Source: Marinovum algicola (GTDB lineage Bacteria; Pseudomonadota; Alphaproteobacteria; Rhodobacterales; Rhodobacteraceae). From it: a stretch of DNA of 64,000 nt. Of the stretch, positions 1 to 64,000 are shown piece by piece. The first letter of the stretch is position 1. Each line of letters starts with the position of its first letter. The position numbers and the translations under genes are program-made. The notes below the pieces were generated by a model. The model was not told the origin of the DNA and searched no databases. It saw only the letters and a list, made by a program, of their open reading frames with translations. The stretch lies in assembly GCF_900109145.1 (NCBI RefSeq), contig NZ_FNYY01000011.1, positions 82,097 through 146,096 on the forward strand, in the 5' to 3' direction.

Positions 1-1194
1 GAGCGAGTCGAAATCGGCTGAAATCTCCTCCCATCGGGCCTTGTGCCCATCTTCGTCGAACGTGGCGGCAGAGCCGGTCCATTCCGGATCGCGCAGCACG
101 AAATACTGCACGAAATTCTGGTCCGCGCGACCGATGATCGCCTCGCCTAGGACGTTCGTTTTGCCCATTTGCGGCCAAAGCTCACCGCCCGATTTGACCG
201 GCCAGCTTCCAAATTCCGTCACCCCCGCGTGCAGCGTGACTTCAAAGGCGTCACGGTCCGCCATTTCTTCGACGGCCCTGATTTGCACCTGGGTGAGGCA
301 GGTCGGCGCATCGTCCCCGGCGCAGGCAAGGTCCGAAAGGTCGATCGCGGCTTCACATGCCATAGCGTCCGAAATCAGCCCGTCCTCGGCCCCGTCCATG
401 CCGTCGCATGCGGCAAGCACGTGATTTTGAACCAGTGCCTGTTTCTCGGGGGAAAGCCAGCCGCCCTCGGTGCCGAAGCTGGCCTCGAACGTCCTGAGTT
501 GGCTCAGGATCGCGCCGGTGTAGTTGACCACCGGGTAGTAGGCGATGACCCCGTCATAGACCTCGGGGCGTTCCTGTATGGCTATAAAGCCTTCGTGGCC
601 GCCCTGCGATCCGCCCGCGAAATACTGCGTCCTGATCGGGGTGCCGTAGGCCGCCTGCACAAGTGCGGCGGCCGTGTCGCGTGTCTTGTGCAGCTGGTCG
701 CCGAAGAAGTTGTGCAGGGCCTCGTCGTTGGTGGCAAAACTGCCGTCGAAGGCATCGGTGCCGGTGTGGCCTCCGTCGCTGCCGAAGGTGACGTAGTTCC
801 GCTGGAGGGGCGAGGGGATCGCGGGACCATCGGCCGGCGTTCCGGGCACATTGTTCAGCCCCGTCACGAGCGATCCGTTCATGCCGCCCCCGCCGAACTG
901 AACTGCTTTGCCGTTCCAGTTTTCGGGCAGGTTGACCTGGAAGGTGATGGGCGGTGCGTCTGGATCGACCGGCACGATTTCGCCGTTGACCTGGCAGAAG
1001 GCGGGCCGGCCCTCTGCGGCGGGCCGCGACACGGTCGTGATCACGCGTGCGCCGGACGTGGGCAGCGAGATGGCATCGGCCGCGATGCTGACCCCTCCGA
1101 GTGCCGCGCAATCCGGCACCTGCTGCGCGATGCCCGGCGATGCAACGAGGGCGAGTGCGCCCGCAGCCAGCGCGGCGCGTTTCTGGTACGACAT
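1..1194 (-). CDS. Tannase/feruloyl esterase family hydrolase (partial, C-terminus off the left edge)
   Basis: Secreted ester hydrolase of the tannase/feruloyl esterase family, which acts on phenolic or other carboxylic esters. The 398 visible codons start at ATG 1194 and open with a signal peptide ending near GIAQQ. The catalytic-serine elbow is GGSQGG; paired cysteines (PDCAALGG, AFCQVN, LAACDG) fit the family's disulfide-stabilised fold. The Asp/His part of the triad would lie beyond the edge. It may release the acid fed into the CoA catabolic genes beside it, which is inference. The substrate cannot be told from sequence. Confidence 0.8.
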   Translation of the reverse strand, partial: MSYQKRAALAAGALALVASPGIAQQVPDCAALGGVSIAADAISLPTSGARVITTVSRPAAEGRPAFCQVNGEIVPVDPDAPPITFQVNLPENWNGKAVQFGGGGMNGSLVTGLNNVPGTPADGPAIPSPLQRNYVTFGSDGGHTGTDAFDGSFATNDEALHNFFGDQLHKTRDTAAALVQAAYGTPIRTQYFAGGSQGGHEGFIAIQERPEVYDGVIAYYPVVNYTGAILSQLRTFEASFGTEGGWLSPEKQALVQNHVLAACDGMDGAEDGLISDAMACEAAIDLSDLACAGDDAPTCLTQVQIRAVEEMADRDAFEVTLHAGVTEFGSWPVKSGGELWPQMGKTNVLGEAIIGRADQNFVQYFVLRDPEWTGSAATFDEDGHKARWEEISADFDSL

Positions 1195-1321
1195 GGTTTT
1201 CCTCCCTGAGATGGCGTCAGGCGCCGGACGGAGGCTTACGTTCCTGGGCCATCTCCGCAACGGAACTGCGCACGAACCTGACTCGTAATCAACCTTACGG
1301 TACACTTGGGTAAGGTATGTG

Positions 1322-2212
1322 TCAATTACTACCTGCCCTGGCTTCCCGGTGGAGCGTGTAGAGGCCCGAGGCCATGATGATGGCAGCCCCCGCGAGCGTC
1401 CAGCCATCGGGCAGTTGGTCGAAGATCAGAAAGCCCCACATCGTTCCCCAGATCAGCACGGTGTACTGAGTGGGGGCGACGACAACCGCTTGCGCCAGTT
1501 CCAGCGCCCGGACAATCAGGAACTCCGCCAGACCGGCTGTTACGGCAATGACTCCCAGCAGTGCCACCGTGACGGGATCGTTCGGCCAGGCCCAGAAGAA
1601 GGGCAATGGCAGAGTCAGGACGGTGACGGCGGATATTGCAGTATAGGCGACCGTCGTCATCGACCCGTCATCGCCGCTGATCATGCGCGACAGCACCTGG
1701 CGCGCGGCAAAGAATGCGGCAGCGAGAATAGGCAGAACGCTGGCGGGGTGCAGCACGCCCAGCCCCGGCCGCACGATGATCAGCATGCCCGCGAAGCCGA
1801 TGGCAACGGCGATCCAGCGTCGCATGCCGATGGGCTCGCCCAGGACAAGAGCGCCAAGAACCGTGACGAAGAAAGGCGCGACGAAGGCAATCGCCATCGC
1901 ATCCGCCAGAGGTATGTAGGTCACGGCAAAGACGAAAGAGATCGAGGCGCCGACGGCTGTCACTCCGCGCGCGATTTGGATGGCGTGGTGTCGGGTGCGC
2001 ATGATCCCTGTCCCGTGGCGTGCGAGCAGAAGGATCACGCAGCAGAAGAGCCCGAACTGACGTGTCCAGACGACCTGTACCGGATGCAGTGACTGGGTCA
2101 GAACCTTGGCGATGGAGTCCGAGGTCGCGTAGAAGAAGAACCCTGCCAGCATGAACAGAACACCGCGCATCGTCTCGGCGCGGGTTGGAATTCTTCGGGC
2201 GAGAGCTGGCAT
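1322..2212 (-). CDS. DMT superfamily permease with two EamA domains
   Basis: Inner-membrane drug/metabolite transporter of 296 residues, the usual EamA length, with about ten hydrophobic segments. The first repeat begins near MRGVLFMLAGFFFYATSDSI and the second near SVLPILAAAFFAARQVLSRM. It may move the substrate or an intermediate of the adjoining acid-degradation cluster, or be unrelated. The upstream ribosome-binding site is weak; an ATG at 2170 is a possible shorter start. The 127-base gap between its stop and the start of the esterase gene must carry the esterase promoter; it contains an imperfect inverted repeat (CCTTAC...GTAAGG, 1293-1315). Confidence 0.85.
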   Translation of the reverse strand: MPALARRIPTRAETMRGVLFMLAGFFFYATSDSIAKVLTQSLHPVQVVWTRQFGLFCCVILLLARHGTGIMRTRHHAIQIARGVTAVGASISFVFAVTYIPLADAMAIAFVAPFFVTVLGALVLGEPIGMRRWIAVAIGFAGMLIIVRPGLGVLHPASVLPILAAAFFAARQVLSRMISGDDGSMTTVAYTAISAVTVLTLPLPFFWAWPNDPVTVALLGVIAVTAGLAEFLIVRALELAQAVVVAPTQYTVLIWGTMWGFLIFDQLPDGWTLAGAAIIMASGLYTLHREARAGSN

Positions 2213-2289
2213 GTGACTTCACACACTCACATCAAAAGAAGGCAGCGCCAAAAGGCGCTGCCAGTACGTACGAGGGAGGTTCGCACGTG

Positions 2290-3450
2290 TCACGCATTCT
2301 CGCGTGCCTCTTTTGCCATTTGCCGAGCGATGATCAGTTTCATGATCTCGATCGATCCTCCGGCAATCTTGGTGATCCGCGCATCGGCATAGGCCCGCGC
2401 GATCGGATATTCCCACACGTAGCCCCAACCGCCGAACAGTTGCAGGCACTCGTCGACCACCTTGCAGTGCAGCTCGGTGCTGAGCATCTTCAGCATGGCG
2501 GCGTCAACGGAGTCGAGTTTGCCGTTCATGAACAGCTCGATGCAGCGATCGGTGAAGACCCGCATTGCCACCGCCTCGGCCTTGAGCTTGGCGAGGGTGA
2601 ACTGGGTGTTCTGCTGATCGAAGATCGACTTGTCGAAGGCCTTCCGCTCGATCGTGTAATCGAGCGTGTACTGAATGACGGTCTCGGCCACGGTGGTCGA
2701 CCGGACCGCCTGCGCCAGCCGTTCCTGGCTGAGCTTGGTCATCATGATGTTGAAGCCCTTGCCCTCTTCGCCCAGCATGTTCTCGGGCGGGAGACGCATG
2801 TTGTCGAAGAACAGCTCGGACGTGTCCTGTGCGTGCATGCCCAGTTTCTCAAGGTTCTTTCCGCGGCTGAAGCCTTCACGGTCACCTTCGACCAGGAAAA
2901 GTGTTACACCTTTCGCACCCGCGTCGCTGTCGGTCTTGGTGGCCAGCACCAGCACGTCGCACATCTGCCCGTTAGAGATGAAAACCTTCTGACCGTTTAC
3001 GACGAACTCGTTTCCGTCGCGCACGGCCTTGGTCCGGATCGCCTTGAGGTCGGAACCGGCATGCGGTTCCGTCATACCGAGCGAGCCGATCCATTCGCCA
3101 CTGACCATCTTGGGCAGGAACTTTTTCTTCTGATCTTCGGTGCCGAAACTGTTGATGTAGGTGGCCACCAAATCCGTATGGATCAGGAATCCCGGACCGG
3201 AAGCGCCGGCTTTCCAAAGCTCCTCGAAGACCACGACGTCGAACAGGTAATCGAGCCCGAGCCCCCCGTACTCTTCGGGAATGGTGCAGCAAAGCATCCC
3301 CTGTTCGCCGGCCTTCAGCCAAAGCTCACGCGGGACGACCCCGTCTTTTTCCCACTGGGCGTGATAGGGCACAATCTCTTTTTCTACGAACTTCTTTACG
3401 GAGTCGCGGAACATCTCGTGCTCTTCTCGGAAAAGGCTGCGTTCGATCAT
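2290..3450 (-). CDS. Acyl-CoA dehydrogenase (IVD/LCAD-type active site)
   Basis: FAD flavoenzyme that puts an alpha,beta double bond into an acyl-CoA and passes electrons to ETF; EtfBA is encoded at the far end of the cluster. The three ACAD domains are complete in about 386 residues. The catalytic glutamate appears to be in LSQERL, the position used by isovaleryl- and long-chain enzymes, because the MCAD-type position reads KIAGGSIEI and has no Glu. A start at 3450 is chosen because GGAAG lies just upstream; an in-frame ATG at 3483 would overlap the palindrome at 3468-3481. It may be the ring-acid dehydrogenase of the BadHI route. Confidence 0.85.
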   Translation of the reverse strand: MIERSLFREEHEMFRDSVKKFVEKEIVPYHAQWEKDGVVPRELWLKAGEQGMLCCTIPEEYGGLGLDYLFDVVVFEELWKAGASGPGFLIHTDLVATYINSFGTEDQKKKFLPKMVSGEWIGSLGMTEPHAGSDLKAIRTKAVRDGNEFVVNGQKVFISNGQMCDVLVLATKTDSDAGAKGVTLFLVEGDREGFSRGKNLEKLGMHAQDTSELFFDNMRLPPENMLGEEGKGFNIMMTKLSQERLAQAVRSTTVAETVIQYTLDYTIERKAFDKSIFDQQNTQFTLAKLKAEAVAMRVFTDRCIELFMNGKLDSVDAAMLKMLSTELHCKVVDECLQLFGGWGYVWEYPIARAYADARITKIAGGSIEIMKLIIARQMAKEARENA

Positions 3451-3467
3451 GCGGGTCTTCCATTTTC

Positions 3468-3481
3468 GTATGCTAGCGTAC
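3468..3481. promoter_or_regulatory. Palindromic operator candidate upstream of the acyl-CoA dehydrogenase
   Basis: GTATGCTAGCGTAC is a 14-base inverted repeat with one mismatched pair, in the short gap before the dehydrogenase gene. It shares TATGCT-GC-TA with sites at 6823-6848 and 14648-14676, which suggests one TetR- or GntR-type regulator encoded outside the window. Confidence 0.45.
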
Positions 3482-3523
3482 ATTTACCATCCGTCTCGCC
3501 CGTAAGCAACCGTACGATGTGGA

Positions 3524-4747
3524 TTATGACGACTTTTCCTGTGATCGCGAGCGAAGGGCGTCGCGAAAAGCGGGATCAGAGACGGACAGCATGGCCTGCT
3601 TGCGTTCGACCCGGCCTTTGCCGCGCAGATCAGCGATCCCGTGTTCGGTGATCACGAAGTCTGTATCGAACCGGCCAAGAGACACGGGGCCCGTGGCATC
3701 CTGGGGCGCGACAATTCGGGATATCTTGCCGCGCGCGGCGGTGGCGGGCAGGGCGATTATACGCAGGCCGCCCGGCCCGCGGGCACCGGCTGCGAAATCC
3801 GACGCCCCGCCGGGACCGGAGATGAACCCCTTCGGCGTAGCCTCCGCATAGACCTGTCCGGACAGATCGACCTCAATGGCGGAATTGACGGTCACCAGCG
3901 AGTTTATCGCGGCGAGGGTCGGCAACGCGTGGGTATGGCTGGGAGGGCGAAACGCAAAGTCAGGACGCGTCAGCGCATCGTAGAGCGGTTTCGTCCCGAT
4001 CGCGACTCCTGTCGTGACTGGCTTGTCGGCCCGCAGCGCGCCGGCGTCCAACAGGAGCAGGGTCGAATCGCCAATCAGACCCGAATGGATGGCAAGGTCT
4101 CGTTTATGCGAGAGGCTTCGCAGAATGGCCTCGGGTATGCGCCCGACACCGGTTTGCAGGGTCGCGCCATTGGGGATGATCGTCGCCGCATGGGCCCCGA
4201 TCCGTTCGGCAATGTCGTCCGTACCGGGATCGGATGCGCGCAGCGGTTGCGTCGACTCGATCACCGCATCGAAACGGTCGAAGGGAATGCCGGGCGCACC
4301 CCGCGTCGCAGGCATTTCGGGGTTCACATGCGCGATCAGGGTTTTGGCACCCTGCCACAGGTCTGCGGCAAAATCGGTTGTCGCGCCAAGGCTGCAGATC
4401 CCGTCGGCATCGGGCGGGGACACCATGATCATCAGGCAGTCCGGCGGGTTGGCCGAAAGCCAGGCCAGGATTTCCCTGTAGGGCAGGGGCAGGAAGGTCA
4501 CGCGGTCTGACGCGGCCAATTCCGGCACCATGAAAAAAGTCGTCACCCGCCCGCCGGTGGCAAGCAGGTAATCCGGCCGGTTCAGCCCCGGAACGAAGAT
4601 CGAGGTGAAGGTCAGGCCGGGACGGGAGAGGCCCGAGAGCCCCTCCCTGAAGGAATCGGATTCGCCGGAACAGGCGCTGATCCAGCAGAGCCCGCTGTCG
4701 GGGAGGTGGGCCCCCAACTGATCTGGCGAAATGCGGTCCGGCATCAC
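3524..4747 (-). CDS. Acetyl-CoA hydrolase/transferase family protein (CoA-transferase)
   Basis: Class I CoA-transferase/hydrolase of 407 residues, related to 4-hydroxybutyrate or butyryl-CoA:acetate CoA-transferases. The family's active-site Glu lies in NSAIEVDLSGQVYAEA, followed by the glycine-rich SGPGGASDF and GGLRIIALP stretches. Its ATG overlaps the stop of the BadI-like gene (ATGA), so the two are translationally coupled. No acyl-CoA ligase is present, so this enzyme is a candidate for activating the free acid by CoA exchange. A role in CoA-ester hydrolysis is the alternative. Confidence 0.8.
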   Translation of the reverse strand: MMPDRISPDQLGAHLPDSGLCWISACSGESDSFREGLSGLSRPGLTFTSIFVPGLNRPDYLLATGGRVTTFFMVPELAASDRVTFLPLPYREILAWLSANPPDCLMIMVSPPDADGICSLGATTDFAADLWQGAKTLIAHVNPEMPATRGAPGIPFDRFDAVIESTQPLRASDPGTDDIAERIGAHAATIIPNGATLQTGVGRIPEAILRSLSHKRDLAIHSGLIGDSTLLLLDAGALRADKPVTTGVAIGTKPLYDALTRPDFAFRPPSHTHALPTLAAINSLVTVNSAIEVDLSGQVYAEATPKGFISGPGGASDFAAGARGPGGLRIIALPATAARGKISRIVAPQDATGPVSLGRFDTDFVITEHGIADLRGKGRVERKQAMLSVSDPAFRDALRSRSQEKSS

Positions 4748-5538
4748 TCGGTGAACTTGTGAAAGTCCGGCTTGCGCTTCTCGTTGAACGCGTTGACGCC
4801 TTCCTTGGATTCATCGGAGGCATAATACAGCTTCACCGCGTGCAGGGCGAGGTTGCTGATGCCACGGATTGAGTCGCTGTCGGCGTTGAACGACCGCTTG
4901 AGGAAGGCCAGCGCCGTCGGAGAGCGTTCGCCTATCGTATCGGTCCACTTGGTGACGGCGGCGTCGAGGTCTTCCATCGGGACGGCCTTGTTGACGAGGC
5001 CCATGGCGACGGCTTCCTCGGCGGTATAGGTTTCGTTCAGATACCAGATCTCGCGCGCTTTCTTCTCGCCGACCACGCGGGCCAGCAAGGCGGTACCCCA
5101 GCCTGCGTCAAAGGACCCGACCTTGGGGCCGACCTGGCCCAGCTTGGCCGAATCCGCCGCGATGGCCATGTCGCAAAGCGTCACCAGCACGTTGCCGCCG
5201 CCGATGGCAAAGCCGTTCACACGGGCGATCACCGGCTTGGGGATGTCGCGGATCAGGCCCTGAAGCTCGTCGATCGGCAGGCCGACGACGCCGCGGCCAT
5301 CGTAGTTGCCATCATGGGCGGACTGGTCCCCGCCGGTGCAGAAGGCCTTTTCGCCCGCGCCGGTCAGCACGACCGAGGCGACGTCCTTGTCGTTCAGCGC
5401 CAGCTGGAACGCCTGGATCAGCTCTTCCAGGGTCTGGCCGCGAAAGGCGTTGTAGACCTTCGGACGGTTGATTGTGATCCAGGCGGCGCGGCCCTTCACT
5501 TCGTACAGGATATCGGTGAATTCTGGGATCTTGGACAT
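4744..5538 (-). CDS. badI: 2-ketocyclohexanecarboxyl-CoA hydrolase-like crotonase (BadI-type)
   Basis: Crotonase-fold enzyme of 264 residues closely resembling BadI of Rhodopseudomonas palustris, which hydrolytically opens 2-ketocyclohexane-1-carboxyl-CoA to pimeloyl-CoA. Recognisable blocks are FCTGGDQSAHDGNYDGRG, RDIPKPVIARVNG, AIGGGNVL and GQVGPKVGSFDAGWG, shared by BadI and MenB rather than ordinary enoyl-CoA hydratases. A strong AAGGAGG precedes the ATG. It sits between a BadH-like dehydrogenase and a CoA-transferase in one operon. The substrate could be a substituted or fused ring; the family call is firmer than the exact substrate. Confidence 0.8.
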   Translation of the reverse strand: MSKIPEFTDILYEVKGRAAWITINRPKVYNAFRGQTLEELIQAFQLALNDKDVASVVLTGAGEKAFCTGGDQSAHDGNYDGRGVVGLPIDELQGLIRDIPKPVIARVNGFAIGGGNVLVTLCDMAIAADSAKLGQVGPKVGSFDAGWGTALLARVVGEKKAREIWYLNETYTAEEAVAMGLVNKAVPMEDLDAAVTKWTDTIGERSPTALAFLKRSFNADSDSIRGISNLALHAVKLYYASDESKEGVNAFNEKRKPDFHKFTE

Positions 5539-5548
5539 GTGTTCCTCC

Positions 5549-5992
5549 TTACGATCCGGCGCGGGCGCCGGTGGTCCGTTTCTTGTAAAGTCCGTTGCAG
5601 CGCGCGACCGGGCCGTTACCGACCCGCATCACGGCTTGGAAAAAGATCAGCGAGCGGGTTTCGCGGACAAGTTCGGGACTGGCCTCGACCCAGTCACCTT
5701 CCCGCGCGGGGGCGAGGAAGTCGATGGAGAGGGTCACGGTCGGCGCGGCGCCGGAATGATCCCCGACGTTGATGCCATAGCCCAGCATGTCGGCGAAGAC
5801 CGCAAGCAGGCCTCCATGGCAGGTGCCGACCGCGTTCAGGTGACGCTTCTGCACCCGGAATCCGAGTGTCGTCGCCCCATCTGCGCGGCGGATGTAGTAG
5901 GGGCCGTTGAACCGCTCGCCCTCTGTCGCGTTGCCGAGGGGGGTAAACCCCTCGGGCGGAGCATCAGCGTCGCTGAGTGCGGTAGCGGTCAT
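5549..5992 (-). CDS. PaaI-type hotdog acyl-CoA thioesterase
   Basis: Small (147 residues) single hotdog-domain thioesterase that frees CoA from acyl- or aryl-CoA esters. The active-site region is NAVGTCHGGLLAVFADMLGY, with the family HGG and downstream Asp. Its ATG overlaps the TGA of the upstream SDR gene at 5992. In CoA-dependent degradation clusters such enzymes usually relieve CoA trapping by dead-end esters. A second PaaI protein is at 16138-16635. Confidence 0.8.
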   Translation of the reverse strand: MTATALSDADAPPEGFTPLGNATEGERFNGPYYIRRADGATTLGFRVQKRHLNAVGTCHGGLLAVFADMLGYGINVGDHSGAAPTVTLSIDFLAPAREGDWVEASPELVRETRSLIFFQAVMRVGNGPVARCNGLYKKRTTGARAGS

Positions 5993-6756
5993 CAGACCAT
6001 GTTCATCCCGCCAGAGACCGAGATGGCCTGGCCGGTGATGTAGCCGGCGTCCGAAGATGCCAGGAAGGCGACGAGACCGGCGTAATCCTCGGGCTCGCCC
6101 ATCCGGCGAAGCGGAATGCCACGCACCATGGCGTCCTTCCACTTTTGCGCCTGTTCGCCCTCGCCCAGGACCGACTGCATCATCGGGGTGTTGGTCGGGC
6201 CGGGGCAGACGGTGTTCAGCAGCACGCCAGACCGCGCCAGTTCCCGCGCGACAGATTTGGTGAAAGAGATCATGCCGCCCTTGCAGGCGGAATAGACGGC
6301 CTCGGTCGAAGTGCCGACGCGCGCGGCGTCGGAGGCGATGTTGACCACCCGGCCGCCCTTGCGCTCGACCATGCCCGGAAGCACGGCCTTGTGGGTGTTG
6401 AGCGGACCATTGAGGTTGATCGCGATGATCTTGTCCCAGAGGTCCTTGTCGGTGTCGAGGAAGTTGGCGGGTTTGTCCCAGCCGGCATTGTTGACCAGCA
6501 GCCATGTGGGGCCGAGATCGGATTCGGCCTGTTTGACCGCATCGTTCACAGCAGCCTGGTCAGACACATCGACGCTGTATACCTTGGCCTCACCGGCCAA
6601 AGCATTGGCTTCCTTGGCGGTTTCTTCGGCCGCCTCCGGCTTGAGGTCAAAGATCGCGACCTTGCAGCCTTCTTCGGCGAGCCGCAGCGTGATGGCCCGG
6701 CCGATTCCCTGTCCGCCACCGGTTACGATGGCAGTTTTTCCCTTTAGATCAAGCAT
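5992..6756 (-). CDS. badH: 2-hydroxycyclohexanecarboxyl-CoA dehydrogenase-like SDR (BadH-type)
   Basis: Classical short-chain dehydrogenase: cofactor loop TGGGQGIG, NNAGW, and catalytic Tyr/Lys in YSACKGG. Long stretches match the BadH pattern (AINLNGPLNTHKAVLPGMVE, NIASDAARVG, VCPGPTNTPM). BadH oxidises 2-hydroxycyclohexane-1-carboxyl-CoA to the 2-keto ester that BadI cleaves, and the BadI-like gene is in the same operon. The start at 6756 is chosen over an in-frame ATG at 6804 because GAGGGAG lies seven bases upstream. Family very sure, substrate inferred. Confidence 0.8.
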   Translation of the reverse strand: MLDLKGKTAIVTGGGQGIGRAITLRLAEEGCKVAIFDLKPEAAEETAKEANALAGEAKVYSVDVSDQAAVNDAVKQAESDLGPTWLLVNNAGWDKPANFLDTDKDLWDKIIAINLNGPLNTHKAVLPGMVERKGGRVVNIASDAARVGTSTEAVYSACKGGMISFTKSVARELARSGVLLNTVCPGPTNTPMMQSVLGEGEQAQKWKDAMVRGIPLRRMGEPEDYAGLVAFLASSDAGYITGQAISVSGGMNMV

Positions 6757-6822
6757 GTGCTCTCCCTCTTTCATTTCGTGTCGCACCAGGTCGTCGACGG
6801 TCAATCATATGGCTTCCTGATT

Positions 6823-6848
6823 AATATGCTTGCGTACGGTACGCTTGC
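6823..6848. promoter_or_regulatory. Shared operator between divergent catabolic operons
   Basis: This 128-base intergenic region separates the BadH and HMGS-like operons. It holds AATATGCTTGC (6823-6833) running into the perfect odd palindrome GCGTACGGTACGC (6832-6844). The same 11-mer recurs at 14648-14658 between another divergent pair. The position between two start codons suggests control of both operons by one repressor. Confidence 0.5.
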
Positions 6849-6884
6849 AAGGTAATTCTTGCCTAAAGACAAGAGGAGCGCCAA

Positions 6885-8318
6885 ATGACAGAAATGCGCC
6901 TGCAATCGGTGTCAGGATACCTGCCGCTCCTGCGGTTCGATGCCAAGGTCGCGCGGTCAGAACTGCGCTGGTCAGGGCTTGGCGGCTCGGGTCGCGGGCA
7001 TCGCGCAGTTGCGGGATGGGATGAAGATCCGCTGACTATGGCGGTCGAAGCTGCCCGAGGTGCAGACCTGTCCGTGCCACCCGAGTCGGTGGTCTTCGCC
7101 TCGACCTCGGCGCCGTTTTCGGACCGGTCGCAGGCCGGAGTCATGGCCGAGGCGCTGCGCCTGCCGACCTCTGTTCTTACTCAGGATGTTGCCAACACGC
7201 GGCGCGGCGCGGTCACTGCGCTGATCCGCGCGCTGAAGGGCGGCGCATCGGAGCTGATCGCATCGGGCGAGAAGCGCACGGCCCGGCCCGGCACCGCCCA
7301 GCACGTGGGCTGGGGCGACGGAGCGGGTGCGGCGTTGGTCGGATCTGGTGACGGTGTCGCGAAAATGCTGGGTCATGCGTCGATCACCGCCGACCTTCTG
7401 GACATCTACACGTCGGTCGAACGTGCGACCCCCTATCCGTCCGAAGATCGGTTCGTCCGCGATGCAGCGGTCGGCGAGGTCTACACCCCGGCGATCAGGG
7501 CGGCACTGGACGCGGCGGGGATTGCGGCGGGCGACGTCGCTGCGGCGGTGGTTCCTGAACCTGTCGGCGGCACCTATCGTGCCGCGGCCAAGGCCTGTGG
7601 GTTGGATGCACCGAACCTCTGCGAGGAGGTCGCGGCGAAGGCTGGCGATCTTGGAACAGCGATGCCGTTTTTCTGTCTGGGACTTGCTCTGGACCGCTCA
7701 AAAATCGGCGATCGTCTGCTGGTCGCGGGCTTCGGCAACGGTGCGGATGTGCTGGTGCTTGAGGTTACGGGGCGGGGCGATGGCACCGCCTCTGCCGCTC
7801 TGGCACGGGGGGCGATCCTGACATCCTATAGCCGCTTTTTGAACCTGACGGGCATGTTGCCGCTGGAATACGGGCCGCGGGCCGAGGTGAATCAGAAGGT
7901 CTCTGCCTCGACCCTGCTGCGCCACGGTCGCGACATGCACGGTTTTGTCGGCGGACGAGATCAGGGCGGCAACGTCCAGTTCCCGAAGACTCCTGTTCCC
8001 GTGCGCCCTGACGCGACCGGCCCCGAGGATTATGAGGACGTGCCGATGACGGAGATCGCAGCCAAGGTCGCCTCGATCACCGCAGACCGGCTGAATTTCA
8101 CCCCCGATCCGCCATTCTATTTCGGGCTGGTGCAGTTCGAGAATGGCGCGCGGGTGATGATGGAGCATTGCGACTGCGAAGGACGCACGCCCGAGGTCGG
8201 TGAGCCCCTGCGCATGCAGTTCCGGATCAAGGCGCTGGACCGCCAGCGACATTTCCGGAGCTATTTCTGGAAGGCGGCGCCGATCGCGCGTCCGGATCTG
8301 CCTGAGGAGGGCAAGTAG
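6885..8318 (+). CDS. HMG-CoA synthase/KAS III-like protein fused to a DUF35 OB-fold domain, active-site Cys absent
   Basis: Residues 1 to about 310 have the thiolase-superfamily fold of HMG-CoA synthase/KAS III; the last 150 residues are a DUF35 (ChsH2-like) OB-fold domain (FTPDPPFYFGLVQFENGA). The position of the nucleophilic Cys (normally NAC-x-GG) reads NTRRGA, with Arg at residue 106, and the catalytic His region reads VVPEPVGGTYR. The DUF35 zinc ribbon has lost its cysteines (GGRDQGGNVQFPKTPVPV). By sequence it looks like a non-catalytic scaffold. The next gene, a thiolase, starts directly after the stop. Thiolase-HMGCS-DUF35 complexes are known from archaea, and DUF35 partners occur with Ltp2-type aldolases in steroid degradation. 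Confidence 0.75.
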   Translation: MTEMRLQSVSGYLPLLRFDAKVARSELRWSGLGGSGRGHRAVAGWDEDPLTMAVEAARGADLSVPPESVVFASTSAPFSDRSQAGVMAEALRLPTSVLTQDVANTRRGAVTALIRALKGGASELIASGEKRTARPGTAQHVGWGDGAGAALVGSGDGVAKMLGHASITADLLDIYTSVERATPYPSEDRFVRDAAVGEVYTPAIRAALDAAGIAAGDVAAAVVPEPVGGTYRAAAKACGLDAPNLCEEVAAKAGDLGTAMPFFCLGLALDRSKIGDRLLVAGFGNGADVLVLEVTGRGDGTASAALARGAILTSYSRFLNLTGMLPLEYGPRAEVNQKVSASTLLRHGRDMHGFVGGRDQGGNVQFPKTPVPVRPDATGPEDYEDVPMTEIAAKVASITADRLNFTPDPPFYFGLVQFENGARVMMEHCDCEGRTPEVGEPLRMQFRIKALDRQRHFRSYFWKAAPIARPDLPEEGK

Positions 8319-9515
8319 ATGGCAAGCGGAATCAAGGACAAGGCCGTCATCGTCGGCATGGGCTGCACCCAGTTCGGCGAAAGGTGGGACACCTCGTCAG
8401 ACATGCTGATGGTCGAGGCCTTCACCGAAGCACTGGAAGACTCCGGACTGGAGAAGTCGCAGATCGAGGCCGCCTGGTTCGGGTCGGCGTTGGACGACGT
8501 GAATGTCGGCAATTCGGCCATTCCGCTGGCCACGGCGCTGCGCCTTCAGGGTCTGCCTGTCACCCGGGTCGAGAACATGTGCGCGACGGGAACCGAAGCG
8601 TTGCGTGGCGCGGTCTACGCGGTGGCGTCCGGAGCAGTCGACGTTGCAGTGGCTGTCGGTGTAGAAAAGCTGAAGGATACCGGGTTCGGCGGCTTGCCGA
8701 TCCGAACAAAGGGGTCCGTGAACGACCTCTGGATGCCTTACGGGTCTGCCCCCGGCACCTTTGCACAGCTTGCCGGAGCTTATCAGGCCAAGCACGGGCT
8801 GAAGGCAGAGGACGTCAAACGGGGCATGGCGCACGTCAGCTGGAAGAGCCACCAGAACGGCGCGCTCTCGCCCAAGGCGCACCTGCGCAAACCCGTGGAC
8901 ATGGAGACGATCCTGAACGCCCCGATGATTTCGGATCCGCTTGGCCTGTTCGACTGCTGCGGCGTGTCGGACGGCGCGGCATGCGCCATCGTGGTGTCGC
9001 CGGAATTCGCAAAGTCACTCGGCAAGGATGATCTGGTCGCGGTCAAGGCGCTGCAGATCAGCACCAGTCACGGCTGGGAAGCGCAATATGGCGAATGGGA
9101 CGGATCCTACGTCAAGGGCACCCGCATCGCGGCGCAGAAAGCCTATGCCGAGGCCGGCGTTCGCGACCCACGCGAGGAAATCAGCGTGACAGAGGTTCAT
9201 GACTGCTTCTCGATCACCGAGATGGTGACGATGGAGGATCTGGGTCTGTCGGACGAGGGCCGCGCGGCTTTCGACTGTCTCGACGGGCGATATGACCGCG
9301 ACGGAGCGATCCCCTCGCAGGTGGACGGCGGGCTGAAATGCTTCGGCCATCCGGTCGGGGCGAGCGGGCTTCGCATGGCCTACGAGGTCTATTCGCAGCT
9401 TCTCGGCCGTGCGGGGCAGCGGCAATTGCGTGATGTCAACTTCGGCCTGACGCATAACTTGGGGGGGCAGCCGGCCAATTCCGTCTCCTCCGTTTCGGTC
9501 TTCGGACGACTTTGA
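8319..9515 (+). CDS. SCP-x/Ltp2-type thiolase-like acyltransferase
   Basis: Thiolase of 398 residues, the SCP-x/DitF/Ltp2 subgroup that pairs with DUF35 proteins. The candidate nucleophile is in ENMCATGTEALRGA; the other catalytic elements are EVHDCFSITE and GHPVGASG. It would cleave a 3-oxoacyl-CoA thiolytically or, if Ltp2-like, catalyse a retro-aldol cleavage. It starts immediately after the preceding stop, downstream of GAGGAGG, so it is probably made together with, and bound to, the HMGS-DUF35 protein. Confidence 0.8.
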   Translation: MASGIKDKAVIVGMGCTQFGERWDTSSDMLMVEAFTEALEDSGLEKSQIEAAWFGSALDDVNVGNSAIPLATALRLQGLPVTRVENMCATGTEALRGAVYAVASGAVDVAVAVGVEKLKDTGFGGLPIRTKGSVNDLWMPYGSAPGTFAQLAGAYQAKHGLKAEDVKRGMAHVSWKSHQNGALSPKAHLRKPVDMETILNAPMISDPLGLFDCCGVSDGAACAIVVSPEFAKSLGKDDLVAVKALQISTSHGWEAQYGEWDGSYVKGTRIAAQKAYAEAGVRDPREEISVTEVHDCFSITEMVTMEDLGLSDEGRAAFDCLDGRYDRDGAIPSQVDGGLKCFGHPVGASGLRMAYEVYSQLLGRAGQRQLRDVNFGLTHNLGGQPANSVSSVSVFGRL

Positions 9516-9527
9516 GGGAGAGGAATC

Positions 9528-9980
9528 ATGGCAGGACGCTGGTACGATCAGTTCACCATCGGTGAGATCATCAAACACGAGACGCGTCGTACGGTGACCG
9601 AAGGCGACAATGTCACCTTTTCGACCGCGACGATGAACCCCGCGGCAATCCATCTGGACTACGACTATTGCGCGAAGACCGAATTCGGCAAACCGCTGGT
9701 CAATTCGGTGTTCACCCTCGGGCTGGTGATCGGCCTGTCGGTCGGGGAGACCACGCTTGGCACAACCATCGCCAACCTCGGCTTCAAGGAAACGACATTT
9801 CCGAAGCCGGTATTCTACGGTGACACGATCCGCGCGACGACCGAGGTTGCCGAGATGAGGCCGTCGAAGTCGCGGCCCAATCAGGGGATCATCACCTTCA
9901 TCCATCGCGGGCTGAACCAGCGCGACGAAGAAGTCTGCGTCTGTCATCGGCTTGCCCTGATGATGAAAGAGCCGACATGA
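9528..9980 (+). CDS. MaoC-like (R)-enoyl-CoA hydratase
   Basis: Single hotdog-domain MaoC protein of 150 residues that would hydrate a 2-enoyl-CoA. The usual D-x-N-P-x-H hydratase motif is altered: the segment reads TATMNPAAIHLDYDY, with Thr at the Asp place and one extra residue before His. It resembles the mesaconyl-CoA-hydratase-like branch more than PhaJ. It overlaps the start of the CoA-ester lyase (ATGA), the pairing seen for mesaconyl-CoA hydratase and malyl-CoA lyase. Confidence 0.75.
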   Translation: MAGRWYDQFTIGEIIKHETRRTVTEGDNVTFSTATMNPAAIHLDYDYCAKTEFGKPLVNSVFTLGLVIGLSVGETTLGTTIANLGFKETTFPKPVFYGDTIRATTEVAEMRPSKSRPNQGIITFIHRGLNQRDEEVCVCHRLALMMKEPT

Positions 9981-10852
9981 ACCTGACAGCCCTTCTCTTC
10001 GTTCCGGCGGATTCCGAGAAAAAGTTCGACAAGGCGCGCGGCCTCGGTGCCGACGGTCTGATCCTTGATCTCGAGGATTCCGTGGCCCCCGCCCAGAAGG
10101 CCGCCGCACGCGAGACCCTGGCTGGCTGGATCGATGCGCACAATGGCCCGCGCGACTGGTCGTTCTTCGTGCGTGTGAACCCCTTCGATACGGGGCTGAC
10201 CGAGGATGACCTGAAGGCCATCGTGCGCCCCGGCCTCGATGGGATCATGTTGCCAAAGGCCAATGGCGCCGAGGACCTGCAAAGGCTGTCCGACCTGCTT
10301 GACCCGCTCGAGGCGGCGGCGGGGATGGAAAAGAACCAGATCAAGGTGGTGGTCGTCGCCACGGAAACCGCGGCGGCGATGTTCAACCTCGGCTCCTACG
10401 CGCCGGCGCATCCGCGCCTTGCCGCGCTGACCTGGGGGGCGGAGGATCTGGGCGCTGTCGTCGGATCAACATCCAACAAGGAAGCGGACGGCAACTGGAC
10501 CCAGCCCTATCAACTGGCGCGCTCGCTGTGCCTGTTCGCGGCGGCCAATGCCGGGGTTCAGGCGCTGGACACTTTATATGGCGACTTTCGCGACCCTGAC
10601 GGCCTGACGGCCTCCTGCAAGGTGTCGCGCCGCGACGGCTTTCTCGGGAGGCTTGCCATTCACCCCGCGCAGGTCGCGGGAATTCAGGCGGCCTTTGCGC
10701 CCTCCGACGAAGACGTGGCGCTGGCCCGCCGGATCGTCGCGGCTTTCGAAGAGAACCCCGATCTCGGCACCATCGGGATCGACGGGAAAATGTATGACAT
10801 ACCCCACCTCAAGACGGCCCGCCGGACGCTGGCCGCCATCGGTGAAGGCTAG
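9977..10852 (+). CDS. HpcH/HpaI-CitE family CoA-ester lyase
   Basis: TIM-barrel lyase of the CitE/malyl-CoA lyase family (291 residues), which splits or forms (methyl)malyl-CoA-type esters with Mg2+. Family blocks are LFVPADSEKKFDKA, LILDLEDSVAP, RVNPFDTG, MLPKANG, ETAAAMFN, WGAEDLGA and AIHPAQV. With the overlapping MaoC gene it could hydrate and then cleave a short dicarboxylic enoyl-CoA arising from the pathway. It may instead be a malyl-CoA thioesterase; the two cannot be separated by eye. Confidence 0.8.
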   Translation: MNLTALLFVPADSEKKFDKARGLGADGLILDLEDSVAPAQKAAARETLAGWIDAHNGPRDWSFFVRVNPFDTGLTEDDLKAIVRPGLDGIMLPKANGAEDLQRLSDLLDPLEAAAGMEKNQIKVVVVATETAAAMFNLGSYAPAHPRLAALTWGAEDLGAVVGSTSNKEADGNWTQPYQLARSLCLFAAANAGVQALDTLYGDFRDPDGLTASCKVSRRDGFLGRLAIHPAQVAGIQAAFAPSDEDVALARRIVAAFEENPDLGTIGIDGKMYDIPHLKTARRTLAAIGEG

Positions 10853-10864
10853 GGAGGACTGCAC

Positions 10865-12040
10865 ATGTATGATTCTGCAGAAGAACGTGACGAAATGCTC
10901 GACTCGATCCGCGATGGTGTACGCGGTGTGGTGAGCAAGTTCGATCCCGACTACTGGCTGGAACGGGACGACGACGGCAAGTTCCCGCACGAATTTCACA
11001 AGGCCATGGCGGATGCCGGCTGGCTTGGGATCACAATGCCAGAGGAATACGGCGGTGCCGGTCTGGGCGTGACCGAGGCGGCGATCATGATGCACGAGGT
11101 CGCCAGCTATGGCGGCGGTATGGCCGCGGCCTCGACCGTGCATATCAACCTGTTTGGTCCGCACCCGGTCGTGGTCTTCGGCACGAAGGAACAGAAATCC
11201 GAATGGATTCCGCGGCTGGTCAGCGGTCAGGACAAGGTTGCCTTTGGTTTCACGGAACCGGACGCCGGTCTGAACACCACGCGCATCAAGACCTTCGCGG
11301 AAAAAGTGCCGGGCGGGTACCGGGTGAACGGGCAGAAGGTCTGGACCTCCACCGGGCAGGTGGCGAACAAGATCATGCTGCTGACGCGCACCACGAAATT
11401 CGAGGACTGCAAGAAGCCGACGGACGGCATCACGATCTTCTACACCGATCTGGACCGCAAACACATCGACGTGCAGCGCATTCCCAAGATGGGTCGAAAG
11501 GCGGTCGATTCCAACGCTATTTTCATCGATGACCTGTTCATCCCGGATGAGCATATGATCGGCGAAGAGGGCAAGGGGTTCTCTTACATCCTTCATTCCC
11601 TCAATCCCGAGCGCGTGCTGGTCGGTGTCGAAGCGGTGGCTATCGGCCGCGACGCGTTGAACCGTGCCGCGAGGTACGCCCGCGAGCGGGTCGTCTTCGA
11701 TCGGCCGATCGGGCAGAACCAGGGGATCCAGCATCCGCTGGCCGAAAAGTGGATGTACCTCGAATCCGCATGGCTGATGCTGATGAAGGCGGCCGAGCTT
11801 TACGATGCCGGCAAGTCCTGCGGGGCAGAGGCCAACGCCGGCAAATTCCTGGGGGCACGCGCGGGCTATGACGCCTGCTTGCAGTCGGTGCTGACCCACG
11901 GCGGCTTTGGCTATGCCAAGGAATATCATGTCGAACGCCTGCTGCGCGAGGTCACGGTGACCCGTATCGCCCCGGTGACGGAACAGTTGATCCAGTCGTT
12001 CATCGCGGAAAAGGTCCTCGACCTTCCCAAAAGTTACTGA
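10865..12040 (+). CDS. Acyl-CoA dehydrogenase
   Basis: Second acyl-CoA dehydrogenase of the window (391 residues), ETF-linked. N-terminal helices, the middle beta domain (GFTEPDAGLNTTRIKT, VNGQKVWTSTGQ) and the C-terminal helical domain are all present. The likely catalytic Glu is in LNPERV, the IVD-type position. AGGGAGG precedes the ATG. It is in line with the lyase upstream and the MFE-like SDR downstream, so it probably acts on a different chain or ring intermediate than the enzyme at 2290-3450. Confidence 0.85.
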   Translation: MYDSAEERDEMLDSIRDGVRGVVSKFDPDYWLERDDDGKFPHEFHKAMADAGWLGITMPEEYGGAGLGVTEAAIMMHEVASYGGGMAAASTVHINLFGPHPVVVFGTKEQKSEWIPRLVSGQDKVAFGFTEPDAGLNTTRIKTFAEKVPGGYRVNGQKVWTSTGQVANKIMLLTRTTKFEDCKKPTDGITIFYTDLDRKHIDVQRIPKMGRKAVDSNAIFIDDLFIPDEHMIGEEGKGFSYILHSLNPERVLVGVEAVAIGRDALNRAARYARERVVFDRPIGQNQGIQHPLAEKWMYLESAWLMLMKAAELYDAGKSCGAEANAGKFLGARAGYDACLQSVLTHGGFGYAKEYHVERLLREVTVTRIAPVTEQLIQSFIAEKVLDLPKSY

Positions 12041-12092
12041 CGGTCGGCGGGCACAGGGCTCGCGATCACACAAGACGAACAAGGAGGCGCAG

Positions 12093-13004
12093 ATGGGCGT
12101 GATGGATGGCAAGGTGGTGCTGGTGACCGGCGCCGCGCGTGGCGTAGGCAAGGCTGTCGCCGTCGAGATGGCACGGGCCGGGGCAGCCGTCGTTGTCAAT
12201 GACCTCGGGGTGTCGCTCAAGGGCGATGACACATCGGACACGCAGCCCGCGGAAGAGGTCGTGGCCGAGATCGAAGCCATGGGTGGCCGCGCGGTTGCCA
12301 ACTTCGGTTCGGTCGCAAGCTGGGATGACGCACACGCCATGGTGCAGACCGCGCTCGACACGTTCGGGCAGATCGACGGCGTAGTGAACAACGCCGGAAA
12401 CCTGCGCGACGTGCTGTTCCACAAGATGACCGAAGAGGAATTCGATGCCGTGATCGGCGTGCACCTCAAGGGGTCCTTCAACGTCAGTCGCGCCGCTGCG
12501 CCCCATTTCAAGATGCAGGCCAGCGGCACCTATGTGCATATGTGTTCCACCTCGGGCCTGATCGGCAACCTTGGACAGGTGAACTACGGCGCGGCCAAGA
12601 TGGGCATCGTCGCGATGTCCAAGCTGATCGCCATCGACATGCAGCGCTTCGGCGTGCGTTCGAACGCCGTGGCGCCCTTCGCCTGGACACGGATGGTTTC
12701 GTCGATCCCGGCAGAGACGCCGGAACAGCAGAAACGCGTCGAAGGGCTCAAGAAACTGGTTCCGGAAAAGGTAGCGGCGCTTTGCGTGGCGCTCTCGGCT
12801 CCGGCCTCGACGGTTTCGGGTCAGGTCTTCGGGTCGCGCAACAACGAGATCTACCTCTTCTCCCAGCCCCGTCCGCTGCGCACGGCGCATACCGCTGAAG
12901 GCTGGTCCCCGGAAGCGATCATCGACCGGGTCTTCCCGCAGTTCGAGAATGACTTTTACCCGCTGCACAAGTCCGGCGACGTCTTCACTTGGGATCCGGT
13001 CTGA
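12093..13004 (+). CDS. SDR 3-hydroxyacyl-CoA dehydrogenase, MFE-2/17beta-HSD4-like
   Basis: Short-chain dehydrogenase of 303 residues of the type forming the N-terminal half of peroxisomal multifunctional enzyme 2: TGAARGVGKA cofactor loop, VNDLG, VNNAG, STSG and catalytic YGAAK. The tail after residue 250 is longer than in ordinary SDRs, as in MFE-2. The next gene, overlapping by ATGA, is the MFE-2 hydratase-2 half, so the two together supply (R)-specific hydration and dehydrogenation. AAGGAGG is six bases upstream of the ATG. Confidence 0.85.
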   Translation: MGVMDGKVVLVTGAARGVGKAVAVEMARAGAAVVVNDLGVSLKGDDTSDTQPAEEVVAEIEAMGGRAVANFGSVASWDDAHAMVQTALDTFGQIDGVVNNAGNLRDVLFHKMTEEEFDAVIGVHLKGSFNVSRAAAPHFKMQASGTYVHMCSTSGLIGNLGQVNYGAAKMGIVAMSKLIAIDMQRFGVRSNAVAPFAWTRMVSSIPAETPEQQKRVEGLKKLVPEKVAALCVALSAPASTVSGQVFGSRNNEIYLFSQPRPLRTAHTAEGWSPEAIIDRVFPQFENDFYPLHKSGDVFTWDPV

Positions 13005-13855
13005 TGGCCTTTGACGCAGAGCGGCTGCTCAGCTGGGATTTCGAGGAAAAGGCCCAGTCCTACGACGCGAGAGATGCGATCCTCTATGCGCTTGGCGTGG
13101 GCCTGCCGCTCGCACCGGGTGAAAGCGATGACCTGAACTTCCTGCTCGAGGACCGGCTCCGTGTCCTGCCCTCCTTCGCGGTGGTTCTGGCGACGCCGGG
13201 AATGTGGCCCAAAATCCCTGAACTCGAGATTGATTGGGTCAAAGTGCTGCACATGGCCCACGCGGTGCGGTTCGACACGCCGCTGCCGACGCAGGCCAAT
13301 GTCAGAAGCCGAGCAGAGATCAAGGAACTTTACGATCGCGGTCCTGACAAGGGCTCTGTTTGCATTCTGCGCCGTCAGGTCATCGATGCGGATACGGGTA
13401 CCGTCTACTGTACCATTGATCAGACCGTGGCGATGCGCGGCAACGGCGGCTTCGGTGGCGACCCCATGCCCCGCACAGAGCGCCCCGAAATGCCCGGGCG
13501 CGCACCCGATCATGCGGAGGCCGTCAGGACCTCGGACCGGGCGGCGCTGATCTATCGGCTGTCGGGCGACCTGAACCCGCTGCACGCCGACTACGACGTG
13601 GCCCGCAGCGCCGGCTTCGACAAGCCGATCCTGCACGGTCTGGCCAACTATGGAACGGCCTGCGCCGTGGTTCTGCGGGCATTCTGCGACGGCGATCCGA
13701 AGCGGATGAAATCGCTGAACCTGCGGTTTGCCGGAATCGTGCTGCCCGGCGACCAGCTGGACTTCACCTGTTGGAAAGATGGCTCGCAGGTGCTGTTCGA
13801 AGCCCGTGTCGGCGACCGCGTGGTGATCGATCAGGGCGTGTCCCTGATCGACTGA
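13004..13855 (+). CDS. Two-hotdog MaoC hydratase, MFE-2 hydratase-2-like
   Basis: (R)-specific 2-enoyl-CoA hydratase of 283 residues with two hotdog domains. The catalytic hydratase-2 motif is intact (YRLSGDLNPLHADYDVA, followed by KPILHGLANYG). The start at 13004 (ATGA overlap with the SDR stop) is preferred over the in-frame codon at 12989. It acts with the preceding SDR on branched or ring-derived acyl-CoA. Eukaryotic MFE-2 carries these two activities on one chain. Confidence 0.85.
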   Translation: MAFDAERLLSWDFEEKAQSYDARDAILYALGVGLPLAPGESDDLNFLLEDRLRVLPSFAVVLATPGMWPKIPELEIDWVKVLHMAHAVRFDTPLPTQANVRSRAEIKELYDRGPDKGSVCILRRQVIDADTGTVYCTIDQTVAMRGNGGFGGDPMPRTERPEMPGRAPDHAEAVRTSDRAALIYRLSGDLNPLHADYDVARSAGFDKPILHGLANYGTACAVVLRAFCDGDPKRMKSLNLRFAGIVLPGDQLDFTCWKDGSQVLFEARVGDRVVIDQGVSLID

Positions 13856-13863
13856 CTTCGGGG

Positions 13864-14625
13864 TCAATAAACCGCCCGCCCCCCCGAAAGATCGAACACC
13901 GTCCCTGCGTTGAAGCTGCACCCTGGCGACGATAGCCAAGCCACCATTTCAGCCGCTTCTTCGGGGCGGCCCATGCGCTGCATCGGTATCATCTTCACAG
14001 CGGCGTCCATCGCACCGGGCGATTTACCCGACATCTCGTCGACCAGCGGTGTTTCGAAGACGGTCGGGCAGATCGCGTTGACGAGCACCCCTGTTGCCGC
14101 CAGCTCTCGTCCAAGCGATTTGGTCAACCCGATCACACCGGCCTTGGCGGAAACATAGGGTGACATCTGCGGGCTGCCGTCCTTGGCCGCCTGGCTGGTC
14201 GTGTTGATGATCCGGCCCCATCCGCGGTCCAGCATGCCTGGCAGGAACGCCTGACAAGTGTGGAAGACACTGTCGAGGTTGATCGCATGTGCCTGACGCC
14301 AGACGTCGAGGCTGAGCGTCGGGAAGGGTCCGAAGGCGACCGAATGGCCCGCACAGTTGAAAAGGATATCCAGCCCGCCCCATTCCGAAAGCAGCGCCCT
14401 TGCCGCGCTACCCACCTGATCCGCGTCGGACACATCGACCGAGGCGGTGAGCACATCGCCGAATTCACTGAGGTCGCGCCGGGCGGTTTCCAGCTTGTCG
14501 GGATTTCGGCCCCAGATCGCGACCTGCGCACCGCTTTGCAGGTAAAGCCGTGCCGTGGCCAGCCCGATGCCAGATCCGCCGCCCGTGACAAGCGCCCGTT
14601 TCCCTTTCAGATCATAGGTGTTCAT
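13864..14625 (-). CDS. SDR family oxidoreductase
   Basis: Classical SDR of 253 residues with TGGGSGIG, FNCAG and catalytic YVSAKAG. It is convergent with the hydratase-2 gene and divergent from another SDR at 14760. AGGAGG eight bases before the ATG at 14625 decides the start; the upstream in-frame ATG at 14649 lies in the promoter region. It probably oxidises a hydroxyacyl-CoA of the same pathway; substrate unknown. Confidence 0.85.
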   Translation of the reverse strand: MNTYDLKGKRALVTGGGSGIGLATARLYLQSGAQVAIWGRNPDKLETARRDLSEFGDVLTASVDVSDADQVGSAARALLSEWGGLDILFNCAGHSVAFGPFPTLSLDVWRQAHAINLDSVFHTCQAFLPGMLDRGWGRIINTTSQAAKDGSPQMSPYVSAKAGVIGLTKSLGRELAATGVLVNAICPTVFETPLVDEMSGKSPGAMDAAVKMIPMQRMGRPEEAAEMVAWLSSPGCSFNAGTVFDLSGGRAVY

Positions 14626-14647
14626 GAAAATTTCCTCCTGCTTCGGC

Positions 14648-14676
14648 AATATGCTTGCTTATCATATGCTACAATA
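14648..14676. promoter_or_regulatory. Operator candidate between divergent SDR genes
   Basis: AATATGCTTGC (14648-14658) is identical to the operator at 6823-6833 and is followed within 15 bases by a second ATATGCT. It lies in the 134-base gap between the SDR genes starting at 14625 (minus) and 14760 (plus), so it is well placed to control both. Confidence 0.45.
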
Positions 14677-14759
14677 TAGAGTTTGAGTTATCTTTCTGCG
14701 TATTCTGGCGACCGAGTATTCGGCCGTCGGGGTCGCATCAGCCATCGAGGGAGGAAATG

Positions 14760-15638
14760 ATGGGATACGAGTCGGTTTTCCGCACGGATCTGTTCAGCGA
14801 CAGGACCATCATCGTCACCGGCGGCGGCTCTGGGCTAGGGCGTTGCACCGCGCATGAGCTTGCACATCTGGGCGCCCATGTCGTGATCGTCGGGCGGAAC
14901 CCGGACAAGCTGGAAACGGTCAGTCAGGAGATCCGGACCGATGGTGGCACGGTCACGCCGATGACATGCGACATCCGCGAGGAAGAGCAGGTGATCGAGG
15001 TGATCGACCGCACCATCGAAACCTGTGGTCGCCTCGACGGACTGGTGAACAATGCCGGCGGACAATATCGCGCGGAACTCAAGGATATCACGACCAAAGG
15101 GTTTCAGGCCGTGGTCCGCAACAACCTTACGGGCGGTTTCATTTTCATGCGTGAAGCCTACAACCGCTGGATGGAGCAACATGGCGGTGCCATTGTGAAC
15201 ATCACCGCCGACATGTGGCACGGCTGGCCCGAGATGGGCCATTCCGGTGCGGCCCGCGGAGGAATGCACACTTTGACGGAAACTGCGGCTTGCGAATGGG
15301 CCCATGCCGGGGTGCGCGTCAACTCTGTCGCGCCGGGGGGAATCGCCTCGTCCGGATTCGACCAGTACGAACCTCATATCGCGCAGCGACTGCTGGAATA
15401 CGCCGACAAGGTGCCACTGCCGCGCTACGGTACCGAAGCCGAGATTTCGGCGGCCATCGTCTATCTGTTGTCCCCTGCTGCGGCCTATATCACCGGGAGC
15501 TGCTTGCGCGTTGACGGCGGCGCCCCGAATAGCCGCCAGACCTGGACGCAAGACTATGCTCCTAAGAACATCCCCGAATTCAACGGCTTTCATCGCGCCG
15601 TGATGCCCGAGGTCCTGAAGCCCAAGGCCTCTGACTGA
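14760..15638 (+). CDS. DECR-like SDR with non-standard catalytic residues
   Basis: SDR of about 292 residues resembling 2,4-dienoyl-/trans-2-enoyl-CoA reductases: TGGGSGLG, RNPDKLE, NNAGG and a long C-terminal tail. The Tyr-x3-Lys site reads SGAAR (in GHSGAARGGMHTL): Tyr is replaced, as in peroxisomal dienoyl-CoA reductases, and Lys is Arg. It could reduce an unsaturated CoA ester instead of oxidising an alcohol. GGAGG at 14750-14754 suits the second of two adjacent ATGs (14757 and 14760). Confidence 0.75.
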   Translation: MGYESVFRTDLFSDRTIIVTGGGSGLGRCTAHELAHLGAHVVIVGRNPDKLETVSQEIRTDGGTVTPMTCDIREEEQVIEVIDRTIETCGRLDGLVNNAGGQYRAELKDITTKGFQAVVRNNLTGGFIFMREAYNRWMEQHGGAIVNITADMWHGWPEMGHSGAARGGMHTLTETAACEWAHAGVRVNSVAPGGIASSGFDQYEPHIAQRLLEYADKVPLPRYGTEAEISAAIVYLLSPAAAYITGSCLRVDGGAPNSRQTWTQDYAPKNIPEFNGFHRAVMPEVLKPKASD

Positions 15639-15644
15639 GTGGTG

Positions 15645-16097
15645 TCAGCTTGGACGTCGGCGCACCAGTTCCGCAACGTCGCCCGTCACCAGAAGCGTGC
15701 CCTCGGTGTTCGTCAGGGTCAGCCTGTCGGTGACGATTCCTGCATCGGGACGTGAGGCGCTTTCCCGCAGGCCGATCGTTTCCCATTCCGCCCGGACCGT
15801 CGTGCCGACGGGCACCGGTGCGACGAACTTGATTTGCGACCAGCCCAGAACGGCCATGCCGGAGGTTACCAGCCGCCCGCTTCGCACGACAAGCCCGTGC
15901 ATCAGAGACAATGACAGCATGCCGTGGGCGACGCGCGTGCCGAAATGGCTGGCATTGGCAACGGTATCGCTTGTGTGCAGCTCGGCCATGTCGCCGGTGA
16001 TTCCACCGAAGCCGAAGATGTCGTGATCAGTGATCGTCCTTGTGGGGGACTGACCGCTGCTGCCTATGATCTGATCTTCATACCAGTCCGAAGACAT
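15645..16097 (-). CDS. MaoC domain protein
   Basis: Single hotdog protein of 150 residues with the MaoC signature region GITGDMAELHTSD, which keeps the catalytic Asp and His, and a downstream GTRVAHGMLSLSL helix. AGGAG lies about eight bases before the ATG. It probably hydrates an enoyl-CoA in the same pathway. It lies between the convergent DECR-like SDR and a PaaI thioesterase. Confidence 0.8.
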   Translation of the reverse strand: MSSDWYEDQIIGSSGQSPTRTITDHDIFGFGGITGDMAELHTSDTVANASHFGTRVAHGMLSLSLMHGLVVRSGRLVTSGMAVLGWSQIKFVAPVPVGTTVRAEWETIGLRESASRPDAGIVTDRLTLTNTEGTLLVTGDVAELVRRRPS

Positions 16098-16137
16098 TCT
16101 CTTCGCTCCTTCGATGCTGCATCAGTCCGCGACCCGC

Positions 16138-16635
16138 TCAATCGTTCAGGAACCGGTCGCCGAGAACACTGCCAGATACGTCGGTTGATTTGGTGATGCG
16201 GAAAATCGCGTTGGATCTGAATATGTTACGGCCGTCTGCCCTGGCAAGCGTATCGGTAAACAGAAGGCTTCGCGTTTGCTGGACCAGTCGAGTGGACATT
16301 TCGACCCAGTCACCCAGGCGGGCAGGGGCAAGATAATCGACCGACATCTGAACCGTCGGCATGAGCATGAACCTCAAGTCCGGGTTTTCTTTCTGACATG
16401 ACAAGCCCTGCAGGTCAGCCAGCGAGGCGATCAACCCGCCATGGGCTGTTCCATGCGGGTTCAGATGCCTGCGCCGGATCCGGAGACCGAACTTCAGTCG
16501 GCCATCGACGACTTTCCCGTAGACCGACCCGATCCACAGGTTGAACCCTTCTTCGATAGCCAGAACCTTGAACCCTTCTGGCGGGTCGTCGGGCATGTCG
16601 TTGGCCAGAAGATCGATTGCTTTTGAGTGGTCCAT
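16138..16635 (-). CDS. PaaI-type thioesterase
   Basis: Hotdog thioesterase of 165 residues, a paralogue of the protein at 5549-5992 (shared HLN-x-GT-HGGL and VDYLAPARLGDWVE-type blocks). The start at 16635 is preferred to 16647 because GAGG lies at a suitable distance. It probably recycles CoA from inhibitory esters. It is 40 bases upstream of the MaoC gene, so the two likely form an operon. Confidence 0.8.
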   Translation of the reverse strand: MDHSKAIDLLANDMPDDPPEGFKVLAIEEGFNLWIGSVYGKVVDGRLKFGLRIRRRHLNPHGTAHGGLIASLADLQGLSCQKENPDLRFMLMPTVQMSVDYLAPARLGDWVEMSTRLVQQTRSLLFTDTLARADGRNIFRSNAIFRITKSTDVSGSVLGDRFLND

Positions 16636-16779
16636 GCGGCGCCTCATCTTTCGGCATCATGAAAACCTGTCAGGACCTTCATGTCCAGAATATAATTCGG
16701 TAGATTACCATACGCACCATAACTGTTATTGACCTTTGGGGCTTCAATCGGCAAAACGGTCAGAACGGAGGAGATTGCC

Positions 16780-17742
16780 ATGATTGACTGGATCAAGACC
16801 GCGCCAGAAGTATCCGACCCCGGCTATATGCAGGACGACGACTTGCGCCATCGTCCCGAACCGGGCGGCAAGATGCGGGATTCCCTTTTCTGGCAGATCA
16901 TCATGCCGGAACACGAACTGGGATTTCAGTGCTATCTCTACCTCACCGGCGATGGACGGGCCGGTTTCAACCTGATCCTCTGGGGTGCGGACCGAAAGCC
17001 CTATGTGCTGGAACTGGTGCAGGGTCATGTGCCCGAGGACATGGATTTCGATGACTTCCGGTTGGAAGGCCTGCACGTCCGTCAGCCCGCCGATCAGAAG
17101 ACCGCGCGGATCTCGTTCAAGTCCGAAAAGGTAACGCTCGACTACAGTTTCGAAGGCTTTCACGACCAGTTCAGCTATCGCTCCAACCCGGATGACCTGC
17201 CCGGATGGTTCGCCGAGAACCGGCTGGAACAGTCCGGCTGGGTCAAGGGCCACATCGAATGGGACGGCAATCGGATCGATCTGGATCGGATCGGACACCG
17301 CGATCACTCCTGGGGCACGCGCCACTGGCAGGCCCCGCAGCACTGGAAATGGCTGGTGGCCTATACGCCCGACGCCTCGCGGATCGTCAATGCATGGATC
17401 TGGCAGGCGGTCGGGGAATGGGGCGTCGGAGGCTACGTCATCCGGGATGGTGAACTGGTGCCGATCGCCAGCGTCAAACAGAAGGCACAGTTCGACGAAC
17501 GGATGATGCAGACCGGAATCATGGTCGAAATCACCGACACACGCGGCGACACATGCGAGATGGAGATGGAACGCTTCGGCCTGGTCAAGCTTCCGACCGG
17601 CGGACGTTATGCCACGATGATTTCCGAAGCGGCCTGCAGGGTCAAGATCGACGGACAGGACGGGGCAGGGCAGTTCGAATGCCAATGGCCCGTCGACTAC
17701 CTCGACAAGATGATCGAACTCAAGGCGGCCGGCGGAATATGA
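16780..17742 (+). CDS. Uncharacterised beta-rich protein with an RDHSWG motif
   Basis: Cytoplasmic protein of 320 residues without signal peptide or membrane segment. It is rich in Trp/Tyr and beta-strand-like alternation, and carries GHRDHSWGTRHW near residue 190, a motif typical of a DUF family found beside acyl-CoA dehydrogenase and APH-kinase genes. No catalytic function can be assigned. GGAGGAG upstream of 16780 decides the start. Its stop overlaps the kinase start (ATGA), so both products are probably needed together, perhaps for handling a hydrophobic substrate. Confidence 0.6.
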   Translation: MIDWIKTAPEVSDPGYMQDDDLRHRPEPGGKMRDSLFWQIIMPEHELGFQCYLYLTGDGRAGFNLILWGADRKPYVLELVQGHVPEDMDFDDFRLEGLHVRQPADQKTARISFKSEKVTLDYSFEGFHDQFSYRSNPDDLPGWFAENRLEQSGWVKGHIEWDGNRIDLDRIGHRDHSWGTRHWQAPQHWKWLVAYTPDASRIVNAWIWQAVGEWGVGGYVIRDGELVPIASVKQKAQFDERMMQTGIMVEITDTRGDTCEMEMERFGLVKLPTGGRYATMISEAACRVKIDGQDGAGQFECQWPVDYLDKMIELKAAGGI

Positions 17743-18746
17743 ACTGGGACTGGGACGCAACGACGCTTGCCGCGCTGGATGCCTACCTGACGGACAAGGG
17801 CCTGTACGAAGGCGCGCCCGCACCGAAGCGGATCGGCGACGGCCATTCCAACCTGACCTACCTGATCCGGGTGAAAGGTGGAAACGCAGTGCTGCGCCGC
17901 CCACCTCCGCCGCCGCTGCCCAAGGGCGCGAACGACGTTGAACGCGAGGCATGGGTGCTCTCGTCGCTGGCGGGTCAGAACCTGCCGGTGCCCGGGGTCC
18001 ATGCCGTCGCGAGTGCGGGTGAGGTGCTGGATGTCCCGTTCTACATCATGGAGCACGTGCCCGGTCACATCATCACCGACCGCCTGCCCGATGGTTTCGA
18101 CGCGCAACGCGATGGCGCTTCGATGGTGTTCGGCATGGTGGATGCTTTGGCCGATCTGCACGCCGTCGACTGGCGCGCCTGCGGTCTGGCCGACTTCGGG
18201 CGGCCCGAGGGGTTCAACGCGCGACACCTGAAGCGCATCGAAGGGTTGATGAACCATCGCGACGATCCCGCGCCGGCCTGGCTGAGCGATATGGCGTCCG
18301 AGCTGAAGCGCGACGTTCCGGCTGAATCCGGCGAGTCGATCGTGCACAACGACTTCCGGCTCGGCAACCTGATCTGGTCGGATCCCAAGCCGCGTCTTCT
18401 GGCGATCCTGGACTGGGAACTGGCCACAATCGGCGATCCGCTTCTGGACTTGGGTTACATGGCTTGTTGCTATCCCGTTGCAGGCGAAGAGATGACCCCG
18501 ACGCAGGAGCTGTCAGCTGCGTTTCTTGAACCCGGTTTCCCCGCGCGCGAAGAGGTCTTTGCCCGCTACGCCGAGGTGACAGGCCGCAATCTGTCCCGCC
18601 TGTCTTGGTATGGGGCCATGTCGGCGTGGAAGCTGGCGGTGCTTTACGACTACCAGCACAGGTTGGCGCGCGACACCTATTACACCGATGCGACGCAGGC
18701 CCCGCGCTTCATCGCGGCGGCCGAGCGCTTTCTTAGGATACTGTGA
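17739..18746 (+). CDS. APH/ACAD10-11-like phosphotransferase
   Basis: Aminoglycoside-phosphotransferase-fold kinase of 335 residues. It has the GDGHSNLTYLI nucleotide loop, Brenner's motif HNDFRLGN and the metal-binding DWELATIGDP. Homologous domains in eukaryotic ACAD10/ACAD11 phosphorylate 4-hydroxyacyl-CoAs so that the hydroxyl can be eliminated. That activity fits this acyl-CoA cluster and is the best guess. Both ends overlap neighbouring genes. Confidence 0.75.
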   Translation: MNWDWDATTLAALDAYLTDKGLYEGAPAPKRIGDGHSNLTYLIRVKGGNAVLRRPPPPPLPKGANDVEREAWVLSSLAGQNLPVPGVHAVASAGEVLDVPFYIMEHVPGHIITDRLPDGFDAQRDGASMVFGMVDALADLHAVDWRACGLADFGRPEGFNARHLKRIEGLMNHRDDPAPAWLSDMASELKRDVPAESGESIVHNDFRLGNLIWSDPKPRLLAILDWELATIGDPLLDLGYMACCYPVAGEEMTPTQELSAAFLEPGFPAREEVFARYAEVTGRNLSRLSWYGAMSAWKLAVLYDYQHRLARDTYYTDATQAPRFIAAAERFLRIL

Positions 18747-19486
18747 TGGATGAACTCGGAATCGATATTGCAGACGGAATCGCCGTCGTGACCCTGAACC
18801 GCCCTGACTCTCTCAATGCGCTGAACCGTGTGCTGCGGGACGGGCTGGTCGCGGCGCTGAAGGACCTGGACGCCAACCAGGACATCCGAGCGATCATCCT
18901 CACCGGCACCGGACGCACCTTTTGCGCCGGTCTGGACGTGCGGGAACTGGAAGGCTCAGGCAACAGCGTCACCGACAATATCGGCAGCAGCGACATCGGC
19001 GCAACCATAGGCGCACTCAAGACCCCCCTGATCGCCGCTATCAACGGGCTTGCCGTGACTGGCGGTTTCGAAATCACGCTGGCCTGCGACATCGTGGTCG
19101 CGGCGGATACAGCGTGGTTTCAGGACACCCATGCCAAGATCGGCCTGCTGCCCGGCTGGGGCCTGTCGCAACGCCTTCCCCGGATTGTCGGGCCATCCTC
19201 GGCCAAGGAGATTTCGCTGACCGCGCGGCGCGTATCGGCGACTGAAGCGGCACAGATGGGGTTCGTGACACGCGTTGTCGCTCCGGATGACCTGTTGCCC
19301 GCCGCGCGGGAAATCGCCGCCGGGATCGCACAATGGGACCCGGCGCATATCGCCCGGATCAAGGCGGTCATCGACGACGGATACGGTTTGCCGTTGCGCG
19401 ACGCCCTTGTACTGGAGAGCGAACGCGCAGCAGATCTCAATCGCCAGGTGACCCTCGCGGCTGGAGAAACGAAACATGGAAACTAG
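18746..19486 (+). CDS. Enoyl-CoA hydratase/isomerase (crotonase)
   Basis: Crotonase of 246 residues with the oxyanion-hole segments RTFCAGLDV and NGLAVTGGFEI. One catalytic Glu (GGFEI) is present. The second Glu position reads DTHAKIGLLPGWG, so His stands there, as in a known sub-branch of EchA-like proteins. It might be the hydratase acting before the BadH-like enzyme. ATG at 18746 overlaps the kinase stop. Confidence 0.8.
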   Translation: MDELGIDIADGIAVVTLNRPDSLNALNRVLRDGLVAALKDLDANQDIRAIILTGTGRTFCAGLDVRELEGSGNSVTDNIGSSDIGATIGALKTPLIAAINGLAVTGGFEITLACDIVVAADTAWFQDTHAKIGLLPGWGLSQRLPRIVGPSSAKEISLTARRVSATEAAQMGFVTRVVAPDDLLPAAREIAAGIAQWDPAHIARIKAVIDDGYGLPLRDALVLESERAADLNRQVTLAAGETKHGN

Positions 19487-19498
19487 GAGAGACCGCAG

Positions 19499-20257
19499 AT
19501 GAAGGTACTTGTGCCTGTCAAACGCGTGATCGACTACAACGTGAAAGTTCGTGTGAAAGCGGACGGATCGGGTGTCGATCTTGCCAATGTCAAAATGTCG
19601 ATGAACCCGTTCGACGAGATTGCCGTGGAAGAGGCGATCCGGCTGAAAGAGGCCGGGAAAGCCGAAGAGGTTGTCGTCGTCTCGATCGGTGTGAAGCAGG
19701 CGCAGGAAACCCTGCGCACCGCGCTTGCCATGGGGGCCGATCGCGCCATCCTGGTTGTCGCCGCCGATGACGTGCACAACGACATCGAACCGCTGGCCGT
19801 CGCCAAGATCCTCAAGGGCGTGATCGACGAAGAGGCCCCCGGCCTCGTCATCGCGGGCAAGCAGTCGATCGACAACGACATGAATGCCACCGGCCAGATG
19901 CTCTCGGCCCTGCTCGGCTGGTCCCAGGCGACCTTCGCCAACGAGCTGGACGTTGACGGCGATCATGCCGTCGTGAAGCGCGAAGTCGACGGCGGCCTGC
20001 AGACCATCAAGGTGAAGATGCCCGCCATCATCACCGCCGACCTGCGCCTGAACGAACCGCGCTATGCCTCTCTGCCCAACATCATGAAGGCGAAGAAGAA
20101 GCCGCTGGACGAGAAGACAGCCGACGATTACGGCGTCGATGTCTCCCCGCGCCTGGAGATCGTGAAGACCTCGGAGCCCGAAGCGCGCAAGGCCGGTGAG
20201 ATGGTGCCCGACGTGGACACCCTCGTGGCGAAACTCAAAGAGAAGGGGATCGTGTAA
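19499..20257 (+). CDS. etfB: Electron transfer flavoprotein subunit beta
   Basis: ETF small subunit (252 residues): [14 protein letters not shown] start, the AMP/FAD-site stretch [15 protein letters not shown], and the recognition-loop region [20 protein letters not shown]. It takes electrons from acyl-CoA dehydrogenases and hands them to ETF:quinone oxidoreductase. AGGAGAG precedes the ATG. Its placement inside a cluster with two acyl-CoA dehydrogenases suggests joint expression, possibly as a second ETF copy beside a housekeeping one elsewhere. Confidence 0.95.
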
Positions 20258-21183
20258 TGGCCGTTCTTCTGCTTGCCGAAGTCAACGATGGCGAACTGGC
20301 GATGGACGCCACCGCCAAGGCTGTCTCTGCCTCGAAATCCCTGGGCGATGTGACGGTTCTGTGCTGTGGCGCCTCGGCCAAGTCCGCCGGTGACGCCGCC
20401 TCCAAGATCGACGGTGTCGCCTCTGTGCTGGTCGCCGAGGATGCGCTCTACGGCCACCGCCTGGCCGAGCCTGTGGCCGCGCTGATCGTCTCCCTCGCCG
20501 GGGATTACTCGCACATCGTGGCCCCCGCCACGACGGATGCGAAGAACATCATGCCGCGTGTTGCTGCCCTCCTTGACGTGATGATCCTGACGGATGTGTC
20601 AGGCGTTGTGGATGCCGATACCTTCGAGCGTCCGATCTATGCCGGAAACGCGATCCAGACTGTAAAGTCAAAGGATGAAAAGAAGGTTATCACCTTCCGG
20701 ACCTCCACCTTCGACGCGGCTGGTGACGGCGGCTCCGCTTCTGTCTCCGACGCGGCCACGGCCGAAGATCCGGACCTGTCGGAATGGGTCGAGGATGCCA
20801 TGGCAACCTCCGACCGCCCCGAGTTGACCTCCGCCAAGGTGGTTGTCTCCGGCGGCCGCGGCGTCGGCTCCAAGGACGACTTCGCGATCATCGAGGGCCT
20901 CGCCGACAAGCTGGGCGCCGCCGTTGGCGCGTCGCGCGCCGCGGTCGACTCGGGCTACGCCCCGAACGACTGGCAGGTCGGCCAGACCGGCAAGGTCGTG
21001 GCACCGGAGCTCTACATCGCCGTCGGCATCTCCGGCGCGATCCAGCACCTTGCTGGCATGAAGGACAGCAAGGTCATCGTCGCGATCAACAAGGACGAAG
21101 AGGCCCCGATCTTCCAGGTCGCGGATTACGGCCTTGTGGCCGACCTCTTCGAAGCTGTCCCGGCGCTGACTGAAAAGCTCTAG
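20257..21183 (+). CDS. etfA: Electron transfer flavoprotein subunit alpha
   Basis: ETF large subunit (308 residues). The C-terminal FAD-binding domain shows [46 protein letters not shown] and [11 protein letters not shown]. It starts at the stop of etfB (TAATG overlap), so expression is coupled. It is the last gene of the catabolic operon and is followed at once by a strong terminator. Confidence 0.95.
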
Positions 21184-21226
21184 CGGTCTTGTCCGGTCGC
21201 GCGGTCCGCGCTACCGGACAAGACCG
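21184..21226. terminator. Bidirectional terminator between etfA and the dctM remnant
   Basis: A perfect 14-base inverted repeat, CGGTCTTGTCCGGT at 21184-21197 against ACCGGACAAGACCG at 21213-21226, with a GC-rich 15-base loop. It starts right after the etfA stop and includes the stop codon of the convergent dctM remnant. Confidence 0.8.
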
Positions 21227-22402
21227 AGATATTGCGGCAACCAGAGTGTCACTGCTGGAACGAGCGTGATGATTGCCAGCGCGATGATCAGCGGGATCAG
21301 CCATGGCAGGACGGCTAGGGATACCTGTTCGATCGAGAGTCGGCTGATGCGTGCCATGACGAACAGGATCATCCCGACCGGCGGTGTCAGCAAGCCGATC
21401 ATCAGGTTCAGCGTGAAGATTATTCCAAGCTGGACCGGATGGACATCGTAGCCCGCAGCCATCGGAATCAGAACGGGACCCAAGATCGTGATCGCAGCCG
21501 TCGTGTCGAGGAAGGCCCCCACGACCAGAAGCATGAGGTTCACAAGCAGCAGGAACACATAACGGTTGTCCGTCAGCGTCGACAGGCTTTCGGACAGCAT
21601 CTGGGTCGCCTGACTGATGGTCAGCAACCACGCGAACACGGAAGCCGCCGCCACGATGAACAGAACCGACGCCGTCGTTTCAATGGTATCCATGACAGAC
21701 CGGCTTAAAGTCTTTGCGGACAGGGCGCGGTATCGGATGAGGCCGAGGAACAGCGACCAGATCACGGCGGCCACCGCGGCCTCTGTCGGAGTGAACCACC
21801 CCAGTGTCATGCCGCCGATGCGAAGCACCGGAGTCAGCAGGGCAAGGACCGCCGAGAAGCTGAATATCACGTCGAGCAGCAGAAGGACGCCAAGCGACAG
21901 GCCAATCGAGAGATTGGCATTCAAACCCAAACTTATCAGGACGTAGATAGCCACGGGGAAACTGACCACAAGGCCGATTTCCAGGACCGAAACGCCGAAG
22001 GCGCGTCCGTTGAACGGCATGTCCGTGCGCCAGCCTTTGCGCCAGGCGAGAACGAAAACCATTCCCATCAGCAGAAGCGTCATGAGCAGACCGGGAAGGA
22101 GACCGGCCAGGAACAGCGCGCCGACCGAGACGTTGGTGACCATTCCAAAAATGATGATGGGCAGCGACGGCGGCAGGATCGGACCGAGGGTGGCAGAGGA
22201 GGCTGTCACACCGACCGCGGTGTCCAAGGGATAGCCGCGATCTGTCATTGCCTTGATCTGCATCGTCCCGATCCCCGCAGCGTCGGCGAGCGCGCTGCCC
22301 GACATCCCCGAAAAAACCACGGATGCGACGATGTTCACATGCGCGAGCCCGCCGCGCATCCAGCCGACCAATGACAGCGCGAAGCGATTTGTGAGCGATA
22401 CC
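21211..22402 (-). pseudogene. TRAP transporter large permease (DctM), 5'-truncated at an IS30 end
   Basis: About 395 codons of a DctM/TRAP large-permease subunit, from the VGWMRGGLAHVNIVAS region (family position about 90) to the natural C-terminus, with SGSALADAAGIG and a complete set of later membrane segments. The first 75-90 residues are missing; the frame runs straight into the IS30 inverted repeat, and no start codon or ribosome-binding site of its own is visible. The sequence beyond the other IS end does not encode the missing part, so this is not a simple insertion. No DctP or DctQ gene is adjacent. Confidence 0.8.
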
Positions 22403-22420
22403 TGAACCGCGACTCCTATT
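22403..22420 (+). repeat. IS30 left terminal inverted repeat
   Basis: TGAACCGCGACTCCTATT; pairs with 23481-23498 read on the other strand. It contains the TAG stop codon of the transposase. Confidence 0.8.
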
Positions 22421-23444
22421 GCCTGCGAGGGTAGGGGCTGCGGTGGATCTCCTCCATCATTTTCTCCCGGAAGACCTCGGCAGGGGTCTTCCAGCCGAGG
22501 CATTTCCGAGGCGTGTTGTTGAGCTGATCGCAGAGCTTCTTCATCTCGTGGTCCGTCATCTTGTTGATGTCACGCTTCCGGGGCAGCCACCGGCGGACGC
22601 GCCGATTGGTGTTTTCGACCGTGCCCTTTTGCCAAGGCGAAGACGGATCACAAAACCAGGTCTGCGTGCCGATCTCGGCCTGCAGATGTGGCCAGCTTAC
22701 GAACTCGGTGCCGCGATCGAAGGTGATCGATTTGCGGGCGAGATGGGGTAGGTCCTGCACGGCCTTCATGATCTTGCCCATCACTGGTCTCGTTCGTTTG
22801 CTGGGGTTCCTCAGAAGCACGGTGAACCGACTGACCCGCTCAACGAGTGAAGTGACGTTGGACTGGCCAAGGTTCTGTTCGAACAGCATAAGATCAGCCT
22901 CCCAATGTCCGAACTGACGACGATGCGCGACATCGTCAGGTCGGAAAAGGATGCTGACATCACGGTCGAACCTGGGCGCTTGCCGCTTTCTCGCACGGCG
23001 CGGCCGACGGGCCTTGCGATGTTCCGGCAGGTACCACCACAGCTCCTGCGCCATGCCTTCCGACGAGTAGATGTAGCGGTAGATCGTCTCCTGGCAGACC
23101 CGCGTCCTGGCACGCTCGAAGATCATCCGGTTGCCGATCTGCTCGGGCGTCCATCCAAGCTTGATACGGGTTACGACGGCCTTGCAAAGATCCGGATGCC
23201 GGATCAGCTTTCTCTGCACGGATCGGCGCTTCTGCGTCCGCAGCTGGGCCGCATGTCCGAAGTACCCGGCGTACTTCTTCGGAAAGGCATCATCGGCCCA
23301 GAAGTTGCGTTTGATCTCTCGGTGAATGGTCGACTTGTGGCGCTTCAGAACCCGCGCCATCTCTCGGACAGGGACCTTTGCGTGCCACCAATCCTCGATC
23401 CTACGGCGTTCATTCAGACTCAGTTGCGTGTAAGCGGCTCCCAT
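22416..23444 (-). CDS. IS30-family transposase
   Basis: Complete DDE transposase of 342 residues. The N-terminal helix-turn-helix region reads LSLNERRRIEDWW...MARVLKRHKSTIHREIKR; the catalytic residues lie in GHWEADLM, TFDRGTEF and WQKGTVENTNRRVRRWLPR, the usual IS30 pattern. No frameshift or internal stop is seen, so the element may be active. Confidence 0.93.
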   Translation of the reverse strand: MGAAYTQLSLNERRRIEDWWHAKVPVREMARVLKRHKSTIHREIKRNFWADDAFPKKYAGYFGHAAQLRTQKRRSVQRKLIRHPDLCKAVVTRIKLGWTPEQIGNRMIFERARTRVCQETIYRYIYSSEGMAQELWWYLPEHRKARRPRRARKRQAPRFDRDVSILFRPDDVAHRRQFGHWEADLMLFEQNLGQSNVTSLVERVSRFTVLLRNPSKRTRPVMGKIMKAVQDLPHLARKSITFDRGTEFVSWPHLQAEIGTQTWFCDPSSPWQKGTVENTNRRVRRWLPRKRDINKMTDHEMKKLCDQLNNTPRKCLGWKTPAEVFREKMMEEIHRSPYPRRQ

Positions 23445-23480
23445 GGCACGATCTCCTGATTAGATAACCCATTGGTTTCT

Positions 23481-23498
23481 AATAGGAGTCGCACTTCA
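23481..23498 (-). repeat. IS30 right terminal inverted repeat
   Basis: AATAGGAGTCGCACTTCA; inverted partner of 22403-22420. It lies about 37 bases upstream of the transposase start. Confidence 0.8.
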
Positions 23499-23760
23499 AG
23501 GTAGCGCGCACCCGCGTACAACACAAACGCGCATAATGAAGTTTATGTTAACCAACTGGCGCCCTGAGCCGCTAAAACATTACGATTTGATAATGCCCCG
23601 GCAAGGGCGGTGCCACCGTACTGAAGTTACTCCTTTGCGAAAGGAGCGACCATGTTCAGAAAATTCGGATTGCTCTTGGGCCTCGCAACTGCTGTAGTTC
23701 TTCTGTTTATGGTTTCGAACAGATGCTGCCTTCTGCGAAGGCATCTGATTGAAAGCTCCC
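23499..23760. other. Non-coding remnant next to IS30 with a broken small reading frame and a hairpin
   Basis: No intact gene. After AAAGGAG, an ATG at 23652 opens about 23 codons encoding a hydrophobic segment (MFRKFGLLLGLATAVVLLF) that then runs into the antisense strand of the next gene. It looks like the start of a lost membrane protein. A hairpin GCCTTC-TGC-GAAGGC (23728-23742) may end the minus-strand operon that stops at 23761. Confidence 0.4.
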
Positions 23761-24123
23761 CTACCTTTCACTTGCCCAAGCGATTGCCGCATCCGTTCCC
23801 GAGGGGTCGAACTGGCGAAGTTCGGCCTTGGTCAGCACATCGGCGAACTTGGTGCCCCACTCCATCAAAGCCCCTTCGCCCACCACAGCAACGCGGCGGA
23901 AGTCGTTCCTATGGGCTGTGTCGATCTTCAGATCTTCGAGCAGAGCGGACGGCCCCTCGTAGCCTTCAAACCTCGTAAGATCGAGAACCAGGCCGGGCTT
24001 GCTTGTCTCTTGCAGGCGCTGATGAAGCAGGGCGTGCATCCGCATCAGGTCACTTTCGCTGAGCTTGCCCTCGCAGGCAAGGCCAATCATCTCGTCATGA
24101 TCTGTCAGTGTCTCGGTGAACAT
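23761..24123 (-). CDS. SpoIIAA/STAS-like protein
   Basis: Small cytoplasmic protein of 120 residues with the SpoIIAA-like fold pattern (GLACEGKLSESDLMRMHALL, GLVLDLTRFEGYEGPSALLEDL, FRRVAVVGEGALMEWG). Such proteins are anti-anti-sigma-like or lipid-binding modules with no settled role. AGGAG precedes the ATG at 24123. It overlaps the 3' end of the zinc exporter gene by 29 bases, so it is co-transcribed with it; a regulatory link to metal export is only a guess. Confidence 0.7.
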   Translation of the reverse strand: MFTETLTDHDEMIGLACEGKLSESDLMRMHALLHQRLQETSKPGLVLDLTRFEGYEGPSALLEDLKIDTAHRNDFRRVAVVGEGALMEWGTKFADVLTKAELRQFDPSGTDAAIAWASER

Positions 24124-25054
24124 GGTTTTTCTCCTCTTCTTCCGGCTTGCCGTGACCGTAAAGGTTGGCGTTTTGGTGCGCGCGGTCTTCGTGCTCAAAT
24201 TCCAGACTCGAATGGCCGATGCTGAAATCGTCCTTCAGCCGGTCTTTGATCGTGGCCTTGACCTTTTCGATTTGACCCCAGCCGTCCGCTGTCAGCACGA
24301 CGTGGCAGTCCAGAGCCGCCTCGTGCTCCTGCATCTGCCACAGATGCACGTGATGAACGTCCGCGACACCATCCACACCCCGCATCGCCTCAACGACGGC
24401 TTCGTTATCGATGTCCGGTGGACTGCCGAGCATTAGCGTGCGAATCGGACCGCCGATCTCGGTAAATGCGAGGTAAAGGATGTAGAGAGCGATGCCGATG
24501 GTGATCGCCGGGTCGACCCACCGCATGTTGTAAAGGAGGATGAGCGAGCCGCCGATGATGACCGCCACGGAGGCCAAAGCGTCCGACAGGTTGTGCAGGA
24601 AGAGTGCACGGATGTTCACGCTGCCTTTTTGCATCGAATAGGTGAGCATTGCCGTCAACGTGTCGACGACCAGTGCCACACCGCCCAGGATCACCACCGT
24701 CCAGCCCTGTACCTCTGGTGGGTCGATCATGCGCATGCCACCCTCGTAGATCAGGTAGAAGCCGATCAGGATAAGTGTCGTGTAGTTGATGAGCGCTGCG
24801 ACGATTTCTACCCGCCCATAGCCGAAGGTCATGCGCTTGTCCGCCGGGCGGCGTGCGATCTTACGCGCGAGGAAGGCGATCACCAGCGACGCCATGTCCG
24901 AGAAATTGTGCAGGGCATCCGCGATCAGCGCGAGGCTGCCGGAAAGGATCCCGCCGGCGATCTGCGCGACCGTCAGGAGGCCGTTGGCCCAGATGGCGAT
25001 GGAGACGCGACGATCACCGGAATCTGGGTCGATATGGGCGTGGTCGTGAGCCAT
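24095..25054 (-). CDS. Cation diffusion facilitator, CzcD/ZitB-type Zn(Cd) exporter
   Basis: Inner-membrane metal/proton antiporter (319 residues) with six membrane segments. Both metal-site motifs are of the zinc/cadmium type: HNFSD in segment 2 and HNLSD in segment 5. N-terminal DHAHIDPDSGD and the His-rich tail GHGKPEEEEKNHVHR could bind metal. The C-terminal cytoplasmic domain (VHHVHLWQMQEHEAALDCHV) is complete. The start at 25054 is chosen because AAGGA lies nine bases upstream. Confidence 0.88.
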   Translation of the reverse strand: MAHDHAHIDPDSGDRRVSIAIWANGLLTVAQIAGGILSGSLALIADALHNFSDMASLVIAFLARKIARRPADKRMTFGYGRVEIVAALINYTTLILIGFYLIYEGGMRMIDPPEVQGWTVVILGGVALVVDTLTAMLTYSMQKGSVNIRALFLHNLSDALASVAVIIGGSLILLYNMRWVDPAITIGIALYILYLAFTEIGGPIRTLMLGSPPDIDNEAVVEAMRGVDGVADVHHVHLWQMQEHEAALDCHVVLTADGWGQIEKVKATIKDRLKDDFSIGHSSLEFEHEDRAHQNANLYGHGKPEEEEKNHVHRDTDRS

Positions 25055-25197
25055 CAGGCGCATTCCTTTTCACGCGGGGGATCAAAACGAATCAAAACGC
25101 GGGCGAGCGCCGCGTTTTGAATGTCTTTCTAATCGCGCAGAACGGACTGGCTTCATGCATTTAAATGCGGCCACCTCCGATCTGTCGCGCTGGTGGC

Positions 25198-25632
25198 TCA
25201 GCAGCAGCCGGAGTTCTTCTCCGGTTGCGACACTTCCTGAACCAACTCTGCGGTTTCCGGGCCGCTAGCCTGCCGCGCCACGTCCGCTTGAGCCACGATC
25301 CCACAGCATTTGCCGCTCTCATCTTGAACCACGCTGCGGCGCACCTGCTTTTCTTCCATCTTACTGCAACAGCTTTCCACGTCCTCATCAGGTGAGACTG
25401 TTAGTACATCGGCGGACATAACGTCAGAAACGGGCGTGTCGGTAGGCTTGCCCTGCGCAACGGCACCACAACAAATGTCGCGGTCCGTGACCATGCCGAC
25501 CGGCTCACCGACGTCATTTACCACCGGAAGGGAGCCGACCGACTTTTCATCCATCAGTTTCGCAGCGTCCTGGATCGAAGTCTCGGGACCGCAACAAGTT
25601 GGATTGCTGGACATGATCTCGTGAACTTGCAT
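25198..25632 (-). CDS. CBS-pair protein with five Cys-Cys pairs
   Basis: A 144-residue protein made of two CBS domains (LPVVNDVGEPVGMVTDRDI, and DVLTVSPDEDVES to ADVAR). All ten cysteines occur as vicinal pairs: residues 13/14, 54/55, 88/89, 109/110 and 143/144. Four pairs replace dipeptides that are hydrophobic or Ala-Ala in ordinary CBS proteins (DRDICCGAV for DRDIVV, ESCCSKM for AARLM, GKCCGIV for RLVGIV). CBS domains normally bind adenosyl ligands; here they may bind soft metal ions or form disulfides. A MerR-type promoter lies 170 bases upstream, and the zinc exporter gene follows 143 bases downstream. Confidence 0.85.
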   Translation of the reverse strand: MQVHEIMSSNPTCCGPETSIQDAAKLMDEKSVGSLPVVNDVGEPVGMVTDRDICCGAVAQGKPTDTPVSDVMSADVLTVSPDEDVESCCSKMEEKQVRRSVVQDESGKCCGIVAQADVARQASGPETAELVQEVSQPEKNSGCC

Positions 25633-25804
25633 GATTTTACTCCTTGCTTTGGTGATAGTACCTAAACCGGAAAACTGGTGTCCGAGTTCCTAGTATCGCG
25701 CTTGCCGGCAAGTTTTCGCACGCGGTTTGCAGCTGCCCGTTTTCAATCGGTCAGGGATCTGTCGACGGCGGCCATCAGATATCTCCTCGAATCGTTCACG
25801 AGAA

Positions 25805-25835
25805 TATGTAGTTGCTACAGTCACTGTAGCTTCAA
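25805..25835 (-). promoter_or_regulatory. MerR-type promoter of the Cys-Cys CBS gene
   Basis: On the minus strand: -35 TTGAAG (25830-25835), a 19-base spacer containing the dyad CTACAGTGACTGTAG, and -10 TACATA (25805-25810). The over-long spacer with central dyad is the hallmark of promoters activated by MerR-family proteins. It predicts a leader of about 165 bases. Confidence 0.75.
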
Positions 25836-25844
25836 GCCCCGATT

Positions 25845-26465
25845 TCAGGCAATGTCCTCACTTGCCTGATTGTCATCGTGCACCGCCTTGTGGTGTTCAC
25901 CATGCGCGTCTTTCAGGATTCCGACGCCACCCCAGGCCGCGATGCCGGCGACAATCACGCCCACGACTAGGTCCGGCCAGTTCGTACCGAGCCAGGCCAC
26001 GAGCCCGCCTGCGACGACGATTCCGAGATTGGCCGCGAAGTCGTTCCAGCTGAAGGTATTCGCCGCTCGGATGTTCACGTCTGGATCGCGAAGCCTTGCC
26101 AGCAGCCAGACGCAAAGTGCGTTGATGGCCGCCGCTACCAGCGCCATGACAATCATGATGGTGCCAAGAGGATCCGATCCGCCGACGTAGCGGCGCCAGG
26201 CGTCATAAAGGATGCCAAGGGCGAAGAGGATCAGCAGGCCGCCCGAAACGTTTGCGGCTCCGCGCTTCCACTTGGCGGAGCGGGACAGTGCGAAGAGGCT
26301 GATCGCGTAGACGAAACTGTCCGACAGATTGTCGAGGCCATTGGCGATAAGCGCGCTTGAATCGCCGAATGCGCCCGAGGCGAAGAAAGCGATTGCCAGC
26401 CCGATGTTGAGACCCAGCACGATCCAGAGTGTGCGTCTTTCCGTTGCGTTTCTCTGCTCCGCCAT
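25845..26465 (-). CDS. Cation transporter (CDF transmembrane domain only)
   Basis: Inner-membrane CDF-superfamily protein of 206 residues with five to six membrane segments and no C-terminal dimerisation domain. Metal-site motifs are DNLSD in segment 2 and NDFAAN in segment 5, so the metal range may differ from the HxxxD-type exporter at 24095. The tail DAHGEHHKAVHDDN is His/Asp-rich. It lies 82 bases downstream of the MerR gene in the same direction and is probably co-transcribed with it. Confidence 0.8.
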   Translation of the reverse strand: MAEQRNATERRTLWIVLGLNIGLAIAFFASGAFGDSSALIANGLDNLSDSFVYAISLFALSRSAKWKRGAANVSGGLLILFALGILYDAWRRYVGGSDPLGTIMIVMALVAAAINALCVWLLARLRDPDVNIRAANTFSWNDFAANLGIVVAGGLVAWLGTNWPDLVVGVIVAGIAAWGGVGILKDAHGEHHKAVHDDNQASEDIA

Positions 26466-26547
26466 GCCGGGTATCCAAATTAGTGAATTGCCAATGAGTA
26501 ACTAACACCGGGCTTTTTGCGTTCCGATCAAAGGTCGTCGAAATTGC

Positions 26548-26976
26548 TCAGGCGCCGATCTCTTCATGGTCGGTCAGGCATTCGGAATGGTCGCGCAGTA
26601 CCTCGAGCACACGGCAATCAGAAGTCTGTCCGCCGCTGCACTCATGCACCATCCGCTTCAATTCCGTCCGCAGCGCCTCGAGCCGCGCCAATCGTCGCTC
26701 GACCTGTTTGAGTTGCCGACGGGCGATTGCATCCGCCTCTGCACAGGACTTTCCCGGATGATCGCTGAGATCGAGGAGCTCACGGATCGCGTCCAACGAG
26801 AAGCCCAGTTGCCGAGCGTGCCGGACGAATGACAAGCGGTCGAGTTCGGCGTCGCCATAGCGTCGTTGGCCCCCCTCGGTCCTGCCGGGCTCAGGCATAA
26901 GTCCGATCTGCTCGTAATACCGGATGGTCTGCACTTTTGTTCCGGTCTTCTTCGCCAGAGTCCCAATCGTCAGCAT
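26548..26976 (-). CDS. MerR-family Zn/Cd/Pb-type regulator (ZntR/CadR/PbrR-like)
   Basis: MerR protein of 142 residues. The N-terminal winged helix reads LTIGTLAKKTGTKVQTIRYY, then GGQRRY, a coupling helix and the dimer helix. Metal-sensing cysteines are in GKSCAEAD (the ZntR Cys79 position, Ser in copper sensors), HECSGG, SDCRVLE and HSECLT, which points to divalent ions (Zn, Cd, Pb). The start at 26976 is preferred to 26991 on spacing from GGGGAG. Related 19-base-spacer promoters occur at five places in the window, so it may govern a regulon. Confidence 0.85.
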   Translation of the reverse strand: MLTIGTLAKKTGTKVQTIRYYEQIGLMPEPGRTEGGQRRYGDAELDRLSFVRHARQLGFSLDAIRELLDLSDHPGKSCAEADAIARRQLKQVERRLARLEALRTELKRMVHECSGGQTSDCRVLEVLRDHSECLTDHEEIGA

Positions 26977-26994
26977 TTCCGCTCCCCACATTAC

Positions 26995-27009
26995 CTACAG
27001 TGGGTGTAG
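26995..27009 (-). promoter_or_regulatory. Operator-like dyad upstream of the MerR gene
   Basis: CTACAGTGGGTGTAG (CTACA-N5-TGTAG) has the same half-sites as the promoters at 25805, 27087 and 42716, and lies about 20 bases before the regulator's start codon. The flanking -35/-10 hexamers are poor, consistent with weak autoregulation. Confidence 0.55.
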
Positions 27010-27086
27010 CTTTATGCGGTGCGCATCACAAGCTTCACCTGAGTTTCACAGATAGGTGATTGTTGGCCGATCGGTGACAATCACGC

Positions 27087-27117
27087 TTGAACCTACAGTA
27101 GCTAGAGGATGTAGACG
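27087..27117 (+). promoter_or_regulatory. MerR-type promoter of the Sco-Dsb-LspA-Lnt operon
   Basis: -35 TTGAAC (27087-27092), a 19-base spacer with CTACAGTAGCTAGAG, and -10 TAGACG (27112-27117); the predicted start of transcription is about 30 bases before the first gene. It resembles the PbrR/CadR-type operators of other bacteria. It is divergent from the MerR gene 110 bases away. Confidence 0.75.
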
Positions 27118-27153
27118 CACACAAAATATAGAATCAGGTTCGGGCGGAGCGGC

Positions 27154-27756
27154 GTGAGGCTTTCAGGTCTTCAGAAGGTATTGTGGGTGTTGGCGGGCGC
27201 GGCGGCGTTCGTTTTCATCTGGCTGTTGCTATGGTCCGACTACCGTGCCGACCTTGCCCGAGCCGAGAATGAACCACCGTTTCTTGCTGATTTCGAACTG
27301 ACCGATCATCGGGGCATGATCCAAACGGACGAAGATTTCAAAGGTCGCTGGATGCTGGTCTTCTTCGGCTTCACCAATTGCCCTGACGTCTGTCCGACTA
27401 CGCTGTCCGAAGTCGCGGCCGTGATGGAGGGCTTGGGCGATGAGGCGGCAAAGGTCCAGCCGATTTTCATAACGATCGATCCGGAGCGGGATACGCCGAC
27501 TACACTTGCCGAGTATGTGCCCCTGTTCGACGCAGGGATCATCGGGCTGACCGGTACACCGGAGCAGATCGCCGCGACATCCGAAACCTTTCCGATATTC
27601 TTTGAGCGGATCGAGCAGGCGACTGCGCCGGGCGGATACACGATGGGTCACACGTCGCATCTTTTCCTTTTCGACACGCAAGCAGGCTTCGCGGACTCCT
27701 GGCCCTACGGCACGCCCGCCGAAGAGATCCTCGCCGATCTGAGACAGAGGATCTGA
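27154..27756 (+). CDS. Sco1/SenC-family copper/thiol protein
   Basis: Membrane-anchored periplasmic thioredoxin-fold protein of 200 residues: N-terminal anchor (VLWVLAGAAAFVFIWLLLW), the CxxxC copper/thiol motif NCPDVCPTTL, DPERDT and the distal His in YTMGHTSHLF. Sco proteins deliver Cu to cytochrome oxidase CuA or reduce its cysteines. It starts at GTG after GGAG and is the first gene of an eleven-gene operon. Two further Sco proteins and a Sco-like protein are in the window. Confidence 0.88.
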   Translation: MRLSGLQKVLWVLAGAAAFVFIWLLLWSDYRADLARAENEPPFLADFELTDHRGMIQTDEDFKGRWMLVFFGFTNCPDVCPTTLSEVAAVMEGLGDEAAKVQPIFITIDPERDTPTTLAEYVPLFDAGIIGLTGTPEQIAATSETFPIFFERIEQATAPGGYTMGHTSHLFLFDTQAGFADSWPYGTPAEEILADLRQRI

Positions 27757-27761
27757 TCGTC

Positions 27762-28184
27762 ATGACCCGACTTTCCGGAGAGACGGCCCTTGGCCTGGCC
27801 TGGATCATCGCGCTCACCGCGTCGCTTGCAGTGCTTTTCATCGGCGAGGTTCTGGGGCAGACACCTTGCGTGCTTTGCTGGTTTCAGCGTGCCTTCATGT
27901 TTCCCTTGGCCATCATCCTCGGGCTCGGGCTCTGGTGGCAGGACCGGCGTGTGGGTCGCTACGGGATCGCGCTGGCCTTGGGCGGTGCCGCCGTCGCGCT
28001 TTGGCATATGGGCCTCTATGTCGGGCTGATCCCCGAACGCATCCAGCCCTGCACGGCCACCGGCCCATCCTGTACCGACGACAATCAACTGGTCTTCGGC
28101 ATTCCGATTCCTTTGATGGCGCTCGTCGCCTTCGTGGTGATCGGGCTGCTGTCGGCCGTCTCACTGAAGGAAACACAAGAATGA
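27762..28184 (+). CDS. dsbB: Disulfide bond formation protein DsbB
   Basis: Four-segment inner-membrane quinone-dependent oxidase (140 residues) that re-oxidises DsbA. The first periplasmic pair is CVLC in TPCVLCWFQRAFMF; the second is in QPCTATGPSCTDD. Its stop overlaps the start of the DsbA-like gene, which is presumably its partner. Confidence 0.88.
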   Translation: MTRLSGETALGLAWIIALTASLAVLFIGEVLGQTPCVLCWFQRAFMFPLAIILGLGLWWQDRRVGRYGIALALGGAAVALWHMGLYVGLIPERIQPCTATGPSCTDDNQLVFGIPIPLMALVAFVVIGLLSAVSLKETQE

Positions 28185-28840
28185 AACGACGCGGCCTCAT
28201 CCTGTCCGTTCTCGCGCTCGGTGTCGCCGGTTTCGGCGGTGCCGCCTGGTATTCCAGCCGCCCCGACCCGATTGCCGCGGCCGATCCCATCGACCCTGAA
28301 TTGGCCGACGCGCTGATCCGACCCTATTCCCCGATCCTTGGACCTACGGATGCGCCCGTAACCATCGTTGAATTCTTCGACCCAGCCTGCGAGGCATGCC
28401 GCGCTTTCTATCCGGTCGTCGAGGATATCATGGCGGAGCACGGAGACGCGGTGCGCGTTGTAATTCGCTACACGTCTTTTCACGGCGAGGCGTCAGTAGA
28501 AGCGATCCGTGTGCTCGAGGCGGCGCGCATGCAGGACGTGTTTGAACCCGTGCTTGAGGCAGTCCTGCGCGAGCAGCCGAGGTGGGCCTCGCACGGGGCG
28601 CCGGAGCCGGGTTTGATTTTACAGATAGCTTCGACCGCAGGGCTCGATACGGATGCCGCCCGGACACAGATGCTGGCCCCCGGTGTTGTGGCGGTGCTCA
28701 ACCAGGACCGAGCTGATCTCGAAACCGTAGGCGTGCGACAAACGCCCACGTTCTTCGTGAACGGCAAGCCTCTCGATCCGTTCGGTGAGGCCGAATTGCG
28801 GAGGCTGGTGGCAGTGGAAGTTGCGGCAAGCCAAAGCTGA
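28181..28840 (+). CDS. DsbA-family thiol:disulfide oxidoreductase
   Basis: Periplasmic thioredoxin-fold protein (219 residues) with an N-terminal export signal/anchor, active site CEAC (EFFDPACEACRAFYP) and the cis-Pro loop QTPTFFVNG. The CEAC motif differs from the CPHC of E. coli DsbA and is of the DsbA/BdbD type paired with a DsbB/BdbC protein. ATGA overlap with dsbB supports pairing. Confidence 0.85.
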   Translation: MKRRGLILSVLALGVAGFGGAAWYSSRPDPIAAADPIDPELADALIRPYSPILGPTDAPVTIVEFFDPACEACRAFYPVVEDIMAEHGDAVRVVIRYTSFHGEASVEAIRVLEAARMQDVFEPVLEAVLREQPRWASHGAPEPGLILQIASTAGLDTDAARTQMLAPGVVAVLNQDRADLETVGVRQTPTFFVNGKPLDPFGEAELRRLVAVEVAASQS

Positions 28841-28862
28841 TTCGCGGAAGCAGGAGAAACGA

Positions 28863-29333
28863 GTGGTGAAGAAGCTGAGATATACCAATGCATTGGCCGT
28901 GCTTCTGATGGTTGCAGGGCTGTCGGCCCCCGCACTGGCCGGTTCGGAGGATGTCGTGGTCGAGAACGCGTGGTCCCGCGCCTCGATCGGCGTCAACAGG
29001 CCGGGTGCCGCCTATATGACCGTGCGCAACACGGGTGAAGACGCCGTTACGCTGACCGGACTTGCGACACCGCTGGCCATGATGCCCGAGATCCATGAGT
29101 CGAAAACCAACTCCGATGGCGTCAGTTCCATGGTGCCTGCAGGCGAGATCACGATTGAGCCCGGCCAAAGCGTGGCATTGGAGCCGGGAGGGTTGCACGC
29201 CATGCTCATGAAGCTGCAAGAGCCGATGACCGAAGGCGAGACTTTCCCGCTGACACTGACCTTTTCGAATGGCGGCGAGGTAACGGTCGAGGTCCCAATC
29301 CTCGGAATCGCCGCGCGTGGACCGGAGGGCTGA
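28863..29333 (+). CDS. PCuAC copper chaperone
   Basis: Periplasmic Cu(I) chaperone of 156 residues with a signal peptide (ALAVLLMVAGLSAPALAGS) and the His/Met ligand pattern: IHESKTNSDGVSSM, then GGLHAMLM. PCuAC proteins work with Sco proteins in loading CuA of cytochrome oxidase; Sco genes flank it on both sides. It starts at GTG 28863, seven bases after AGGAG. A paralogue is at 52541-52984. Confidence 0.85.
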   Translation: MVKKLRYTNALAVLLMVAGLSAPALAGSEDVVVENAWSRASIGVNRPGAAYMTVRNTGEDAVTLTGLATPLAMMPEIHESKTNSDGVSSMVPAGEITIEPGQSVALEPGGLHAMLMKLQEPMTEGETFPLTLTFSNGGEVTVEVPILGIAARGPEG

Positions 29334-29959
29334 TGCAACGTCGGCAGCTCGTTCTATACGGCGCAGCCGGTGCCGGCTTTCTTGGCCTGACGCTCTTCGT
29401 GGGCTGGTGGCGGGTGGACGGGCCCGGTGCGCCTGAACCAAAAGGACAGCGGCCCCTGCCCCTGTCGGCGATGGAGTTCCGGCTGACCGACCACGAGGAA
29501 AATGAGGTAGGGCCTGGCAACCTGATCGGTCGTCCGACAATGGTGTTTTTCGGGTTCACCTACTGCCCGGACGTCTGCCCGACGACCCTATCGGATATTT
29601 CCGGCTGGCTTGAGGAACTGGGCGACGAAGCATCAGAGATGAACGTGGTCTTCATCACGGTCGACCCGGAGCGGGACACGGTCGAGGCCATGGCCGAATA
29701 TGTCGGCTATTTTCATCCGGTCATTCGTGGCTGGACGGGGCCGGAAGACCAGATTGCCCGCGCTGCAGAAGGGTTTCGTGCCTCATTTGAGCGCGTCCCG
29801 ACCGAGGGCGGCGGCTATACGATGAACCATACGGCAAGCGTATTCCTGTTCGATGCCGAGGGTGAGCTCGTCACCATGATCGACTATCACGAGCCAAGAG
29901 AATTCGCGGTGCCGAAGATCCGGCGCGCACTGACAGAAGACGTAGAGGGGGCAACATGA
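29333..29959 (+). CDS. Sco1/SenC-family protein (second copy in the operon)
   Basis: Sco protein of 208 residues with an N-terminal anchor (LVLYGAAGAGFLGLTLFVGW), CxxxC in YCPDVCPTTLS, DPERDT and the distal His in YTMNHTAS. Start and stop both overlap neighbouring genes, so it is tightly coupled to PCuAC. It differs enough from the copy at 27154 to suggest separate clients. Confidence 0.88.
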   Translation: MQRRQLVLYGAAGAGFLGLTLFVGWWRVDGPGAPEPKGQRPLPLSAMEFRLTDHEENEVGPGNLIGRPTMVFFGFTYCPDVCPTTLSDISGWLEELGDEASEMNVVFITVDPERDTVEAMAEYVGYFHPVIRGWTGPEDQIARAAEGFRASFERVPTEGGGYTMNHTASVFLFDAEGELVTMIDYHEPREFAVPKIRRALTEDVEGAT

Positions 29960-31329
29960 AGATAAGAACTGTCTTGGCGGTCGTTGCGGTCGCAGGCGCG
30001 TTTTCGGTGACCGCCATCGCCATCTCTGGCGTTCTGTCCAAAGAACCGGTGCCCCCTGCGATTGCTGAAGCGACCCTCTGGACTCCCGATCCGCTTGCGC
30101 CGCCTCGGATTACCGAAACCAATTCGGTCCGCCCTACACTCGCCCAGGCAGATATCGCATTCGAGTTCAGACCCCGGCCCCTCCTGACCGTTTCCCCCGC
30201 TGATACCTCCTTGCCATCTATCGAGCCCCCGCTGGTCACCTGGTCGCGCGAGATTGCGTCGGGCGAGACGCTTGATGCGGTCCTTTCCGATGCGGGGCTG
30301 GATGCTTCGGATCGCGCCGAAATCGCCTTGGCGATTGGCACGGAATACGATCTGCGCCGTCTGCGTCCGGGTCACGTCATTACCGTGGTTTCCACGATGG
30401 ATGGCAATCCGCGTCGTTTAGAACTCGCCGTCGAAGACGGTGTCCGGATAGAGGCGGTCTTCGGCGAACAGCTTGCCGCTCGCGTGTTGGAGCCGGACCC
30501 GGAATTGGTGACTTTCGCCGGCGAGGCGGTGATCGAGAGCTCGATTTTCGCTGCCCTGGACACGGCAGACATCCCCGCCCGTTTTGCGGTGGACCTGGCG
30601 CAGATGCTGGGCGGCACCGTGGATTTCCGTCGTGATCTTGCGGGTGGCGAGACGATGCGCCTCCTTTGGCGCGAGGCCCGAGACGGGAACAAGAGGATTG
30701 GTCAGCCCGTGCTTGCCTTTGCCGCACTGGATATCGATGGCTCGGTCTATGAAATCGTCTGGCCGAACGACGGCAGCGGCCAAGCGACGATCTATGTCGA
30801 CGGAGAAGTCCTGCGCGTGTTCGCGCAACCGGTCGAAGGTGCACGGCTGAGTTCAGTCTTCGGCCGTCGCACCCATCCGGTCTACGGCAACGTACGGATG
30901 CACACAGGGGTCGACTTCGCGGCGGCGCGCGGCACGCCGGTACAGGCGACGGCACCTGGCCGCGTTAGCTTCATCGGCCGCCGCGGTGGGTATGGCCGGG
31001 TGGTTGAAATCGCGCATGGCTCCGACACCCTGACGCGCTACGCCCATCTCAGCGCCGTACCGGACGGGCTCACACAAGGGCAACGCGTGATCGCCGGAGA
31101 TTTGATTGGCCGCGTCGGTGCGACGGGTACCGCGACAGGCCCCAACCTACATTACGAAGTGCTGGTGGACGGTCGCCCAACCGACCCTCTCTCTGACGAC
31201 CGATTGGCAGGGGCGGCCGAGCGTGAAGCGGACGACACGGCCGCGCTTGAGCGACTGCGTGAGGCGCGTTCACTTCTTGCTGAGAGGCTCGCCAGCGAAT
31301 TTGCACAGACGACAACCGAAAGGCTTTGA
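29956..31329 (+). CDS. M23 peptidoglycan endopeptidase (MepM-like), H-x-H changed to N-x-H
   Basis: Periplasmic protein of 457 residues with a signal anchor, a LysM/OapA-like region (SGETLDAVLSDAGLDASD), a middle domain and a LytM/M23 domain from about residue 300. Zn ligands are in MHTGVDFA and LHYEV; YAHLS is present. The catalytic H-x-H stretch reads GPNLHYEV, so the upstream His, thought to be the base, is Asn. It may be a weak or inactive enzyme acting as an adaptor. Finding it inside a copper/thiol operon is unusual. Confidence 0.82.
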   Translation: MKIRTVLAVVAVAGAFSVTAIAISGVLSKEPVPPAIAEATLWTPDPLAPPRITETNSVRPTLAQADIAFEFRPRPLLTVSPADTSLPSIEPPLVTWSREIASGETLDAVLSDAGLDASDRAEIALAIGTEYDLRRLRPGHVITVVSTMDGNPRRLELAVEDGVRIEAVFGEQLAARVLEPDPELVTFAGEAVIESSIFAALDTADIPARFAVDLAQMLGGTVDFRRDLAGGETMRLLWREARDGNKRIGQPVLAFAALDIDGSVYEIVWPNDGSGQATIYVDGEVLRVFAQPVEGARLSSVFGRRTHPVYGNVRMHTGVDFAAARGTPVQATAPGRVSFIGRRGGYGRVVEIAHGSDTLTRYAHLSAVPDGLTQGQRVIAGDLIGRVGATGTATGPNLHYEVLVDGRPTDPLSDDRLAGAAEREADDTAALERLREARSLLAERLASEFAQTTTERL

Positions 31330-31332
31330 TCC

Positions 31333-31791
31333 ATGAAACGATTTACTCCCGCCCTTGCCATCGCATTTGCCTTGCTTCCCGCGGCGCAGGCCGTCGCAGA
31401 GGCGATTCAGATCGACGTCCGGAAGACAAACGGCTGCGGCTGTTGCCTGTCCTGGATGAAGCACCTCGAGGAGAATGGCTTCGCGCCGATGGGCGAGGAC
31501 ATGTTCGGAGGATCTCTTGTGCGCTTCAAACTCGACAATGGCGTGCCGCAGCGCATGGTGTCCTGCCATACTGCTCTGGTCGACGGCTATGTGATCGAGG
31601 GCCACGTGCCGGCGGCTGACATCCAACGCCTGCTGGAGGACCGGCCAGACGCGGTAGGCCTGGCGGTGCCGGGAATGCCCTACGGGTCGCCCGGCATGGG
31701 ACCGGAGGACGACCGGGAGGCTTACGATGTCTTCCTGATCCACGAAGACGGATCGACCGAGGTCTACACCAGCTACTCGGCTCCTGACTGA
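31333..31791 (+). CDS. DUF411 periplasmic metal-binding protein
   Basis: Exported protein of 152 residues: signal peptide (LAIAFALLPAAQAVAEA), then the DUF411 signature TNGCGCCLSWMKHLEENGF and SCHTALVDGYVIEGHVP. DUF411 proteins occur with copper-resistance genes and probably bind copper through the CGCC cysteines. A paralogue is in the CueR-side operon (56730-57227). Confidence 0.82.
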   Translation: MKRFTPALAIAFALLPAAQAVAEAIQIDVRKTNGCGCCLSWMKHLEENGFAPMGEDMFGGSLVRFKLDNGVPQRMVSCHTALVDGYVIEGHVPAADIQRLLEDRPDAVGLAVPGMPYGSPGMGPEDDREAYDVFLIHEDGSTEVYTSYSAPD

Positions 31792-31813
31792 ACTCGCGGC
31801 AGAACCTTAACAA

Positions 31814-32596
31814 TTGGAACCCCTCTCCCCCATAGCGCTTGGCTTTCTTGGAAGCCTGGCCGCCGGATCGCTGACCGCGGTCGGGGCGGTCCCCGTTCTT
31901 TTTGGGCGCATCCCGTCCCGGGCCACGCGCGATCTGCTGCTTGGCTTCGCGGCGGGTGTCATGCTCGCGGCTTCGTTCTTCTCGCTGATTATCCCGGCTC
32001 TCGACGCTGCTGAAGGACAGTTCGACAACGGTGCTCTCCCGGCGGCCATCGTATGTGTTGCGATCCTGCTTGGCATGGGCGCGGTCGCTCTGATGAACGA
32101 ACGGCTGCCGCATGAACATTTCAAGACGGGGCGGGAAGGTCCCGACGCCGCATCGCTGCGGCGCGTCTGGCTTTTCATCATCGCGATCACGATCCACAAT
32201 TTTCCCGAAGGGCTTGCCGTCGGCGTCGGGTTCGGGGCTGACGGTTTGTCGGGCGGGTTGCCACTTGCGATCGGTATTGGATTACAGAATGCCCCCGAAG
32301 GTCTGGCGGTGGCGGTTTCGTTGCTCGGCGAGGGCTATTCCAGGTTTCGCGCCTGGAGCATCGCCGCCCTGACCGGTCTGGTGGAGCCCGTCGGCGGGCT
32401 CATCGGCGCGGGTATCATCGGCATCTCGCAACCGCTGCTGCCTTGGGGTCTCGCCTTCGCAGCAGGTGCGATGCTCTATGTCATCAGCCACGAGATCATT
32501 CCGGAAACCCACCGATCCGGCCATCAGAACAGGGCGACGCTCGGCCTCGCCGTTGGTCTTGTGATCATGTTGTTCCTCGACGTCTGGCTGGGATAA
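31814..32596 (+). CDS. ZIP-family metal transporter
   Basis: Eight-segment ZIP transporter of 260 residues. The binuclear metal site is recognisable in HNFPEGLAVGVG (segment 4) and QNAPEGLAV (segment 5, where the usual first His is Gln). The cytoplasmic loop is short (PHEHFKTGREG). It would import Zn, Mn or Fe into the cytoplasm. The start appears to be TTG at 31814 with no clear ribosome-binding site; translational coupling to the DUF411 gene is possible. Confidence 0.8.
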   Translation: MEPLSPIALGFLGSLAAGSLTAVGAVPVLFGRIPSRATRDLLLGFAAGVMLAASFFSLIIPALDAAEGQFDNGALPAAIVCVAILLGMGAVALMNERLPHEHFKTGREGPDAASLRRVWLFIIAITIHNFPEGLAVGVGFGADGLSGGLPLAIGIGLQNAPEGLAVAVSLLGEGYSRFRAWSIAALTGLVEPVGGLIGAGIIGISQPLLPWGLAFAAGAMLYVISHEIIPETHRSGHQNRATLGLAVGLVIMLFLDVWLG

Positions 32597-32600
32597 GCTG

Positions 32601-33074
32601 ATGAGAACTTGCCTCTTCGTCGGTCTGCTTGCTGCGCTGATCGCCTTTCTTGTCGATCAGGCAACGAAGGCAATCGTTGTGTCCAATGCGACTGTTCTTA
32701 GTTCCGGCGTATCGGTCTTTCCCGGCTTCAATCTCATCTACCTGCGCAATGACGGAGTGACCTTCGGGCTTCTCGGCGGCGCGCCGTGGTGGAGCCTTGT
32801 CTTACTGGCGCTTGGCATCTGCGTCTGGCTGGCGTTCATGCTGGTCCGTACCAGCAGCCGGGTCGAGGCCATTGCCTATGGTGCGATCATCGGCGGTGCA
32901 CTCGGCAATATTCTGGACCGCCTGCGCTATCGTGCGGTGACGGATTTCCTCGATTTCTACATCGGGACGGCGCACTGGCCTGCCTTCAACATGGCCGATG
33001 TTTTTGTGGTTGGCGGCGTGATGCTGCTGCTCATTGCGCCGTGGGTTGGCGCTCGACTTCAGACCGATTCATGA
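32601..33074 (+). CDS. lspA: Lipoprotein signal peptidase (LspA)
   Basis: Aspartyl signal peptidase II of 157 residues with four membrane segments. Conserved blocks are LVDQATKAIV, NILDRLRYRAVTDFLDFY and FNMADVFV, which hold the two catalytic Asp residues. It removes signal peptides from prolipoproteins. Its stop overlaps the start of lnt. LspA homologues accompany lead and cadmium resistance genes elsewhere (PbrC); a second LspA is at 45556-46065. Confidence 0.9.
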   Translation: MRTCLFVGLLAALIAFLVDQATKAIVVSNATVLSSGVSVFPGFNLIYLRNDGVTFGLLGGAPWWSLVLLALGICVWLAFMLVRTSSRVEAIAYGAIIGGALGNILDRLRYRAVTDFLDFYIGTAHWPAFNMADVFVVGGVMLLLIAPWVGARLQTDS

Positions 33075-34642
33075 AGCCGGGATTGCCGCAGTTCGTTAGT
33101 GAGGACCTGAACCTGTTCCAGCGCATGGGTCTTGCCCTTGCTGCCGGCGGATTGACGGTTTTGACTCTTCCGCCGTTTTCTTGGCTCATCGCGGTCCCTG
33201 TCGCCTTCTCCGTGCTCTTTATCGTTCTCCGGAACATCTCAACCTCGCGCGCTTTCCTTGTCGGTTGGGCTTTCGGACTGGGCCAATTCGGGATTGGAAT
33301 TTCCTGGATCGCCGAGAGCTTTTACGTCGATGCCGAACGTTTCGGCGCACTGGCGATTCCGGCGGTCGCGGGTCTGTCCGCCGGACTTGCCATCTTCCCG
33401 GGCATGGCGGCGATGCTTTTTGCCGCCATCATGCAGCGCCGAGCTGTCGGCGGCATTGCGGCGGGCCTGCTGTTTGCAACCTGCTGGGTGGCCACGGAAT
33501 GGCTGCGGGGTCATGTCCTGACAGGGTTTCCCTGGAACCTTGCCGCTTATGCCCTTGTCGACTATGCCGCCCTGCGCCAACCCGCCGCCTGGGTCGGAAG
33601 CTACGGTTTGGGCTTTCTCACGGTCTTCATCGGCATATTGCCAGGTGTGTTGACTGTGGCGGCGCCAAAGAGACGCGCGCCTGTTCTCGTGCTCTTCGCC
33701 GTTGCTGTGGCGGGTTTCTGGGTTGGCGGTGCGCTTCGGTCAGGGCAGGACGTGCCGCCGACAGACGTTGCTTTGCGCATCGTCCAAGGCAATGTGCCAC
33801 AAGTCGAGAAGTGGGTACCGGGCAGCCGCCAGCGAACCTTGGAAAAATACCTGGGCTTGTCCGCGCAACCCGGACGTTTCGATTTGCTGCTTTGGCCGGA
33901 AACGGCCTTCCCCGGCTTTCTGGACGAAGATGCTGCGGCACGCGCGCGGATATCTGCAGCTTTGCCAGACGGCAGGATCCTACTGACAGGTGCGCCTGAC
34001 CGAGTGGAGGGCGATGGGGGAACCAGATATTTCAACACGGTTCAGGCATACGATGGCACCAGTGAGATTCTGACGGGATATGCAAAACATCATCTTGTTC
34101 CGTTTGGCGAATATGTGCCGCTGAGAGGCTGGCTACCCATCGAACGACTGACGGAAGGGTTGGGCGATTTCACGCCGGGACCAGGGCCGCGCACGCTGGC
34201 GATCCCTGGCGCGCCTCTGGTCGCGGTGGCGATCTGTTACGAGATCATCTTTCCGGGCCACGTGGTCGATGACCTTTTCCGCCCCGACTGGATATTCAAC
34301 GCCACAAATGATGCCTGGTTCGGAACCAGCATCGGACCCGAGCAGCACCTCGCCTCCGCGCGGATGCGCGCGGTCGAGGAGGGGCTTCCCGTGGTCCGGG
34401 CGGCCAACACTGGGATATCCGCGATCATCGACGCCAATGGAAATGTCGTCGCGCGTCTTGATACCGGGGAAACAGGCACCATTGATGCCGGCCTGCCGGG
34501 CGCGCGTACTCCAACGCCCTATGCGCGGTTCGGCGACTGGACCTTGTTGGTTCTTGTTTTTGGGTGCTGGGTCTTCGGCTGGCTGGCCAGTTTGCTCGGA
34601 CGAGATCCCGATGCGCGGCATTTTGGAACGGAGGTATCCTGA
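33071..34642 (+). CDS. lnt: Apolipoprotein N-acyltransferase (Lnt)
   Basis: Inner-membrane enzyme of 523 residues that adds the third acyl chain to lipoproteins. After about six N-terminal membrane segments comes the nitrilase-fold domain with the Glu-Lys-Cys triad: WPETAFPGFL, YAKHHLVPFGEYVPL and VAICYEIIFP. The start at 33071 (ATGA overlap with lspA) is clear. With lspA it gives the last two steps of lipoprotein maturation, but no lgt gene is present. It is probably a second copy, since lnt is normally a housekeeping gene. Confidence 0.92.
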   Translation: MKPGLPQFVSEDLNLFQRMGLALAAGGLTVLTLPPFSWLIAVPVAFSVLFIVLRNISTSRAFLVGWAFGLGQFGIGISWIAESFYVDAERFGALAIPAVAGLSAGLAIFPGMAAMLFAAIMQRRAVGGIAAGLLFATCWVATEWLRGHVLTGFPWNLAAYALVDYAALRQPAAWVGSYGLGFLTVFIGILPGVLTVAAPKRRAPVLVLFAVAVAGFWVGGALRSGQDVPPTDVALRIVQGNVPQVEKWVPGSRQRTLEKYLGLSAQPGRFDLLLWPETAFPGFLDEDAAARARISAALPDGRILLTGAPDRVEGDGGTRYFNTVQAYDGTSEILTGYAKHHLVPFGEYVPLRGWLPIERLTEGLGDFTPGPGPRTLAIPGAPLVAVAICYEIIFPGHVVDDLFRPDWIFNATNDAWFGTSIGPEQHLASARMRAVEEGLPVVRAANTGISAIIDANGNVVARLDTGETGTIDAGLPGARTPTPYARFGDWTLLVLVFGCWVFGWLASLLGRDPDARHFGTEVS

Positions 34643-34809
34643 TGCTTGTGATCGTGAGCGCTATCGGAGGCGCGATCTGGGGTGGCTATCTGGCACGACG
34701 GAGGAGGGGGAATCATCTGGATATCCTCCAATATGCGGTAGCGTCTGCGATCGCCTTCGGACTTGTCGCCCTGTTTGCAACCATCGTGCTGTCGCGGGTT
34801 CTCAGCTAG
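34642..34809 (+). CDS. Small membrane protein at the end of the operon
   Basis: A 55-residue protein with two membrane segments (MLVIVSAIGGAIWGGYLA and YAVASAIAFGLVALFATIVL) separated by ARRRRGNHLD. GGAGG precedes the ATG, which overlaps the lnt stop (TGATG), so it is very likely translated. No family is recognised. Confidence 0.7.
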   Translation: MLVIVSAIGGAIWGGYLARRRRGNHLDILQYAVASAIAFGLVALFATIVLSRVLS

Positions 34810-34903
34810 CGAGCTTCGAAATTGCGCAAACGTGTCAGCGGCTTGAAGACCCGATAGCTCGAGGTCCCGATAGAGAATCGCGCGAATGTGCATCTAGGCG
34901 AGC

Positions 34904-35362
34904 TCATTTCTGATTGAGCCGTCGCTCGAACGCCTCCAATGTCGTCCCGCTGACGTGATGCTCGATCCCTTCCGCATCGCGTTCCGCGGTCTCTTCGTCG
35001 ATTCCCAGGCTCAGAAGAAAGGCGACGACGACCCTGTGGCGGCGTCGACAGATCTCCGCGAGGTCCTGCCCGGCATCGGTGAGGAATATCGCGCGGTATG
35101 GCTCCCGCCGGACCAGACCAGCAGCCTTGAGCCGCGAGATGTTCTTGGTCACGGTCGGCGGCTTCACGCCAAGCCGCTCGGCGATCTCGACCGGTCTGGC
35201 CTCCCCGCGCGTCTCGATCAGTTCCGCGATCAGTTCGACGTAATCCTCCGCCATCTCGCTTTCATGTGCCTGACGCACGGTCGCAAAGCCATCGGCCTGC
35301 GCCTCGGGAGCCCGGTCGACCGCTTCGAATGGCTCACGCCCTTGTGATTGTAGCTTTGTCAT
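34904..35362 (-). CDS. mntR: Manganese-responsive regulator MntR (DtxR family)
   Basis: DtxR-family repressor of 152 residues, close in size and sequence to E. coli MntR. The winged helix reads RPVEIAERLGVKPPTVTKNISRL. The MntR ligand set appears intact: Asp and Glu in EDYVELI, His in RRRHRVVVAF, and Glu, Glu, His in AEGIEHHVS. There is no C-terminal SH3 domain, as in MntR. ATG 35362 is chosen; an upstream TTG at 35398 lies in the promoter. It is divergent from the peroxidase/ABC operon, which has a palindrome over its promoter. Confidence 0.88.
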   Translation of the reverse strand: MTKLQSQGREPFEAVDRAPEAQADGFATVRQAHESEMAEDYVELIAELIETRGEARPVEIAERLGVKPPTVTKNISRLKAAGLVRREPYRAIFLTDAGQDLAEICRRRHRVVVAFLLSLGIDEETAERDAEGIEHHVSGTTLEAFERRLNQK

Positions 35363-35391
35363 ACTCGGGACTTTGCAGCGAAACAGCGGGA

Positions 35392-35438
35392 TTGACAACT
35401 TGTTTGCTTCGGGTAGATAAGTTAGCCATGTCTAACTT
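35392..35438 (+). promoter_or_regulatory. Promoter with MntR-type palindromic operator
   Basis: -35 TTGACA (35392-35397), a 16-base spacer and -10 TAGATA (35414-35419), directly overlapped by AAGTTAGCCATGTCTAACTT (35419-35438), a near-perfect inverted repeat. The operator covers the expected transcription start, as for a repressor. The first gene follows 22 bases later. Confidence 0.7.
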
Positions 35439-35459
35439 TGTACTTTGGAGGCCGTGGTG

Positions 35460-37337
35460 ATGCGAAATATTATGAGAGTGCTGCTCGCCACACTCGCAAG
35501 TGCGCTCCTCCTGTTTGGACCTGTCGCCGCGACGCCGGCCAAGGAGGCGCCTTGGCTTCCCGAGGCAGCGGCCTACCGTCTGACGCTCTTTCTTGGAAAT
35601 CTCGAGCCTCTGCCCTGGGACGACATCGAGACCGCCTGGACGGAACCCTACCGGGGTTCGGAATTCTCTGTCGGGGTGCTGGCGTGGCTGGACCGCAAAA
35701 GCGATATCGAGCCCGACGGTCTCCTGGACGCTATAATGCGCGAAGACCTGCAGGCGGTCTTCGCCGAGGCGACGCGGCTTGTAGCGCTCAGGATTGAGGA
35801 GAATTTGGACCGTGCTCTCGCGGCCGAAGAATCGGCGACAGCACAGCTGGCGGTGCAGACGGCACGCGAACTCTACCGTGCGTTTGAGGATGGTATCGCG
35901 GCGGCCGATCCCGAAGCTGCAAGACGCATCGGCCTCGCCTGGCTGGAGCTCAACAGCAGCACAGGTTCCGCTGGTGTTCTCGGCGCTGGCGCCACATCTG
36001 CGGATCGCGACACGATGGAAGCCGCCCGTGCAGTCATCTCCGGCTATCTTGCGGAGAACTACCTCCTGGACAGTTTCGCTCCGCGCCGGACGCTGAGCGC
36101 CCTGCCGGAAACAGCTGTGCTCAGCGGAAAGGCCATCGAGGTACCGCCAAGCCTGCCGCCTGGGTCCGACATCTTCGATCAGGACCCGCTGCCGCTGCTC
36201 GTGCTCAACTTCGAGGAACAGGGCATCGACGAGACCGATCTGCCGCTTGTTGCCTACGGCGACATGCTGTTCGACAGCGCGCAACTCTTTGGAAGCCCGG
36301 CGCAGGATCTCGGGATCGCCTGCTCGACCTGTCACAACCGCTCGGACGTCAACCAGCGGCTCTTCATCCCCGGCGCCAGCCACCAACCGGGCGCGATCGA
36401 CGTGGACGGCGCCTTTTTCAACCCGATCTTCAATGACAGGCGCGACGACCCGCTCGACATTCCCAGCCTGCGCGGCTTGCGTTTTACCGGTCCCTACGGC
36501 CGCGATGGCCGCTTCGCCTCCTTGCGCGATTTCACCCGCAACGTGGTCGTCAACGAGTTCGGCGGGAAGGAACCGACGCCCTTCATGCTGGACGCTCTCG
36601 TCGCCTACATGCTCGAGTTCGACTTCCTGCCGAATTCCATGCTGACGACTGATGGCCGTCTGACCGACACGACCCAAGAGGCCGCCCGGCGCGGCGAGGA
36701 GATCTTCAATACGCCCTTCGTCGGGCTCGGCGATCGGTCCTGCGCCAGTTGCCACGTGCCAGACGCGAACTTCCTCGACCGGCAGGCCCACGACATCGGC
36801 TCAGTCGCGCCGGGCTACGAGGGGGCCCGCGCCGGTGCGCTGGACACGCCCACGCTGCTCGGCACGGCCTATACCGCCCCCTATTTCCACGACGGGTCAT
36901 TGCCGACGCTGGCCGCCGTCGTGGACTGGTTCGACGAGACGAAATCGCTTGGGCTTACCGAGGAAGACCGCGCCGACCTAACCGCCTATCTCGAGACCGT
37001 TGGCGCGGCAGACGAGCCCTATGAAGCCTTCGACACCGAGAACACCGCTTTCCGGCTGGCATTCGCCGAACTGACGACCTTCGCCTCGACAATCGATACG
37101 CTACTGCCGCGGCGGGACGCGGAGCATATCCTGCTGCTGACCGACACCGTGGCCGCGGACCTCTCGGCGGACGCCAGTACCATGTCGAACCTCCCCGCCC
37201 GGCCCGAGGTCTATGCGCTGGCCGAACGTCTGGCCGCGGTCGGCGCCGCCGTCCGTGCCGATGACTGGAAGGCCGCCGAAGCAAGCTGGACCGCGTTCAA
37301 GTCCGAAGCCGATGCAATCGAAGAGAGGGCATTCTGA
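35460..37337 (+). CDS. Oversized di-haem cytochrome c peroxidase/MauG family protein
   Basis: Exported protein of 625 residues (signal peptide VLLATLASALLLFGPVAATP). Haem c sites are CSTCH at residues 288-292 and CASCH at 428-432, inside a CCP/MauG-like core (about 255-545). The core is flanked by an N-terminal helical domain of about 220 residues and a C-terminal helical stretch of about 80, both absent from the standard 330-residue peroxidase. GGAGG eight bases upstream decides the start at 35460. It overlaps the binding-protein gene. It may oxidise or reduce the ligand or metal that the ABC transporter takes up. Confidence 0.82.
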   Translation: MRNIMRVLLATLASALLLFGPVAATPAKEAPWLPEAAAYRLTLFLGNLEPLPWDDIETAWTEPYRGSEFSVGVLAWLDRKSDIEPDGLLDAIMREDLQAVFAEATRLVALRIEENLDRALAAEESATAQLAVQTARELYRAFEDGIAAADPEAARRIGLAWLELNSSTGSAGVLGAGATSADRDTMEAARAVISGYLAENYLLDSFAPRRTLSALPETAVLSGKAIEVPPSLPPGSDIFDQDPLPLLVLNFEEQGIDETDLPLVAYGDMLFDSAQLFGSPAQDLGIACSTCHNRSDVNQRLFIPGASHQPGAIDVDGAFFNPIFNDRRDDPLDIPSLRGLRFTGPYGRDGRFASLRDFTRNVVVNEFGGKEPTPFMLDALVAYMLEFDFLPNSMLTTDGRLTDTTQEAARRGEEIFNTPFVGLGDRSCASCHVPDANFLDRQAHDIGSVAPGYEGARAGALDTPTLLGTAYTAPYFHDGSLPTLAAVVDWFDETKSLGLTEEDRADLTAYLETVGAADEPYEAFDTENTAFRLAFAELTTFASTIDTLLPRRDAEHILLLTDTVAADLSADASTMSNLPARPEVYALAERLAAVGAAVRADDWKAAEASWTAFKSEADAIEERAF

Positions 37338-38212
37338 TGCCGGTCCATCTGACCCGTAGAACGATACTGACCTTGGTCGGCGCGGGCGCGGTGTCGCTGG
37401 CGACACCTCTCGCCGCGCAAGACGTAACCCTGCGGCTTGCCTTCATCCCGCAAGAGAACCCCGACAAGCTTCTGGGGGACATCGAGGCCATCACCGGATG
37501 GCTGGCAGAGGAGATCGGCGTCCCCGTCGAGGGGTTCGTCACCATCGACCATGCAGCGGCGGTCGAGGCGCTGCGCAACGGCGACGCGGATATCTCCTTC
37601 ATGGGCGCCCTGCCCTTCGTTCTGGCCGAGGCCGAGATCGGTGCCGTGCCGCTCCTGTCCGAGGTCTACCGCGACGCGCCGAGTTATACGGGCCGCATCT
37701 TCGTGCGGCGCGACAGCGGCATCGGCGCGCTCGCAGACCTGCGCGGGCGCGACATCGCTTTTGCCGATCCGATTTCGGAATCGGGCTATCTCTACCCGCT
37801 CGCCGAATTCGTCGAGGCCGGGCTGGTTGAAGGTCCCGGCGCAGCGGAGGAATTTTTCGGCCGCGTCTTTTTCGCGGGGGGCTACCAACAAGCCATGCAG
37901 GCAATGGCCGAAGGCCTGGTCGATGCCGCGGGCGCCAGCCAGTATGCCGACCTGCTTCTGACACCGCAGCAACAGGCGGAGGTAACCTGGATCGCGGAAA
38001 GCGCGCCGATCCCGAGCCATTTGGTGATCGCTCGCCCGGGGCTCGACACCGACCTGCAGGCCCGGTTTGTCGACGCGATGCTGCGGCTCAATGCGCCGGA
38101 AAACCGCGAAAAGCTGCGCTATCTCTACGGTCCGGACGGCTATGTCAGGGCCGACTCCGCCGCCTATGACGGCGTACGCGATATGGCACGGCAATACGGG
38201 CTGTTGCGATGA
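37337..38212 (+). CDS. PhnD-like ABC transporter binding protein with an altered ligand pocket
   Basis: Periplasmic binding protein of 291 residues with a Tat-like signal (LTRRTILTLVGAGAVSLATP). The phosphate/phosphonate-family block reads FADPISESGYLYP. By eye against PhnD, the oxyanion-holding Ser-Thr-Ser is Ser147-Glu148-Ser149, the pocket His is Tyr183 (GGYQQA) and the pocket Asp of IP-x-DP is His228 (IPSHL). A carboxylate, tyrosine and histidine there would disfavour an anion and could bind a metal ion or a metal complex. Context (mntR, operator) agrees. It starts by ATG overlap with the peroxidase gene. Confidence 0.78.
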   Translation: MPVHLTRRTILTLVGAGAVSLATPLAAQDVTLRLAFIPQENPDKLLGDIEAITGWLAEEIGVPVEGFVTIDHAAAVEALRNGDADISFMGALPFVLAEAEIGAVPLLSEVYRDAPSYTGRIFVRRDSGIGALADLRGRDIAFADPISESGYLYPLAEFVEAGLVEGPGAAEEFFGRVFFAGGYQQAMQAMAEGLVDAAGASQYADLLLTPQQQAEVTWIAESAPIPSHLVIARPGLDTDLQARFVDAMLRLNAPENREKLRYLYGPDGYVRADSAAYDGVRDMARQYGLLR

Positions 38213-38991
38213 GCACAGCTATCGAAATAGACGACCTGAGTTTTGCCCATACGGGCGCGGACCTTCCGGCGCTGGAGCGGGTCTCGTTTCGGATTTCGGC
38301 GGGCGAGAGCGTCGCTTTGCTCGGCCCGTCCGGGGCGGGCAAGACGACCCTGCTGGCACTGCTCGACGGCAGGCTCCAAGGCTGGAGCGGGCGGGTATCC
38401 GTTCTGGGTGCGCCGCTCGATCCCGACCGCCCGCCGCCGAGCGCGCGCCGTCCGGATACCGGTTTCGTGTTTCAGGAGTTTGCATTGGTCGAACGCTCCA
38501 CGGTTCTGCGTAACGTCCTGAATGGCCGCCTGGGGCGCATGTCGCCGCTGCGGGCCCTGATGGGATCGCCGACCAAGCATGATCTGGAGATTGCGCGCAC
38601 GGCACTTGCCGATTGCGGCATTTCCGATCTTGCCGAACGCAGGGTCGACAGCCTCAGCGGCGGGCAGCGGCAGCGTGTGGCCATCGCGCGGTGTCTGGCG
38701 CAGGAACCGCGCCTAATCCTCGCCGACGAACCGGTGAGCAACCTCGACCCCGCGCGTGCATGTGAGATCCTGGCGCTGCTGACCGGGGCGGCGCGAGCGC
38801 GCGGCGCGACGGCGCTGTTTTCGTCGCACCAGCCCGACCTGGCGCGGCGTTTCGCGCAGCGCATCATCGGCATGCGGGATGGGCGGATCGTGTTCGATGT
38901 ACCGACCTCCGAGTTGAACGATAATGCGACGGCGGAGCTCTATCGGGAGGTAGAGCCAAGCCCCGGTATCGGCCTCAGGGCGGTGTCCTGA
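38209..38991 (+). CDS. ABC transporter ATP-binding protein (PhnC-type)
   Basis: ATPase of 260 residues with Walker A GPSGAGKTT, signature LSGGQRQRVAIAR, Walker B LILADEPVSNLDP and the switch His in SSHQPDLA. It is most like the PhnC/phosphonate-importer ATPases. ATGA overlaps with both neighbours show that it belongs to the importer operon. Confidence 0.88.
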   Translation: MSTAIEIDDLSFAHTGADLPALERVSFRISAGESVALLGPSGAGKTTLLALLDGRLQGWSGRVSVLGAPLDPDRPPPSARRPDTGFVFQEFALVERSTVLRNVLNGRLGRMSPLRALMGSPTKHDLEIARTALADCGISDLAERRVDSLSGGQRQRVAIARCLAQEPRLILADEPVSNLDPARACEILALLTGAARARGATALFSSHQPDLARRFAQRIIGMRDGRIVFDVPTSELNDNATAELYREVEPSPGIGLRAVS

Positions 38992-39749
38992 TGGCGTTCC
39001 GCGGGTTTGGCGGCTTTGCGACGAGCGGTCTGATCGCAACCGCGATCCTGTGGTCCTTCGCCACGACCGATGTCGAGTTCTCGCGACTTCTGTCGGCCGG
39101 CCCGCGGATCGCCGATTTCCTCGGCCGGATGTTTCCGCCTGACCCGACGGTGATGGCCGAGATCAAGAAGGGCAGCGCGGAAACGCTGAGGATCGCGATC
39201 CTCGGCACCCTCGGTGCTGTGATCCTGTCCGTTCCCCTCGGCATTCTCGCGTCTGAGACGATGGTATCGCCTGCGGTGTTCCGGCCGATCCGAACGCTGC
39301 TTGCTTTCATCCGGGCGATTCCGCTGATCCTCGTGGCCATGCTCATGGTGGGCGCTGTCGGGCTCGGGCCGCTGCCCGGCATCATCGCGGTCGCCTTTCA
39401 TGCAACGGGGATGCTCGCCAAGTTCTATGCCGAGGCGATCGACGGCGTGTCCCGCGCGCCGATCGCAGCACTTGAAAGCGCGGGCGCCGGGCCGCTCGTG
39501 CGGCTCAGATACGCGATCTGGCCGCAGATGGCGCCGGTCGTCGCCCGCGACACGATTTTCCGGTTCGAGTTGAACCTGCGCGAGTCGCTGATCCTCGGCA
39601 TTGTCGGCGCGGGCGGGATCGGCTTTTACATCCAGACCTACGTGCGCTCTTTCCAGTATGACAAGGCGGCCAGCGTCACGATTGCCGTCGTCGTCATGGT
39701 CATCGCCATCGAAGCCATCAACGTTGCGCTGCGCCGTCGTTTTGCCTGA
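38991..39749 (+). CDS. ABC transporter permease (PhnE-type)
   Basis: Inner-membrane permease of 252 residues with about six membrane segments. The cytoplasmic EAA-like loop reads ALESAGAGPLVRLRYAIWPQ, and the C-terminal LRESLILGIVGAGGIGFY is typical of PhnE. It completes the importer with the binding protein and ATPase. Its 3' end is four bases from the convergent L,D-transpeptidase gene. Confidence 0.88.
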   Translation: MAFRGFGGFATSGLIATAILWSFATTDVEFSRLLSAGPRIADFLGRMFPPDPTVMAEIKKGSAETLRIAILGTLGAVILSVPLGILASETMVSPAVFRPIRTLLAFIRAIPLILVAMLMVGAVGLGPLPGIIAVAFHATGMLAKFYAEAIDGVSRAPIAALESAGAGPLVRLRYAIWPQMAPVVARDTIFRFELNLRESLILGIVGAGGIGFYIQTYVRSFQYDKAASVTIAVVVMVIAIEAINVALRRRFA

Positions 39750-39752
39750 CTA

Positions 39753-40262
39753 TCAGGCATAGATGTCGATGGGGGTTCCGTCCCTGACCATGGCGTAGAT
39801 ATCCTCGATTTGCCGGTCCGTGACGGAGATGCAGCCCGCGGTCCAGTCGCGTTTGTTCATCGGGTCGATCCCCTTGCGCGGCCCCCCGTGGATGAAGATG
39901 TCGCCGCCCGGCGATTTTCCTTGCGCCTCCGCATACGCGATGTCGGCCTCATTGGGATATGAAATGCCGATGGAGAGGTGGAAGAGGCTGTCCGGGTTGC
40001 GCCGGTCAATCAGATAGGAGCCCTCCGGCGTGCGGCCGTCTCCTTCGAACTGCTTGTGGCCTTCGGGCGCGAAGCCCAATCCGATGGGATAGGTCCGCAA
40101 GACATCATCCGTTCCGTCAAGAACCAGCAGCCGCTGCGCCTTGTACATACGCAGCCGGGTCACTTCGGGTCCGTTGTAGGACCGGAACTTGCTGGCACAG
40201 CCAGACAGGAAGGTGGCCAATCCGCCCAACAGCAAGACCCGCCGTGGAATTCTGGTATTCAT
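39753..40262 (-). CDS. L,D-transpeptidase lipoprotein (YkuD domain)
   Basis: Lipoprotein of 169 residues: a signal ending in the lipobox LSGC (Cys about residue 22), then a YkuD domain with catalytic HGGPR...DWTAGCIS (His, Ser/Thr-x-Gly-Cys). Such enzymes make 3-3 cross-links in peptidoglycan or anchor proteins to it. The ATG at 40262 is preferred over a GTG one codon earlier. It is a likely client of the LspA/Lnt pair in this window. Another L,D-transpeptidase is at 43197-43862. Confidence 0.85.
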   Translation of the reverse strand: MNTRIPRRVLLLGGLATFLSGCASKFRSYNGPEVTRLRMYKAQRLLVLDGTDDVLRTYPIGLGFAPEGHKQFEGDGRTPEGSYLIDRRNPDSLFHLSIGISYPNEADIAYAEAQGKSPGGDIFIHGGPRKGIDPMNKRDWTAGCISVTDRQIEDIYAMVRDGTPIDIYA

Positions 40263-40328
40263 CACTGCTCGACGCCCCTTTTGCGAGGTCTGGTTGATGT
40301 CAGACGTTACTCTACCGAAACCGCCGGA

Positions 40329-42683
40329 TCAATGACCGTGCGCCAGTGCTCCCTTCGCCATCTGCTCGCCCACCGGTTCTCCGCCTGAAGGCCCGGCCTC
40401 AACCTGATGGCCGTTCAGGAGCCGAAGTGCGTTGGCGACCACCAGCAGAGACACGCCTACATCCGCAGCAATGGCGCCCCACATTGAGGCCATACCGAAC
40501 GCGGTCAGCCCGACGAACAGCGCCTTGGTCGCCAGCGATATGCCGATATTCTGGTGGATGATCGTCATGGCACGGCGCGAATGGCCGATAAGCCAGGGTA
40601 CCTTGCCGATGTCGTCGGTCATCAGCGCGATGTCGGCCGTCTCGATCGCGGCATCCGATCCGACAGCGCCCATGGCGATGGCATAATGCGCCCGCGCCAT
40701 GGCCGGTGCGTCATTCACACCGTCGCCGATCATCGCCACCATGTCGTGGCTTTCGACGAGTTCCTCAATGGCCGTCACCTTGTCTTCTGGCAAAAGTTCG
40801 GCGCGCACCTCGTCGATGCCGACTTCGGCTGCCACCGCGCGCGCGGTGCGTTCGTTGTCGCCCGTCAACATCACGATGGTCTTCACTCCCTGCGTGTGCA
40901 GCCGCGCAACGATCCCTTTGGCATCGGGGCGGATGCGGTCGCGAAGCTCCAGAACGCCGGTCACGCCGGTCTCGTCACCCACGGCAACAAGGGTGCTCCC
41001 TGCCCCTTCGATCCGGTCCCGCAGATCCGACGGAATGGCATTGCCGAAACCTTTCTCCTCGGCGAACCGATCCGAACCGAGCCAGATCGCGCGCCCGTCG
41101 GCGCGTCCTTCCAGCCCGCGCCCGGGCACGGTGCGGGTGTCCTCTGCGGCAGACACCGAAACACCATCGGTTTCGGCACGCGCTAGGATGGCACGTGCCA
41201 GCGGGTGCGAGGATCGCGCCTCCAGACTTGCCGCCAGCGTCATGAGATCGCGCGCGGAGGCTTCGCCCAGCGGATGGACTGCCGCCAACTCGGGCTCGCC
41301 CATGGTGATCGTCCCGGTCTTGTCCATCGCCAGTGCCGTGGTCCGCCCCGGTGCTTCGACATAGGCGCCGCCCTTTATGAGCACCCCAGCCCGTGCCGAC
41401 GCGGTCAGCGCTGCGACAATGGAAACTGGCGTAGAAATGACAAGGGCACAGGGGCAGGCGATGACCAGCAGAACCAGCGCATTGTAGAACCAGTAATCCC
41501 AGGCACCGCCCGTCACCAGTGGCGGCACCAGCGCGATGGCGATCGCCAGAGCCATCACGATGGGTGTGTAGATGCGCGCGAACTTGGCCACCCACTGTTC
41601 GACCGGCGCGCGGCGGGCATGGGCATCGCCCACCATGCGAATGATTTTCGCGAGCACCGTGTCCGAGGCGGCCTTCGTCGCCCGCACCGTCAGTGTGCCC
41701 TCGCCGTTGATCGTGCCGGCATAGACCTCGTCGCCGGGTTCCTTGGGCACTAGCGCGCTTTCCCCAGTAATTGGGGCCTGATCGACGGCCCCTGCCCCGT
41801 CCACGACCTCACCGTCGAGGGGGATCCGGTCGCCGCCGCGCACGATAAACCTTGCATTGACTGCCACGGCCGCGGCCGGAACGTCGGATTCAGATCCGTC
41901 GTCGTAAAGAACCCGCGCCGTTGGCGGCGCCAGATCGAGGAGCGCGGAAACCGCATTACGCGCCCGCCCCACGCTCCAGCTCTCAAGATAGAGAGAGAGC
42001 GAGAAGAAGAAGGCGACCGTCGCAGCCTCAAAAAACTCGCCGAGGCCGATGGCGCCCGCGACGGCCACCACCATGAGCAGGTTCATGTCGGGGCTAAGCC
42101 TCCGCGCCGAAGACCAGGCCTTGGGCGCGACAAGCCAGACGCCAAAAAGAATCGCGACGGCGAAGATCCCTGCTTCCGCCATAGGCATAGGCACCTCGCC
42201 ATGGCCGGCAAAGAGCCCGAGCGCGCCGCCCAAGTTGGTCTCGACAATGTGAAAAAGGAATCCCGCCGCCCAGAAGCCGCCGCTCAACGAGGTAAAGCGC
42301 TTCTGACGTGCCAGATGCGCCGCCTGGTCCTCTGCTGCGTTGTCGGCATCCCACGGTTTCGCACTCATGCCCGTGCTCGCGACCACCTGAGTGACTTCGT
42401 TGTCCGAGATCTTCTCGGCGCTATCGAGGATGGTCATTCGCCCGTTGATCACGTCGAATGCCAGGTGTTCGGTTCCGCCCACTTTCGGCCCGACAACCCG
42501 GTTCAGGATCGCCACCTCTTCGGCGCAATCCAGGCCGGAGACCTGAAAGCTCCTTCCGCCGGACGGCGCTGGCGCCGTGGACGCGACGTCCTTGCTGGCG
42601 TCGCAACAGGATTTGCCTCTTGGGTCAGAATGCTCTTGATCACCCGGATGGCCGTGATCGTTGCGGTTGCCGTCGGAAGACAT
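40329..42683 (-). CDS. P1B-2-type Zn/Cd/Pb-exporting ATPase (ZntA/CadA/PbrA-like)
   Basis: Heavy-metal P-type ATPase of 784 residues. Order: a His/Asp-rich N-terminus with CC (HGHPGDQEHSDPRGKSCCD), a degenerate HMA domain whose metal loop is GLDCAEEV rather than GMxCxxC, membrane segments with CPC (VIACPCALVIS), DKTGTIT, SSHPLA, TGDNERTA and GDGVNDAP. A Lys and DVG in the last segments indicate the divalent P1B-2 class. TGAGG precedes the ATG. A MerR-type promoter with a 19-base spacer starts 33 bases upstream, predicting induction by Zn, Cd or Pb. Confidence 0.92.
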   Translation of the reverse strand: MSSDGNRNDHGHPGDQEHSDPRGKSCCDASKDVASTAPAPSGGRSFQVSGLDCAEEVAILNRVVGPKVGGTEHLAFDVINGRMTILDSAEKISDNEVTQVVASTGMSAKPWDADNAAEDQAAHLARQKRFTSLSGGFWAAGFLFHIVETNLGGALGLFAGHGEVPMPMAEAGIFAVAILFGVWLVAPKAWSSARRLSPDMNLLMVVAVAGAIGLGEFFEAATVAFFFSLSLYLESWSVGRARNAVSALLDLAPPTARVLYDDGSESDVPAAAVAVNARFIVRGGDRIPLDGEVVDGAGAVDQAPITGESALVPKEPGDEVYAGTINGEGTLTVRATKAASDTVLAKIIRMVGDAHARRAPVEQWVAKFARIYTPIVMALAIAIALVPPLVTGGAWDYWFYNALVLLVIACPCALVISTPVSIVAALTASARAGVLIKGGAYVEAPGRTTALAMDKTGTITMGEPELAAVHPLGEASARDLMTLAASLEARSSHPLARAILARAETDGVSVSAAEDTRTVPGRGLEGRADGRAIWLGSDRFAEEKGFGNAIPSDLRDRIEGAGSTLVAVGDETGVTGVLELRDRIRPDAKGIVARLHTQGVKTIVMLTGDNERTARAVAAEVGIDEVRAELLPEDKVTAIEELVESHDMVAMIGDGVNDAPAMARAHYAIAMGAVGSDAAIETADIALMTDDIGKVPWLIGHSRRAMTIIHQNIGISLATKALFVGLTAFGMASMWGAIAADVGVSLLVVANALRLLNGHQVEAGPSGGEPVGEQMAKGALAHGH

Positions 42684-42715
42684 GGATTGACCTCAGGATT
42701 CATTGATTCCACATT

Positions 42716-42746
42716 GACATAGCCCCTACAGTAACTAGAGCTTCAA
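42716..42746 (-). promoter_or_regulatory. MerR-type promoter of the P-type ATPase
   Basis: On the minus strand: -35 TTGAAG (42741-42746), a 19-base spacer CTCTAGTTACTGTAGGGGC, and -10 TATGTC (42716-42721). It is close to PbrR/ZntR-type operators. The transcript would start about 25 bases before the ATPase ATG. Confidence 0.85.
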
Positions 42747-42876
42747 GGGCAAAAAAGTGGATATTCGTCCAGCAAGAAAGGCGCCCTGCGGAGGCTTGAA
42801 GCTAGCCGCCCCCTTGAAACGACGCGGTTGGAGCAACGCTTGCCGGTACGAAGCGATCAGAATGAGTGAGGTAGAC

Positions 42877-43149
42877 ATGCAGAAACGAAACGCGCCGATT
42901 ATCGCAGCGACATTGGTGCTTGCTGGCTGCGCGGTGCCAACGCTGGACGACGGCGGCGCTCGCAACGAAGTGGGAAGTGTTCCCGAGGCCGTCATTGCCC
43001 TTGCTGCGCCTGGTCAGGATCTCACCACGGCGCGGCTTCGTCCCGAGGATGGCTGTTATTGGTATGAACACAGCGGTCCGGTGGAAAACACCTTGGTTCC
43101 GCTACGCTCGGCAGGTGGCAACCCCATCTGCACTTCGCGCCAGTCCTGA
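42877..43149 (+). CDS. Small lipoprotein
   Basis: A 90-residue lipoprotein with a signal ending in the lipobox LAGC (residue about 18). The rest is short and contains EDGCYWYEHSGPVE and a C-terminal ICTSRQS, so two further Cys may form a disulfide. It is divergent from the P-type ATPase. Start at 42877 after GTGAGG; an ATG at 42862 is possible. Function unknown. Confidence 0.65.
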   Translation: MQKRNAPIIAATLVLAGCAVPTLDDGGARNEVGSVPEAVIALAAPGQDLTTARLRPEDGCYWYEHSGPVENTLVPLRSAGGNPICTSRQS

Positions 43150-43196
43150 TCAGCCCATAGATGCGTCAAGCCCACACGTAACACATGATGCGCCAG

Positions 43197-43862
43197 TCAA
43201 CTTCTCGGGGTGACGCTGTCTTCCGCCGAGTACAGGAATGCCGTCGAGCCAATCTCGACGTTGGGATAGAGATCATTGATGTGTGCCATGACCATTCGGA
43301 CGCAGCCGGAACTCGCACGGCCGCCAATGCTTCTTGGATACGGTGTCCCGTGAATCCTTAGATAGGTGTCTCGGTCGCCGACGAAGAGATAGAGGGCTCG
43401 CGATCCGAGCGCGTTTTCAGGTCCGGGTTCCATACCGTCAGCGATATCGGCGTAGAGCTCTGGGTCGCGGTCGATCATGTTTTGTGTCGGCTGCCAATGC
43501 GGCCACCTGACCTTGCGCTTGATCGTATAGGTGCCCGGTTCGTAAAGTCTGCCGCGCGCGATCGCCACGCCATAGCGCATCGCCGTGCCGCCTTCTTCGA
43601 TGTGGTAGAGATAGCGCGCAACAGCATCGACATGGATATCACCGGGTACAAGTCCGTCCTTCGCGAGGACCCGCTGTGGCAGGAAGCGAGGGTGAAGGCC
43701 CCAAGGGTTGGACGTGGCCGGGTCGTAGCCGGGAGGTGTAACCTGTGCGTCCCAAGCTGCCTTCTGCGCATCGGTAGGCCACGTGTCTGCAAGGAGCGGG
43801 CTGGATATCGATGCCGAAAACAGCGCGGTGGTCGTCTGGATGAAATGTCGTCTTGTCAGCAT
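43197..43862 (-). CDS. Tat-exported L,D-transpeptidase (YkuD)
   Basis: A 221-residue YkuD-domain enzyme with a twin-arginine-like signal (LTRRHFIQTTTALFSASISS) and catalytic segment HGTPYPRSIGGRASSGCVRM (His and Cys present). GGAG eight bases before ATG 43862 decides the start. A promoter with a 19-base spacer of the same type as the P-type ATPase promoter lies about 120 bases upstream, which suggests metal-induced synthesis. It forms or exchanges 3-3 peptidoglycan cross-links. Confidence 0.85.
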   Translation of the reverse strand: MLTRRHFIQTTTALFSASISSPLLADTWPTDAQKAAWDAQVTPPGYDPATSNPWGLHPRFLPQRVLAKDGLVPGDIHVDAVARYLYHIEEGGTAMRYGVAIARGRLYEPGTYTIKRKVRWPHWQPTQNMIDRDPELYADIADGMEPGPENALGSRALYLFVGDRDTYLRIHGTPYPRSIGGRASSGCVRMVMAHINDLYPNVEIGSTAFLYSAEDSVTPRS

Positions 43863-43984
43863 ATAGATTGCTCCGTTCACGCATTGGACGGCAAACCGAA
43901 CCTTACCCCGAACGCAGTGTTGTTCGCCCGGGAAAGAGTGAGGCGTTATTGGCAACTTGCTCCATGGTGCCGTTCTATGTCGGT

Positions 43985-44015
43985 GGCTTAACTCCTAAAG
44001 CTACTAGAGGTTCAA
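43985..44015 (-). promoter_or_regulatory. MerR-type promoter of the L,D-transpeptidase
   Basis: On the minus strand: -35 TTGAAC (44010-44015), a 19-base spacer CTCTAGTAGCTTTAGGAGT, and -10 TAAGCC (43985-43990). The spacer begins with CTCTAGT as in the ATPase promoter. The leader would be about 115 bases. Confidence 0.65.
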
Positions 44016-44297
44016 GAGAAATTTTGATGCCAGACGATCTCGGTAATACTTCGGGCCCGTTCGTTTCTTTATCAGTCTAAGCGCTGTCACGATCTGTGGG
44101 GTGAAACCAGGCTACTGCCACGATGCCGGGCCTCGTCTTGATCTTCGCTTCAATTGTGATCCTTAACTCGCTATGCCGAGCAGTTAAATTGAGCGCTTTC
44201 AATAATGGGTCTTTTCAACACGTTTGGCAGCAAGCCCCATATAAAATTTTGCCTCACGCGGAAGTGGTCGTGATGACGTGCATTGGGATATTATCGT
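44016..44297. other. Intergenic stretch without recognised features
   Basis: About 280 bases, noticeably more AT-rich than the surroundings, between the L,D-transpeptidase promoter and the 3' end of the ArsR gene. No reading frame with a ribosome-binding site, strong hairpin or repeat was seen. It may be a remnant of an earlier rearrangement. Confidence 0.4.
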
Positions 44298-44645
44298 TCA
44301 CGCTTCGCGATAATTGTCACAAGCCCCAACACCTTCTGCGACCACATCAAGCAGGGCGTCTGCATCATTTAAAAGAGCTGCTATGCGCGGACTGCTGATC
44401 CGGTAGCGAATGAAGCGCCCATCGCGGTCGCTGGCGACAAGTCCGCAATCCAGAAGGCATCGCAAATGATTTGACACGTTGGGCTGCGATAGCCCTGTGC
44501 GTTTGACGATCTCGTGAACAACCAACGGTCCTTCACACAGCACGCCCAGTATCGCCAGTCGGCTCGGGTCGGCAAGACCGCGAAAGAGCTTTGCCCTACG
44601 CTCGATGCCAGCGGCCGCAGCATTGCGGTCGGCGAAGACTTGCAT
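44298..44645 (-). CDS. ArsR/SmtB-family repressor, CmtR-like
   Basis: Winged-helix repressor of about 115 residues. It lacks the ELCxC motif of ArsR/CadC and has C-x3-C in the recognition-helix region (NHLRCLLDCGLV) plus a C-terminal Cys in VGACDNY. That is the Cys57/Cys61/Cys102 arrangement of the mycobacterial Cd/Pb sensor CmtR. It is divergent from an HMA-CDF exporter gene (59-base gap), its obvious target. AAGGAG suits the second of two adjacent ATGs. Confidence 0.82.
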   Translation of the reverse strand: MQVFADRNAAAAGIERRAKLFRGLADPSRLAILGVLCEGPLVVHEIVKRTGLSQPNVSNHLRCLLDCGLVASDRDGRFIRYRISSPRIAALLNDADALLDVVAEGVGACDNYREA

Positions 44646-44704
44646 CATATCACTCCTTGCTGATATGTTTAAACTTGATCCACTTTAGCAGGAGTATTGC
44701 ACCG

Positions 44705-45559
44705 ATGGCCAACACCGAAAGCTCCGGATCGACAGCAGATACGCCGCCCCTCCGTTACCGGGTTTCCGGAATGGATTGCGCCAAGGATGCCGCTCAGATC
44801 GAGCGGGCGGCGCAGTCTGCGGGTGTCGCGCCCGACGCAGTGAAAGTATCAGCGGCGACCCATATCATGACTCTGAATGCCCCTGAAGCGCGCCTGCCGG
44901 AGATCGAAAAAGCCGTTGAGACAATGGGATATGGGTTCGACCGCATCGAGAGCGACGAGGACCTTCAGCAAAGTGCGGCCCATCAGGACCCGGGCTACCG
45001 CCGCGCGCTCTGGATCGTCGTAATTCTGAATGTCGGTTACGGCGTTCTGGAAATGATTGGCGGGTTCATCGCCGGGTCACAGGCCGTGAAGGCCGACGCG
45101 CTGGATTTCATCGGCGATGGCGCGATCACTTTCTTGGGGCTTCTTGCCATCGGATGGAGCCTTCTCTGGCGGGCACGCTCTGCCCTGATCCAGGGCATCT
45201 TTCTCGGCCTGCTTGGCCTTGGGGTCTTTAGCACGACCATCATAAGGGCATTCGAGCCGACAACCCCAGACGCCACATTGATGGGGATTCTGGGCCTGAT
45301 TGCTCTTGTGATAAATGTCATCTCCGTGCTGCCGTTGTTGCGGTACCGCAAGGGCGATGCGAACATGCGCGCTGTCTGGCTTTTCTCGCGTAACGACGCC
45401 ATCGGCAACGCCGCAGTCGTTATCGCCGCTGGGCTAGTGGTTTGGCTGGGCAGCGCTTGGCCCGATCTTATCGTCGCGTTCGGGATCGCCGGACTGTTCC
45501 TGCACTCGTCATGGGCGATCATCCGCGACGCGCGGGCCGATCTGAAGGCGGTGGCATGA
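44705..45559 (+). CDS. HMA domain-CDF cation exporter fusion
   Basis: A 284-residue protein: an N-terminal HMA-like domain (about 15-85) with the metal loop GMDCAKDA, then a CDF transmembrane domain with DFIGD in segment 2 and NDAIGN in segment 5. Most CDF proteins have a C-terminal metal domain; here the sensor-like domain is N-terminal and of the ferredoxin fold usual in P-type ATPases. The loop matches the single-Cys loop of the ATPase at 40329 (LDCAEE). It overlaps lspA downstream (ATGA). Probably exports Cd, Zn or Pb. Confidence 0.83.
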   Translation: MANTESSGSTADTPPLRYRVSGMDCAKDAAQIERAAQSAGVAPDAVKVSAATHIMTLNAPEARLPEIEKAVETMGYGFDRIESDEDLQQSAAHQDPGYRRALWIVVILNVGYGVLEMIGGFIAGSQAVKADALDFIGDGAITFLGLLAIGWSLLWRARSALIQGIFLGLLGLGVFSTTIIRAFEPTTPDATLMGILGLIALVINVISVLPLLRYRKGDANMRAVWLFSRNDAIGNAAVVIAAGLVVWLGSAWPDLIVAFGIAGLFLHSSWAIIRDARADLKAVA

Positions 45560-46065
45560 ACAGCCGCGTTCTCGGTGGGCTTTGCGCCATCGCCGCGTTT
45601 GGTGTTGATCAGGGCACCAAGGCTCTTGCCCTGAACTCCCCGGCGCTTGAGAACGGGGTCGAGGTTCTGCCCTTTCTCAACCTCGTGCGGGTTTTGAACG
45701 ATGGGGTCAGCTTCGGTATGCTCGGCGGGGTCGTACCCTGGTGGGGTCTGGTCGCACTTGCTGCCGTGGTCGTGGCATGGCTGCTGATCTGGCTGTGGAA
45801 GGCTCCGGACGGGCTGACAGGTGCGGCGCTCGGTCTGATCATCGGAGGCGCGCTTGGCAATATCCTTGATCGTCTGCGCTATCAGGCCGTCCCTGACTTT
45901 CTCGACTTCCATTACGGGTCATACCACTGGCCGTCCTTCAACTTGGCTGACGTGGCGATCTTTTGTGGGGCAGCATTGCTGTTCTGGGACAGCTTTCGCA
46001 CCTCGAAAGTCAGGCCGGAAAATCGGGAACAAGACAATCGCAAGGGAGATGTCACGGGGGGATAA
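45556..46065 (+). CDS. lspA: Lipoprotein signal peptidase (LspA), second copy
   Basis: Aspartyl signal peptidase II of 169 residues with VDQGTKAL, NILDRLRYQAVPDFLDFH and FNLADVAIF, so both catalytic Asp are present. It starts inside the stop of the exporter gene and is therefore part of the ArsR-controlled unit. The link of LspA with Cd/Pb exporters recalls pbrC beside pbrA in Cupriavidus. It is clearly a paralogue of the copy at 32601. Confidence 0.88.
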   Translation: MNSRVLGGLCAIAAFGVDQGTKALALNSPALENGVEVLPFLNLVRVLNDGVSFGMLGGVVPWWGLVALAAVVVAWLLIWLWKAPDGLTGAALGLIIGGALGNILDRLRYQAVPDFLDFHYGSYHWPSFNLADVAIFCGAALLFWDSFRTSKVRPENREQDNRKGDVTGG

Positions 46066-46102
46066 CAGCTAACAGGCAAAGAACTTTGGGAGGGAATTCG
46101 GC

Positions 46103-46624
46103 TTGAGATTTTTGGATTGGATTGACCGTGGCATTCGCGGCATCGGCGTCGTGACTGCGTGGCTGACAGTTGTTTCGATTGCTGCTTATGGCGCGCTTCA
46201 GATGCTGGATCGCAAGCTACAACTTGGCGTGTCGAGCTATTTGCCGGACCTGTCCACGTCACTGCTGTTCATCCTAATTTTCTTGACCTTTGGGTATACC
46301 TATCTGCGCGACGGTCACGTGCGCGTTGATGTTCTTCGCAGACATTGGTCCGCCCGCCGCATTGCTTGGATCGAACTGATTGGCGGCCTTTTTGTCCTTC
46401 TGCCGCTCGCCGCCATCCTGACCTACTACGGATGGGACGGTTTGATGCGCACCACGAAATACGCGGAAACCCAGTTGTGGGCACAACGCATTGCCGGGGT
46501 CATCGGCCCCATCCTGCTGGCTCTTGCCGGGATGATCGTAGCCCTTCGCAACATCGCCTTTCTGACAGGGAGACGTGCGCAAGGTGCACCGGAACAAGCA
46601 AGCGGCCTGCACAATGGTGAATGA
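46103..46624 (+). CDS. TRAP transporter small permease (DctQ)
   Basis: Four-segment DctQ-type subunit of 173 residues (ILIFLTFGYTYLRDGHVRVD is characteristic). The start is TTG at 46103 after GGGAGG. It overlaps the large-permease gene by 11 bases. No DctP binding-protein gene is near, so the transporter either shares one encoded elsewhere or has lost it. Confidence 0.82.
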   Translation: MRFLDWIDRGIRGIGVVTAWLTVVSIAAYGALQMLDRKLQLGVSSYLPDLSTSLLFILIFLTFGYTYLRDGHVRVDVLRRHWSARRIAWIELIGGLFVLLPLAAILTYYGWDGLMRTTKYAETQLWAQRIAGVIGPILLALAGMIVALRNIAFLTGRRAQGAPEQASGLHNGE

Positions 46625-47987
46625 GGTCCTCACGGTTGCCATGCTTGTCGTGATGGCGATTGGGGTTTTCAGTGGCTTACCGGTGGCGCTGGTGCTCGCG
46701 GGGACAGGCTTCTTGGGGTTTGTCGCTGCGGTTTGGGTGGGGATCACTGATTTTCAGCATCTGGGGCTGATCTACCTGAGGGCCCGTGGTGTACTGACCA
46801 ATGAATCAGTCCAATTCACCAGCGTTCCAATGTTGATTTTTCTTGGCCTGATCCTGAATGCCAGCGGGATTGCCGAAACCATGTTTCGCTTGCTGGGGCG
46901 TCTTCTGACAGGCGTTCCCGGTCGCTACGCCATTGCGACTTTGCTGATCGGCCTCGTTCTTGCGCCCGCCGCCGGGGTGATCGGTGCTTCCGTCATAACT
47001 GTGGCGTTGGTGGCCTATGCCCCGATGATGGCGTCGGGCTACGCACCGCGAACCGCAGGAGGCGCTGTCGCAGTTTCTGGAGCATTGGGTGTCGTGTTCC
47101 CGCCAGCCGTGATGCTGTTCTTCATCTCGAACGTGTTCTATCTGCGCATCGGATTGATGTATGTGGCCCTCATCGTACCTGTGCTTCTGATGGTCATGGC
47201 CTTCGCGGTCTACTTTGCGGTCACCTTGAGAAAAACGGTCGAAATCCCGCTGGACACACCCAAGACCAATCTTGTGTCAGACCTCTTGTTTGTACTCGCG
47301 TCTGTCGCGGTCATCGCATCCATTCCGCTCAGCATCATTCTGGGCTTTGCGCCACTAACAGAGGCGGCTGGAGTAGGGGTTTTTGGCGCGCTATTGGTCG
47401 CGCTGGCGCGAAAGCGCTTGTCTTTCTCATCGTTGAACTCTGTCACGGTGCAGACAAGCACGATGACGTCGATGGTCTTCTTCATCGTATTGGGCGCATC
47501 GGTATTCTCGCTCAGTTTCCACCTGGTCGGTGGACCGGACGTCATCTTCGAGTGGATATCCGCATTCGATCTCACCCGGTGGGAACTGTTGGCGATCCTC
47601 CTTGGCGTGATCATCATACTTGGGTTTGTTTTTGACTGGATCGAGGTGCTGCTGGTCTTTGTACCAGTGTTGATGCCGATCTTTTCGGAACTCGACTTCG
47701 CAGATCACGTCGGCTCTGCCTACTTTGCGCAAATCTGGATCGCTGGCCTGATAGCACTGGCCTTGCAGACGTCTTTTCTGACGCCTCCCTTCGGCTATGC
47801 CCTATTCTTTGCCAAGATGGCGGCACCTAAGGGTATCAACCTTTCCGATATCTATCGCGGCGCGGTACCGCTTGTCGCCATCGAGATCGTATTGATCGCA
47901 GCCCTGATCTCGTTCCCTCAGCTTATCACTTGGTTGCCTGAAATGTCCCTTGGGGATGTGGATGCGCCGCAGCTAATCCAGCGGTGA
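46614..47987 (+). CDS. TRAP transporter large permease (DctM)
   Basis: Complete DctM of 457 residues with about twelve membrane segments, including SGLPVALVLAGTGFLGF, FTSVPMLIFLGLILNASGI and LTPPFGYALFF. It forms the ion-coupled permease with DctQ. The substrate is probably an organic acid; the CYP152 gene 130 bases downstream could be functionally linked. It is unrelated in position to the truncated dctM at 21211. Confidence 0.85.
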   Translation: MVNEVLTVAMLVVMAIGVFSGLPVALVLAGTGFLGFVAAVWVGITDFQHLGLIYLRARGVLTNESVQFTSVPMLIFLGLILNASGIAETMFRLLGRLLTGVPGRYAIATLLIGLVLAPAAGVIGASVITVALVAYAPMMASGYAPRTAGGAVAVSGALGVVFPPAVMLFFISNVFYLRIGLMYVALIVPVLLMVMAFAVYFAVTLRKTVEIPLDTPKTNLVSDLLFVLASVAVIASIPLSIILGFAPLTEAAGVGVFGALLVALARKRLSFSSLNSVTVQTSTMTSMVFFIVLGASVFSLSFHLVGGPDVIFEWISAFDLTRWELLAILLGVIIILGFVFDWIEVLLVFVPVLMPIFSELDFADHVGSAYFAQIWIAGLIALALQTSFLTPPFGYALFFAKMAAPKGINLSDIYRGAVPLVAIEIVLIAALISFPQLITWLPEMSLGDVDAPQLIQR

Positions 47988-48115
47988 CAGATGTTTTGAG
48001 CGCGGATGCAGTGATTTCCTTCGAAGCGGCACTGCTCTTTCGGGGCCACTTCCGCACCGCGAACAGAAAGGCTGAACGGGGCCTGAGCAAAGGAAAGCAA
48101 ACAGGAGGATAACGA

Positions 48116-49363
48116 ATGTCCAGCATACCATCCGCAGAGGGCTTTGACAGCACACTCACCCTGCTGCGAAATCCGTATGGATTCATCTCTCAGACCTGCC
48201 GCGCGCTCGACACAGATCTGTTTGAAACCCGCATCCTCCTTCAAAAGACGATCTGCATGACCGGGTCGGCGGCTGCGGAAGTATTCTATTCCGACGATAA
48301 GCTGATCCGCGCGGGCTCGATGCCAGGCCGCATACAGAAGACCCTGTTGGGTGAAGGCGGCATTCAGGGATTGGACGGCGCTGCCCACCAGCACCGCAAG
48401 AAGATGTTCATGTCGCTGATGGGGACCGAGCATATAGCCGCGCTTCAGGGAATGTCGCTTCACATGCTAGACAATTATGCACCGGATTGGGAGGCGAGGA
48501 ACGAAGTCGTTTTCTACGACAAAGTGCGCGAAATGCTCACGAGAGCCGTTTGCGCCTGGTGTGGGGTTCCGCTTCCCGAGGCGGAGGTGGCGACCCGAAC
48601 GGCGCAACTTACAGCGCTTTTTGAGGACGCCGGGGCCATCGGCCCGAAACATTGGGCTGCACGTCTGGCGCGCCACCGCCTGGAAAAATGGGCAGCGGGG
48701 ATGATTCAACAGGTCCGCGATGGCGAGCTTCAGCCGACGCAGGAAAGCGCCCTTCATGTCATCGCGACGTGGCGTGATCTTGACGGCGCGATACTGCCCC
48801 CGAAAGTCGCCGCCGTGGAGTTGTTGAACGTCTTGCGCCCGACCGTGGCGGTGTCCGTTTTCATTGTTCAGACGGCCCACGCCTTGCACCGGTATCCGGA
48901 ATGGCAGGAGAAACTGCGGAACGACGAAGGACTGCTCGAACCCTTCGTGCAGGAGGTTCGCCGCCTCTATCCGTTCTTCCCTGCGGTGGCGGCACGGGTA
49001 GTAAGCGCTTTCGAGTGGCAAGGGTATCGCTTTCCGGAAGGTTGCAGGGTCTTGCTCGACCTCTATGGCACGAACACCGATCCGCGTTCATGGGATGCGC
49101 CGCTTGAGTTCCGCCCCGAACGGTTTCGGAGCCGCGCCGAAAACCAATATGACTTCGTTCCACAGGGCGGCGGCGACCACTACACGAACCACCGCTGTCC
49201 GGGCGAGTGGATCGCGATCAGCCAGATGAAGGCGTTTTGCAGATATCTTGTGAACGACGTCAAATACGATGTGCAGGATCAGGATTTGGAGCTGGGCACG
49301 GGAGAGCTGCCACCCCTACCCGAGAACCGGTTCATCATGCGCAACGTCAGGCGTCGGCGGTAG
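48116..49363 (+). CDS. Cytochrome P450 of the CYP152 (fatty-acid peroxygenase) family
   Basis: P450 of 415 residues with the CYP152 features: haem-ligand loop QGGGDHYTNHRCPGEW (Cys ligand), and in the I helix NVLRPTVAVSVF, where Arg-Pro takes the place of the acid-alcohol pair. Such enzymes use hydrogen peroxide directly to hydroxylate or decarboxylate fatty acids, the Arg binding the substrate carboxylate, and need no redox partner; none is encoded nearby. Its 3' end overlaps the convergent CDF gene by 17 bases. Confidence 0.88.
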   Translation: MSSIPSAEGFDSTLTLLRNPYGFISQTCRALDTDLFETRILLQKTICMTGSAAAEVFYSDDKLIRAGSMPGRIQKTLLGEGGIQGLDGAAHQHRKKMFMSLMGTEHIAALQGMSLHMLDNYAPDWEARNEVVFYDKVREMLTRAVCAWCGVPLPEAEVATRTAQLTALFEDAGAIGPKHWAARLARHRLEKWAAGMIQQVRDGELQPTQESALHVIATWRDLDGAILPPKVAAVELLNVLRPTVAVSVFIVQTAHALHRYPEWQEKLRNDEGLLEPFVQEVRRLYPFFPAVAARVVSAFEWQGYRFPEGCRVLLDLYGTNTDPRSWDAPLEFRPERFRSRAENQYDFVPQGGGDHYTNHRCPGEWIAISQMKAFCRYLVNDVKYDVQDQDLELGTGELPPLPENRFIMRNVRRRR

Positions 49364-50093
49364 CTTCGGCCTCGTCCGGATCGACCGACCGCGCATCCTT
49401 CGTGGCCTCGAACGCCTCCCACGCGACGTAGGGCACGATCAGAAGCGCCGCGACCGGATCGGCCCACCACCAGCCCATCCATTGTGTCAGACCAATTCCT
49501 GCCAACACCACAACGGTCTGGTATTCGCAGATCATGGTATCCTTGGCATCGTATTTCAGGGCAGGTGAGTCGAGCCGCTTGCCGTAGCGATACTTGCCCC
49601 AGGCCAATAGCGGATTGACCACTAAAGAGACAAACAGGATCGCGATCCCCCACCAATTGAAGCCCGGTGCCTCCTGCGAGATGAAGGCGGACACCGCCTC
49701 GTAGAGGATCGCGGCGACGACGATCCAGAAAGCACAGGCGACCACATAGAGCGCGACCTTCTTGCGATGCAGGACCGTGCGCTTGTCGCCACCGTCCTTC
49801 TCGGCCTTCAAGCGCCAGATCAGCGTCCCGGCTGAGGTGGCTTCGACCGTGCTGTCGAGACCCCAACTCACTAGTGCGGCGCTGCCGGTCAGAAGTCCAA
49901 CGGTGACGGATACGACGACCTCGATCAGATTGTAGACAAGGCTGGCGATCTCGACGCGGATGCCGCGTGTCAGATTGGTTTGTCTATCATTTTTCTGCTT
50001 GCTCATGATGCGGTAACCCCTGATATATTCTATAAGTTCCCGCCGAGAGTTGGTTACCTTGTCATCAGTATCTCGCCATTTGGAAGCCGACAT
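49347..50093 (-). CDS. CDF-superfamily cation transporter
   Basis: Membrane protein of 248 residues with six segments and no cytoplasmic dimerisation domain. Metal-site candidates are LDSTVEATSAG in segment 2 and DAKDTMICEYQ in segment 5; WWWADPVAALLIVPYVAWEAFEA is family-typical. AAGGAG just before the ATG at 50093 decides the start; ATG 50006 is an alternative. It is the last gene of the 17-gene copper/thiol operon. Metal unknown. Confidence 0.75.
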   Translation of the reverse strand: MSASKWRDTDDKVTNSRRELIEYIRGYRIMSKQKNDRQTNLTRGIRVEIASLVYNLIEVVVSVTVGLLTGSAALVSWGLDSTVEATSAGTLIWRLKAEKDGGDKRTVLHRKKVALYVVACAFWIVVAAILYEAVSAFISQEAPGFNWWGIAILFVSLVVNPLLAWGKYRYGKRLDSPALKYDAKDTMICEYQTVVVLAGIGLTQWMGWWWADPVAALLIVPYVAWEAFEATKDARSVDPDEAEATADA

Positions 50094-50113
50094 TGTTCTC
50101 CTTCTAAGCTGCC

Positions 50114-50728
50114 TCAATAAAGGCGAGCTTGCCCCTCATACATGAAAACAAAGGGTTTCGGACCTTTCGCGTAGCCGGTGTCGAGCCGCTCCATGCGGAA
50201 GCCGTTCTGTTCGACCAGAGTGTCTGTCTGGCGGTCAAGGTGACAGTTTCCGGCACAACGTTTCCAGGCAGGCGTGAGCCAGCGCTGCCAACGCTGGACG
50301 CTGGGTTCCGGCGCTGTTCCATGCTCGACGAAGCGGAAGACGCCGTCAGGTTTGAGAACGCGCTGGATCTCGGCCAGCACCTTCTCCGGTTCCGACACGC
50401 TGCAGAGCGTCCAGGTAGCAATCACGCAGTCAACGCTGCGATCTTCCAGCGGCAATGCTTCGGCCACGCCCTCGATCATCTCCGTTGTCGGTGTCAAGCC
50501 CTGAGAAGCCTCCGCGGCCTGATTAAGGAGTTCTGGTGAAGGGTCCACACCGACGATCTGATCCACGGCGTCGGGGTAGAGCGCGAGGTTCAGGCCCGAG
50601 CCGATCCCGATCTCCAGCACGCGCCCCTTCGCACCTGAGACTGCGCGCCTTCGGTAGGGAAGAAGCTGTTCCTGACCCATGGTGAGATGCGTGAGGCCCG
50701 GAAGGATGTGTTTTTCGTAGAACCGCAT
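50114..50728 (-). CDS. Class I SAM-dependent methyltransferase
   Basis: Methyltransferase of 204 residues: SAM-binding motif I VLEIGIGSGLNLALY, GVDPSPELL, and motif IV CVIATWTLCSV. It resembles UbiE- or phospholipid-methyltransferase-like small enzymes; the substrate is unknown. Its presence in a copper operon recalls methyltransferases beside Sco/CcdA genes in other proteobacteria. It is followed after 20 bases by the CDF gene. Confidence 0.78.
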   Translation of the reverse strand: MRFYEKHILPGLTHLTMGQEQLLPYRRRAVSGAKGRVLEIGIGSGLNLALYPDAVDQIVGVDPSPELLNQAAEASQGLTPTTEMIEGVAEALPLEDRSVDCVIATWTLCSVSEPEKVLAEIQRVLKPDGVFRFVEHGTAPEPSVQRWQRWLTPAWKRCAGNCHLDRQTDTLVEQNGFRMERLDTGYAKGPKPFVFMYEGQARLY

Positions 50729-50734
50729 GAGCTG

Positions 50735-51469
50735 TTATCCTATTCGCCCAAGAACCGGAAACGCATCGAGCATCCAGTACGACAACGCGCTCAACTGTCC
50801 CGTCATCATCGCCACGCCCATGAGGATCATGACGACGCCCGCAATCTGGTGAAGGCGACGGCCGACCCGGCCGATGGCGCGGAGCCGGCCCGCGATCTGA
50901 TCGGTGAAACCGGCAACGATCAGAAATGGTATCCCGAGGCCAGCGGAATAGACGGCAAGGAGCATGACGCCTTCGCCCATCGTGGCGCTCGCCGCACTGG
51001 CCGTCAGGATTGCGCCGAGGATCGGGCCGATACACGGCGTCCAACCGAAACCGAAGGCAAGCCCAAGGACGTAGGACGCAGCGGGTTGGCCCCCGGGGAT
51101 GTTGAGATTGAATCGGAAGTCGCGTTCCATGACCGAAACACGCGCGGCTCCTATCGTGAAGAGCCCGAAGACAATGATGATGCCGCCCCCAACGAGGTTG
51201 AGTTCATACCGCCACCGAAGCAGGGCCTGACCCATTGCAGTCGCGGATGCGCCAAGTCCCATGAAGATGGTGGAGAAGCCGAGAACGAAGCAAAGGCTCA
51301 GCCAGACCGCACGCAACGGCGAAGCTGCAGCCGCCCCCCCTTCAGCGGCTGTGCGTCCGGCCACGTAGGAGACATAACCTGGCACAAGAGGCAGCACGCA
51401 GGGGGACAGAAACGATATCGTACCGGCCAGGAGGGCGGCGGTGAGGCCCAGAAGCGAGATATCTACCAT
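50735..51469 (-). CDS. ccdA: CcdA-type thiol-electron transporter
   Basis: Six-segment inner-membrane protein of 244 residues. The two redox cysteines are in FLSPCVLPLVPGY and GWTPCIGPILGA, the CcdA/DsbD-beta pattern. It carries electrons from cytoplasmic thioredoxin to periplasmic proteins such as CcmG, TlpA or Sco, all encoded in the same operon. Confidence 0.88.
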   Translation of the reverse strand: MVDISLLGLTAALLAGTISFLSPCVLPLVPGYVSYVAGRTAAEGGAAAASPLRAVWLSLCFVLGFSTIFMGLGASATAMGQALLRWRYELNLVGGGIIIVFGLFTIGAARVSVMERDFRFNLNIPGGQPAASYVLGLAFGFGWTPCIGPILGAILTASAASATMGEGVMLLAVYSAGLGIPFLIVAGFTDQIAGRLRAIGRVGRRLHQIAGVVMILMGVAMMTGQLSALSYWMLDAFPVLGRIG

Positions 51470-51963
51470 GCTTCACGTTCACCCCTAAAAAGCTTGCGCA
51501 GGGGGACTTTGGCAGCGGCCCAGTACGCCAGGGTCGGGACGATGATCCATTGCAGCAGCGGCGTGAGACCGGCGTCGATGACGGGGACCACCGGCATGAT
51601 GTCGCGATAGGCCCAGGCCGCCCGGATCACGATGTTCAGCCACTCGCTGAAGATCGTGTAAGAGACGCCCAGGACCACGGCCAGGAGCAGGACGCGCCCT
51701 GCGCGTTCCGACGGCCATGCATGCCCCCCAACGAGAAACAGGGCGAGCAAGAGCGTGCTCATGGCGATCAACAGGTCTCCCCCGGTGCAATGCACGACCG
51801 CGAATGCAATTTCACTCCAGGTGCCTTCAACCCAGATCGTGTAGAGCGGGATATGCGCCATTTCCCAGATCAGATGACCGACGGCGGTATAGACAATATA
51901 TCGGCGGATGACGGACAGCCATCCGGTGTCGCTGCTCGTAAAGGTTTCTGTGCTCGCTGTCAT
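51463..51963 (-). CDS. Uncharacterised membrane protein
   Basis: A 166-residue protein with about four membrane segments (YTAVGHLIWEMAHIPLYTIW, LLIAMSTLLLALFLVGGHAW, VLLLAVVLGVSYTIFSEWLN, LLQWIIVPTLAYW) and several membrane-embedded His and a Cys (VVHCTGGD). The His pattern would allow haem or copper binding but no family is recognised. It overlaps ccdA by seven bases, so it is a firm member of the operon. Confidence 0.65.
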   Translation of the reverse strand: MTASTETFTSSDTGWLSVIRRYIVYTAVGHLIWEMAHIPLYTIWVEGTWSEIAFAVVHCTGGDLLIAMSTLLLALFLVGGHAWPSERAGRVLLLAVVLGVSYTIFSEWLNIVIRAAWAYRDIMPVVPVIDAGLTPLLQWIIVPTLAYWAAAKVPLRKLFRGEREAW

Positions 51964-51983
51964 GCTGGGGGTCCGTTCTTCGA

Positions 51984-52544
51984 TTAATGCGCGTTTGTCA
52001 GGCCGTTGACGTACAGGATCATGTTGATGTGCCGGAAAGCGGAACCCGCAAAGATCCCGGCATGGCGGTTGCCGCGCGCGATAACATGCACAAGCGGAGC
52101 CTCGGGATGGTCAGCCGCAATCGCGCGATACTGATCGATCAGATTCTCTATTGGCTCTTGTGCGCGAGCAATGACCACGTTCTTGGCAATCGGTCCGGGA
52201 ACCGGATCACTGGCGTCGGTCACCACAAGGAAGGTCACCATGTCCAGCATGGGAGATGAATTCACTCCGCCCCTCACCTTTTCAAGAAGTGCCTGTTGAT
52301 CAGCACAAGGCTGTCCGCAGTCGGACGGTACAAAACTAAGAACGACGACCTGATCGGAGAGGCTTTCCAAGTCCAACGGTTCTCCGTCAGGGCCGAGCAG
52401 ACCCAACGCAGGCAATTCGTTGAGGTCAACGGCGGTGAAAGCAGGTTCTTTCTGTGCCATCACCTCGTCAAGACGGTCGCCGGGATGATCTGCGTAGGCC
52501 GGGAGGCCCGCGACGAGGGCTATCAGCAGGAGTATGTTTTTCAT
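51984..52544 (-). CDS. Sco-like periplasmic protein with divergent motif
   Basis: Exported protein of 186 residues (signal peptide ILLLIALVAGLPAYADH) with a thioredoxin/Sco-like core. The CxxxC pair is SDCGQPCADQQ; no typical DPERDT loop is seen, and the distal His may be that of FRHINMILY. It may be a specialised copper or thiol protein. It overlaps the PCuAC gene by four bases. Confidence 0.7.
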   Translation of the reverse strand: MKNILLLIALVAGLPAYADHPGDRLDEVMAQKEPAFTAVDLNELPALGLLGPDGEPLDLESLSDQVVVLSFVPSDCGQPCADQQALLEKVRGGVNSSPMLDMVTFLVVTDASDPVPGPIAKNVVIARAQEPIENLIDQYRAIAADHPEAPLVHVIARGNRHAGIFAGSAFRHINMILYVNGLTNAH

Positions 52545-52984
52545 GGCTGTTGCTCCTGCGGCCTCATCGCGCCCGGTCCGAGAACCGGAACGCTGATTTC
52601 CATTCGGGCACCCGATGCGAAGGTCAGGATCAACGGCAAATCGGTGCCTTCTTCGAGTTTTTCCGACAGGCCCATCAGCATCAGATGCATGCTGCCGGGC
52701 GCGAGGGTTACTGGTTCTCGGGAGGGCAGGTCCAAGCCGTCGACCTCAACCATTCGGCTAATGCCATCGTTGTCGGTCTCGACGGCGTGAATCGTTACGT
52801 TCCCAGCGATCGGCGTCGTGATTGCGACCAGTTGATCACTCTGATTGCTCGTGAGCGTGAGATAGGCCGCAGCCGGACGGGAGGCGAGGATGCTCGCGCG
52901 GGCCCAACCATCCGATATCGTCACATCGGCCGATGCGAAGAACGGCCAGAGTGTTAACACGGTTGCAAGTGCGGTGATCTTCAT
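52541..52984 (-). CDS. PCuAC copper chaperone
   Basis: Periplasmic copper chaperone of 147 residues with a signal peptide (ALATVLTLWPFFASADV) and the PCuAC ligands IHAVETDNDGISRM and MHLMLMGL. ATG 52984 is preferred to 53005 on ribosome-binding-site spacing. Neighbouring Sco genes on both sides support a role in CuA-type copper delivery or copper sequestration. Paralogue of 28863-29333. Confidence 0.85.
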   Translation of the reverse strand: MKITALATVLTLWPFFASADVTISDGWARASILASRPAAAYLTLTSNQSDQLVAITTPIAGNVTIHAVETDNDGISRMVEVDGLDLPSREPVTLAPGSMHLMLMGLSEKLEEGTDLPLILTFASGARMEISVPVLGPGAMRPQEQQP

Positions 52985-53001
52985 TTGGTAAGTTCCTTCA
53001 C

Positions 53002-53643
53002 TCATAGCTTTTTGCGGATTTCCTGCGCCAGCGCCTCCGGCGGTTGGCCGCCTTCCTGATAGACCGCCTCAAATTCGCCACTGGGCTGCATGAGGTAGAT
53101 GTGTCCGGCATGCGCCATGAAATAACCGTCCGGCGCGCTATCGTCCTCGGTCCGCTCGTACCATGTGCGGAAATTCCTGGAGGCCTCGGCAACCTGCGCT
53201 TCAGTCCCGGTCAGGCCGATCAGGCTCGGATGAAAGACTGATACATATTCAGCCATTACCGGCACTGTGTCGCGTTCCGGATCGACCGTGATGAAGATCG
53301 GCGCCACCTGGTCCGCATCTTCGCCGAGCAGATCCACGACGCTGGCCATGTAGGCCAGAGTGGTGGGGCAGATGTCAGGACAATTCGTAAATCCGAAGAA
53401 TACAAGTTGCCAGCGATAGGTGTAATCGGCTTGGGTCACCTCTTGTCCGGTATGATCCGTGAGTGAAAATTCGGATCGAATATCCGCCTCGCCCGAATAG
53501 CGGACGGTCTTCGATCCGTTGCCGAGATACATGTCCAAGGCCCAAGATATCGCCACCCCGGCGATGACCAAAATTACAGTGCCCCACAATATGGTTCTCA
53601 AGAGCCGCGCCTTGGGAGAGGTTTCACTGGGTTCAATCGACAT
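53002..53643 (-). CDS. Sco1/SenC-family protein
   Basis: Third typical Sco in the window (213 residues): N-terminal anchor (LWGTVILVIAGVAISWAL), CxxxC in NCPDICPTTLA, DPERDT and the distal His in YFMAHAGHIY. It overlaps the DsbA-family gene by 11 bases. It has the longer N-terminal cytoplasmic stretch usual in Sco proteins. Confidence 0.88.
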   Translation of the reverse strand: MSIEPSETSPKARLLRTILWGTVILVIAGVAISWALDMYLGNGSKTVRYSGEADIRSEFSLTDHTGQEVTQADYTYRWQLVFFGFTNCPDICPTTLAYMASVVDLLGEDADQVAPIFITVDPERDTVPVMAEYVSVFHPSLIGLTGTEAQVAEASRNFRTWYERTEDDSAPDGYFMAHAGHIYLMQPSGEFEAVYQEGGQPPEALAQEIRKKL

Positions 53644-54388
53644 CTTCGGCCTCCGAAATCAAAGCCTGAAGATCGGCCTTCTCCAACAATCCAGGAACGA
53701 GCGTCTCGCCGATCAGAAACGTCGGCGTGCCGGATATCCCGAGCTGCCCCGCAAGGTTTCGAGACGTTTCGATATGGGCGTCGATTTCGGGCGCGGCCAT
53801 GTCCACCTGCAACTGGTCGTAATCCAGACCCGCCTGTTCAGCAGCCCGCCTTATGAAGACGGTATTGGCGCGAGGCTGCGCCATCAGAGCCTCGTGAAAC
53901 GCTTCAAACTTGTTCTGTTTTATTGCCGCCAGCGACGCCCGAGCCGCCAGTTTGGAGTCTAGCCCGAGAATGGGCCACTCCCTCATGATGATGCGCAAAT
54001 CCGGGTTCTCCTCGATCAATTCGAAAAGGACCGGGGCCGCGCGTCGGCAATAGGGGCAGTTGTAGTCAAAGAATTCGACAAGCACGATGTCGCCATCAGG
54101 ATTGCCCATCACGCCGGTGTTCGCGTCCGTCCGCGGCAGTTCACCAACGCGCTGGATCGCAGCACGTTGTTGGGCCTGAGCTGCCGCGCCAGCCTCTTCC
54201 TGAAAGGCCAGGAGCGTATCCACCAGAACTTCCGGGTTCTCGCGGATGGTTTGCAGGATCAAGGCTTTGATGGCCTCTTGCTCAACCTGCTCGAGCGGCG
54301 TCGATTGCTGGGCTAGCGAAGTCGCGGGCGCAGAAATCAGCGCCCAAAGCAAAACTGCAAGCATGTGAAGGGTAGTTTTGAATGTCAT
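53633..54388 (-). CDS. DsbA/DsbG-family oxidoreductase
   Basis: Periplasmic thiol oxidoreductase of 251 residues with a signal peptide (LAVLLWALISAPATSLAQ), an N-terminal helical extension (residues 25-85, ScsC/Com1-like) that could mediate oligomerisation, active site CPYC (FFDYNCPYCRRA) and cis-Pro loop GTPTFLIG. The N-terminal extension resembles that of copper-linked ScsC proteins, which fits the operon. ATG 54388 chosen; upstream in-frame codons lack a ribosome-binding site. Confidence 0.82.
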   Translation of the reverse strand: MTFKTTLHMLAVLLWALISAPATSLAQQSTPLEQVEQEAIKALILQTIRENPEVLVDTLLAFQEEAGAAAQAQQRAAIQRVGELPRTDANTGVMGNPDGDIVLVEFFDYNCPYCRRAAPVLFELIEENPDLRIIMREWPILGLDSKLAARASLAAIKQNKFEAFHEALMAQPRANTVFIRRAAEQAGLDYDQLQVDMAAPEIDAHIETSRNLAGQLGISGTPTFLIGETLVPGLLEKADLQALISEAEDVD

Positions 54389-54440
54389 CTCGATTTTCCG
54401 CGCCTTATCGCCGGGGGCATCAGCCTCCGGCGATAACTGT

Positions 54441-54713
54441 TCAGCCCTTGTCGGTCGAAGTGGCGGCTCCATTCTCGGAGTTGTTCATTGCCTCCATCAT
54501 CTCTGTGCAGGCCTCCATCATCGGGCCCATTTTCTGCATCATCTTCATCATGGGCATCATGCCGTCCATGTCGGCGTTCATTATGTTGCCGGCCATGCCG
54601 CTCTCACCGTCCATCATCTGGCCGGACAAACCGGTGTTGTCCTGGGCAACCACGCCGGTGGCCAAAAGTGTGGACACGGCAGTCGCCATGCTCAGGTTCT
54701 TGAAAAGTGTCAT
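54441..54713 (-). CDS. Methionine-rich periplasmic protein
   Basis: A 90-residue exported protein with a signal peptide (MATAVSTLLATGVVAQ). The mature part has about 15 Met in a 45-residue stretch (MMPMMKMMQKMGPMMEA), plus one Cys and acidic residues. Met clusters of this kind bind Cu(I) or Ag(I) in the oxidising periplasm. Probably a copper sponge or chaperone for the multicopper oxidase pathway. Confidence 0.75.
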   Translation of the reverse strand: MTLFKNLSMATAVSTLLATGVVAQDNTGLSGQMMDGESGMAGNIMNADMDGMMPMMKMMQKMGPMMEACTEMMEAMNNSENGAATSTDKG

Positions 54714-54733
54714 CAGTTTCTCCTTCAGGTTTT

Positions 54734-55021
54734 CTAGAGCTTTTCGGGTTCAGTCCCTCGACAAGCTCGGCTCTGCGGCCGAGTTACTTTTTCGCATGAG
54801 TTGGATTTGCACATCACGCAGACGCCAAGCCCGCACATCACGGCGCAGGGTGCCACGGCCAGGATCAGCGGCGCGGCTCCGATGGCCGTCACCCAGCCCC
54901 AATTCAAGTAAAGCCCGGCGCCAATGATCGCCATTGACGCAAGAATCAGACTTCGCCGTCCCAATTGCGGCCGCCACGGACGTGCCTCCGGCGTTTCGGT
55001 GTAAGGTGATGTTTCGGACAT
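54734..55021 (-). CDS. Small Cys-rich membrane protein
   Basis: A 95-residue protein with two hydrophobic segments and a Cys cluster at the end of the second (APCAVMCGLGVCVMCKSNSC: five Cys in 20 residues). The spacing would suit binding of copper or an Fe-S/thiol function near the membrane surface. No family is recognised beyond small proteins found next to copper genes. Nine codons from the end is a further Cys. Confidence 0.7.
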   Translation of the reverse strand: MSETSPYTETPEARPWRPQLGRRSLILASMAIIGAGLYLNWGWVTAIGAAPLILAVAPCAVMCGLGVCVMCKSNSCEKVTRPQSRACRGTEPEKL

Positions 55022-55024
55022 TGG

Positions 55025-55549
55025 CTATTCACTCCTTTCGTTGATGATGGTCTGGATCTGGGCCATGACTTCATGGCTGTCCCATTCGGCCGGCCCCACA
55101 AGTCGTCCGCGCTCGAAACCGTCGCGGTCGATCAGGATCGTGGTGGGAAGGCCCAGAGCGCCGAAGGCAAGCATCGCTCGTGTGCTGTCGGCGAGATACA
55201 TGTCGAGATGGCGGATGCCGATTTCTTCGTAGAAGCTTCGAACGACCCTCATACCGGCGCGGTCGATTGACAGTGGCAGGACATGAAAATCGTCACCGCC
55301 CAGCTTTTCCTGCAAAGCGTCGAGCGTTGGCATTTCTTCACGGCAGGGAACACACCAGGTCGCCCAGATGTTCAGTAGGACCACTCTGCCCCGGAAATCC
55401 GCCAACGTCAGATCGCGCCCCGCCCCGTCCACGAAGGGCGGCGACAACATCTCTCGCGGCTTTTCGTGAAGCGGCATCAATGGTCTGGCTTGAACCGGCC
55501 CCGCGACGCCGATCGCTGCCATGCCAGCCAACAATTCGCGTCGTTTCAT
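55025..55549 (-). CDS. TlpA-like thioredoxin
   Basis: Periplasmic TlpA/ResA-type thioredoxin of 174 residues: a Tat-like or Sec signal (MKRRELLAGMAAIGVAGPVQA), the active site WATWCVPCREEMP and cis-Pro LPTTILID. TlpA proteins reduce Sco and CuA thiols; CcdA of the same operon could supply electrons. It overlaps the CcmG-like gene. Confidence 0.85.
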   Translation of the reverse strand: MKRRELLAGMAAIGVAGPVQARPLMPLHEKPREMLSPPFVDGAGRDLTLADFRGRVVLLNIWATWCVPCREEMPTLDALQEKLGGDDFHVLPLSIDRAGMRVVRSFYEEIGIRHLDMYLADSTRAMLAFGALGLPTTILIDRDGFERGRLVGPAEWDSHEVMAQIQTIINERSE

Positions 55550-56118
55550 GATCCCGCTCCTTCCTGAAGGCGCCGCACAACGGGAAGGATGTCTTCCTCC
55601 AGGGAGCGGCGGTTGAAGGGGCCGATATGCTTGTAAGCAATCCGCCCCTCGGCATCGATCACGAAGGTCTCCGGCAAGCCGTAGACGCCCCAGTCTATGG
55701 ACACGCGCCCGTTCCGGTCCGCACCGATCCGGGTATAGGGGTCACCAAGCTCGGAGAGAAAGCCCAAGGCTTCCTCGGGGCGGTCCTTGTAGTTAATGCC
55801 GAAAATCGCAACTTCGTCCCGCGCGGCGAGCTCGTTCAGCAAGGGCATCTCGACCCGGCACGGCACGCACCAGGACGCCCATACGTTGACGATGGACACC
55901 TGCCCTTTCAGGTCGGCGGTCGACAGGCCATCGGCTCGTCCTTCTATCGGCGGCAAGTCGAACTCGGGGACTGCCTTGCCGATAAGGGTCGATGGCAGAC
56001 GATCATCGTTGTTGAAGAGGCCCCAATAGAAGGCTCCGCCGACAAGGGCGAAGATCGCGACCGGCACCAGAGCCAAAATCCGACCTTTCCGGCGGCGTGG
56101 TTCTTCGGTCGCACTCAT
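55546..56118 (-). CDS. CcmG/DsbE-type thioredoxin
   Basis: Membrane-anchored thioredoxin of 190 residues with active site WASWCVPCRVEMP, the CcmG-type GVYGLPETFVID cis-Pro loop and anchor ILALVPVAIFALVGGAFYW. It reduces apocytochrome c haem-site cysteines in the CcmG role. The following (upstream) gene encodes a c-type cytochrome with one haem, a plausible client. Confidence 0.88.
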   Translation of the reverse strand: MSATEEPRRRKGRILALVPVAIFALVGGAFYWGLFNNDDRLPSTLIGKAVPEFDLPPIEGRADGLSTADLKGQVSIVNVWASWCVPCRVEMPLLNELAARDEVAIFGINYKDRPEEALGFLSELGDPYTRIGADRNGRVSIDWGVYGLPETFVIDAEGRIAYKHIGPFNRRSLEEDILPVVRRLQEGAGS

Positions 56119-56600
56119 GGGGCACCCCTGTCGTTTGCGGTGACTTCCGCCTGGAATTGGCGCTGACGGTCCGGCCAGGTGCTCTTGATGTAGGAAAGCA
56201 CATCGGCAATCTCATCGTCGGTCAGGATGCCCTCGAACGCCGGCATGTCGCTTTCGTAGGAGGGCACGACGGCGCCGACGCCACCCTTGGTGACGACGAA
56301 CAGGTTCCGGTCCGAGTGGTGCCAGGTATGGCCGGTTTCGTCATGTGGCGGCGCGGGCATGCGCCCGTTGTCCAGACGCCGCCGCCAGTCCGGCTGGCCT
56401 TCGAGGTTTGCACCGTGACAGGATGCGCAATTCTCCGCATAGAGCGTCTGCCCTGCTTCGATATCCGCAGCGGTCACGGGCTCCCCTAGGAAGGTCAGCC
56501 CTTCCACCAAATCCTCGTCGCTTTCCGACTGCGCGAGGACGGCAAAACCGATCGCAGATAGTGCGACGATGGCGGCACCGATTGTTGCGGTCCGTCTCAT
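56115..56600 (-). CDS. Mono-haem c-type cytochrome
   Basis: Exported cytochrome c of 161 residues: signal peptide (IGAAIVALSAIGFAVLAQ), haem site CASCH (YAENCASCHGANLEGQ) and a likely Met ligand near YESDMPAFEGILTDDE. It is of the small class I type with AFEGILTD-EIADVLSYIK. It could take electrons from the multicopper oxidase or a Cu site. It overlaps genes at both ends. Confidence 0.85.
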   Translation of the reverse strand: MRRTATIGAAIVALSAIGFAVLAQSESDEDLVEGLTFLGEPVTAADIEAGQTLYAENCASCHGANLEGQPDWRRRLDNGRMPAPPHDETGHTWHHSDRNLFVVTKGGVGAVVPSYESDMPAFEGILTDDEIADVLSYIKSTWPDRQRQFQAEVTANDRGAP

Positions 56601-56725
56601 GTCGAACTCCTGAGGTATTTCACGAGTGCGACGACGCTGAGCAGCAGAACCACGGCGACGAGCAGGAGCAATAGCCCTCCGCCGAACATCATCACCCCCA
56701 TCATCGGGCCCGTCATCATGTCCAT
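56597..56725 (-). CDS. Small Met-rich membrane protein (42 residues)
   Basis: Short gene: MDMMTGPMMGVMMFGGG followed by one membrane segment and VALVKYLRSST. ATG at 56725 is close behind the DUF411 stop, and the TGA overlaps the cytochrome ATG (ATGA), so translation is likely. The same plan, Met/Gly head, one membrane segment and ALVKYLR end, recurs in the 39-residue protein at 63232-63351. It may bind copper at the membrane or assist the multicopper oxidase. Confidence 0.65.
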   Translation of the reverse strand: MDMMTGPMMGVMMFGGGLLLLLVAVVLLLSVVALVKYLRSST

Positions 56726-56729
56726 GCAG

Positions 56730-57227
56730 TTACTCATCGGAGTAAACGGCGATCCCGCCCTCGCCGAACGCATAGGTCTTGAGCGTACCGGTCTTTACTC
56801 GTGCCATGCCTGGCGCGTTCGAAGGCATGCCCGGCAAAGTAATGCCGGTGATGTCGGGCTTCTCCGTGACCAGCCTTTCCAGGATCTCCGAGGGTACCAA
56901 TCCACTGACATAATAGCCTTCGATCTCGGCCAGATGACAGCCGAGCCCCTGCTCGGGAACGCCGACTTCGATTGAGCGCTTATCAAAATCCCGATCGTCG
57001 ATGCGTGTCACCTGATAGCCGTTCTCTTCCAGATAATCGGCGTAGGTGTCGCAGCAACCGCAGCCCGGATCGCGCCAGATCGTGATCTGCTTCGTTCCGT
57101 CTGACACATCGGTACTTGCGTGACCGGTCGCATCATCGGTGCTTTGTGCCGAAGTCAGCGTCGTGAAAGTGAAGGTTCCGCCGACGCCAAGTGCAGCAAG
57201 CGAAGCCAGGAAAATTCTTCTGTTCAT
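56730..57227 (-). CDS. DUF411 periplasmic metal-binding protein
   Basis: Exported DUF411 protein of 165 residues: a Tat-like signal (MNRRIFLASLAALGVGG), the metal motif DPGCGCCDTYADYLEENGY, and GCHLAEIEGYYVSGLVP. GGAGAACCCG positions the start at 57227. Paralogue of 31333-31791. Probably binds Cu(I) and hands it on within the periplasm. Confidence 0.83.
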   Translation of the reverse strand: MNRRIFLASLAALGVGGTFTFTTLTSAQSTDDATGHASTDVSDGTKQITIWRDPGCGCCDTYADYLEENGYQVTRIDDRDFDKRSIEVGVPEQGLGCHLAEIEGYYVSGLVPSEILERLVTEKPDITGITLPGMPSNAPGMARVKTGTLKTYAFGEGGIAVYSDE

Positions 57228-57238
57228 CGGGTTCTCCA

Positions 57239-58171
57239 TCATGCGATCGCGAGCGCGATCCAGGTTGCGCCGCCATCGCGGCTGAGTTTCAGAGCGCCGT
57301 CGAGTATGGCGGCCACGTGATTTTCGTCCCTTGGGTGAAGCGCGATGGCCCTCCCCTGCCCTTCTGCCTTGTGCGTCCAGACCACGCCGCCGTCCTGCGA
57401 CGCCCAGACCCCCGACGGCAGTGCCGCGTAAAGCTTAGACGGTGCCGTAAGGGCGCTGGCCAGCGACAGGACCGGCTCGTCCGTCGGCAGTGATGCCTCG
57501 GCAGGCGGTGCGTCGCCCGCCGCCAGAGCGTCCATCGCATCTCCGGGCTGGACATCCTGCCAGCGGCAGAAACAGTCCGGCACGCGGGTCAGGCCTTTCT
57601 CGGTTCCTGCATAGATCCATATGCCGCCCATCCCGGTTTCGAGATCGACCGACGCCAGCGTCAGAGGGTCACGCTCGGCCGCGTCAAGCCAGGGCCGGTC
57701 CATCGCCAGGGCCCAGGTTGCGCCTGCATCCTCGCTCTTCCAAAGGCCGTCGCCGCGGATCGCCGCATAGATCATGTCGGGGTTTCCGGCGGCCACAGCC
57801 AGCGCGGTGACCTCGCCGGAGGCAAGCCCGTCGCTTCGGGTAGTCCATGTCGCTCCGCCGTCGCCGGACATGGCCACCCTCCCCCGCGCCAGTCCGGCAA
57901 GAATGCGTCCGGGGCGCGCAGGATGCGTGGCGAGCGAGGCGACCGGAGCGGGTGTTGGCCTCTCTTCCCAGTTGCGACCGCCGTCAGGGCTGATCATCAG
58001 TGTCGCGTCGGCGGCCAGCAGCGTGTCGCCGTCGAAAGCGAGCGTTCGGATATCGGCCGCCCCGTCGCCCGCGCGTACCGCGCCGGGCAGCACGAGCCCT
58101 GCGGCTGCACCCATACCCAGTGCCAGGAAGTGGCGTCTGTCCGGCTCAAAATTCAAGGTACTGTTTGTCAT
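57239..58171 (-). CDS. Tat-exported BNR/Asp-box beta-propeller protein
   Basis: A 310-residue exported protein (twin-arginine signal DRRHFLALGMGAAAG) with five Asp-box repeats (SPDGGRNW, SGDGGATW, SEDAGATW, SQDGGVVW, SRDGGATW), hence a beta-propeller like sialidases or photosystem-assembly factor Ycf48. No sialidase catalytic residues are evident. FCRW contributes a Cys-x-Cys (DCFC). GGAGGAGG sets the start at 58171. It is 20 bases downstream of the multicopper oxidase and may help its assembly. Confidence 0.75.
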   Translation of the reverse strand: MTNSTLNFEPDRRHFLALGMGAAAGLVLPGAVRAGDGAADIRTLAFDGDTLLAADATLMISPDGGRNWEERPTPAPVASLATHPARPGRILAGLARGRVAMSGDGGATWTTRSDGLASGEVTALAVAAGNPDMIYAAIRGDGLWKSEDAGATWALAMDRPWLDAAERDPLTLASVDLETGMGGIWIYAGTEKGLTRVPDCFCRWQDVQPGDAMDALAAGDAPPAEASLPTDEPVLSLASALTAPSKLYAALPSGVWASQDGGVVWTHKAEGQGRAIALHPRDENHVAAILDGALKLSRDGGATWIALAIA

Positions 58172-58191
58172 ATCTTGTCCTCCTCCGGAGC

Positions 58192-59643
58192 TCATGCGAC
58201 GCGGATCACGCCCATCATTCCCGCAGCCTGGTGTTCGAGAATGTGGCAGTGGAACATCCAGTCGCCGAGGTTGTCGGCGACGAAGGCGATCTCGACCCGT
58301 TCGCGGGGCGCCATGAGCACCGTGTCCCGCCATTCCCGATGCGGCGTCGGCGCACCGTTTCGGCTGATTACGCGGAATGAGTGGCCGTGCAGATGAATCG
58401 GGTGATCAAAAGCGGTCGCGTTGGTCATTTCCAGAATGTGACTTGCGTCGCGTTTAAGCGTCAGGAACGGGTCGAGCACATGCCCCTCGGCGGCTTTTCC
58501 GTTGACGAACCAGATGCCGCGTCCGTCATGCATCATGCCCATCATTCCGCCGCCCATCATGCCGCCACGCGGCTCGAGGCCCATTTCGCGTTCCACCATC
58601 ATGCCCATCATGCCGCCGGTGAATGTCACCTCATGACGCTGCGCGGATCTCAGGTTAGGTTCCGGAATTGGGTTGGTGGGCAATGCGATCGGCCAGTCGG
58701 GTGTGACCTCACGCAGGGCGGTGTCGGCATAGGAGAATTCGAGGACCCGAAAATCGTTCCCGCGGTACGCACGGTCTACAAGCTGGGCTCTTTCGCCTGG
58801 CTTGCCGGAGCAATCCAGGATCACATCGACGCGCATTGCAGGCCCAAGTACGACAACACCGTCCCGCGGCTCATGCGGCGTGACGGGTTGCCCGTCGAGC
58901 GCGATGATGCGCGGTGCATGGTCCCCGAAATCGAGAGCGAAGATCCGGGCATTCGCCGCGTTGATCAGGCGGAGGCGGATCCGTTCCCCCGATGCCACCT
59001 CGAATGTTTCCGGCACACGACCGTTGATCGTCACAGTGTTCCCGAGGCGGCCAGCGTGGCTCACGTCATGGGCATTGCCGAAATCATCCGAAATCGATGC
59101 GTCCTCGGCCAGACGCCAGTCGTCCAGGACCCAAGTAACATCGCGGTCGACCCGAGGTGGATTGGCCTCATCGATGATAAGCGGGCCGTAGAGACCGCGC
59201 CCGACCTGCTCGAAGCTGCGCTGATGTGGGTGATACCAGAAGGTGCCGGCATCGAGTGCATCGAATTCGTAGACGAACCTGTCGCCCGGGGCGATCGGTC
59301 CCTGTGTCAAGTGCGGCACCCCGTCCATTGCGTTGGGAAGCCGGATGCCATGCCAATGCACAGTGGTTTCCTCCGCAAGGTCATTCATAACCTCGACCTG
59401 AAGGCGATCACCTTGTCGAATGCGGATCTCCGGGCCCGGGACCTTACCGTTGTAGCACCAGGCCGCGGTGTCGGAATGTGGCTCGGGAACAATCCTTGTT
59501 CTTCCCTGTGCGGCCCGGAGCGAGAATTTCCGGGTGGCGGCTTCTGCCATCCTCGGAAAAGGCAGGGTGGTGGACATCACACCCGCGAGCGACGACGCAA
59601 CAAAGGCGCGGCGCGTGAAGGTAGGTTTGTATTTGAAAGACAT
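58192..59643 (-). CDS. Tat-exported multicopper oxidase (CueO/CopA-like)
   Basis: Three-domain multicopper oxidase of 483 residues with a Tat signal (FTRRAFVASSLAGVMS). Copper-ligand motifs: TTVHWHGIRLP, FWYHPHQRS, DHPIHLHGHSF and FHCHILEHQAAGMMG, so T1 and the trinuclear site are complete. A Met-rich insert between domains 2 and 3 (GGMMGMMVEREMG, GGMMGGGMMGMMHDG) resembles that of CueO and probably binds Cu(I) for oxidation to Cu(II). First gene of the 17-gene operon. The 140 bases upstream (59644-59783) hold its promoter. Confidence 0.92.
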   Translation of the reverse strand: MSFKYKPTFTRRAFVASSLAGVMSTTLPFPRMAEAATRKFSLRAAQGRTRIVPEPHSDTAAWCYNGKVPGPEIRIRQGDRLQVEVMNDLAEETTVHWHGIRLPNAMDGVPHLTQGPIAPGDRFVYEFDALDAGTFWYHPHQRSFEQVGRGLYGPLIIDEANPPRVDRDVTWVLDDWRLAEDASISDDFGNAHDVSHAGRLGNTVTINGRVPETFEVASGERIRLRLINAANARIFALDFGDHAPRIIALDGQPVTPHEPRDGVVVLGPAMRVDVILDCSGKPGERAQLVDRAYRGNDFRVLEFSYADTALREVTPDWPIALPTNPIPEPNLRSAQRHEVTFTGGMMGMMVEREMGLEPRGGMMGGGMMGMMHDGRGIWFVNGKAAEGHVLDPFLTLKRDASHILEMTNATAFDHPIHLHGHSFRVISRNGAPTPHREWRDTVLMAPRERVEIAFVADNLGDWMFHCHILEHQAAGMMGVIRVA

Positions 59644-59783
59644 CGGACTGGGCCTCTCTGATCATTAAGTCCTCCGCTGGAGCCAAAGCGGCAACTGCGG
59701 TTGGAAATACCCGCAGCGCGAAGCAGCATGGCTCCGGCGTCACGGCATGACACTGCGGCTGCGAAGCCGCGGCGCGTGTCAGT

Positions 59784-60122
59784 TCAGAGAAGGAATCTTG
59801 GAGGCTGTTTGGCAGGTGGGCTGATCAGACCGCGAAAATCCCGCGCGATCGGCAGTCCATGGGCGCTCGAAACTGCAATTAGACCAAATTCCGCCGAGGC
59901 TCCCACCAGCGCGACGGCGGTCGCCGAGTTGCACACGAAATCGCAAGCGATGCCTGAGGGTCCCGCCGAACCATCGCACGCCTCACAGTCGGCACCTGGC
60001 ATTTCAGCTCCGGCTGCGATCATTTCAGATGCCATTCTGGCCGAACCGGCCGCATGCACAACCGAGCTTGCCGCGAAGGCGGCAAGGACGGCTATCATGA
60101 TGAGGCGGGCGACAAAGTGCAT
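59784..60122 (-). CDS. Small exported Cys-containing protein
   Basis: A 112-residue protein with a signal peptide (LIMIAVLAAFAASSVVHAAG), then DCEACDGSAGPSGIACDFVC, which gives two C-x2/3-C-like pairs, and a hydrophobic middle. The Cys spacing is of the kind seen in small exported metalloproteins of copper loci. It is 19 bases downstream of cueR and probably co-transcribed with it. Confidence 0.65.
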   Translation of the reverse strand: MHFVARLIMIAVLAAFAASSVVHAAGSARMASEMIAAGAEMPGADCEACDGSAGPSGIACDFVCNSATAVALVGASAEFGLIAVSSAHGLPIARDFRGLISPPAKQPPRFLL

Positions 60123-60141
60123 GCGGCTAATTTACCAGTGT

Positions 60142-60570
60142 TCAGAGGGTTGTTCCAGCGGGATGTTTTCGCGTCCCCGCGAGGTCGGAAGGCGTCAGAT
60201 CATCCATTATCGGGCAGTCGGGACGATCATCGCCATGACACCGAACAACGAGATCACGAAGCGTCGCGCTAAGCGCCTGCAACTCCTCGATTTTTTGATC
60301 CACCCGCGCGAGGTGACTTTGGGCGATCGCCTTGACGTCGGCGCTGGACCGCTCGCGGTCCTCGTACAATGACAACAGCGTGCGACATTCCTCGATGCCG
60401 AAACCCAACGACCGCGCCCGGCCGAGAAACGCCAGCTTGTGCAGATCCTGAACAGCAAAATCGCGGTACCCGTTTTCACGCCGCGACGGTTGCACGAGTC
60501 CGATATCCTCGTAATACCGGATTGTTTTTGCGGGCAAACCGCTCTGTTCCGAAACATTTCCAATGTTCAT
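60142..60570 (-). CDS. cueR: Copper-responsive MerR regulator CueR/HmrR
   Basis: MerR protein of 142 residues: winged helix MNIGNVSEQSGLPAKTIRYY and the Cu(I) site C-x7-C in RCHGDDRPDCPIM, as in CueR, with Ser at the position that is Cys79 in ZntR (ERSSADVKAIA). These features indicate a monovalent Cu/Ag sensor. ATG 60570 is chosen over 60612, which lies in the promoter. Its own upstream promoter has a textbook CueR operator, so it is autoregulated. Confidence 0.9.
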   Translation of the reverse strand: MNIGNVSEQSGLPAKTIRYYEDIGLVQPSRRENGYRDFAVQDLHKLAFLGRARSLGFGIEECRTLLSLYEDRERSSADVKAIAQSHLARVDQKIEELQALSATLRDLVVRCHGDDRPDCPIMDDLTPSDLAGTRKHPAGTTL

Positions 60571-60596
60571 AGCTGGCAACCCTCTCCTTGAAACAC

Positions 60597-60627
60597 CAGA
60601 TAGTCCTTCCACCTACTGGAAGGTCAA
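60597..60627 (-). promoter_or_regulatory. CueR-type promoter
   Basis: On the minus strand: -35 TTGACC (60622-60627), a 19-base spacer TTCCAGTAGGTGGAAGGAC and -10 TATCTG (60597-60602). The dyad CTTCCA...TGGAAG is the CueR/HmrR operator. Transcription would start about 20 bases before cueR. Confidence 0.85.
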
Positions 60628-60658
60628 GGACGCTTGGCAATCTTTTTGTGACGCCCCT

Positions 60659-63211
60659 TCAAAAAATGAACCTGTCCCAACTCCCATAGTGTTCCTCGCT
60701 GCGCTTCCCACGCGACAGGCTGAGCGCGATGAGAGCGATCCCGGCGAGGATACCGACAAGGCTGCCTGCCACCGTGCCTCCGCCCAGGAACCAAGGCGCG
60801 ACAATGAGCCAGAGGCCGAAGAGGATGTTAAGGAACCGCAACGGGCGCGCGACCTCGGCCCAGGCGATGACCGCAGTGGTCAGGACCAGTGCGCCCAGCA
60901 GGTGATCGCTGTTCGCCATGGCCGCTTCATTGCCAAAGATCGCGCGCGACAACATCAGGAAGACCCCGATCGCAGCACTCAGCCCGAGTGTCCATGGTAC
61001 GGTGACGCCGCGTGCGCTTTGTCGAAAGATCTGCATCGGTCGCGCGTCGAAGCTCATTTCGCCCCCCGTTGTGCCACCGGGCAGAGCATCGCCCCTGAAG
61101 AACGCGCGCCAGAACGGTCTGCCCCGGCGCGTATTCCAGACCATGAACTGCACCATCGCGACGATTTCATCGAGCGAGAACGGGATCATGATCAGCATGG
61201 CCAGCGCCGCCATCAGGCAGATCGTGCAATAGGTGCCGATGGCAATCGGCTGAATGATGATGAAATAGATGCTGATCACGCCAAGCGGCCCGACAACGAT
61301 GCCGAAAAGTGCGACCATCCAGGGCATCGTGCGCCAGCGCAGGCGGCTGCCCATCACGCCCATCATGATCTCAAACATATAACTCATTGCGCCAAGGCCG
61401 CCGTCGGCAATGGGCCAGGCTTTCGAGACATCGGAGGTGATGATGTATTCGGTGCCATTCAGCGCGACCGGCGATGAAAAGAACGGCTCCCACACGCCGT
61501 CTACATGGCCGAGCTGGTAGGCCGACAGGATGCGCGACAGGATGAAGCCCACGACACCGAGCGCGATGATCGGCAGGCGCTGGACATAGGTGGAGGGGCA
61601 GTAGGTCCAGCCGGGCGGGATATCGGTATCGTCCATCATCCCCTCGCGCGACATGCCCGGCATCATCGGGATCAGGATTGTCAGCGCGACCACCAGCGCG
61701 CCGATCAGCGTGTCGTTGGCATAGACGGCCGCGTCCGGCGTCCAGAACACCAGCGGCGCGGCCAGCAGCCAGACGCCGAGCGCGGCATTCACCCATTGCG
61801 CCCAGCCGTTACCATGGCGCAGCGACAGGGCGGCAAAGACCATGATGGCAAGTCCGGTGAAGACATTGTTCCACGCGGTCAGCCAACTGCGTGTAGCGGC
61901 GGACCACAGCCCGCGATCCTCCGTCACGCGCTGGACCGCCGCGCTGAATTCGGTCTGATCGAAGGTGCCGAAAACCGATGGCGCGGTGGCCAACCACAGG
62001 CCGAGCGCCATGACCAGCCAATGCACCCAGAGCATAGAAAAATGCATCTGCCGCATGTGTTGATCATGCTCGCGCCGATCCGCGTTCGCCTCGGCCTCCG
62101 TCGGTGCATGCTCTGCAGCCTCTTCCGCCACGGCGTTTTCGACCTTGGCCGCCGAGACCCGTGCGGCGTTCAGCCCGTTCGCTTCGTACCATTCGTAGGG
62201 ATCGTCCTTCAGGCGCTGAAGGATGCCCGGCATGTCGTCGCGCAGACTGTGTTCAGGCGTCCAGTCCAAGTGCTTTTTCGCCGCCGAAAGGTCTAGCTCG
62301 TAGTGATCGCTGGAAATATCGACCATCCATGCCCTGATGAAGGCATCCTCCCCAAATACCTTGTTTTCCGTCCAGGCGCCGAGCTTGGCCAGTTGGGACG
62401 GCACGTTCCAGGTGATCCAGTCCTCGCCATGCAGCTCGCGCCCGATCAGGCGCTGCAACTCGCCGAAGGGTATCGGGTCGGCCTCGCCCAGTAGCACCGG
62501 AAAAACGTCCGGCAGCTTGACGCGCCGATCAACGATACGTTCCACCGCGTCTAGAAAATCGTCGAGATGCAGGAACGCCTGCCCGCGCGACAGATCGCCA
62601 GGATAAACCTTGCCGCTGAATCGTCGTTCGTGAATGCGGGCGATCTGGTGGGTCAGAAAAGTCGACTGCCCGTTGTCATCGTAGATACCGGCGGGGCGCA
62701 TCAGCACGAGTTTCTCGTCGCCCCTTACCTCGCGCAGTACCTTCTCCGTGCGCACCTTCGATGCGCGGTAAGGAAACCTAGGATCGAGAGGATGATCCTC
62801 GTCTATCGGCTCCCCCGGCTCGGTCGGCGCATGGGCAAGCATGGTGGAAGCGAAGACGAACTGTTCAAGCTCAAACCCCTGAAGACCCTTCAGCAGCCGT
62901 TTCGAGCCTTCGACTGTAACGGCATCATACGCCGGATCATCCTCGCCGCTGAGATCGAAATAGCCCGCAAGGTGAATGCAGGCGGAAATCCTGTCGCCGT
63001 AAGCCAGCCGCACACGATCAAGCGCGGTATCGACACTTGCCTGATCGGTGATGTCGAAACAGACGCACTCGGCCTGATGCGGCGGATGGGGCGGCGAATA
63101 CCGGTCAAGTCCGACGACGCGGTAGGACCCGTGCAGCCGTCGCACCACCGCGGCCCCGAGATACCCGCTCGACCCGGTAACTATAACGACCGGCTTGCTT
63201 TCATCTGCCAT
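60659..63211 (-). CDS. NAD-dependent epimerase - SPW repeat - VKOR-like fusion protein
   Basis: An 850-residue fusion. Residues 1-370: extended SDR/NAD(P) epimerase with VTGSSGYLGAAVVRRL and catalytic YRASK. Then a hydrophilic linker and SPW-type membrane repeats (HWLVMALGLWLATAPSVFG, WVNAALGVWLLAAPLVFW). Residues about 540-700: a vitamin K epoxide reductase-like membrane domain with redox CTIC at 662-665. A last SPW-like repeat is near 795 (LNILFGLWLIVAPWF). The membrane VKOR core could make periplasmic disulfides using quinone; the soluble domain may supply or sense NAD(P)H. Located just above cueR in the same direction. Confidence 0.8.
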   Translation of the reverse strand: MADESKPVVIVTGSSGYLGAAVVRRLHGSYRVVGLDRYSPPHPPHQAECVCFDITDQASVDTALDRVRLAYGDRISACIHLAGYFDLSGEDDPAYDAVTVEGSKRLLKGLQGFELEQFVFASTMLAHAPTEPGEPIDEDHPLDPRFPYRASKVRTEKVLREVRGDEKLVLMRPAGIYDDNGQSTFLTHQIARIHERRFSGKVYPGDLSRGQAFLHLDDFLDAVERIVDRRVKLPDVFPVLLGEADPIPFGELQRLIGRELHGEDWITWNVPSQLAKLGAWTENKVFGEDAFIRAWMVDISSDHYELDLSAAKKHLDWTPEHSLRDDMPGILQRLKDDPYEWYEANGLNAARVSAAKVENAVAEEAAEHAPTEAEANADRREHDQHMRQMHFSMLWVHWLVMALGLWLATAPSVFGTFDQTEFSAAVQRVTEDRGLWSAATRSWLTAWNNVFTGLAIMVFAALSLRHGNGWAQWVNAALGVWLLAAPLVFWTPDAAVYANDTLIGALVVALTILIPMMPGMSREGMMDDTDIPPGWTYCPSTYVQRLPIIALGVVGFILSRILSAYQLGHVDGVWEPFFSSPVALNGTEYIITSDVSKAWPIADGGLGAMSYMFEIMMGVMGSRLRWRTMPWMVALFGIVVGPLGVISIYFIIIQPIAIGTYCTICLMAALAMLIMIPFSLDEIVAMVQFMVWNTRRGRPFWRAFFRGDALPGGTTGGEMSFDARPMQIFRQSARGVTVPWTLGLSAAIGVFLMLSRAIFGNEAAMANSDHLLGALVLTTAVIAWAEVARPLRFLNILFGLWLIVAPWFLGGGTVAGSLVGILAGIALIALSLSRGKRSEEHYGSWDRFIF

Positions 63212-63231
63212 GGCGACGCTCCGGCCTTCCG

Positions 63232-63351
63232 CTACGTACGCAGGTATTTCACCAGCGCAATAACTGCGAGAATCAGCACCACGATGACAAGGAGCCAGAC
63301 AAGTCCCATTCCAATCATCATACCGCCGCCCATCATTCCACCATCCATCAT
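63232..63351 (-). CDS. Small Met-rich membrane protein (39 residues)
   Basis: MMDGGMMGGGMMIGMG head, one membrane segment and the end VIALVKYLRT. AAGGAAG precedes the ATG at 63351. It is a clear sister of the 42-residue protein at 56597-56725. It lies 20 bases upstream of the epimerase-VKOR gene and is probably co-transcribed with it. Confidence 0.65.
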   Translation of the reverse strand: MMDGGMMGGGMMIGMGLVWLLVIVVLILAVIALVKYLRT

Positions 63352-63412
63352 GATCTTCTTCCTTCTCTCAATTGCTAAGCGTTCAACTAAGTCATCCGCA
63401 TTTGGTTTCAAT

Positions 63413-63426
63413 TTCCAGCGCTGGAA
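63413..63426. promoter_or_regulatory. CueR-like operator half-destroyed or displaced near IS66
   Basis: TTCCAGCGCTGGAA is a perfect palindrome followed by GGTT, much like the CTTCCA/TGGAAG core at 60603-60621. It lies 60 bases upstream of the small Met-rich gene, but good -35/-10 hexamers are not visible. IS66 begins 28 bases away. Confidence 0.45.
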
Positions 63427-63512
63427 GGTTGGAGGCCGCGGTTGCGATTGAAAGTAAGCCTCCGGCGGCGGCCGTCTGATCGCGGCTACGATCCGATGAT
63501 AAGTCCGACGTT

Positions 63513-63923
63513 ATGTCCGACTTCAATAACCACCCGCAGATCGAAGTTCTTGCCGTCACTGACGGTGCCCGCCGCCGGCACTGGTCGGACGAGGACAAGC
63601 TCCGGATTGTCGAGGAGAGCTTTGTCGGCCATCGGCAATGTGCTGCCACGGCACGGCGGCATGGCGTTTGCCGCTCGCTTCTGACGATCTGGCGCCGTCA
63701 ATACCGGAACGGCGAACTTGGCGTATCCCATTCTACAGCCTTTTCGCCGGTCAGCGTGACGCATGACCGCCCAGTCTCGCGGCCGGGTCCGGTTGATCCC
63801 TCTGAGCCTGTGCGAGATGCCCAAGTCGAAATTGCGCTACCAAATGGCCGTCGGCTTGTCGTGCCGGCCGCGCTGGACCCAGAGGCGTTGGTCCGGCTTA
63901 TCCAGCTGGTGGAGCGCGCATGA
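63513..63923 (+). CDS. tnpA: IS66 accessory protein TnpA
   Basis: A 136-residue IS66 Orf1 protein with an N-terminal helix-turn-helix region (RRHWSDEDKLRIVEESF, ATARRHGVCRSLLTIWRRQY) and a C-terminal part ending LPNGRRLVVPAALDPEAL. Its TGA overlaps the ATG of tnpB, the standard IS66 arrangement. Confidence 0.9.
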   Translation: MSDFNNHPQIEVLAVTDGARRRHWSDEDKLRIVEESFVGHRQCAATARRHGVCRSLLTIWRRQYRNGELGVSHSTAFSPVSVTHDRPVSRPGPVDPSEPVRDAQVEIALPNGRRLVVPAALDPEALVRLIQLVERA

Positions 63924-64000
63924 TCGCGTTTCCGGCGGGCGTGAAGGTCTGGATTGCGGGCGGTGTGACGGACATGCGGCGCGGCATGAACACCTTGGCG
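63920..64000 (+). CDS. tnpB: IS66 accessory protein TnpB (partial)
   Basis: First 27 codons of IS66 Orf2: MIAFPAGVKVWIAGG then TDMRRGMNTLA, a highly conserved TnpB start. Cut by the window edge. Confidence 0.9.
   Translation, partial: MIAFPAGVKVWIAGGVTDMRRGMNTLA

Follow-up and report, generated by a model that had tools for sequence, protein, structure and literature searches.

In the pbr operon of Cupriavidus metallidurans pMOL30, as described in the available passages of PMC3431237, the MerR regulator PbrR has metal-coordinating cysteines, the promoter (-35 TTGACT) has a dyad in a 19-base spacer, and a P-type ATPase and a predicted signal peptidase are encoded. In the CadR and MerR heavy-metal regulons of Permina et al. 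2006 (PMC1526738), the spacer of 19 or 20 bases holds a strong palindrome, and the transporter promoter is regular, whereas the regulator gene is either not regulated or only repressed. Some CDF targets lie on plasmids, and the CueR regulon is predicted to have dispersed members; the abstract and sections 8 and 11 name no target of the L,D-transpeptidase, Dsb, SCO1 or Lnt kind. In Mesorhizobium, zinc induced a PbrC-like signal peptidase II, and both zinc and cadmium induced a CcdA/DsbD-like gene beside cadA; the passages of that paper (PMC3668242) hold no MerR site analysis of those genes, and the word "transpeptidase" is absent from its text. In the CadR-CopR cross-talk of Rubrivivax gelatinosus, a Cd-type MerR acts on copper-defence genes; the abstract of PMC11591864 names targets in the detoxification and efflux of copper and no envelope enzymes.

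The locus described here belongs to a metal-resistance island often found on plasmids of marine bacteria and lies in a window of 64,000 nucleotides (the whole stretch of DNA analysed) from Marinovum algicola. As a prediction, it is well supported that a P1B-2-type ATPase, CDF pumps, a SCO/Dsb/LspA/Lnt operon and an L,D-transpeptidase form one MerR regulon (Table 1). It shares with the pbr system the type of regulator and the 19-base spacer with dyad. A P-type ATPase and a signal peptidase are both members of the predicted regulon, but separate promoters precede them, and the regulator has a C-x7-C loop whereas PbrR691 has C-x8-C. PbrT and PbrD were not noticed here. The locus differs from the pbr operon as set out in the passages of PMC3431237 in its TTGAAS -35 elements and its several separate promoters, and goes beyond it with L,D-transpeptidases, DsbA/B, two SCO1 proteins, PCuAC, M23, DUF411, Lnt and CDFs. 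The preliminary description of this DNA placed the envelope targets outside the classic regulon; this went too far for the signal peptidase, which the pbr operon already has. As far as searched, the novelty lies in the recurrent L,D-transpeptidases and in the Dsb/SCO/PCuAC/M23/Lnt group. Among the open-access papers listed by the searches, none had a title or abstract opening that describes a MerR regulon whose targets include L,D-transpeptidase, Dsb, SCO1 and Lnt genes.

Table 1. Features of the predicted MerR regulon in the window (positions are those of the window).
Feature	Position	Strand	Remarks
SpoIIAA-like/STAS protein	23761..24198	-	End of promoter-1 run
CDF-family efflux transporter (ZitB-like)	24095..25063	-	
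CBS-pair protein, five vicinal CC pairs	25198..25632	-	First gene after promoter 1
Predicted MerR-type promoter 1	25805..25835	-	TTGAAG, 19-base spacer with dyad CTACAGTGACTGTAG, -10 TACATA; heads CBS - CDF - SpoIIAA/STAS
Short CDF-family cation transporter	25845..26465	-	3' of merR; TIGR01297, 75.2 bits, under cut-off 82.35
MerR-family regulator, 142 aa	26548..26976	-	Cys78, Cys113, Cys121 align with CadR cysteines; Cys133 conserved in clade
Weaker dyad CTACAGTGGGTGTAG	26995..27009	.	Just 5' of MerR gene (start 26976); without TTGAA -35
Predicted MerR-type promoter 2	27087..27117	+	TTGAAC, 19-base spacer with dyad CTACAGTAGCTAGAG, -10 TAGACG; heads SCO1...Lnt operon
SCO1/SenC-type protein, first operon gene	27154..27756	+	D. 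shibae orthologue annotated SCO family; invariant C-x3-C in 8 aligned relatives; no NCBIfam match
DsbB	27762..28184	+	Annotation of orthologue
DsbA-like thioredoxin-fold protein	28181..28840	+	
PCu(A)C copper chaperone	28866..29333	+	Start set by comparison with D. shibae
Second SCO1/SenC protein	29333..29959	+	
M23 family peptidase	29956..31329	+	
DUF411 protein	31333..31791	+	
ZIP family metal transporter	31814..32596	+	
LspA, signal peptidase II	32601..33074	+	
Lnt, apolipoprotein N-acyltransferase	33071..34642	+	Start set by comparison with D. shibae
YkuD-domain (L,D-transpeptidase-fold) protein	39753..40262	-	Second gene after promoter 3
P1B-type heavy-metal ATPase, Zn/Cd/Pb type	40329..42683	-	CPC motif; ADVG near last membrane helix
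Predicted MerR-type promoter 3	42716..42746	-	TTGAAG, 19-base spacer with dyad CTCTAGTTACTGTAG, -10 TATGTC; heads P1B ATPase - YkuD
L,D-transpeptidase (YkuD/ErfK type)	43197..43862	-	SGCVR motif
Predicted MerR-type promoter 4	43985..44015	-	TTGAAC, 19-base spacer with dyad CTCTAGTAGCTTTAG, -10 TAAGCC; heads L,D-transpeptidase

All four promoters with exact 19-base spacers that had been claimed earlier were found in place. They share TTGAA followed by G or C, a CTnnAGTnnCTnnAG dyad and a -10 beginning exactly 19 bases on, so that all four have the 19-20-base spacer with operator dyad of MerR-activated promoters. The pattern TTGAASCTMYAGTNRCTDKAGNNNNTA gave four exact matches in the window and none in 100 dinucleotide shuffles. 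Two of the targets first proposed were right but incomplete: promoter 1 heads a run of CBS, CDF pump and SpoIIAA/STAS genes, not the CBS gene alone, and the ATPase behind promoter 3 is followed by a YkuD gene. The CBS promoter is no outlier among the targets, since it also heads a CDF metal-efflux gene; in related islands, the promoter-1 position heads transglutaminase-like and CDF genes. The P1B-2 signature consists of CPC within a membrane helix together with a D-x-G motif in the final one, and the ATPase (TIGR01512 above cut-off) carries CPC at 410 and ADVG near the C terminus, which assigns it to the P1B-2 (Zn/Cd/Pb) group. The fifth dyad of the preliminary description, before the MerR gene, is real but weaker; it is possibly an autoregulatory (repressing) site of that gene, and degenerate dyads, as judged by eye, precede most of the closest MerR genes.

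The whole-genome scan suggested earlier was made with a 21-base pattern over 5,396,756 bases on 62 contigs and gave six sites with at most one mismatch on two contigs, both of which carry them beside metal-transport genes. Five were exact (the four window sites and C33:3163-3143) and one had a single mismatch (C33:3784); the other six matches listed had three mismatches each, and two of these were the far strand of window sites. A reversed control pattern gave no match with at most one mismatch in this genome and 26 + 30 matches with at most three, against 12 for the true pattern, so only low-mismatch matches are meaningful. The true pattern was present in 163 of 394 genomes, and the control gave 34 matches in 32 of the 394 at no more than one mismatch (hand count). 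These control matches, together with the excess of the control at three mismatches, would be the argument for a chance resemblance of ordinary promoters, but the empty shuffles, the spread of the true pattern and the metal genes that adjoin nearly all the site-bearing stretches fetched leave that explanation a negligible probability.

Among 83 distinct sites in 62 stretches, selected blind to the -10, "TA" began at a spacing of 19 in 76 and at 17, 18 or 20 in none; after removal of similar flanks, the spacing was 19 in 57 of 63. The flanks were far more variable than the dyad, the -35 and the spacing, a contrast to be read with the selection of the sites by pattern, which also inflates the information content of the dyad. 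The first genes after the 76 sites encoded L,D-transpeptidases (16, of which 12 were in stretches fetched for a site and the rest in stretches fetched for the gene or the window), SCO1 (13), P1B ATPases (12 and 6, two of the 12 matching over 60 residues only), transglutaminase-like proteins (11), CDF (7), ZIP (1) and CBS (1). Nine were unmatched, one of which is an LdtD-type L,D-transpeptidase. The shared descent of a mobile island inflates these and the other counts. It could be argued that the envelope genes have relic dyads in front of them, which travelled with the mobile island and no longer regulate: parts of this metal-resistance island occur on many plasmids, mostly predicted to be conjugative, in many genera, so that conservation is partly common descent, and several L,D-transpeptidase copies have no site. 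Relics would, however, hardly be expected to keep the spacing among dissimilar flanks, to vary so much less than those flanks, or to persist in islands with about 50% protein identity and other gene orders, and this explanation is considered very improbable.

Loci of the envelope operon were chosen by protein alone in named genomes, and 79 of 80 were scored (L229, with only query residues 121-200, was dropped beforehand). The site was present at 25 of the 28 loci with M23 or DUF411 downstream, against 3 of the 51 at which neither was found; when the same loci were cut by identity, the counts were 23 of 26 (50% or more) against 5 of 53. The three site-bearing loci without M23/DUF411 were L201, L224 and L226; the latter two keep other operon genes, and L201 has none within 7 kb downstream. 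The three operon loci without the full signal were L209 (exact dyad but CA at the -10), L227 (four mismatches) and L222 (no site). A further set of SCO1 loci, not chosen by site, was scored from the 30 listed matches with a locus, at most one per genome and with the further SCO copies of the window left out: all nine with at least 47% identity, the window being one, have the site, and none of the 21 more distant loci fetched has it.

The L,D-transpeptidase of the window matched PF03734 (82.6 bits) and has the ASSGCVR motif, which places it in its class by sequence, with activity predicted. A PDB search with the two YkuD proteins gave three matches each, and the best for the L,D-transpeptidase was 6v45, which is labelled as a carnitine-operon protein. 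For the small YkuD protein, an LdtF/DpaA identity was rejected, the match being far below cut-off. The site preceded 5 of 11 L,D-transpeptidases of the closer group and none of 14 of the core group (p = 0.009; 4 of 10 and p = 0.02 when the near-identical copy from D. shibae is left out), with a 76% cut between the groups that was chosen after the list had been seen. All 15 site-bearing L,D-transpeptidases fell in one supported clade of 23, and none among the 16 outside it. The remaining six of the 11 close proteins, including the second copy on a D. shibae plasmid, have no site within three mismatches, which makes the promoter link looser than for the SCO1 operon; L053 retains a five-mismatch remnant of the site.

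The MerR protein of the window showed PF13411, PF09278 and PF00376 above cut-off (MerR helix-turn-helix and DNA-binding domains) and fell below the NCBIfam cut-offs for the CadR-PbrR (107.4 of 151.45), ZntR (108.5 of 167.95) and MerR (111.1 of 150.85) equivalogs, as well as for PRK09514 (ZntR, 120.5 of 143) and CueR (123.1 of 147.4). Against CadR (6jgv), Cys78, Cys113 and Cys121 align with cysteines, covering the marker position of divalent-metal sensors and two loop cysteines, and all 12 aligned rows with an identity of 70% or more have them; these three positions support the divalent-metal type assigned earlier. Co-occurrence was scored in 59 genomes, two of them (G001 and G003) from outside the 394-genome scan: where a MerR reached 100 bits or more, 26 of 30 genomes had the site, and where none did, 1 of 29 had it. 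Several of the low bit scores had been roughly converted from E-values, and a score of 0 was given to three genomes that lacked a match. The exceptions were four genomes with the clade MerR but no site and one with a site but no clade MerR. Four things were thus read directly from the sequences: the sites themselves, the exact spacing of 19 bases, the persistence of the sites in front of the same operons in islands that have diverged, and the joint occurrence of sites and MerR clade.

A second MerR on contig C33 is 79% identical to that of the window, has the same DNA-recognition stretch, lies beside two sites of the same type and probably shares its sites with the window MerR; the next MerR of the genome has 45% identity. 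With two such paralogues, the acting regulator is uncertain, and the earlier claim that the window MerR is the controller stands for one predicted regulon conserved over many genomes, including the envelope operon and the L,D-transpeptidase, but not for this MerR as the only candidate. That the C33 paralogue, or both proteins, activate the six sites, so that the window MerR would be neither the only nor the chief activator, would fit two close genes each with adjoining sites of one type, yet genome G053 has sites before SCO1, ATPase and L,D-transpeptidase genes with one close MerR (85%; the next listed has 35%), so an island MerR suffices there. This second master is regarded as rather unlikely.

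The preferred reading, held with good though not full confidence, is a single regulon of the island MerR in which a thiophilic metal would induce efflux together with spare copies of metal-poisonable envelope enzymes. By analogy with the MerR family, the regulator would hold the 19-base-spacer promoters shut without metal, and its metal-bound form would untwist the DNA and open all of them; the C33 paralogue probably acts on the same sites. Zinc, cadmium or lead would be the most likely inducer, and a cross-response to copper is possible. Several of the proteins are thiol-dependent or deal with metals that bind thiols: L,D-transpeptidase, DsbA/DsbB, SCO1, Lnt and, in sister islands, the transglutaminase-like protein. 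Second copies of Lnt (42%), LspA (41%) and the DsbA-like protein (35%) are present elsewhere in the genome. Copper is reported to hit three thiol-dependent envelope processes in other bacteria, namely L,D-transpeptidation, lipoprotein acylation and disulphide formation (passages of PMC8263019, PMC8630537 and PMC6538781). Extra copies of the cysteine-dependent enzymes, induced by the metal along with the efflux pumps, would keep these processes going until the metal has been pumped out. The thiol idea accounts for only part of the operon: LspA is an aspartyl protease, and none of ZIP, M23 and DUF411 is plainly a thiol enzyme. These poisoning data concern copper, and the pumps and the MerR look Zn/Cd/Pb-type.

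The envelope genes might instead serve copper supply and lipoprotein handling, not repair, with SCO1, PCuAC and Dsb metallating cytochrome oxidase and LspA and Lnt maturing metal-binding lipoproteins encoded by the island. SCO1 and PCuAC act as copper chaperones of cytochrome oxidase (PMC7558416, in part), the pbr operon encodes a predicted signal peptidase, PbrC (PMC3431237, in part), and a small lipoprotein-like gene, judged by eye, lies at 42878-43149. Several kinds of L,D-transpeptidase under the same promoter type and a full-length spare Lnt are left unexplained by this reading, which is possible but doubtful. The broader form of the preferred reading is put forward tentatively, at a little less than an even chance: a plasmid-borne sensor would run, next to efflux, a metal-induced "spare-parts" programme of cysteine-dependent enzymes for cross-linking, lipoprotein maturation, disulphides and oxidase copper loading, in which one promoter type has recruited at least three kinds of L,D-transpeptidase. 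Metal resistance is usually accounted for by pumping and sequestration; such a regulon would make the upkeep of envelope thiol enzymes part of it, and their protection would, if the programme is real, be a regular, selectable arm of divalent-metal resistance. Such a regulon also opens to direct test the question of where in the envelope of living cells divalent metals strike.

Dinoroseobacter shibae DFL 12 is taken to carry two copies of a version of the island that has each of the four sites, one on the 190.5-kb NC_009955 and one on pDSHI03 (NC_009957); for this model strain, mutants cured of the 191-kb plasmid have been obtained (PMC9426580, in part). According to passages of PMC3141670, pRLO149_83 of Roseobacter litoralis encodes a zinc ATPase, ZIP and CDF, and the zinc tolerance of this species exceeds that of R. 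denitrificans; pRLO149_83 may carry a related island.

Analysis of the window found all four 19-base-spacer MerR-type promoter sites, with positions and layout exactly as in the preliminary description. When the -10 "TA" was also required, the pattern matched four times in the window and never in 100 dinucleotide shuffles. The complete own genome comprises 62 contigs totalling 5.40 Mb, with the window forming the end of contig C34. A genome-wide search with the 21-base pattern gave six sites, five exact and one with a single mismatch; four of them lie in the window and the other two on contig C33, which is 12 kb long. The reversed control gave none at ≤1 mismatch. All other matches listed had 3 mismatches each, and with that many allowed the reversed control (56 matches) exceeded the true pattern (12). 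The fifth dyad described before merR does exist, in a degenerate form and with no -35. Judging from gene spacing, each run behind a site would form a single transcript.

Features of the window, its sister contig C33 and related fetched stretches (L-numbers)
Feature	Position	Strand	Remarks
IS30-type transposase gene	22416-23444		Island's left edge; type judged from sequence
CBS protein	25198-25632		Five vicinal CC pairs
CBS - CDF - SpoIIAA/STAS	site 25835	-	Promoter 1
MerR gene	26548-26976	-	Between sites 1 and 2; short CDF follows
SCO1 - DsbB - DsbA - PCuAC - SCO1 - M23 - DUF411 - ZIP - LspA - Lnt	site 27087	+	SCO1 operon
MntR/DtxR - cytochrome peroxidase - phosphonate-type ABC transporter	34904-39749; L013:6682-11538		Common to both islands; 630-aa MauG-type peroxidase; PhnD/PhnC/PhnE-like transporter
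P1B ATPase (Zn/Cd/Pb type), then YkuD protein	site 42746	-
L,D-transpeptidase	site 44015	-
ArsR-family regulator, CDF transporter	44298-46065		Divergent; second LspA then follows
Transglutaminase-like - ZIP - CDF			Headed by site on C33
ATPase - DUF411			Headed by site on C33
Transglutaminase-like protein	L013:2308-3102		Replaces CBS gene behind promoter 1; also in many other islands
LdtD-type L,D-transpeptidase, CAP-domain protein	L116:12390-18740		Behind site in diverged island (genome G163)
Transposase-like reading frame	L105:8050-8866		Genome G300; judged from sequence

The MerR has cysteines at three positions where CadR also has them (Cys78, 113 and 121), and Cys133 is a fourth conserved cysteine. 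Its C-x7-C loop was intermediate between those of CadR (C-x6-C) and PbrR691 (C-x8-C) in alignments, and the protein fell below the cut-off of every named NCBIfam equivalog. Because of the cysteine positions and the pumps, it is likely a sensor of Zn, Cd or Pb. A Cd-type regulator is reported to be able to act on copper genes (PMC11591864).

At ≤1 mismatch, the pattern occurred in 163/394 same-family genomes and the reversed control in 32/394 (34 matches, hand count). Twenty stretches around L,D-transpeptidase matches and 40 at or beside sites, selected from about 150 places listed, were fetched; adding the window and C33 brought the total to 62 stretches, which contained 83 distinct sites at ≤2 mismatches. 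The sites were chosen regardless of the -10, and 76 of the 83 had TA at exactly 19 bases, with none at 17, 18 or 20; the proportion was 57/63 for sites with dissimilar flanks. Flanking sequence was much more variable than dyad and spacing, a comparison in which dyad conservation is inflated by choosing sites by pattern. The first gene behind the 76 sites coded for L,D-transpeptidase (16, two being 34-36% relatives), SCO1 (13), P1B ATPase (12+6, two matched across 60 residues only), transglutaminase-like protein (11), CDF (7), ZIP (1) or CBS (1), and 9 were unmatched. The same runs were found in islands of different gene order, mostly at 50-90% protein identity.

Loci not chosen by site were also scored. 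In a SCO1 search of 101 genomes (30 loci scored; ≤3 mismatches, TA at 19), the site was present in 9/9 loci at ≥47% identity, the window and D. shibae being two of the nine, and in 0/21 below 47%. Among 79 loci in named genomes, it was present in 25/28 with M23 or DUF411 downstream versus 3/51 without; operon loci lacking the full signal were L209 (exact dyad, -10 CA), L227 (4 mismatches) and L222 (none). For L,D-transpeptidases at ≥62% identity, the site occurred in 5/11 of the closer group versus 0/14 of the core group. A tree of 39 L,D-transpeptidases, including stretches fetched for a site, placed all 15 site-bearing proteins within one clade of 23 (support 97/89), where 8 lacked the site; none of the 16 outside had it. 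Among 59 same-family genomes, the site was present in 26/30 with a MerR of ≥100 bits versus 1/29 without.

Apo-MerR would hold the over-long promoter and metal-bound MerR would untwist it, a switch described for MerR and PbrR (PMC3431237); the cargo, not the switch, is the unusual feature of the predicted regulon. The envelope targets had been placed outside the classic regulon. This did not stand for the signal peptidase, since pbr is a MerR regulon already including one, and a PbrC-like peptidase is reported as zinc-induced (PMC3668242). As far as searched, it would hold for L,D-transpeptidase, Dsb, SCO1/PCuAC, M23 and Lnt: among the open-access papers listed, no title or abstract beginning described a MerR regulon with such members. 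MerR regulons with dispersed targets are already known.

Reported targets of copper inhibition are L,D-transpeptidases and DpaA (PMC8263019), lipoprotein acylation (PMC6538781), and cysteine-dependent processes that include disulphide formation (PMC8630537). The predicted regulon has extra genes for L,D-transpeptidation, lipoprotein acylation and disulphide formation; relatives elsewhere in the genome were Lnt (42%), LspA (41%) and a DsbA-like protein (35%), and the window L,D-transpeptidase had ten further matches. The spare envelope enzymes would replace metal-poisoned ones. For parts of the SCO1 operon, a role in oxidase copper supply or in lipoprotein handling is a serious alternative. This promoter type stood in front of at least three L,D-transpeptidase kinds: that of the window, one represented by a 34-36% relative in L099 and L114, and, in L116, an LdtD-type protein carrying scaffold and peptidoglycan-binding domains. 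A further YkuD protein lies behind the ATPase. Such repeated recruitment argues that L,D-transpeptidase activity matters under metal.

Five CC pairs were present in 52/60 of the closest CBS homologues listed and four in 44/60 of the next; among the homologues listed, the CC-pair family extends to other phyla, and it is likely metal- or redox-sensing. The ArsR/CDF/LspA group lacks the dyad and forms a metal unit of its own; its CDF has an N terminus weakly matching P1B ATPase models.

Contig C33 is a sister island whose MerR is 79% identical to that of the window. In L068, L076, L078 and L090, the transglutaminase-like gene also follows a site, one that neighbours a MerR of about 50% identity. 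The MntR/DtxR module contained no site at ≤3 mismatches and no dyad, and probably belongs to another regulon. Island parts matched 159 plasmid records, mostly roseobacters by name, with 107/159 predicted conjugative; 8 records covered ≥80% of the island in one place. The IS30-type transposase at the island edge is consistent with mobility. In L105, the transposase-like reading frame replaces the ATPase behind a copy of the ATPase-type promoter.
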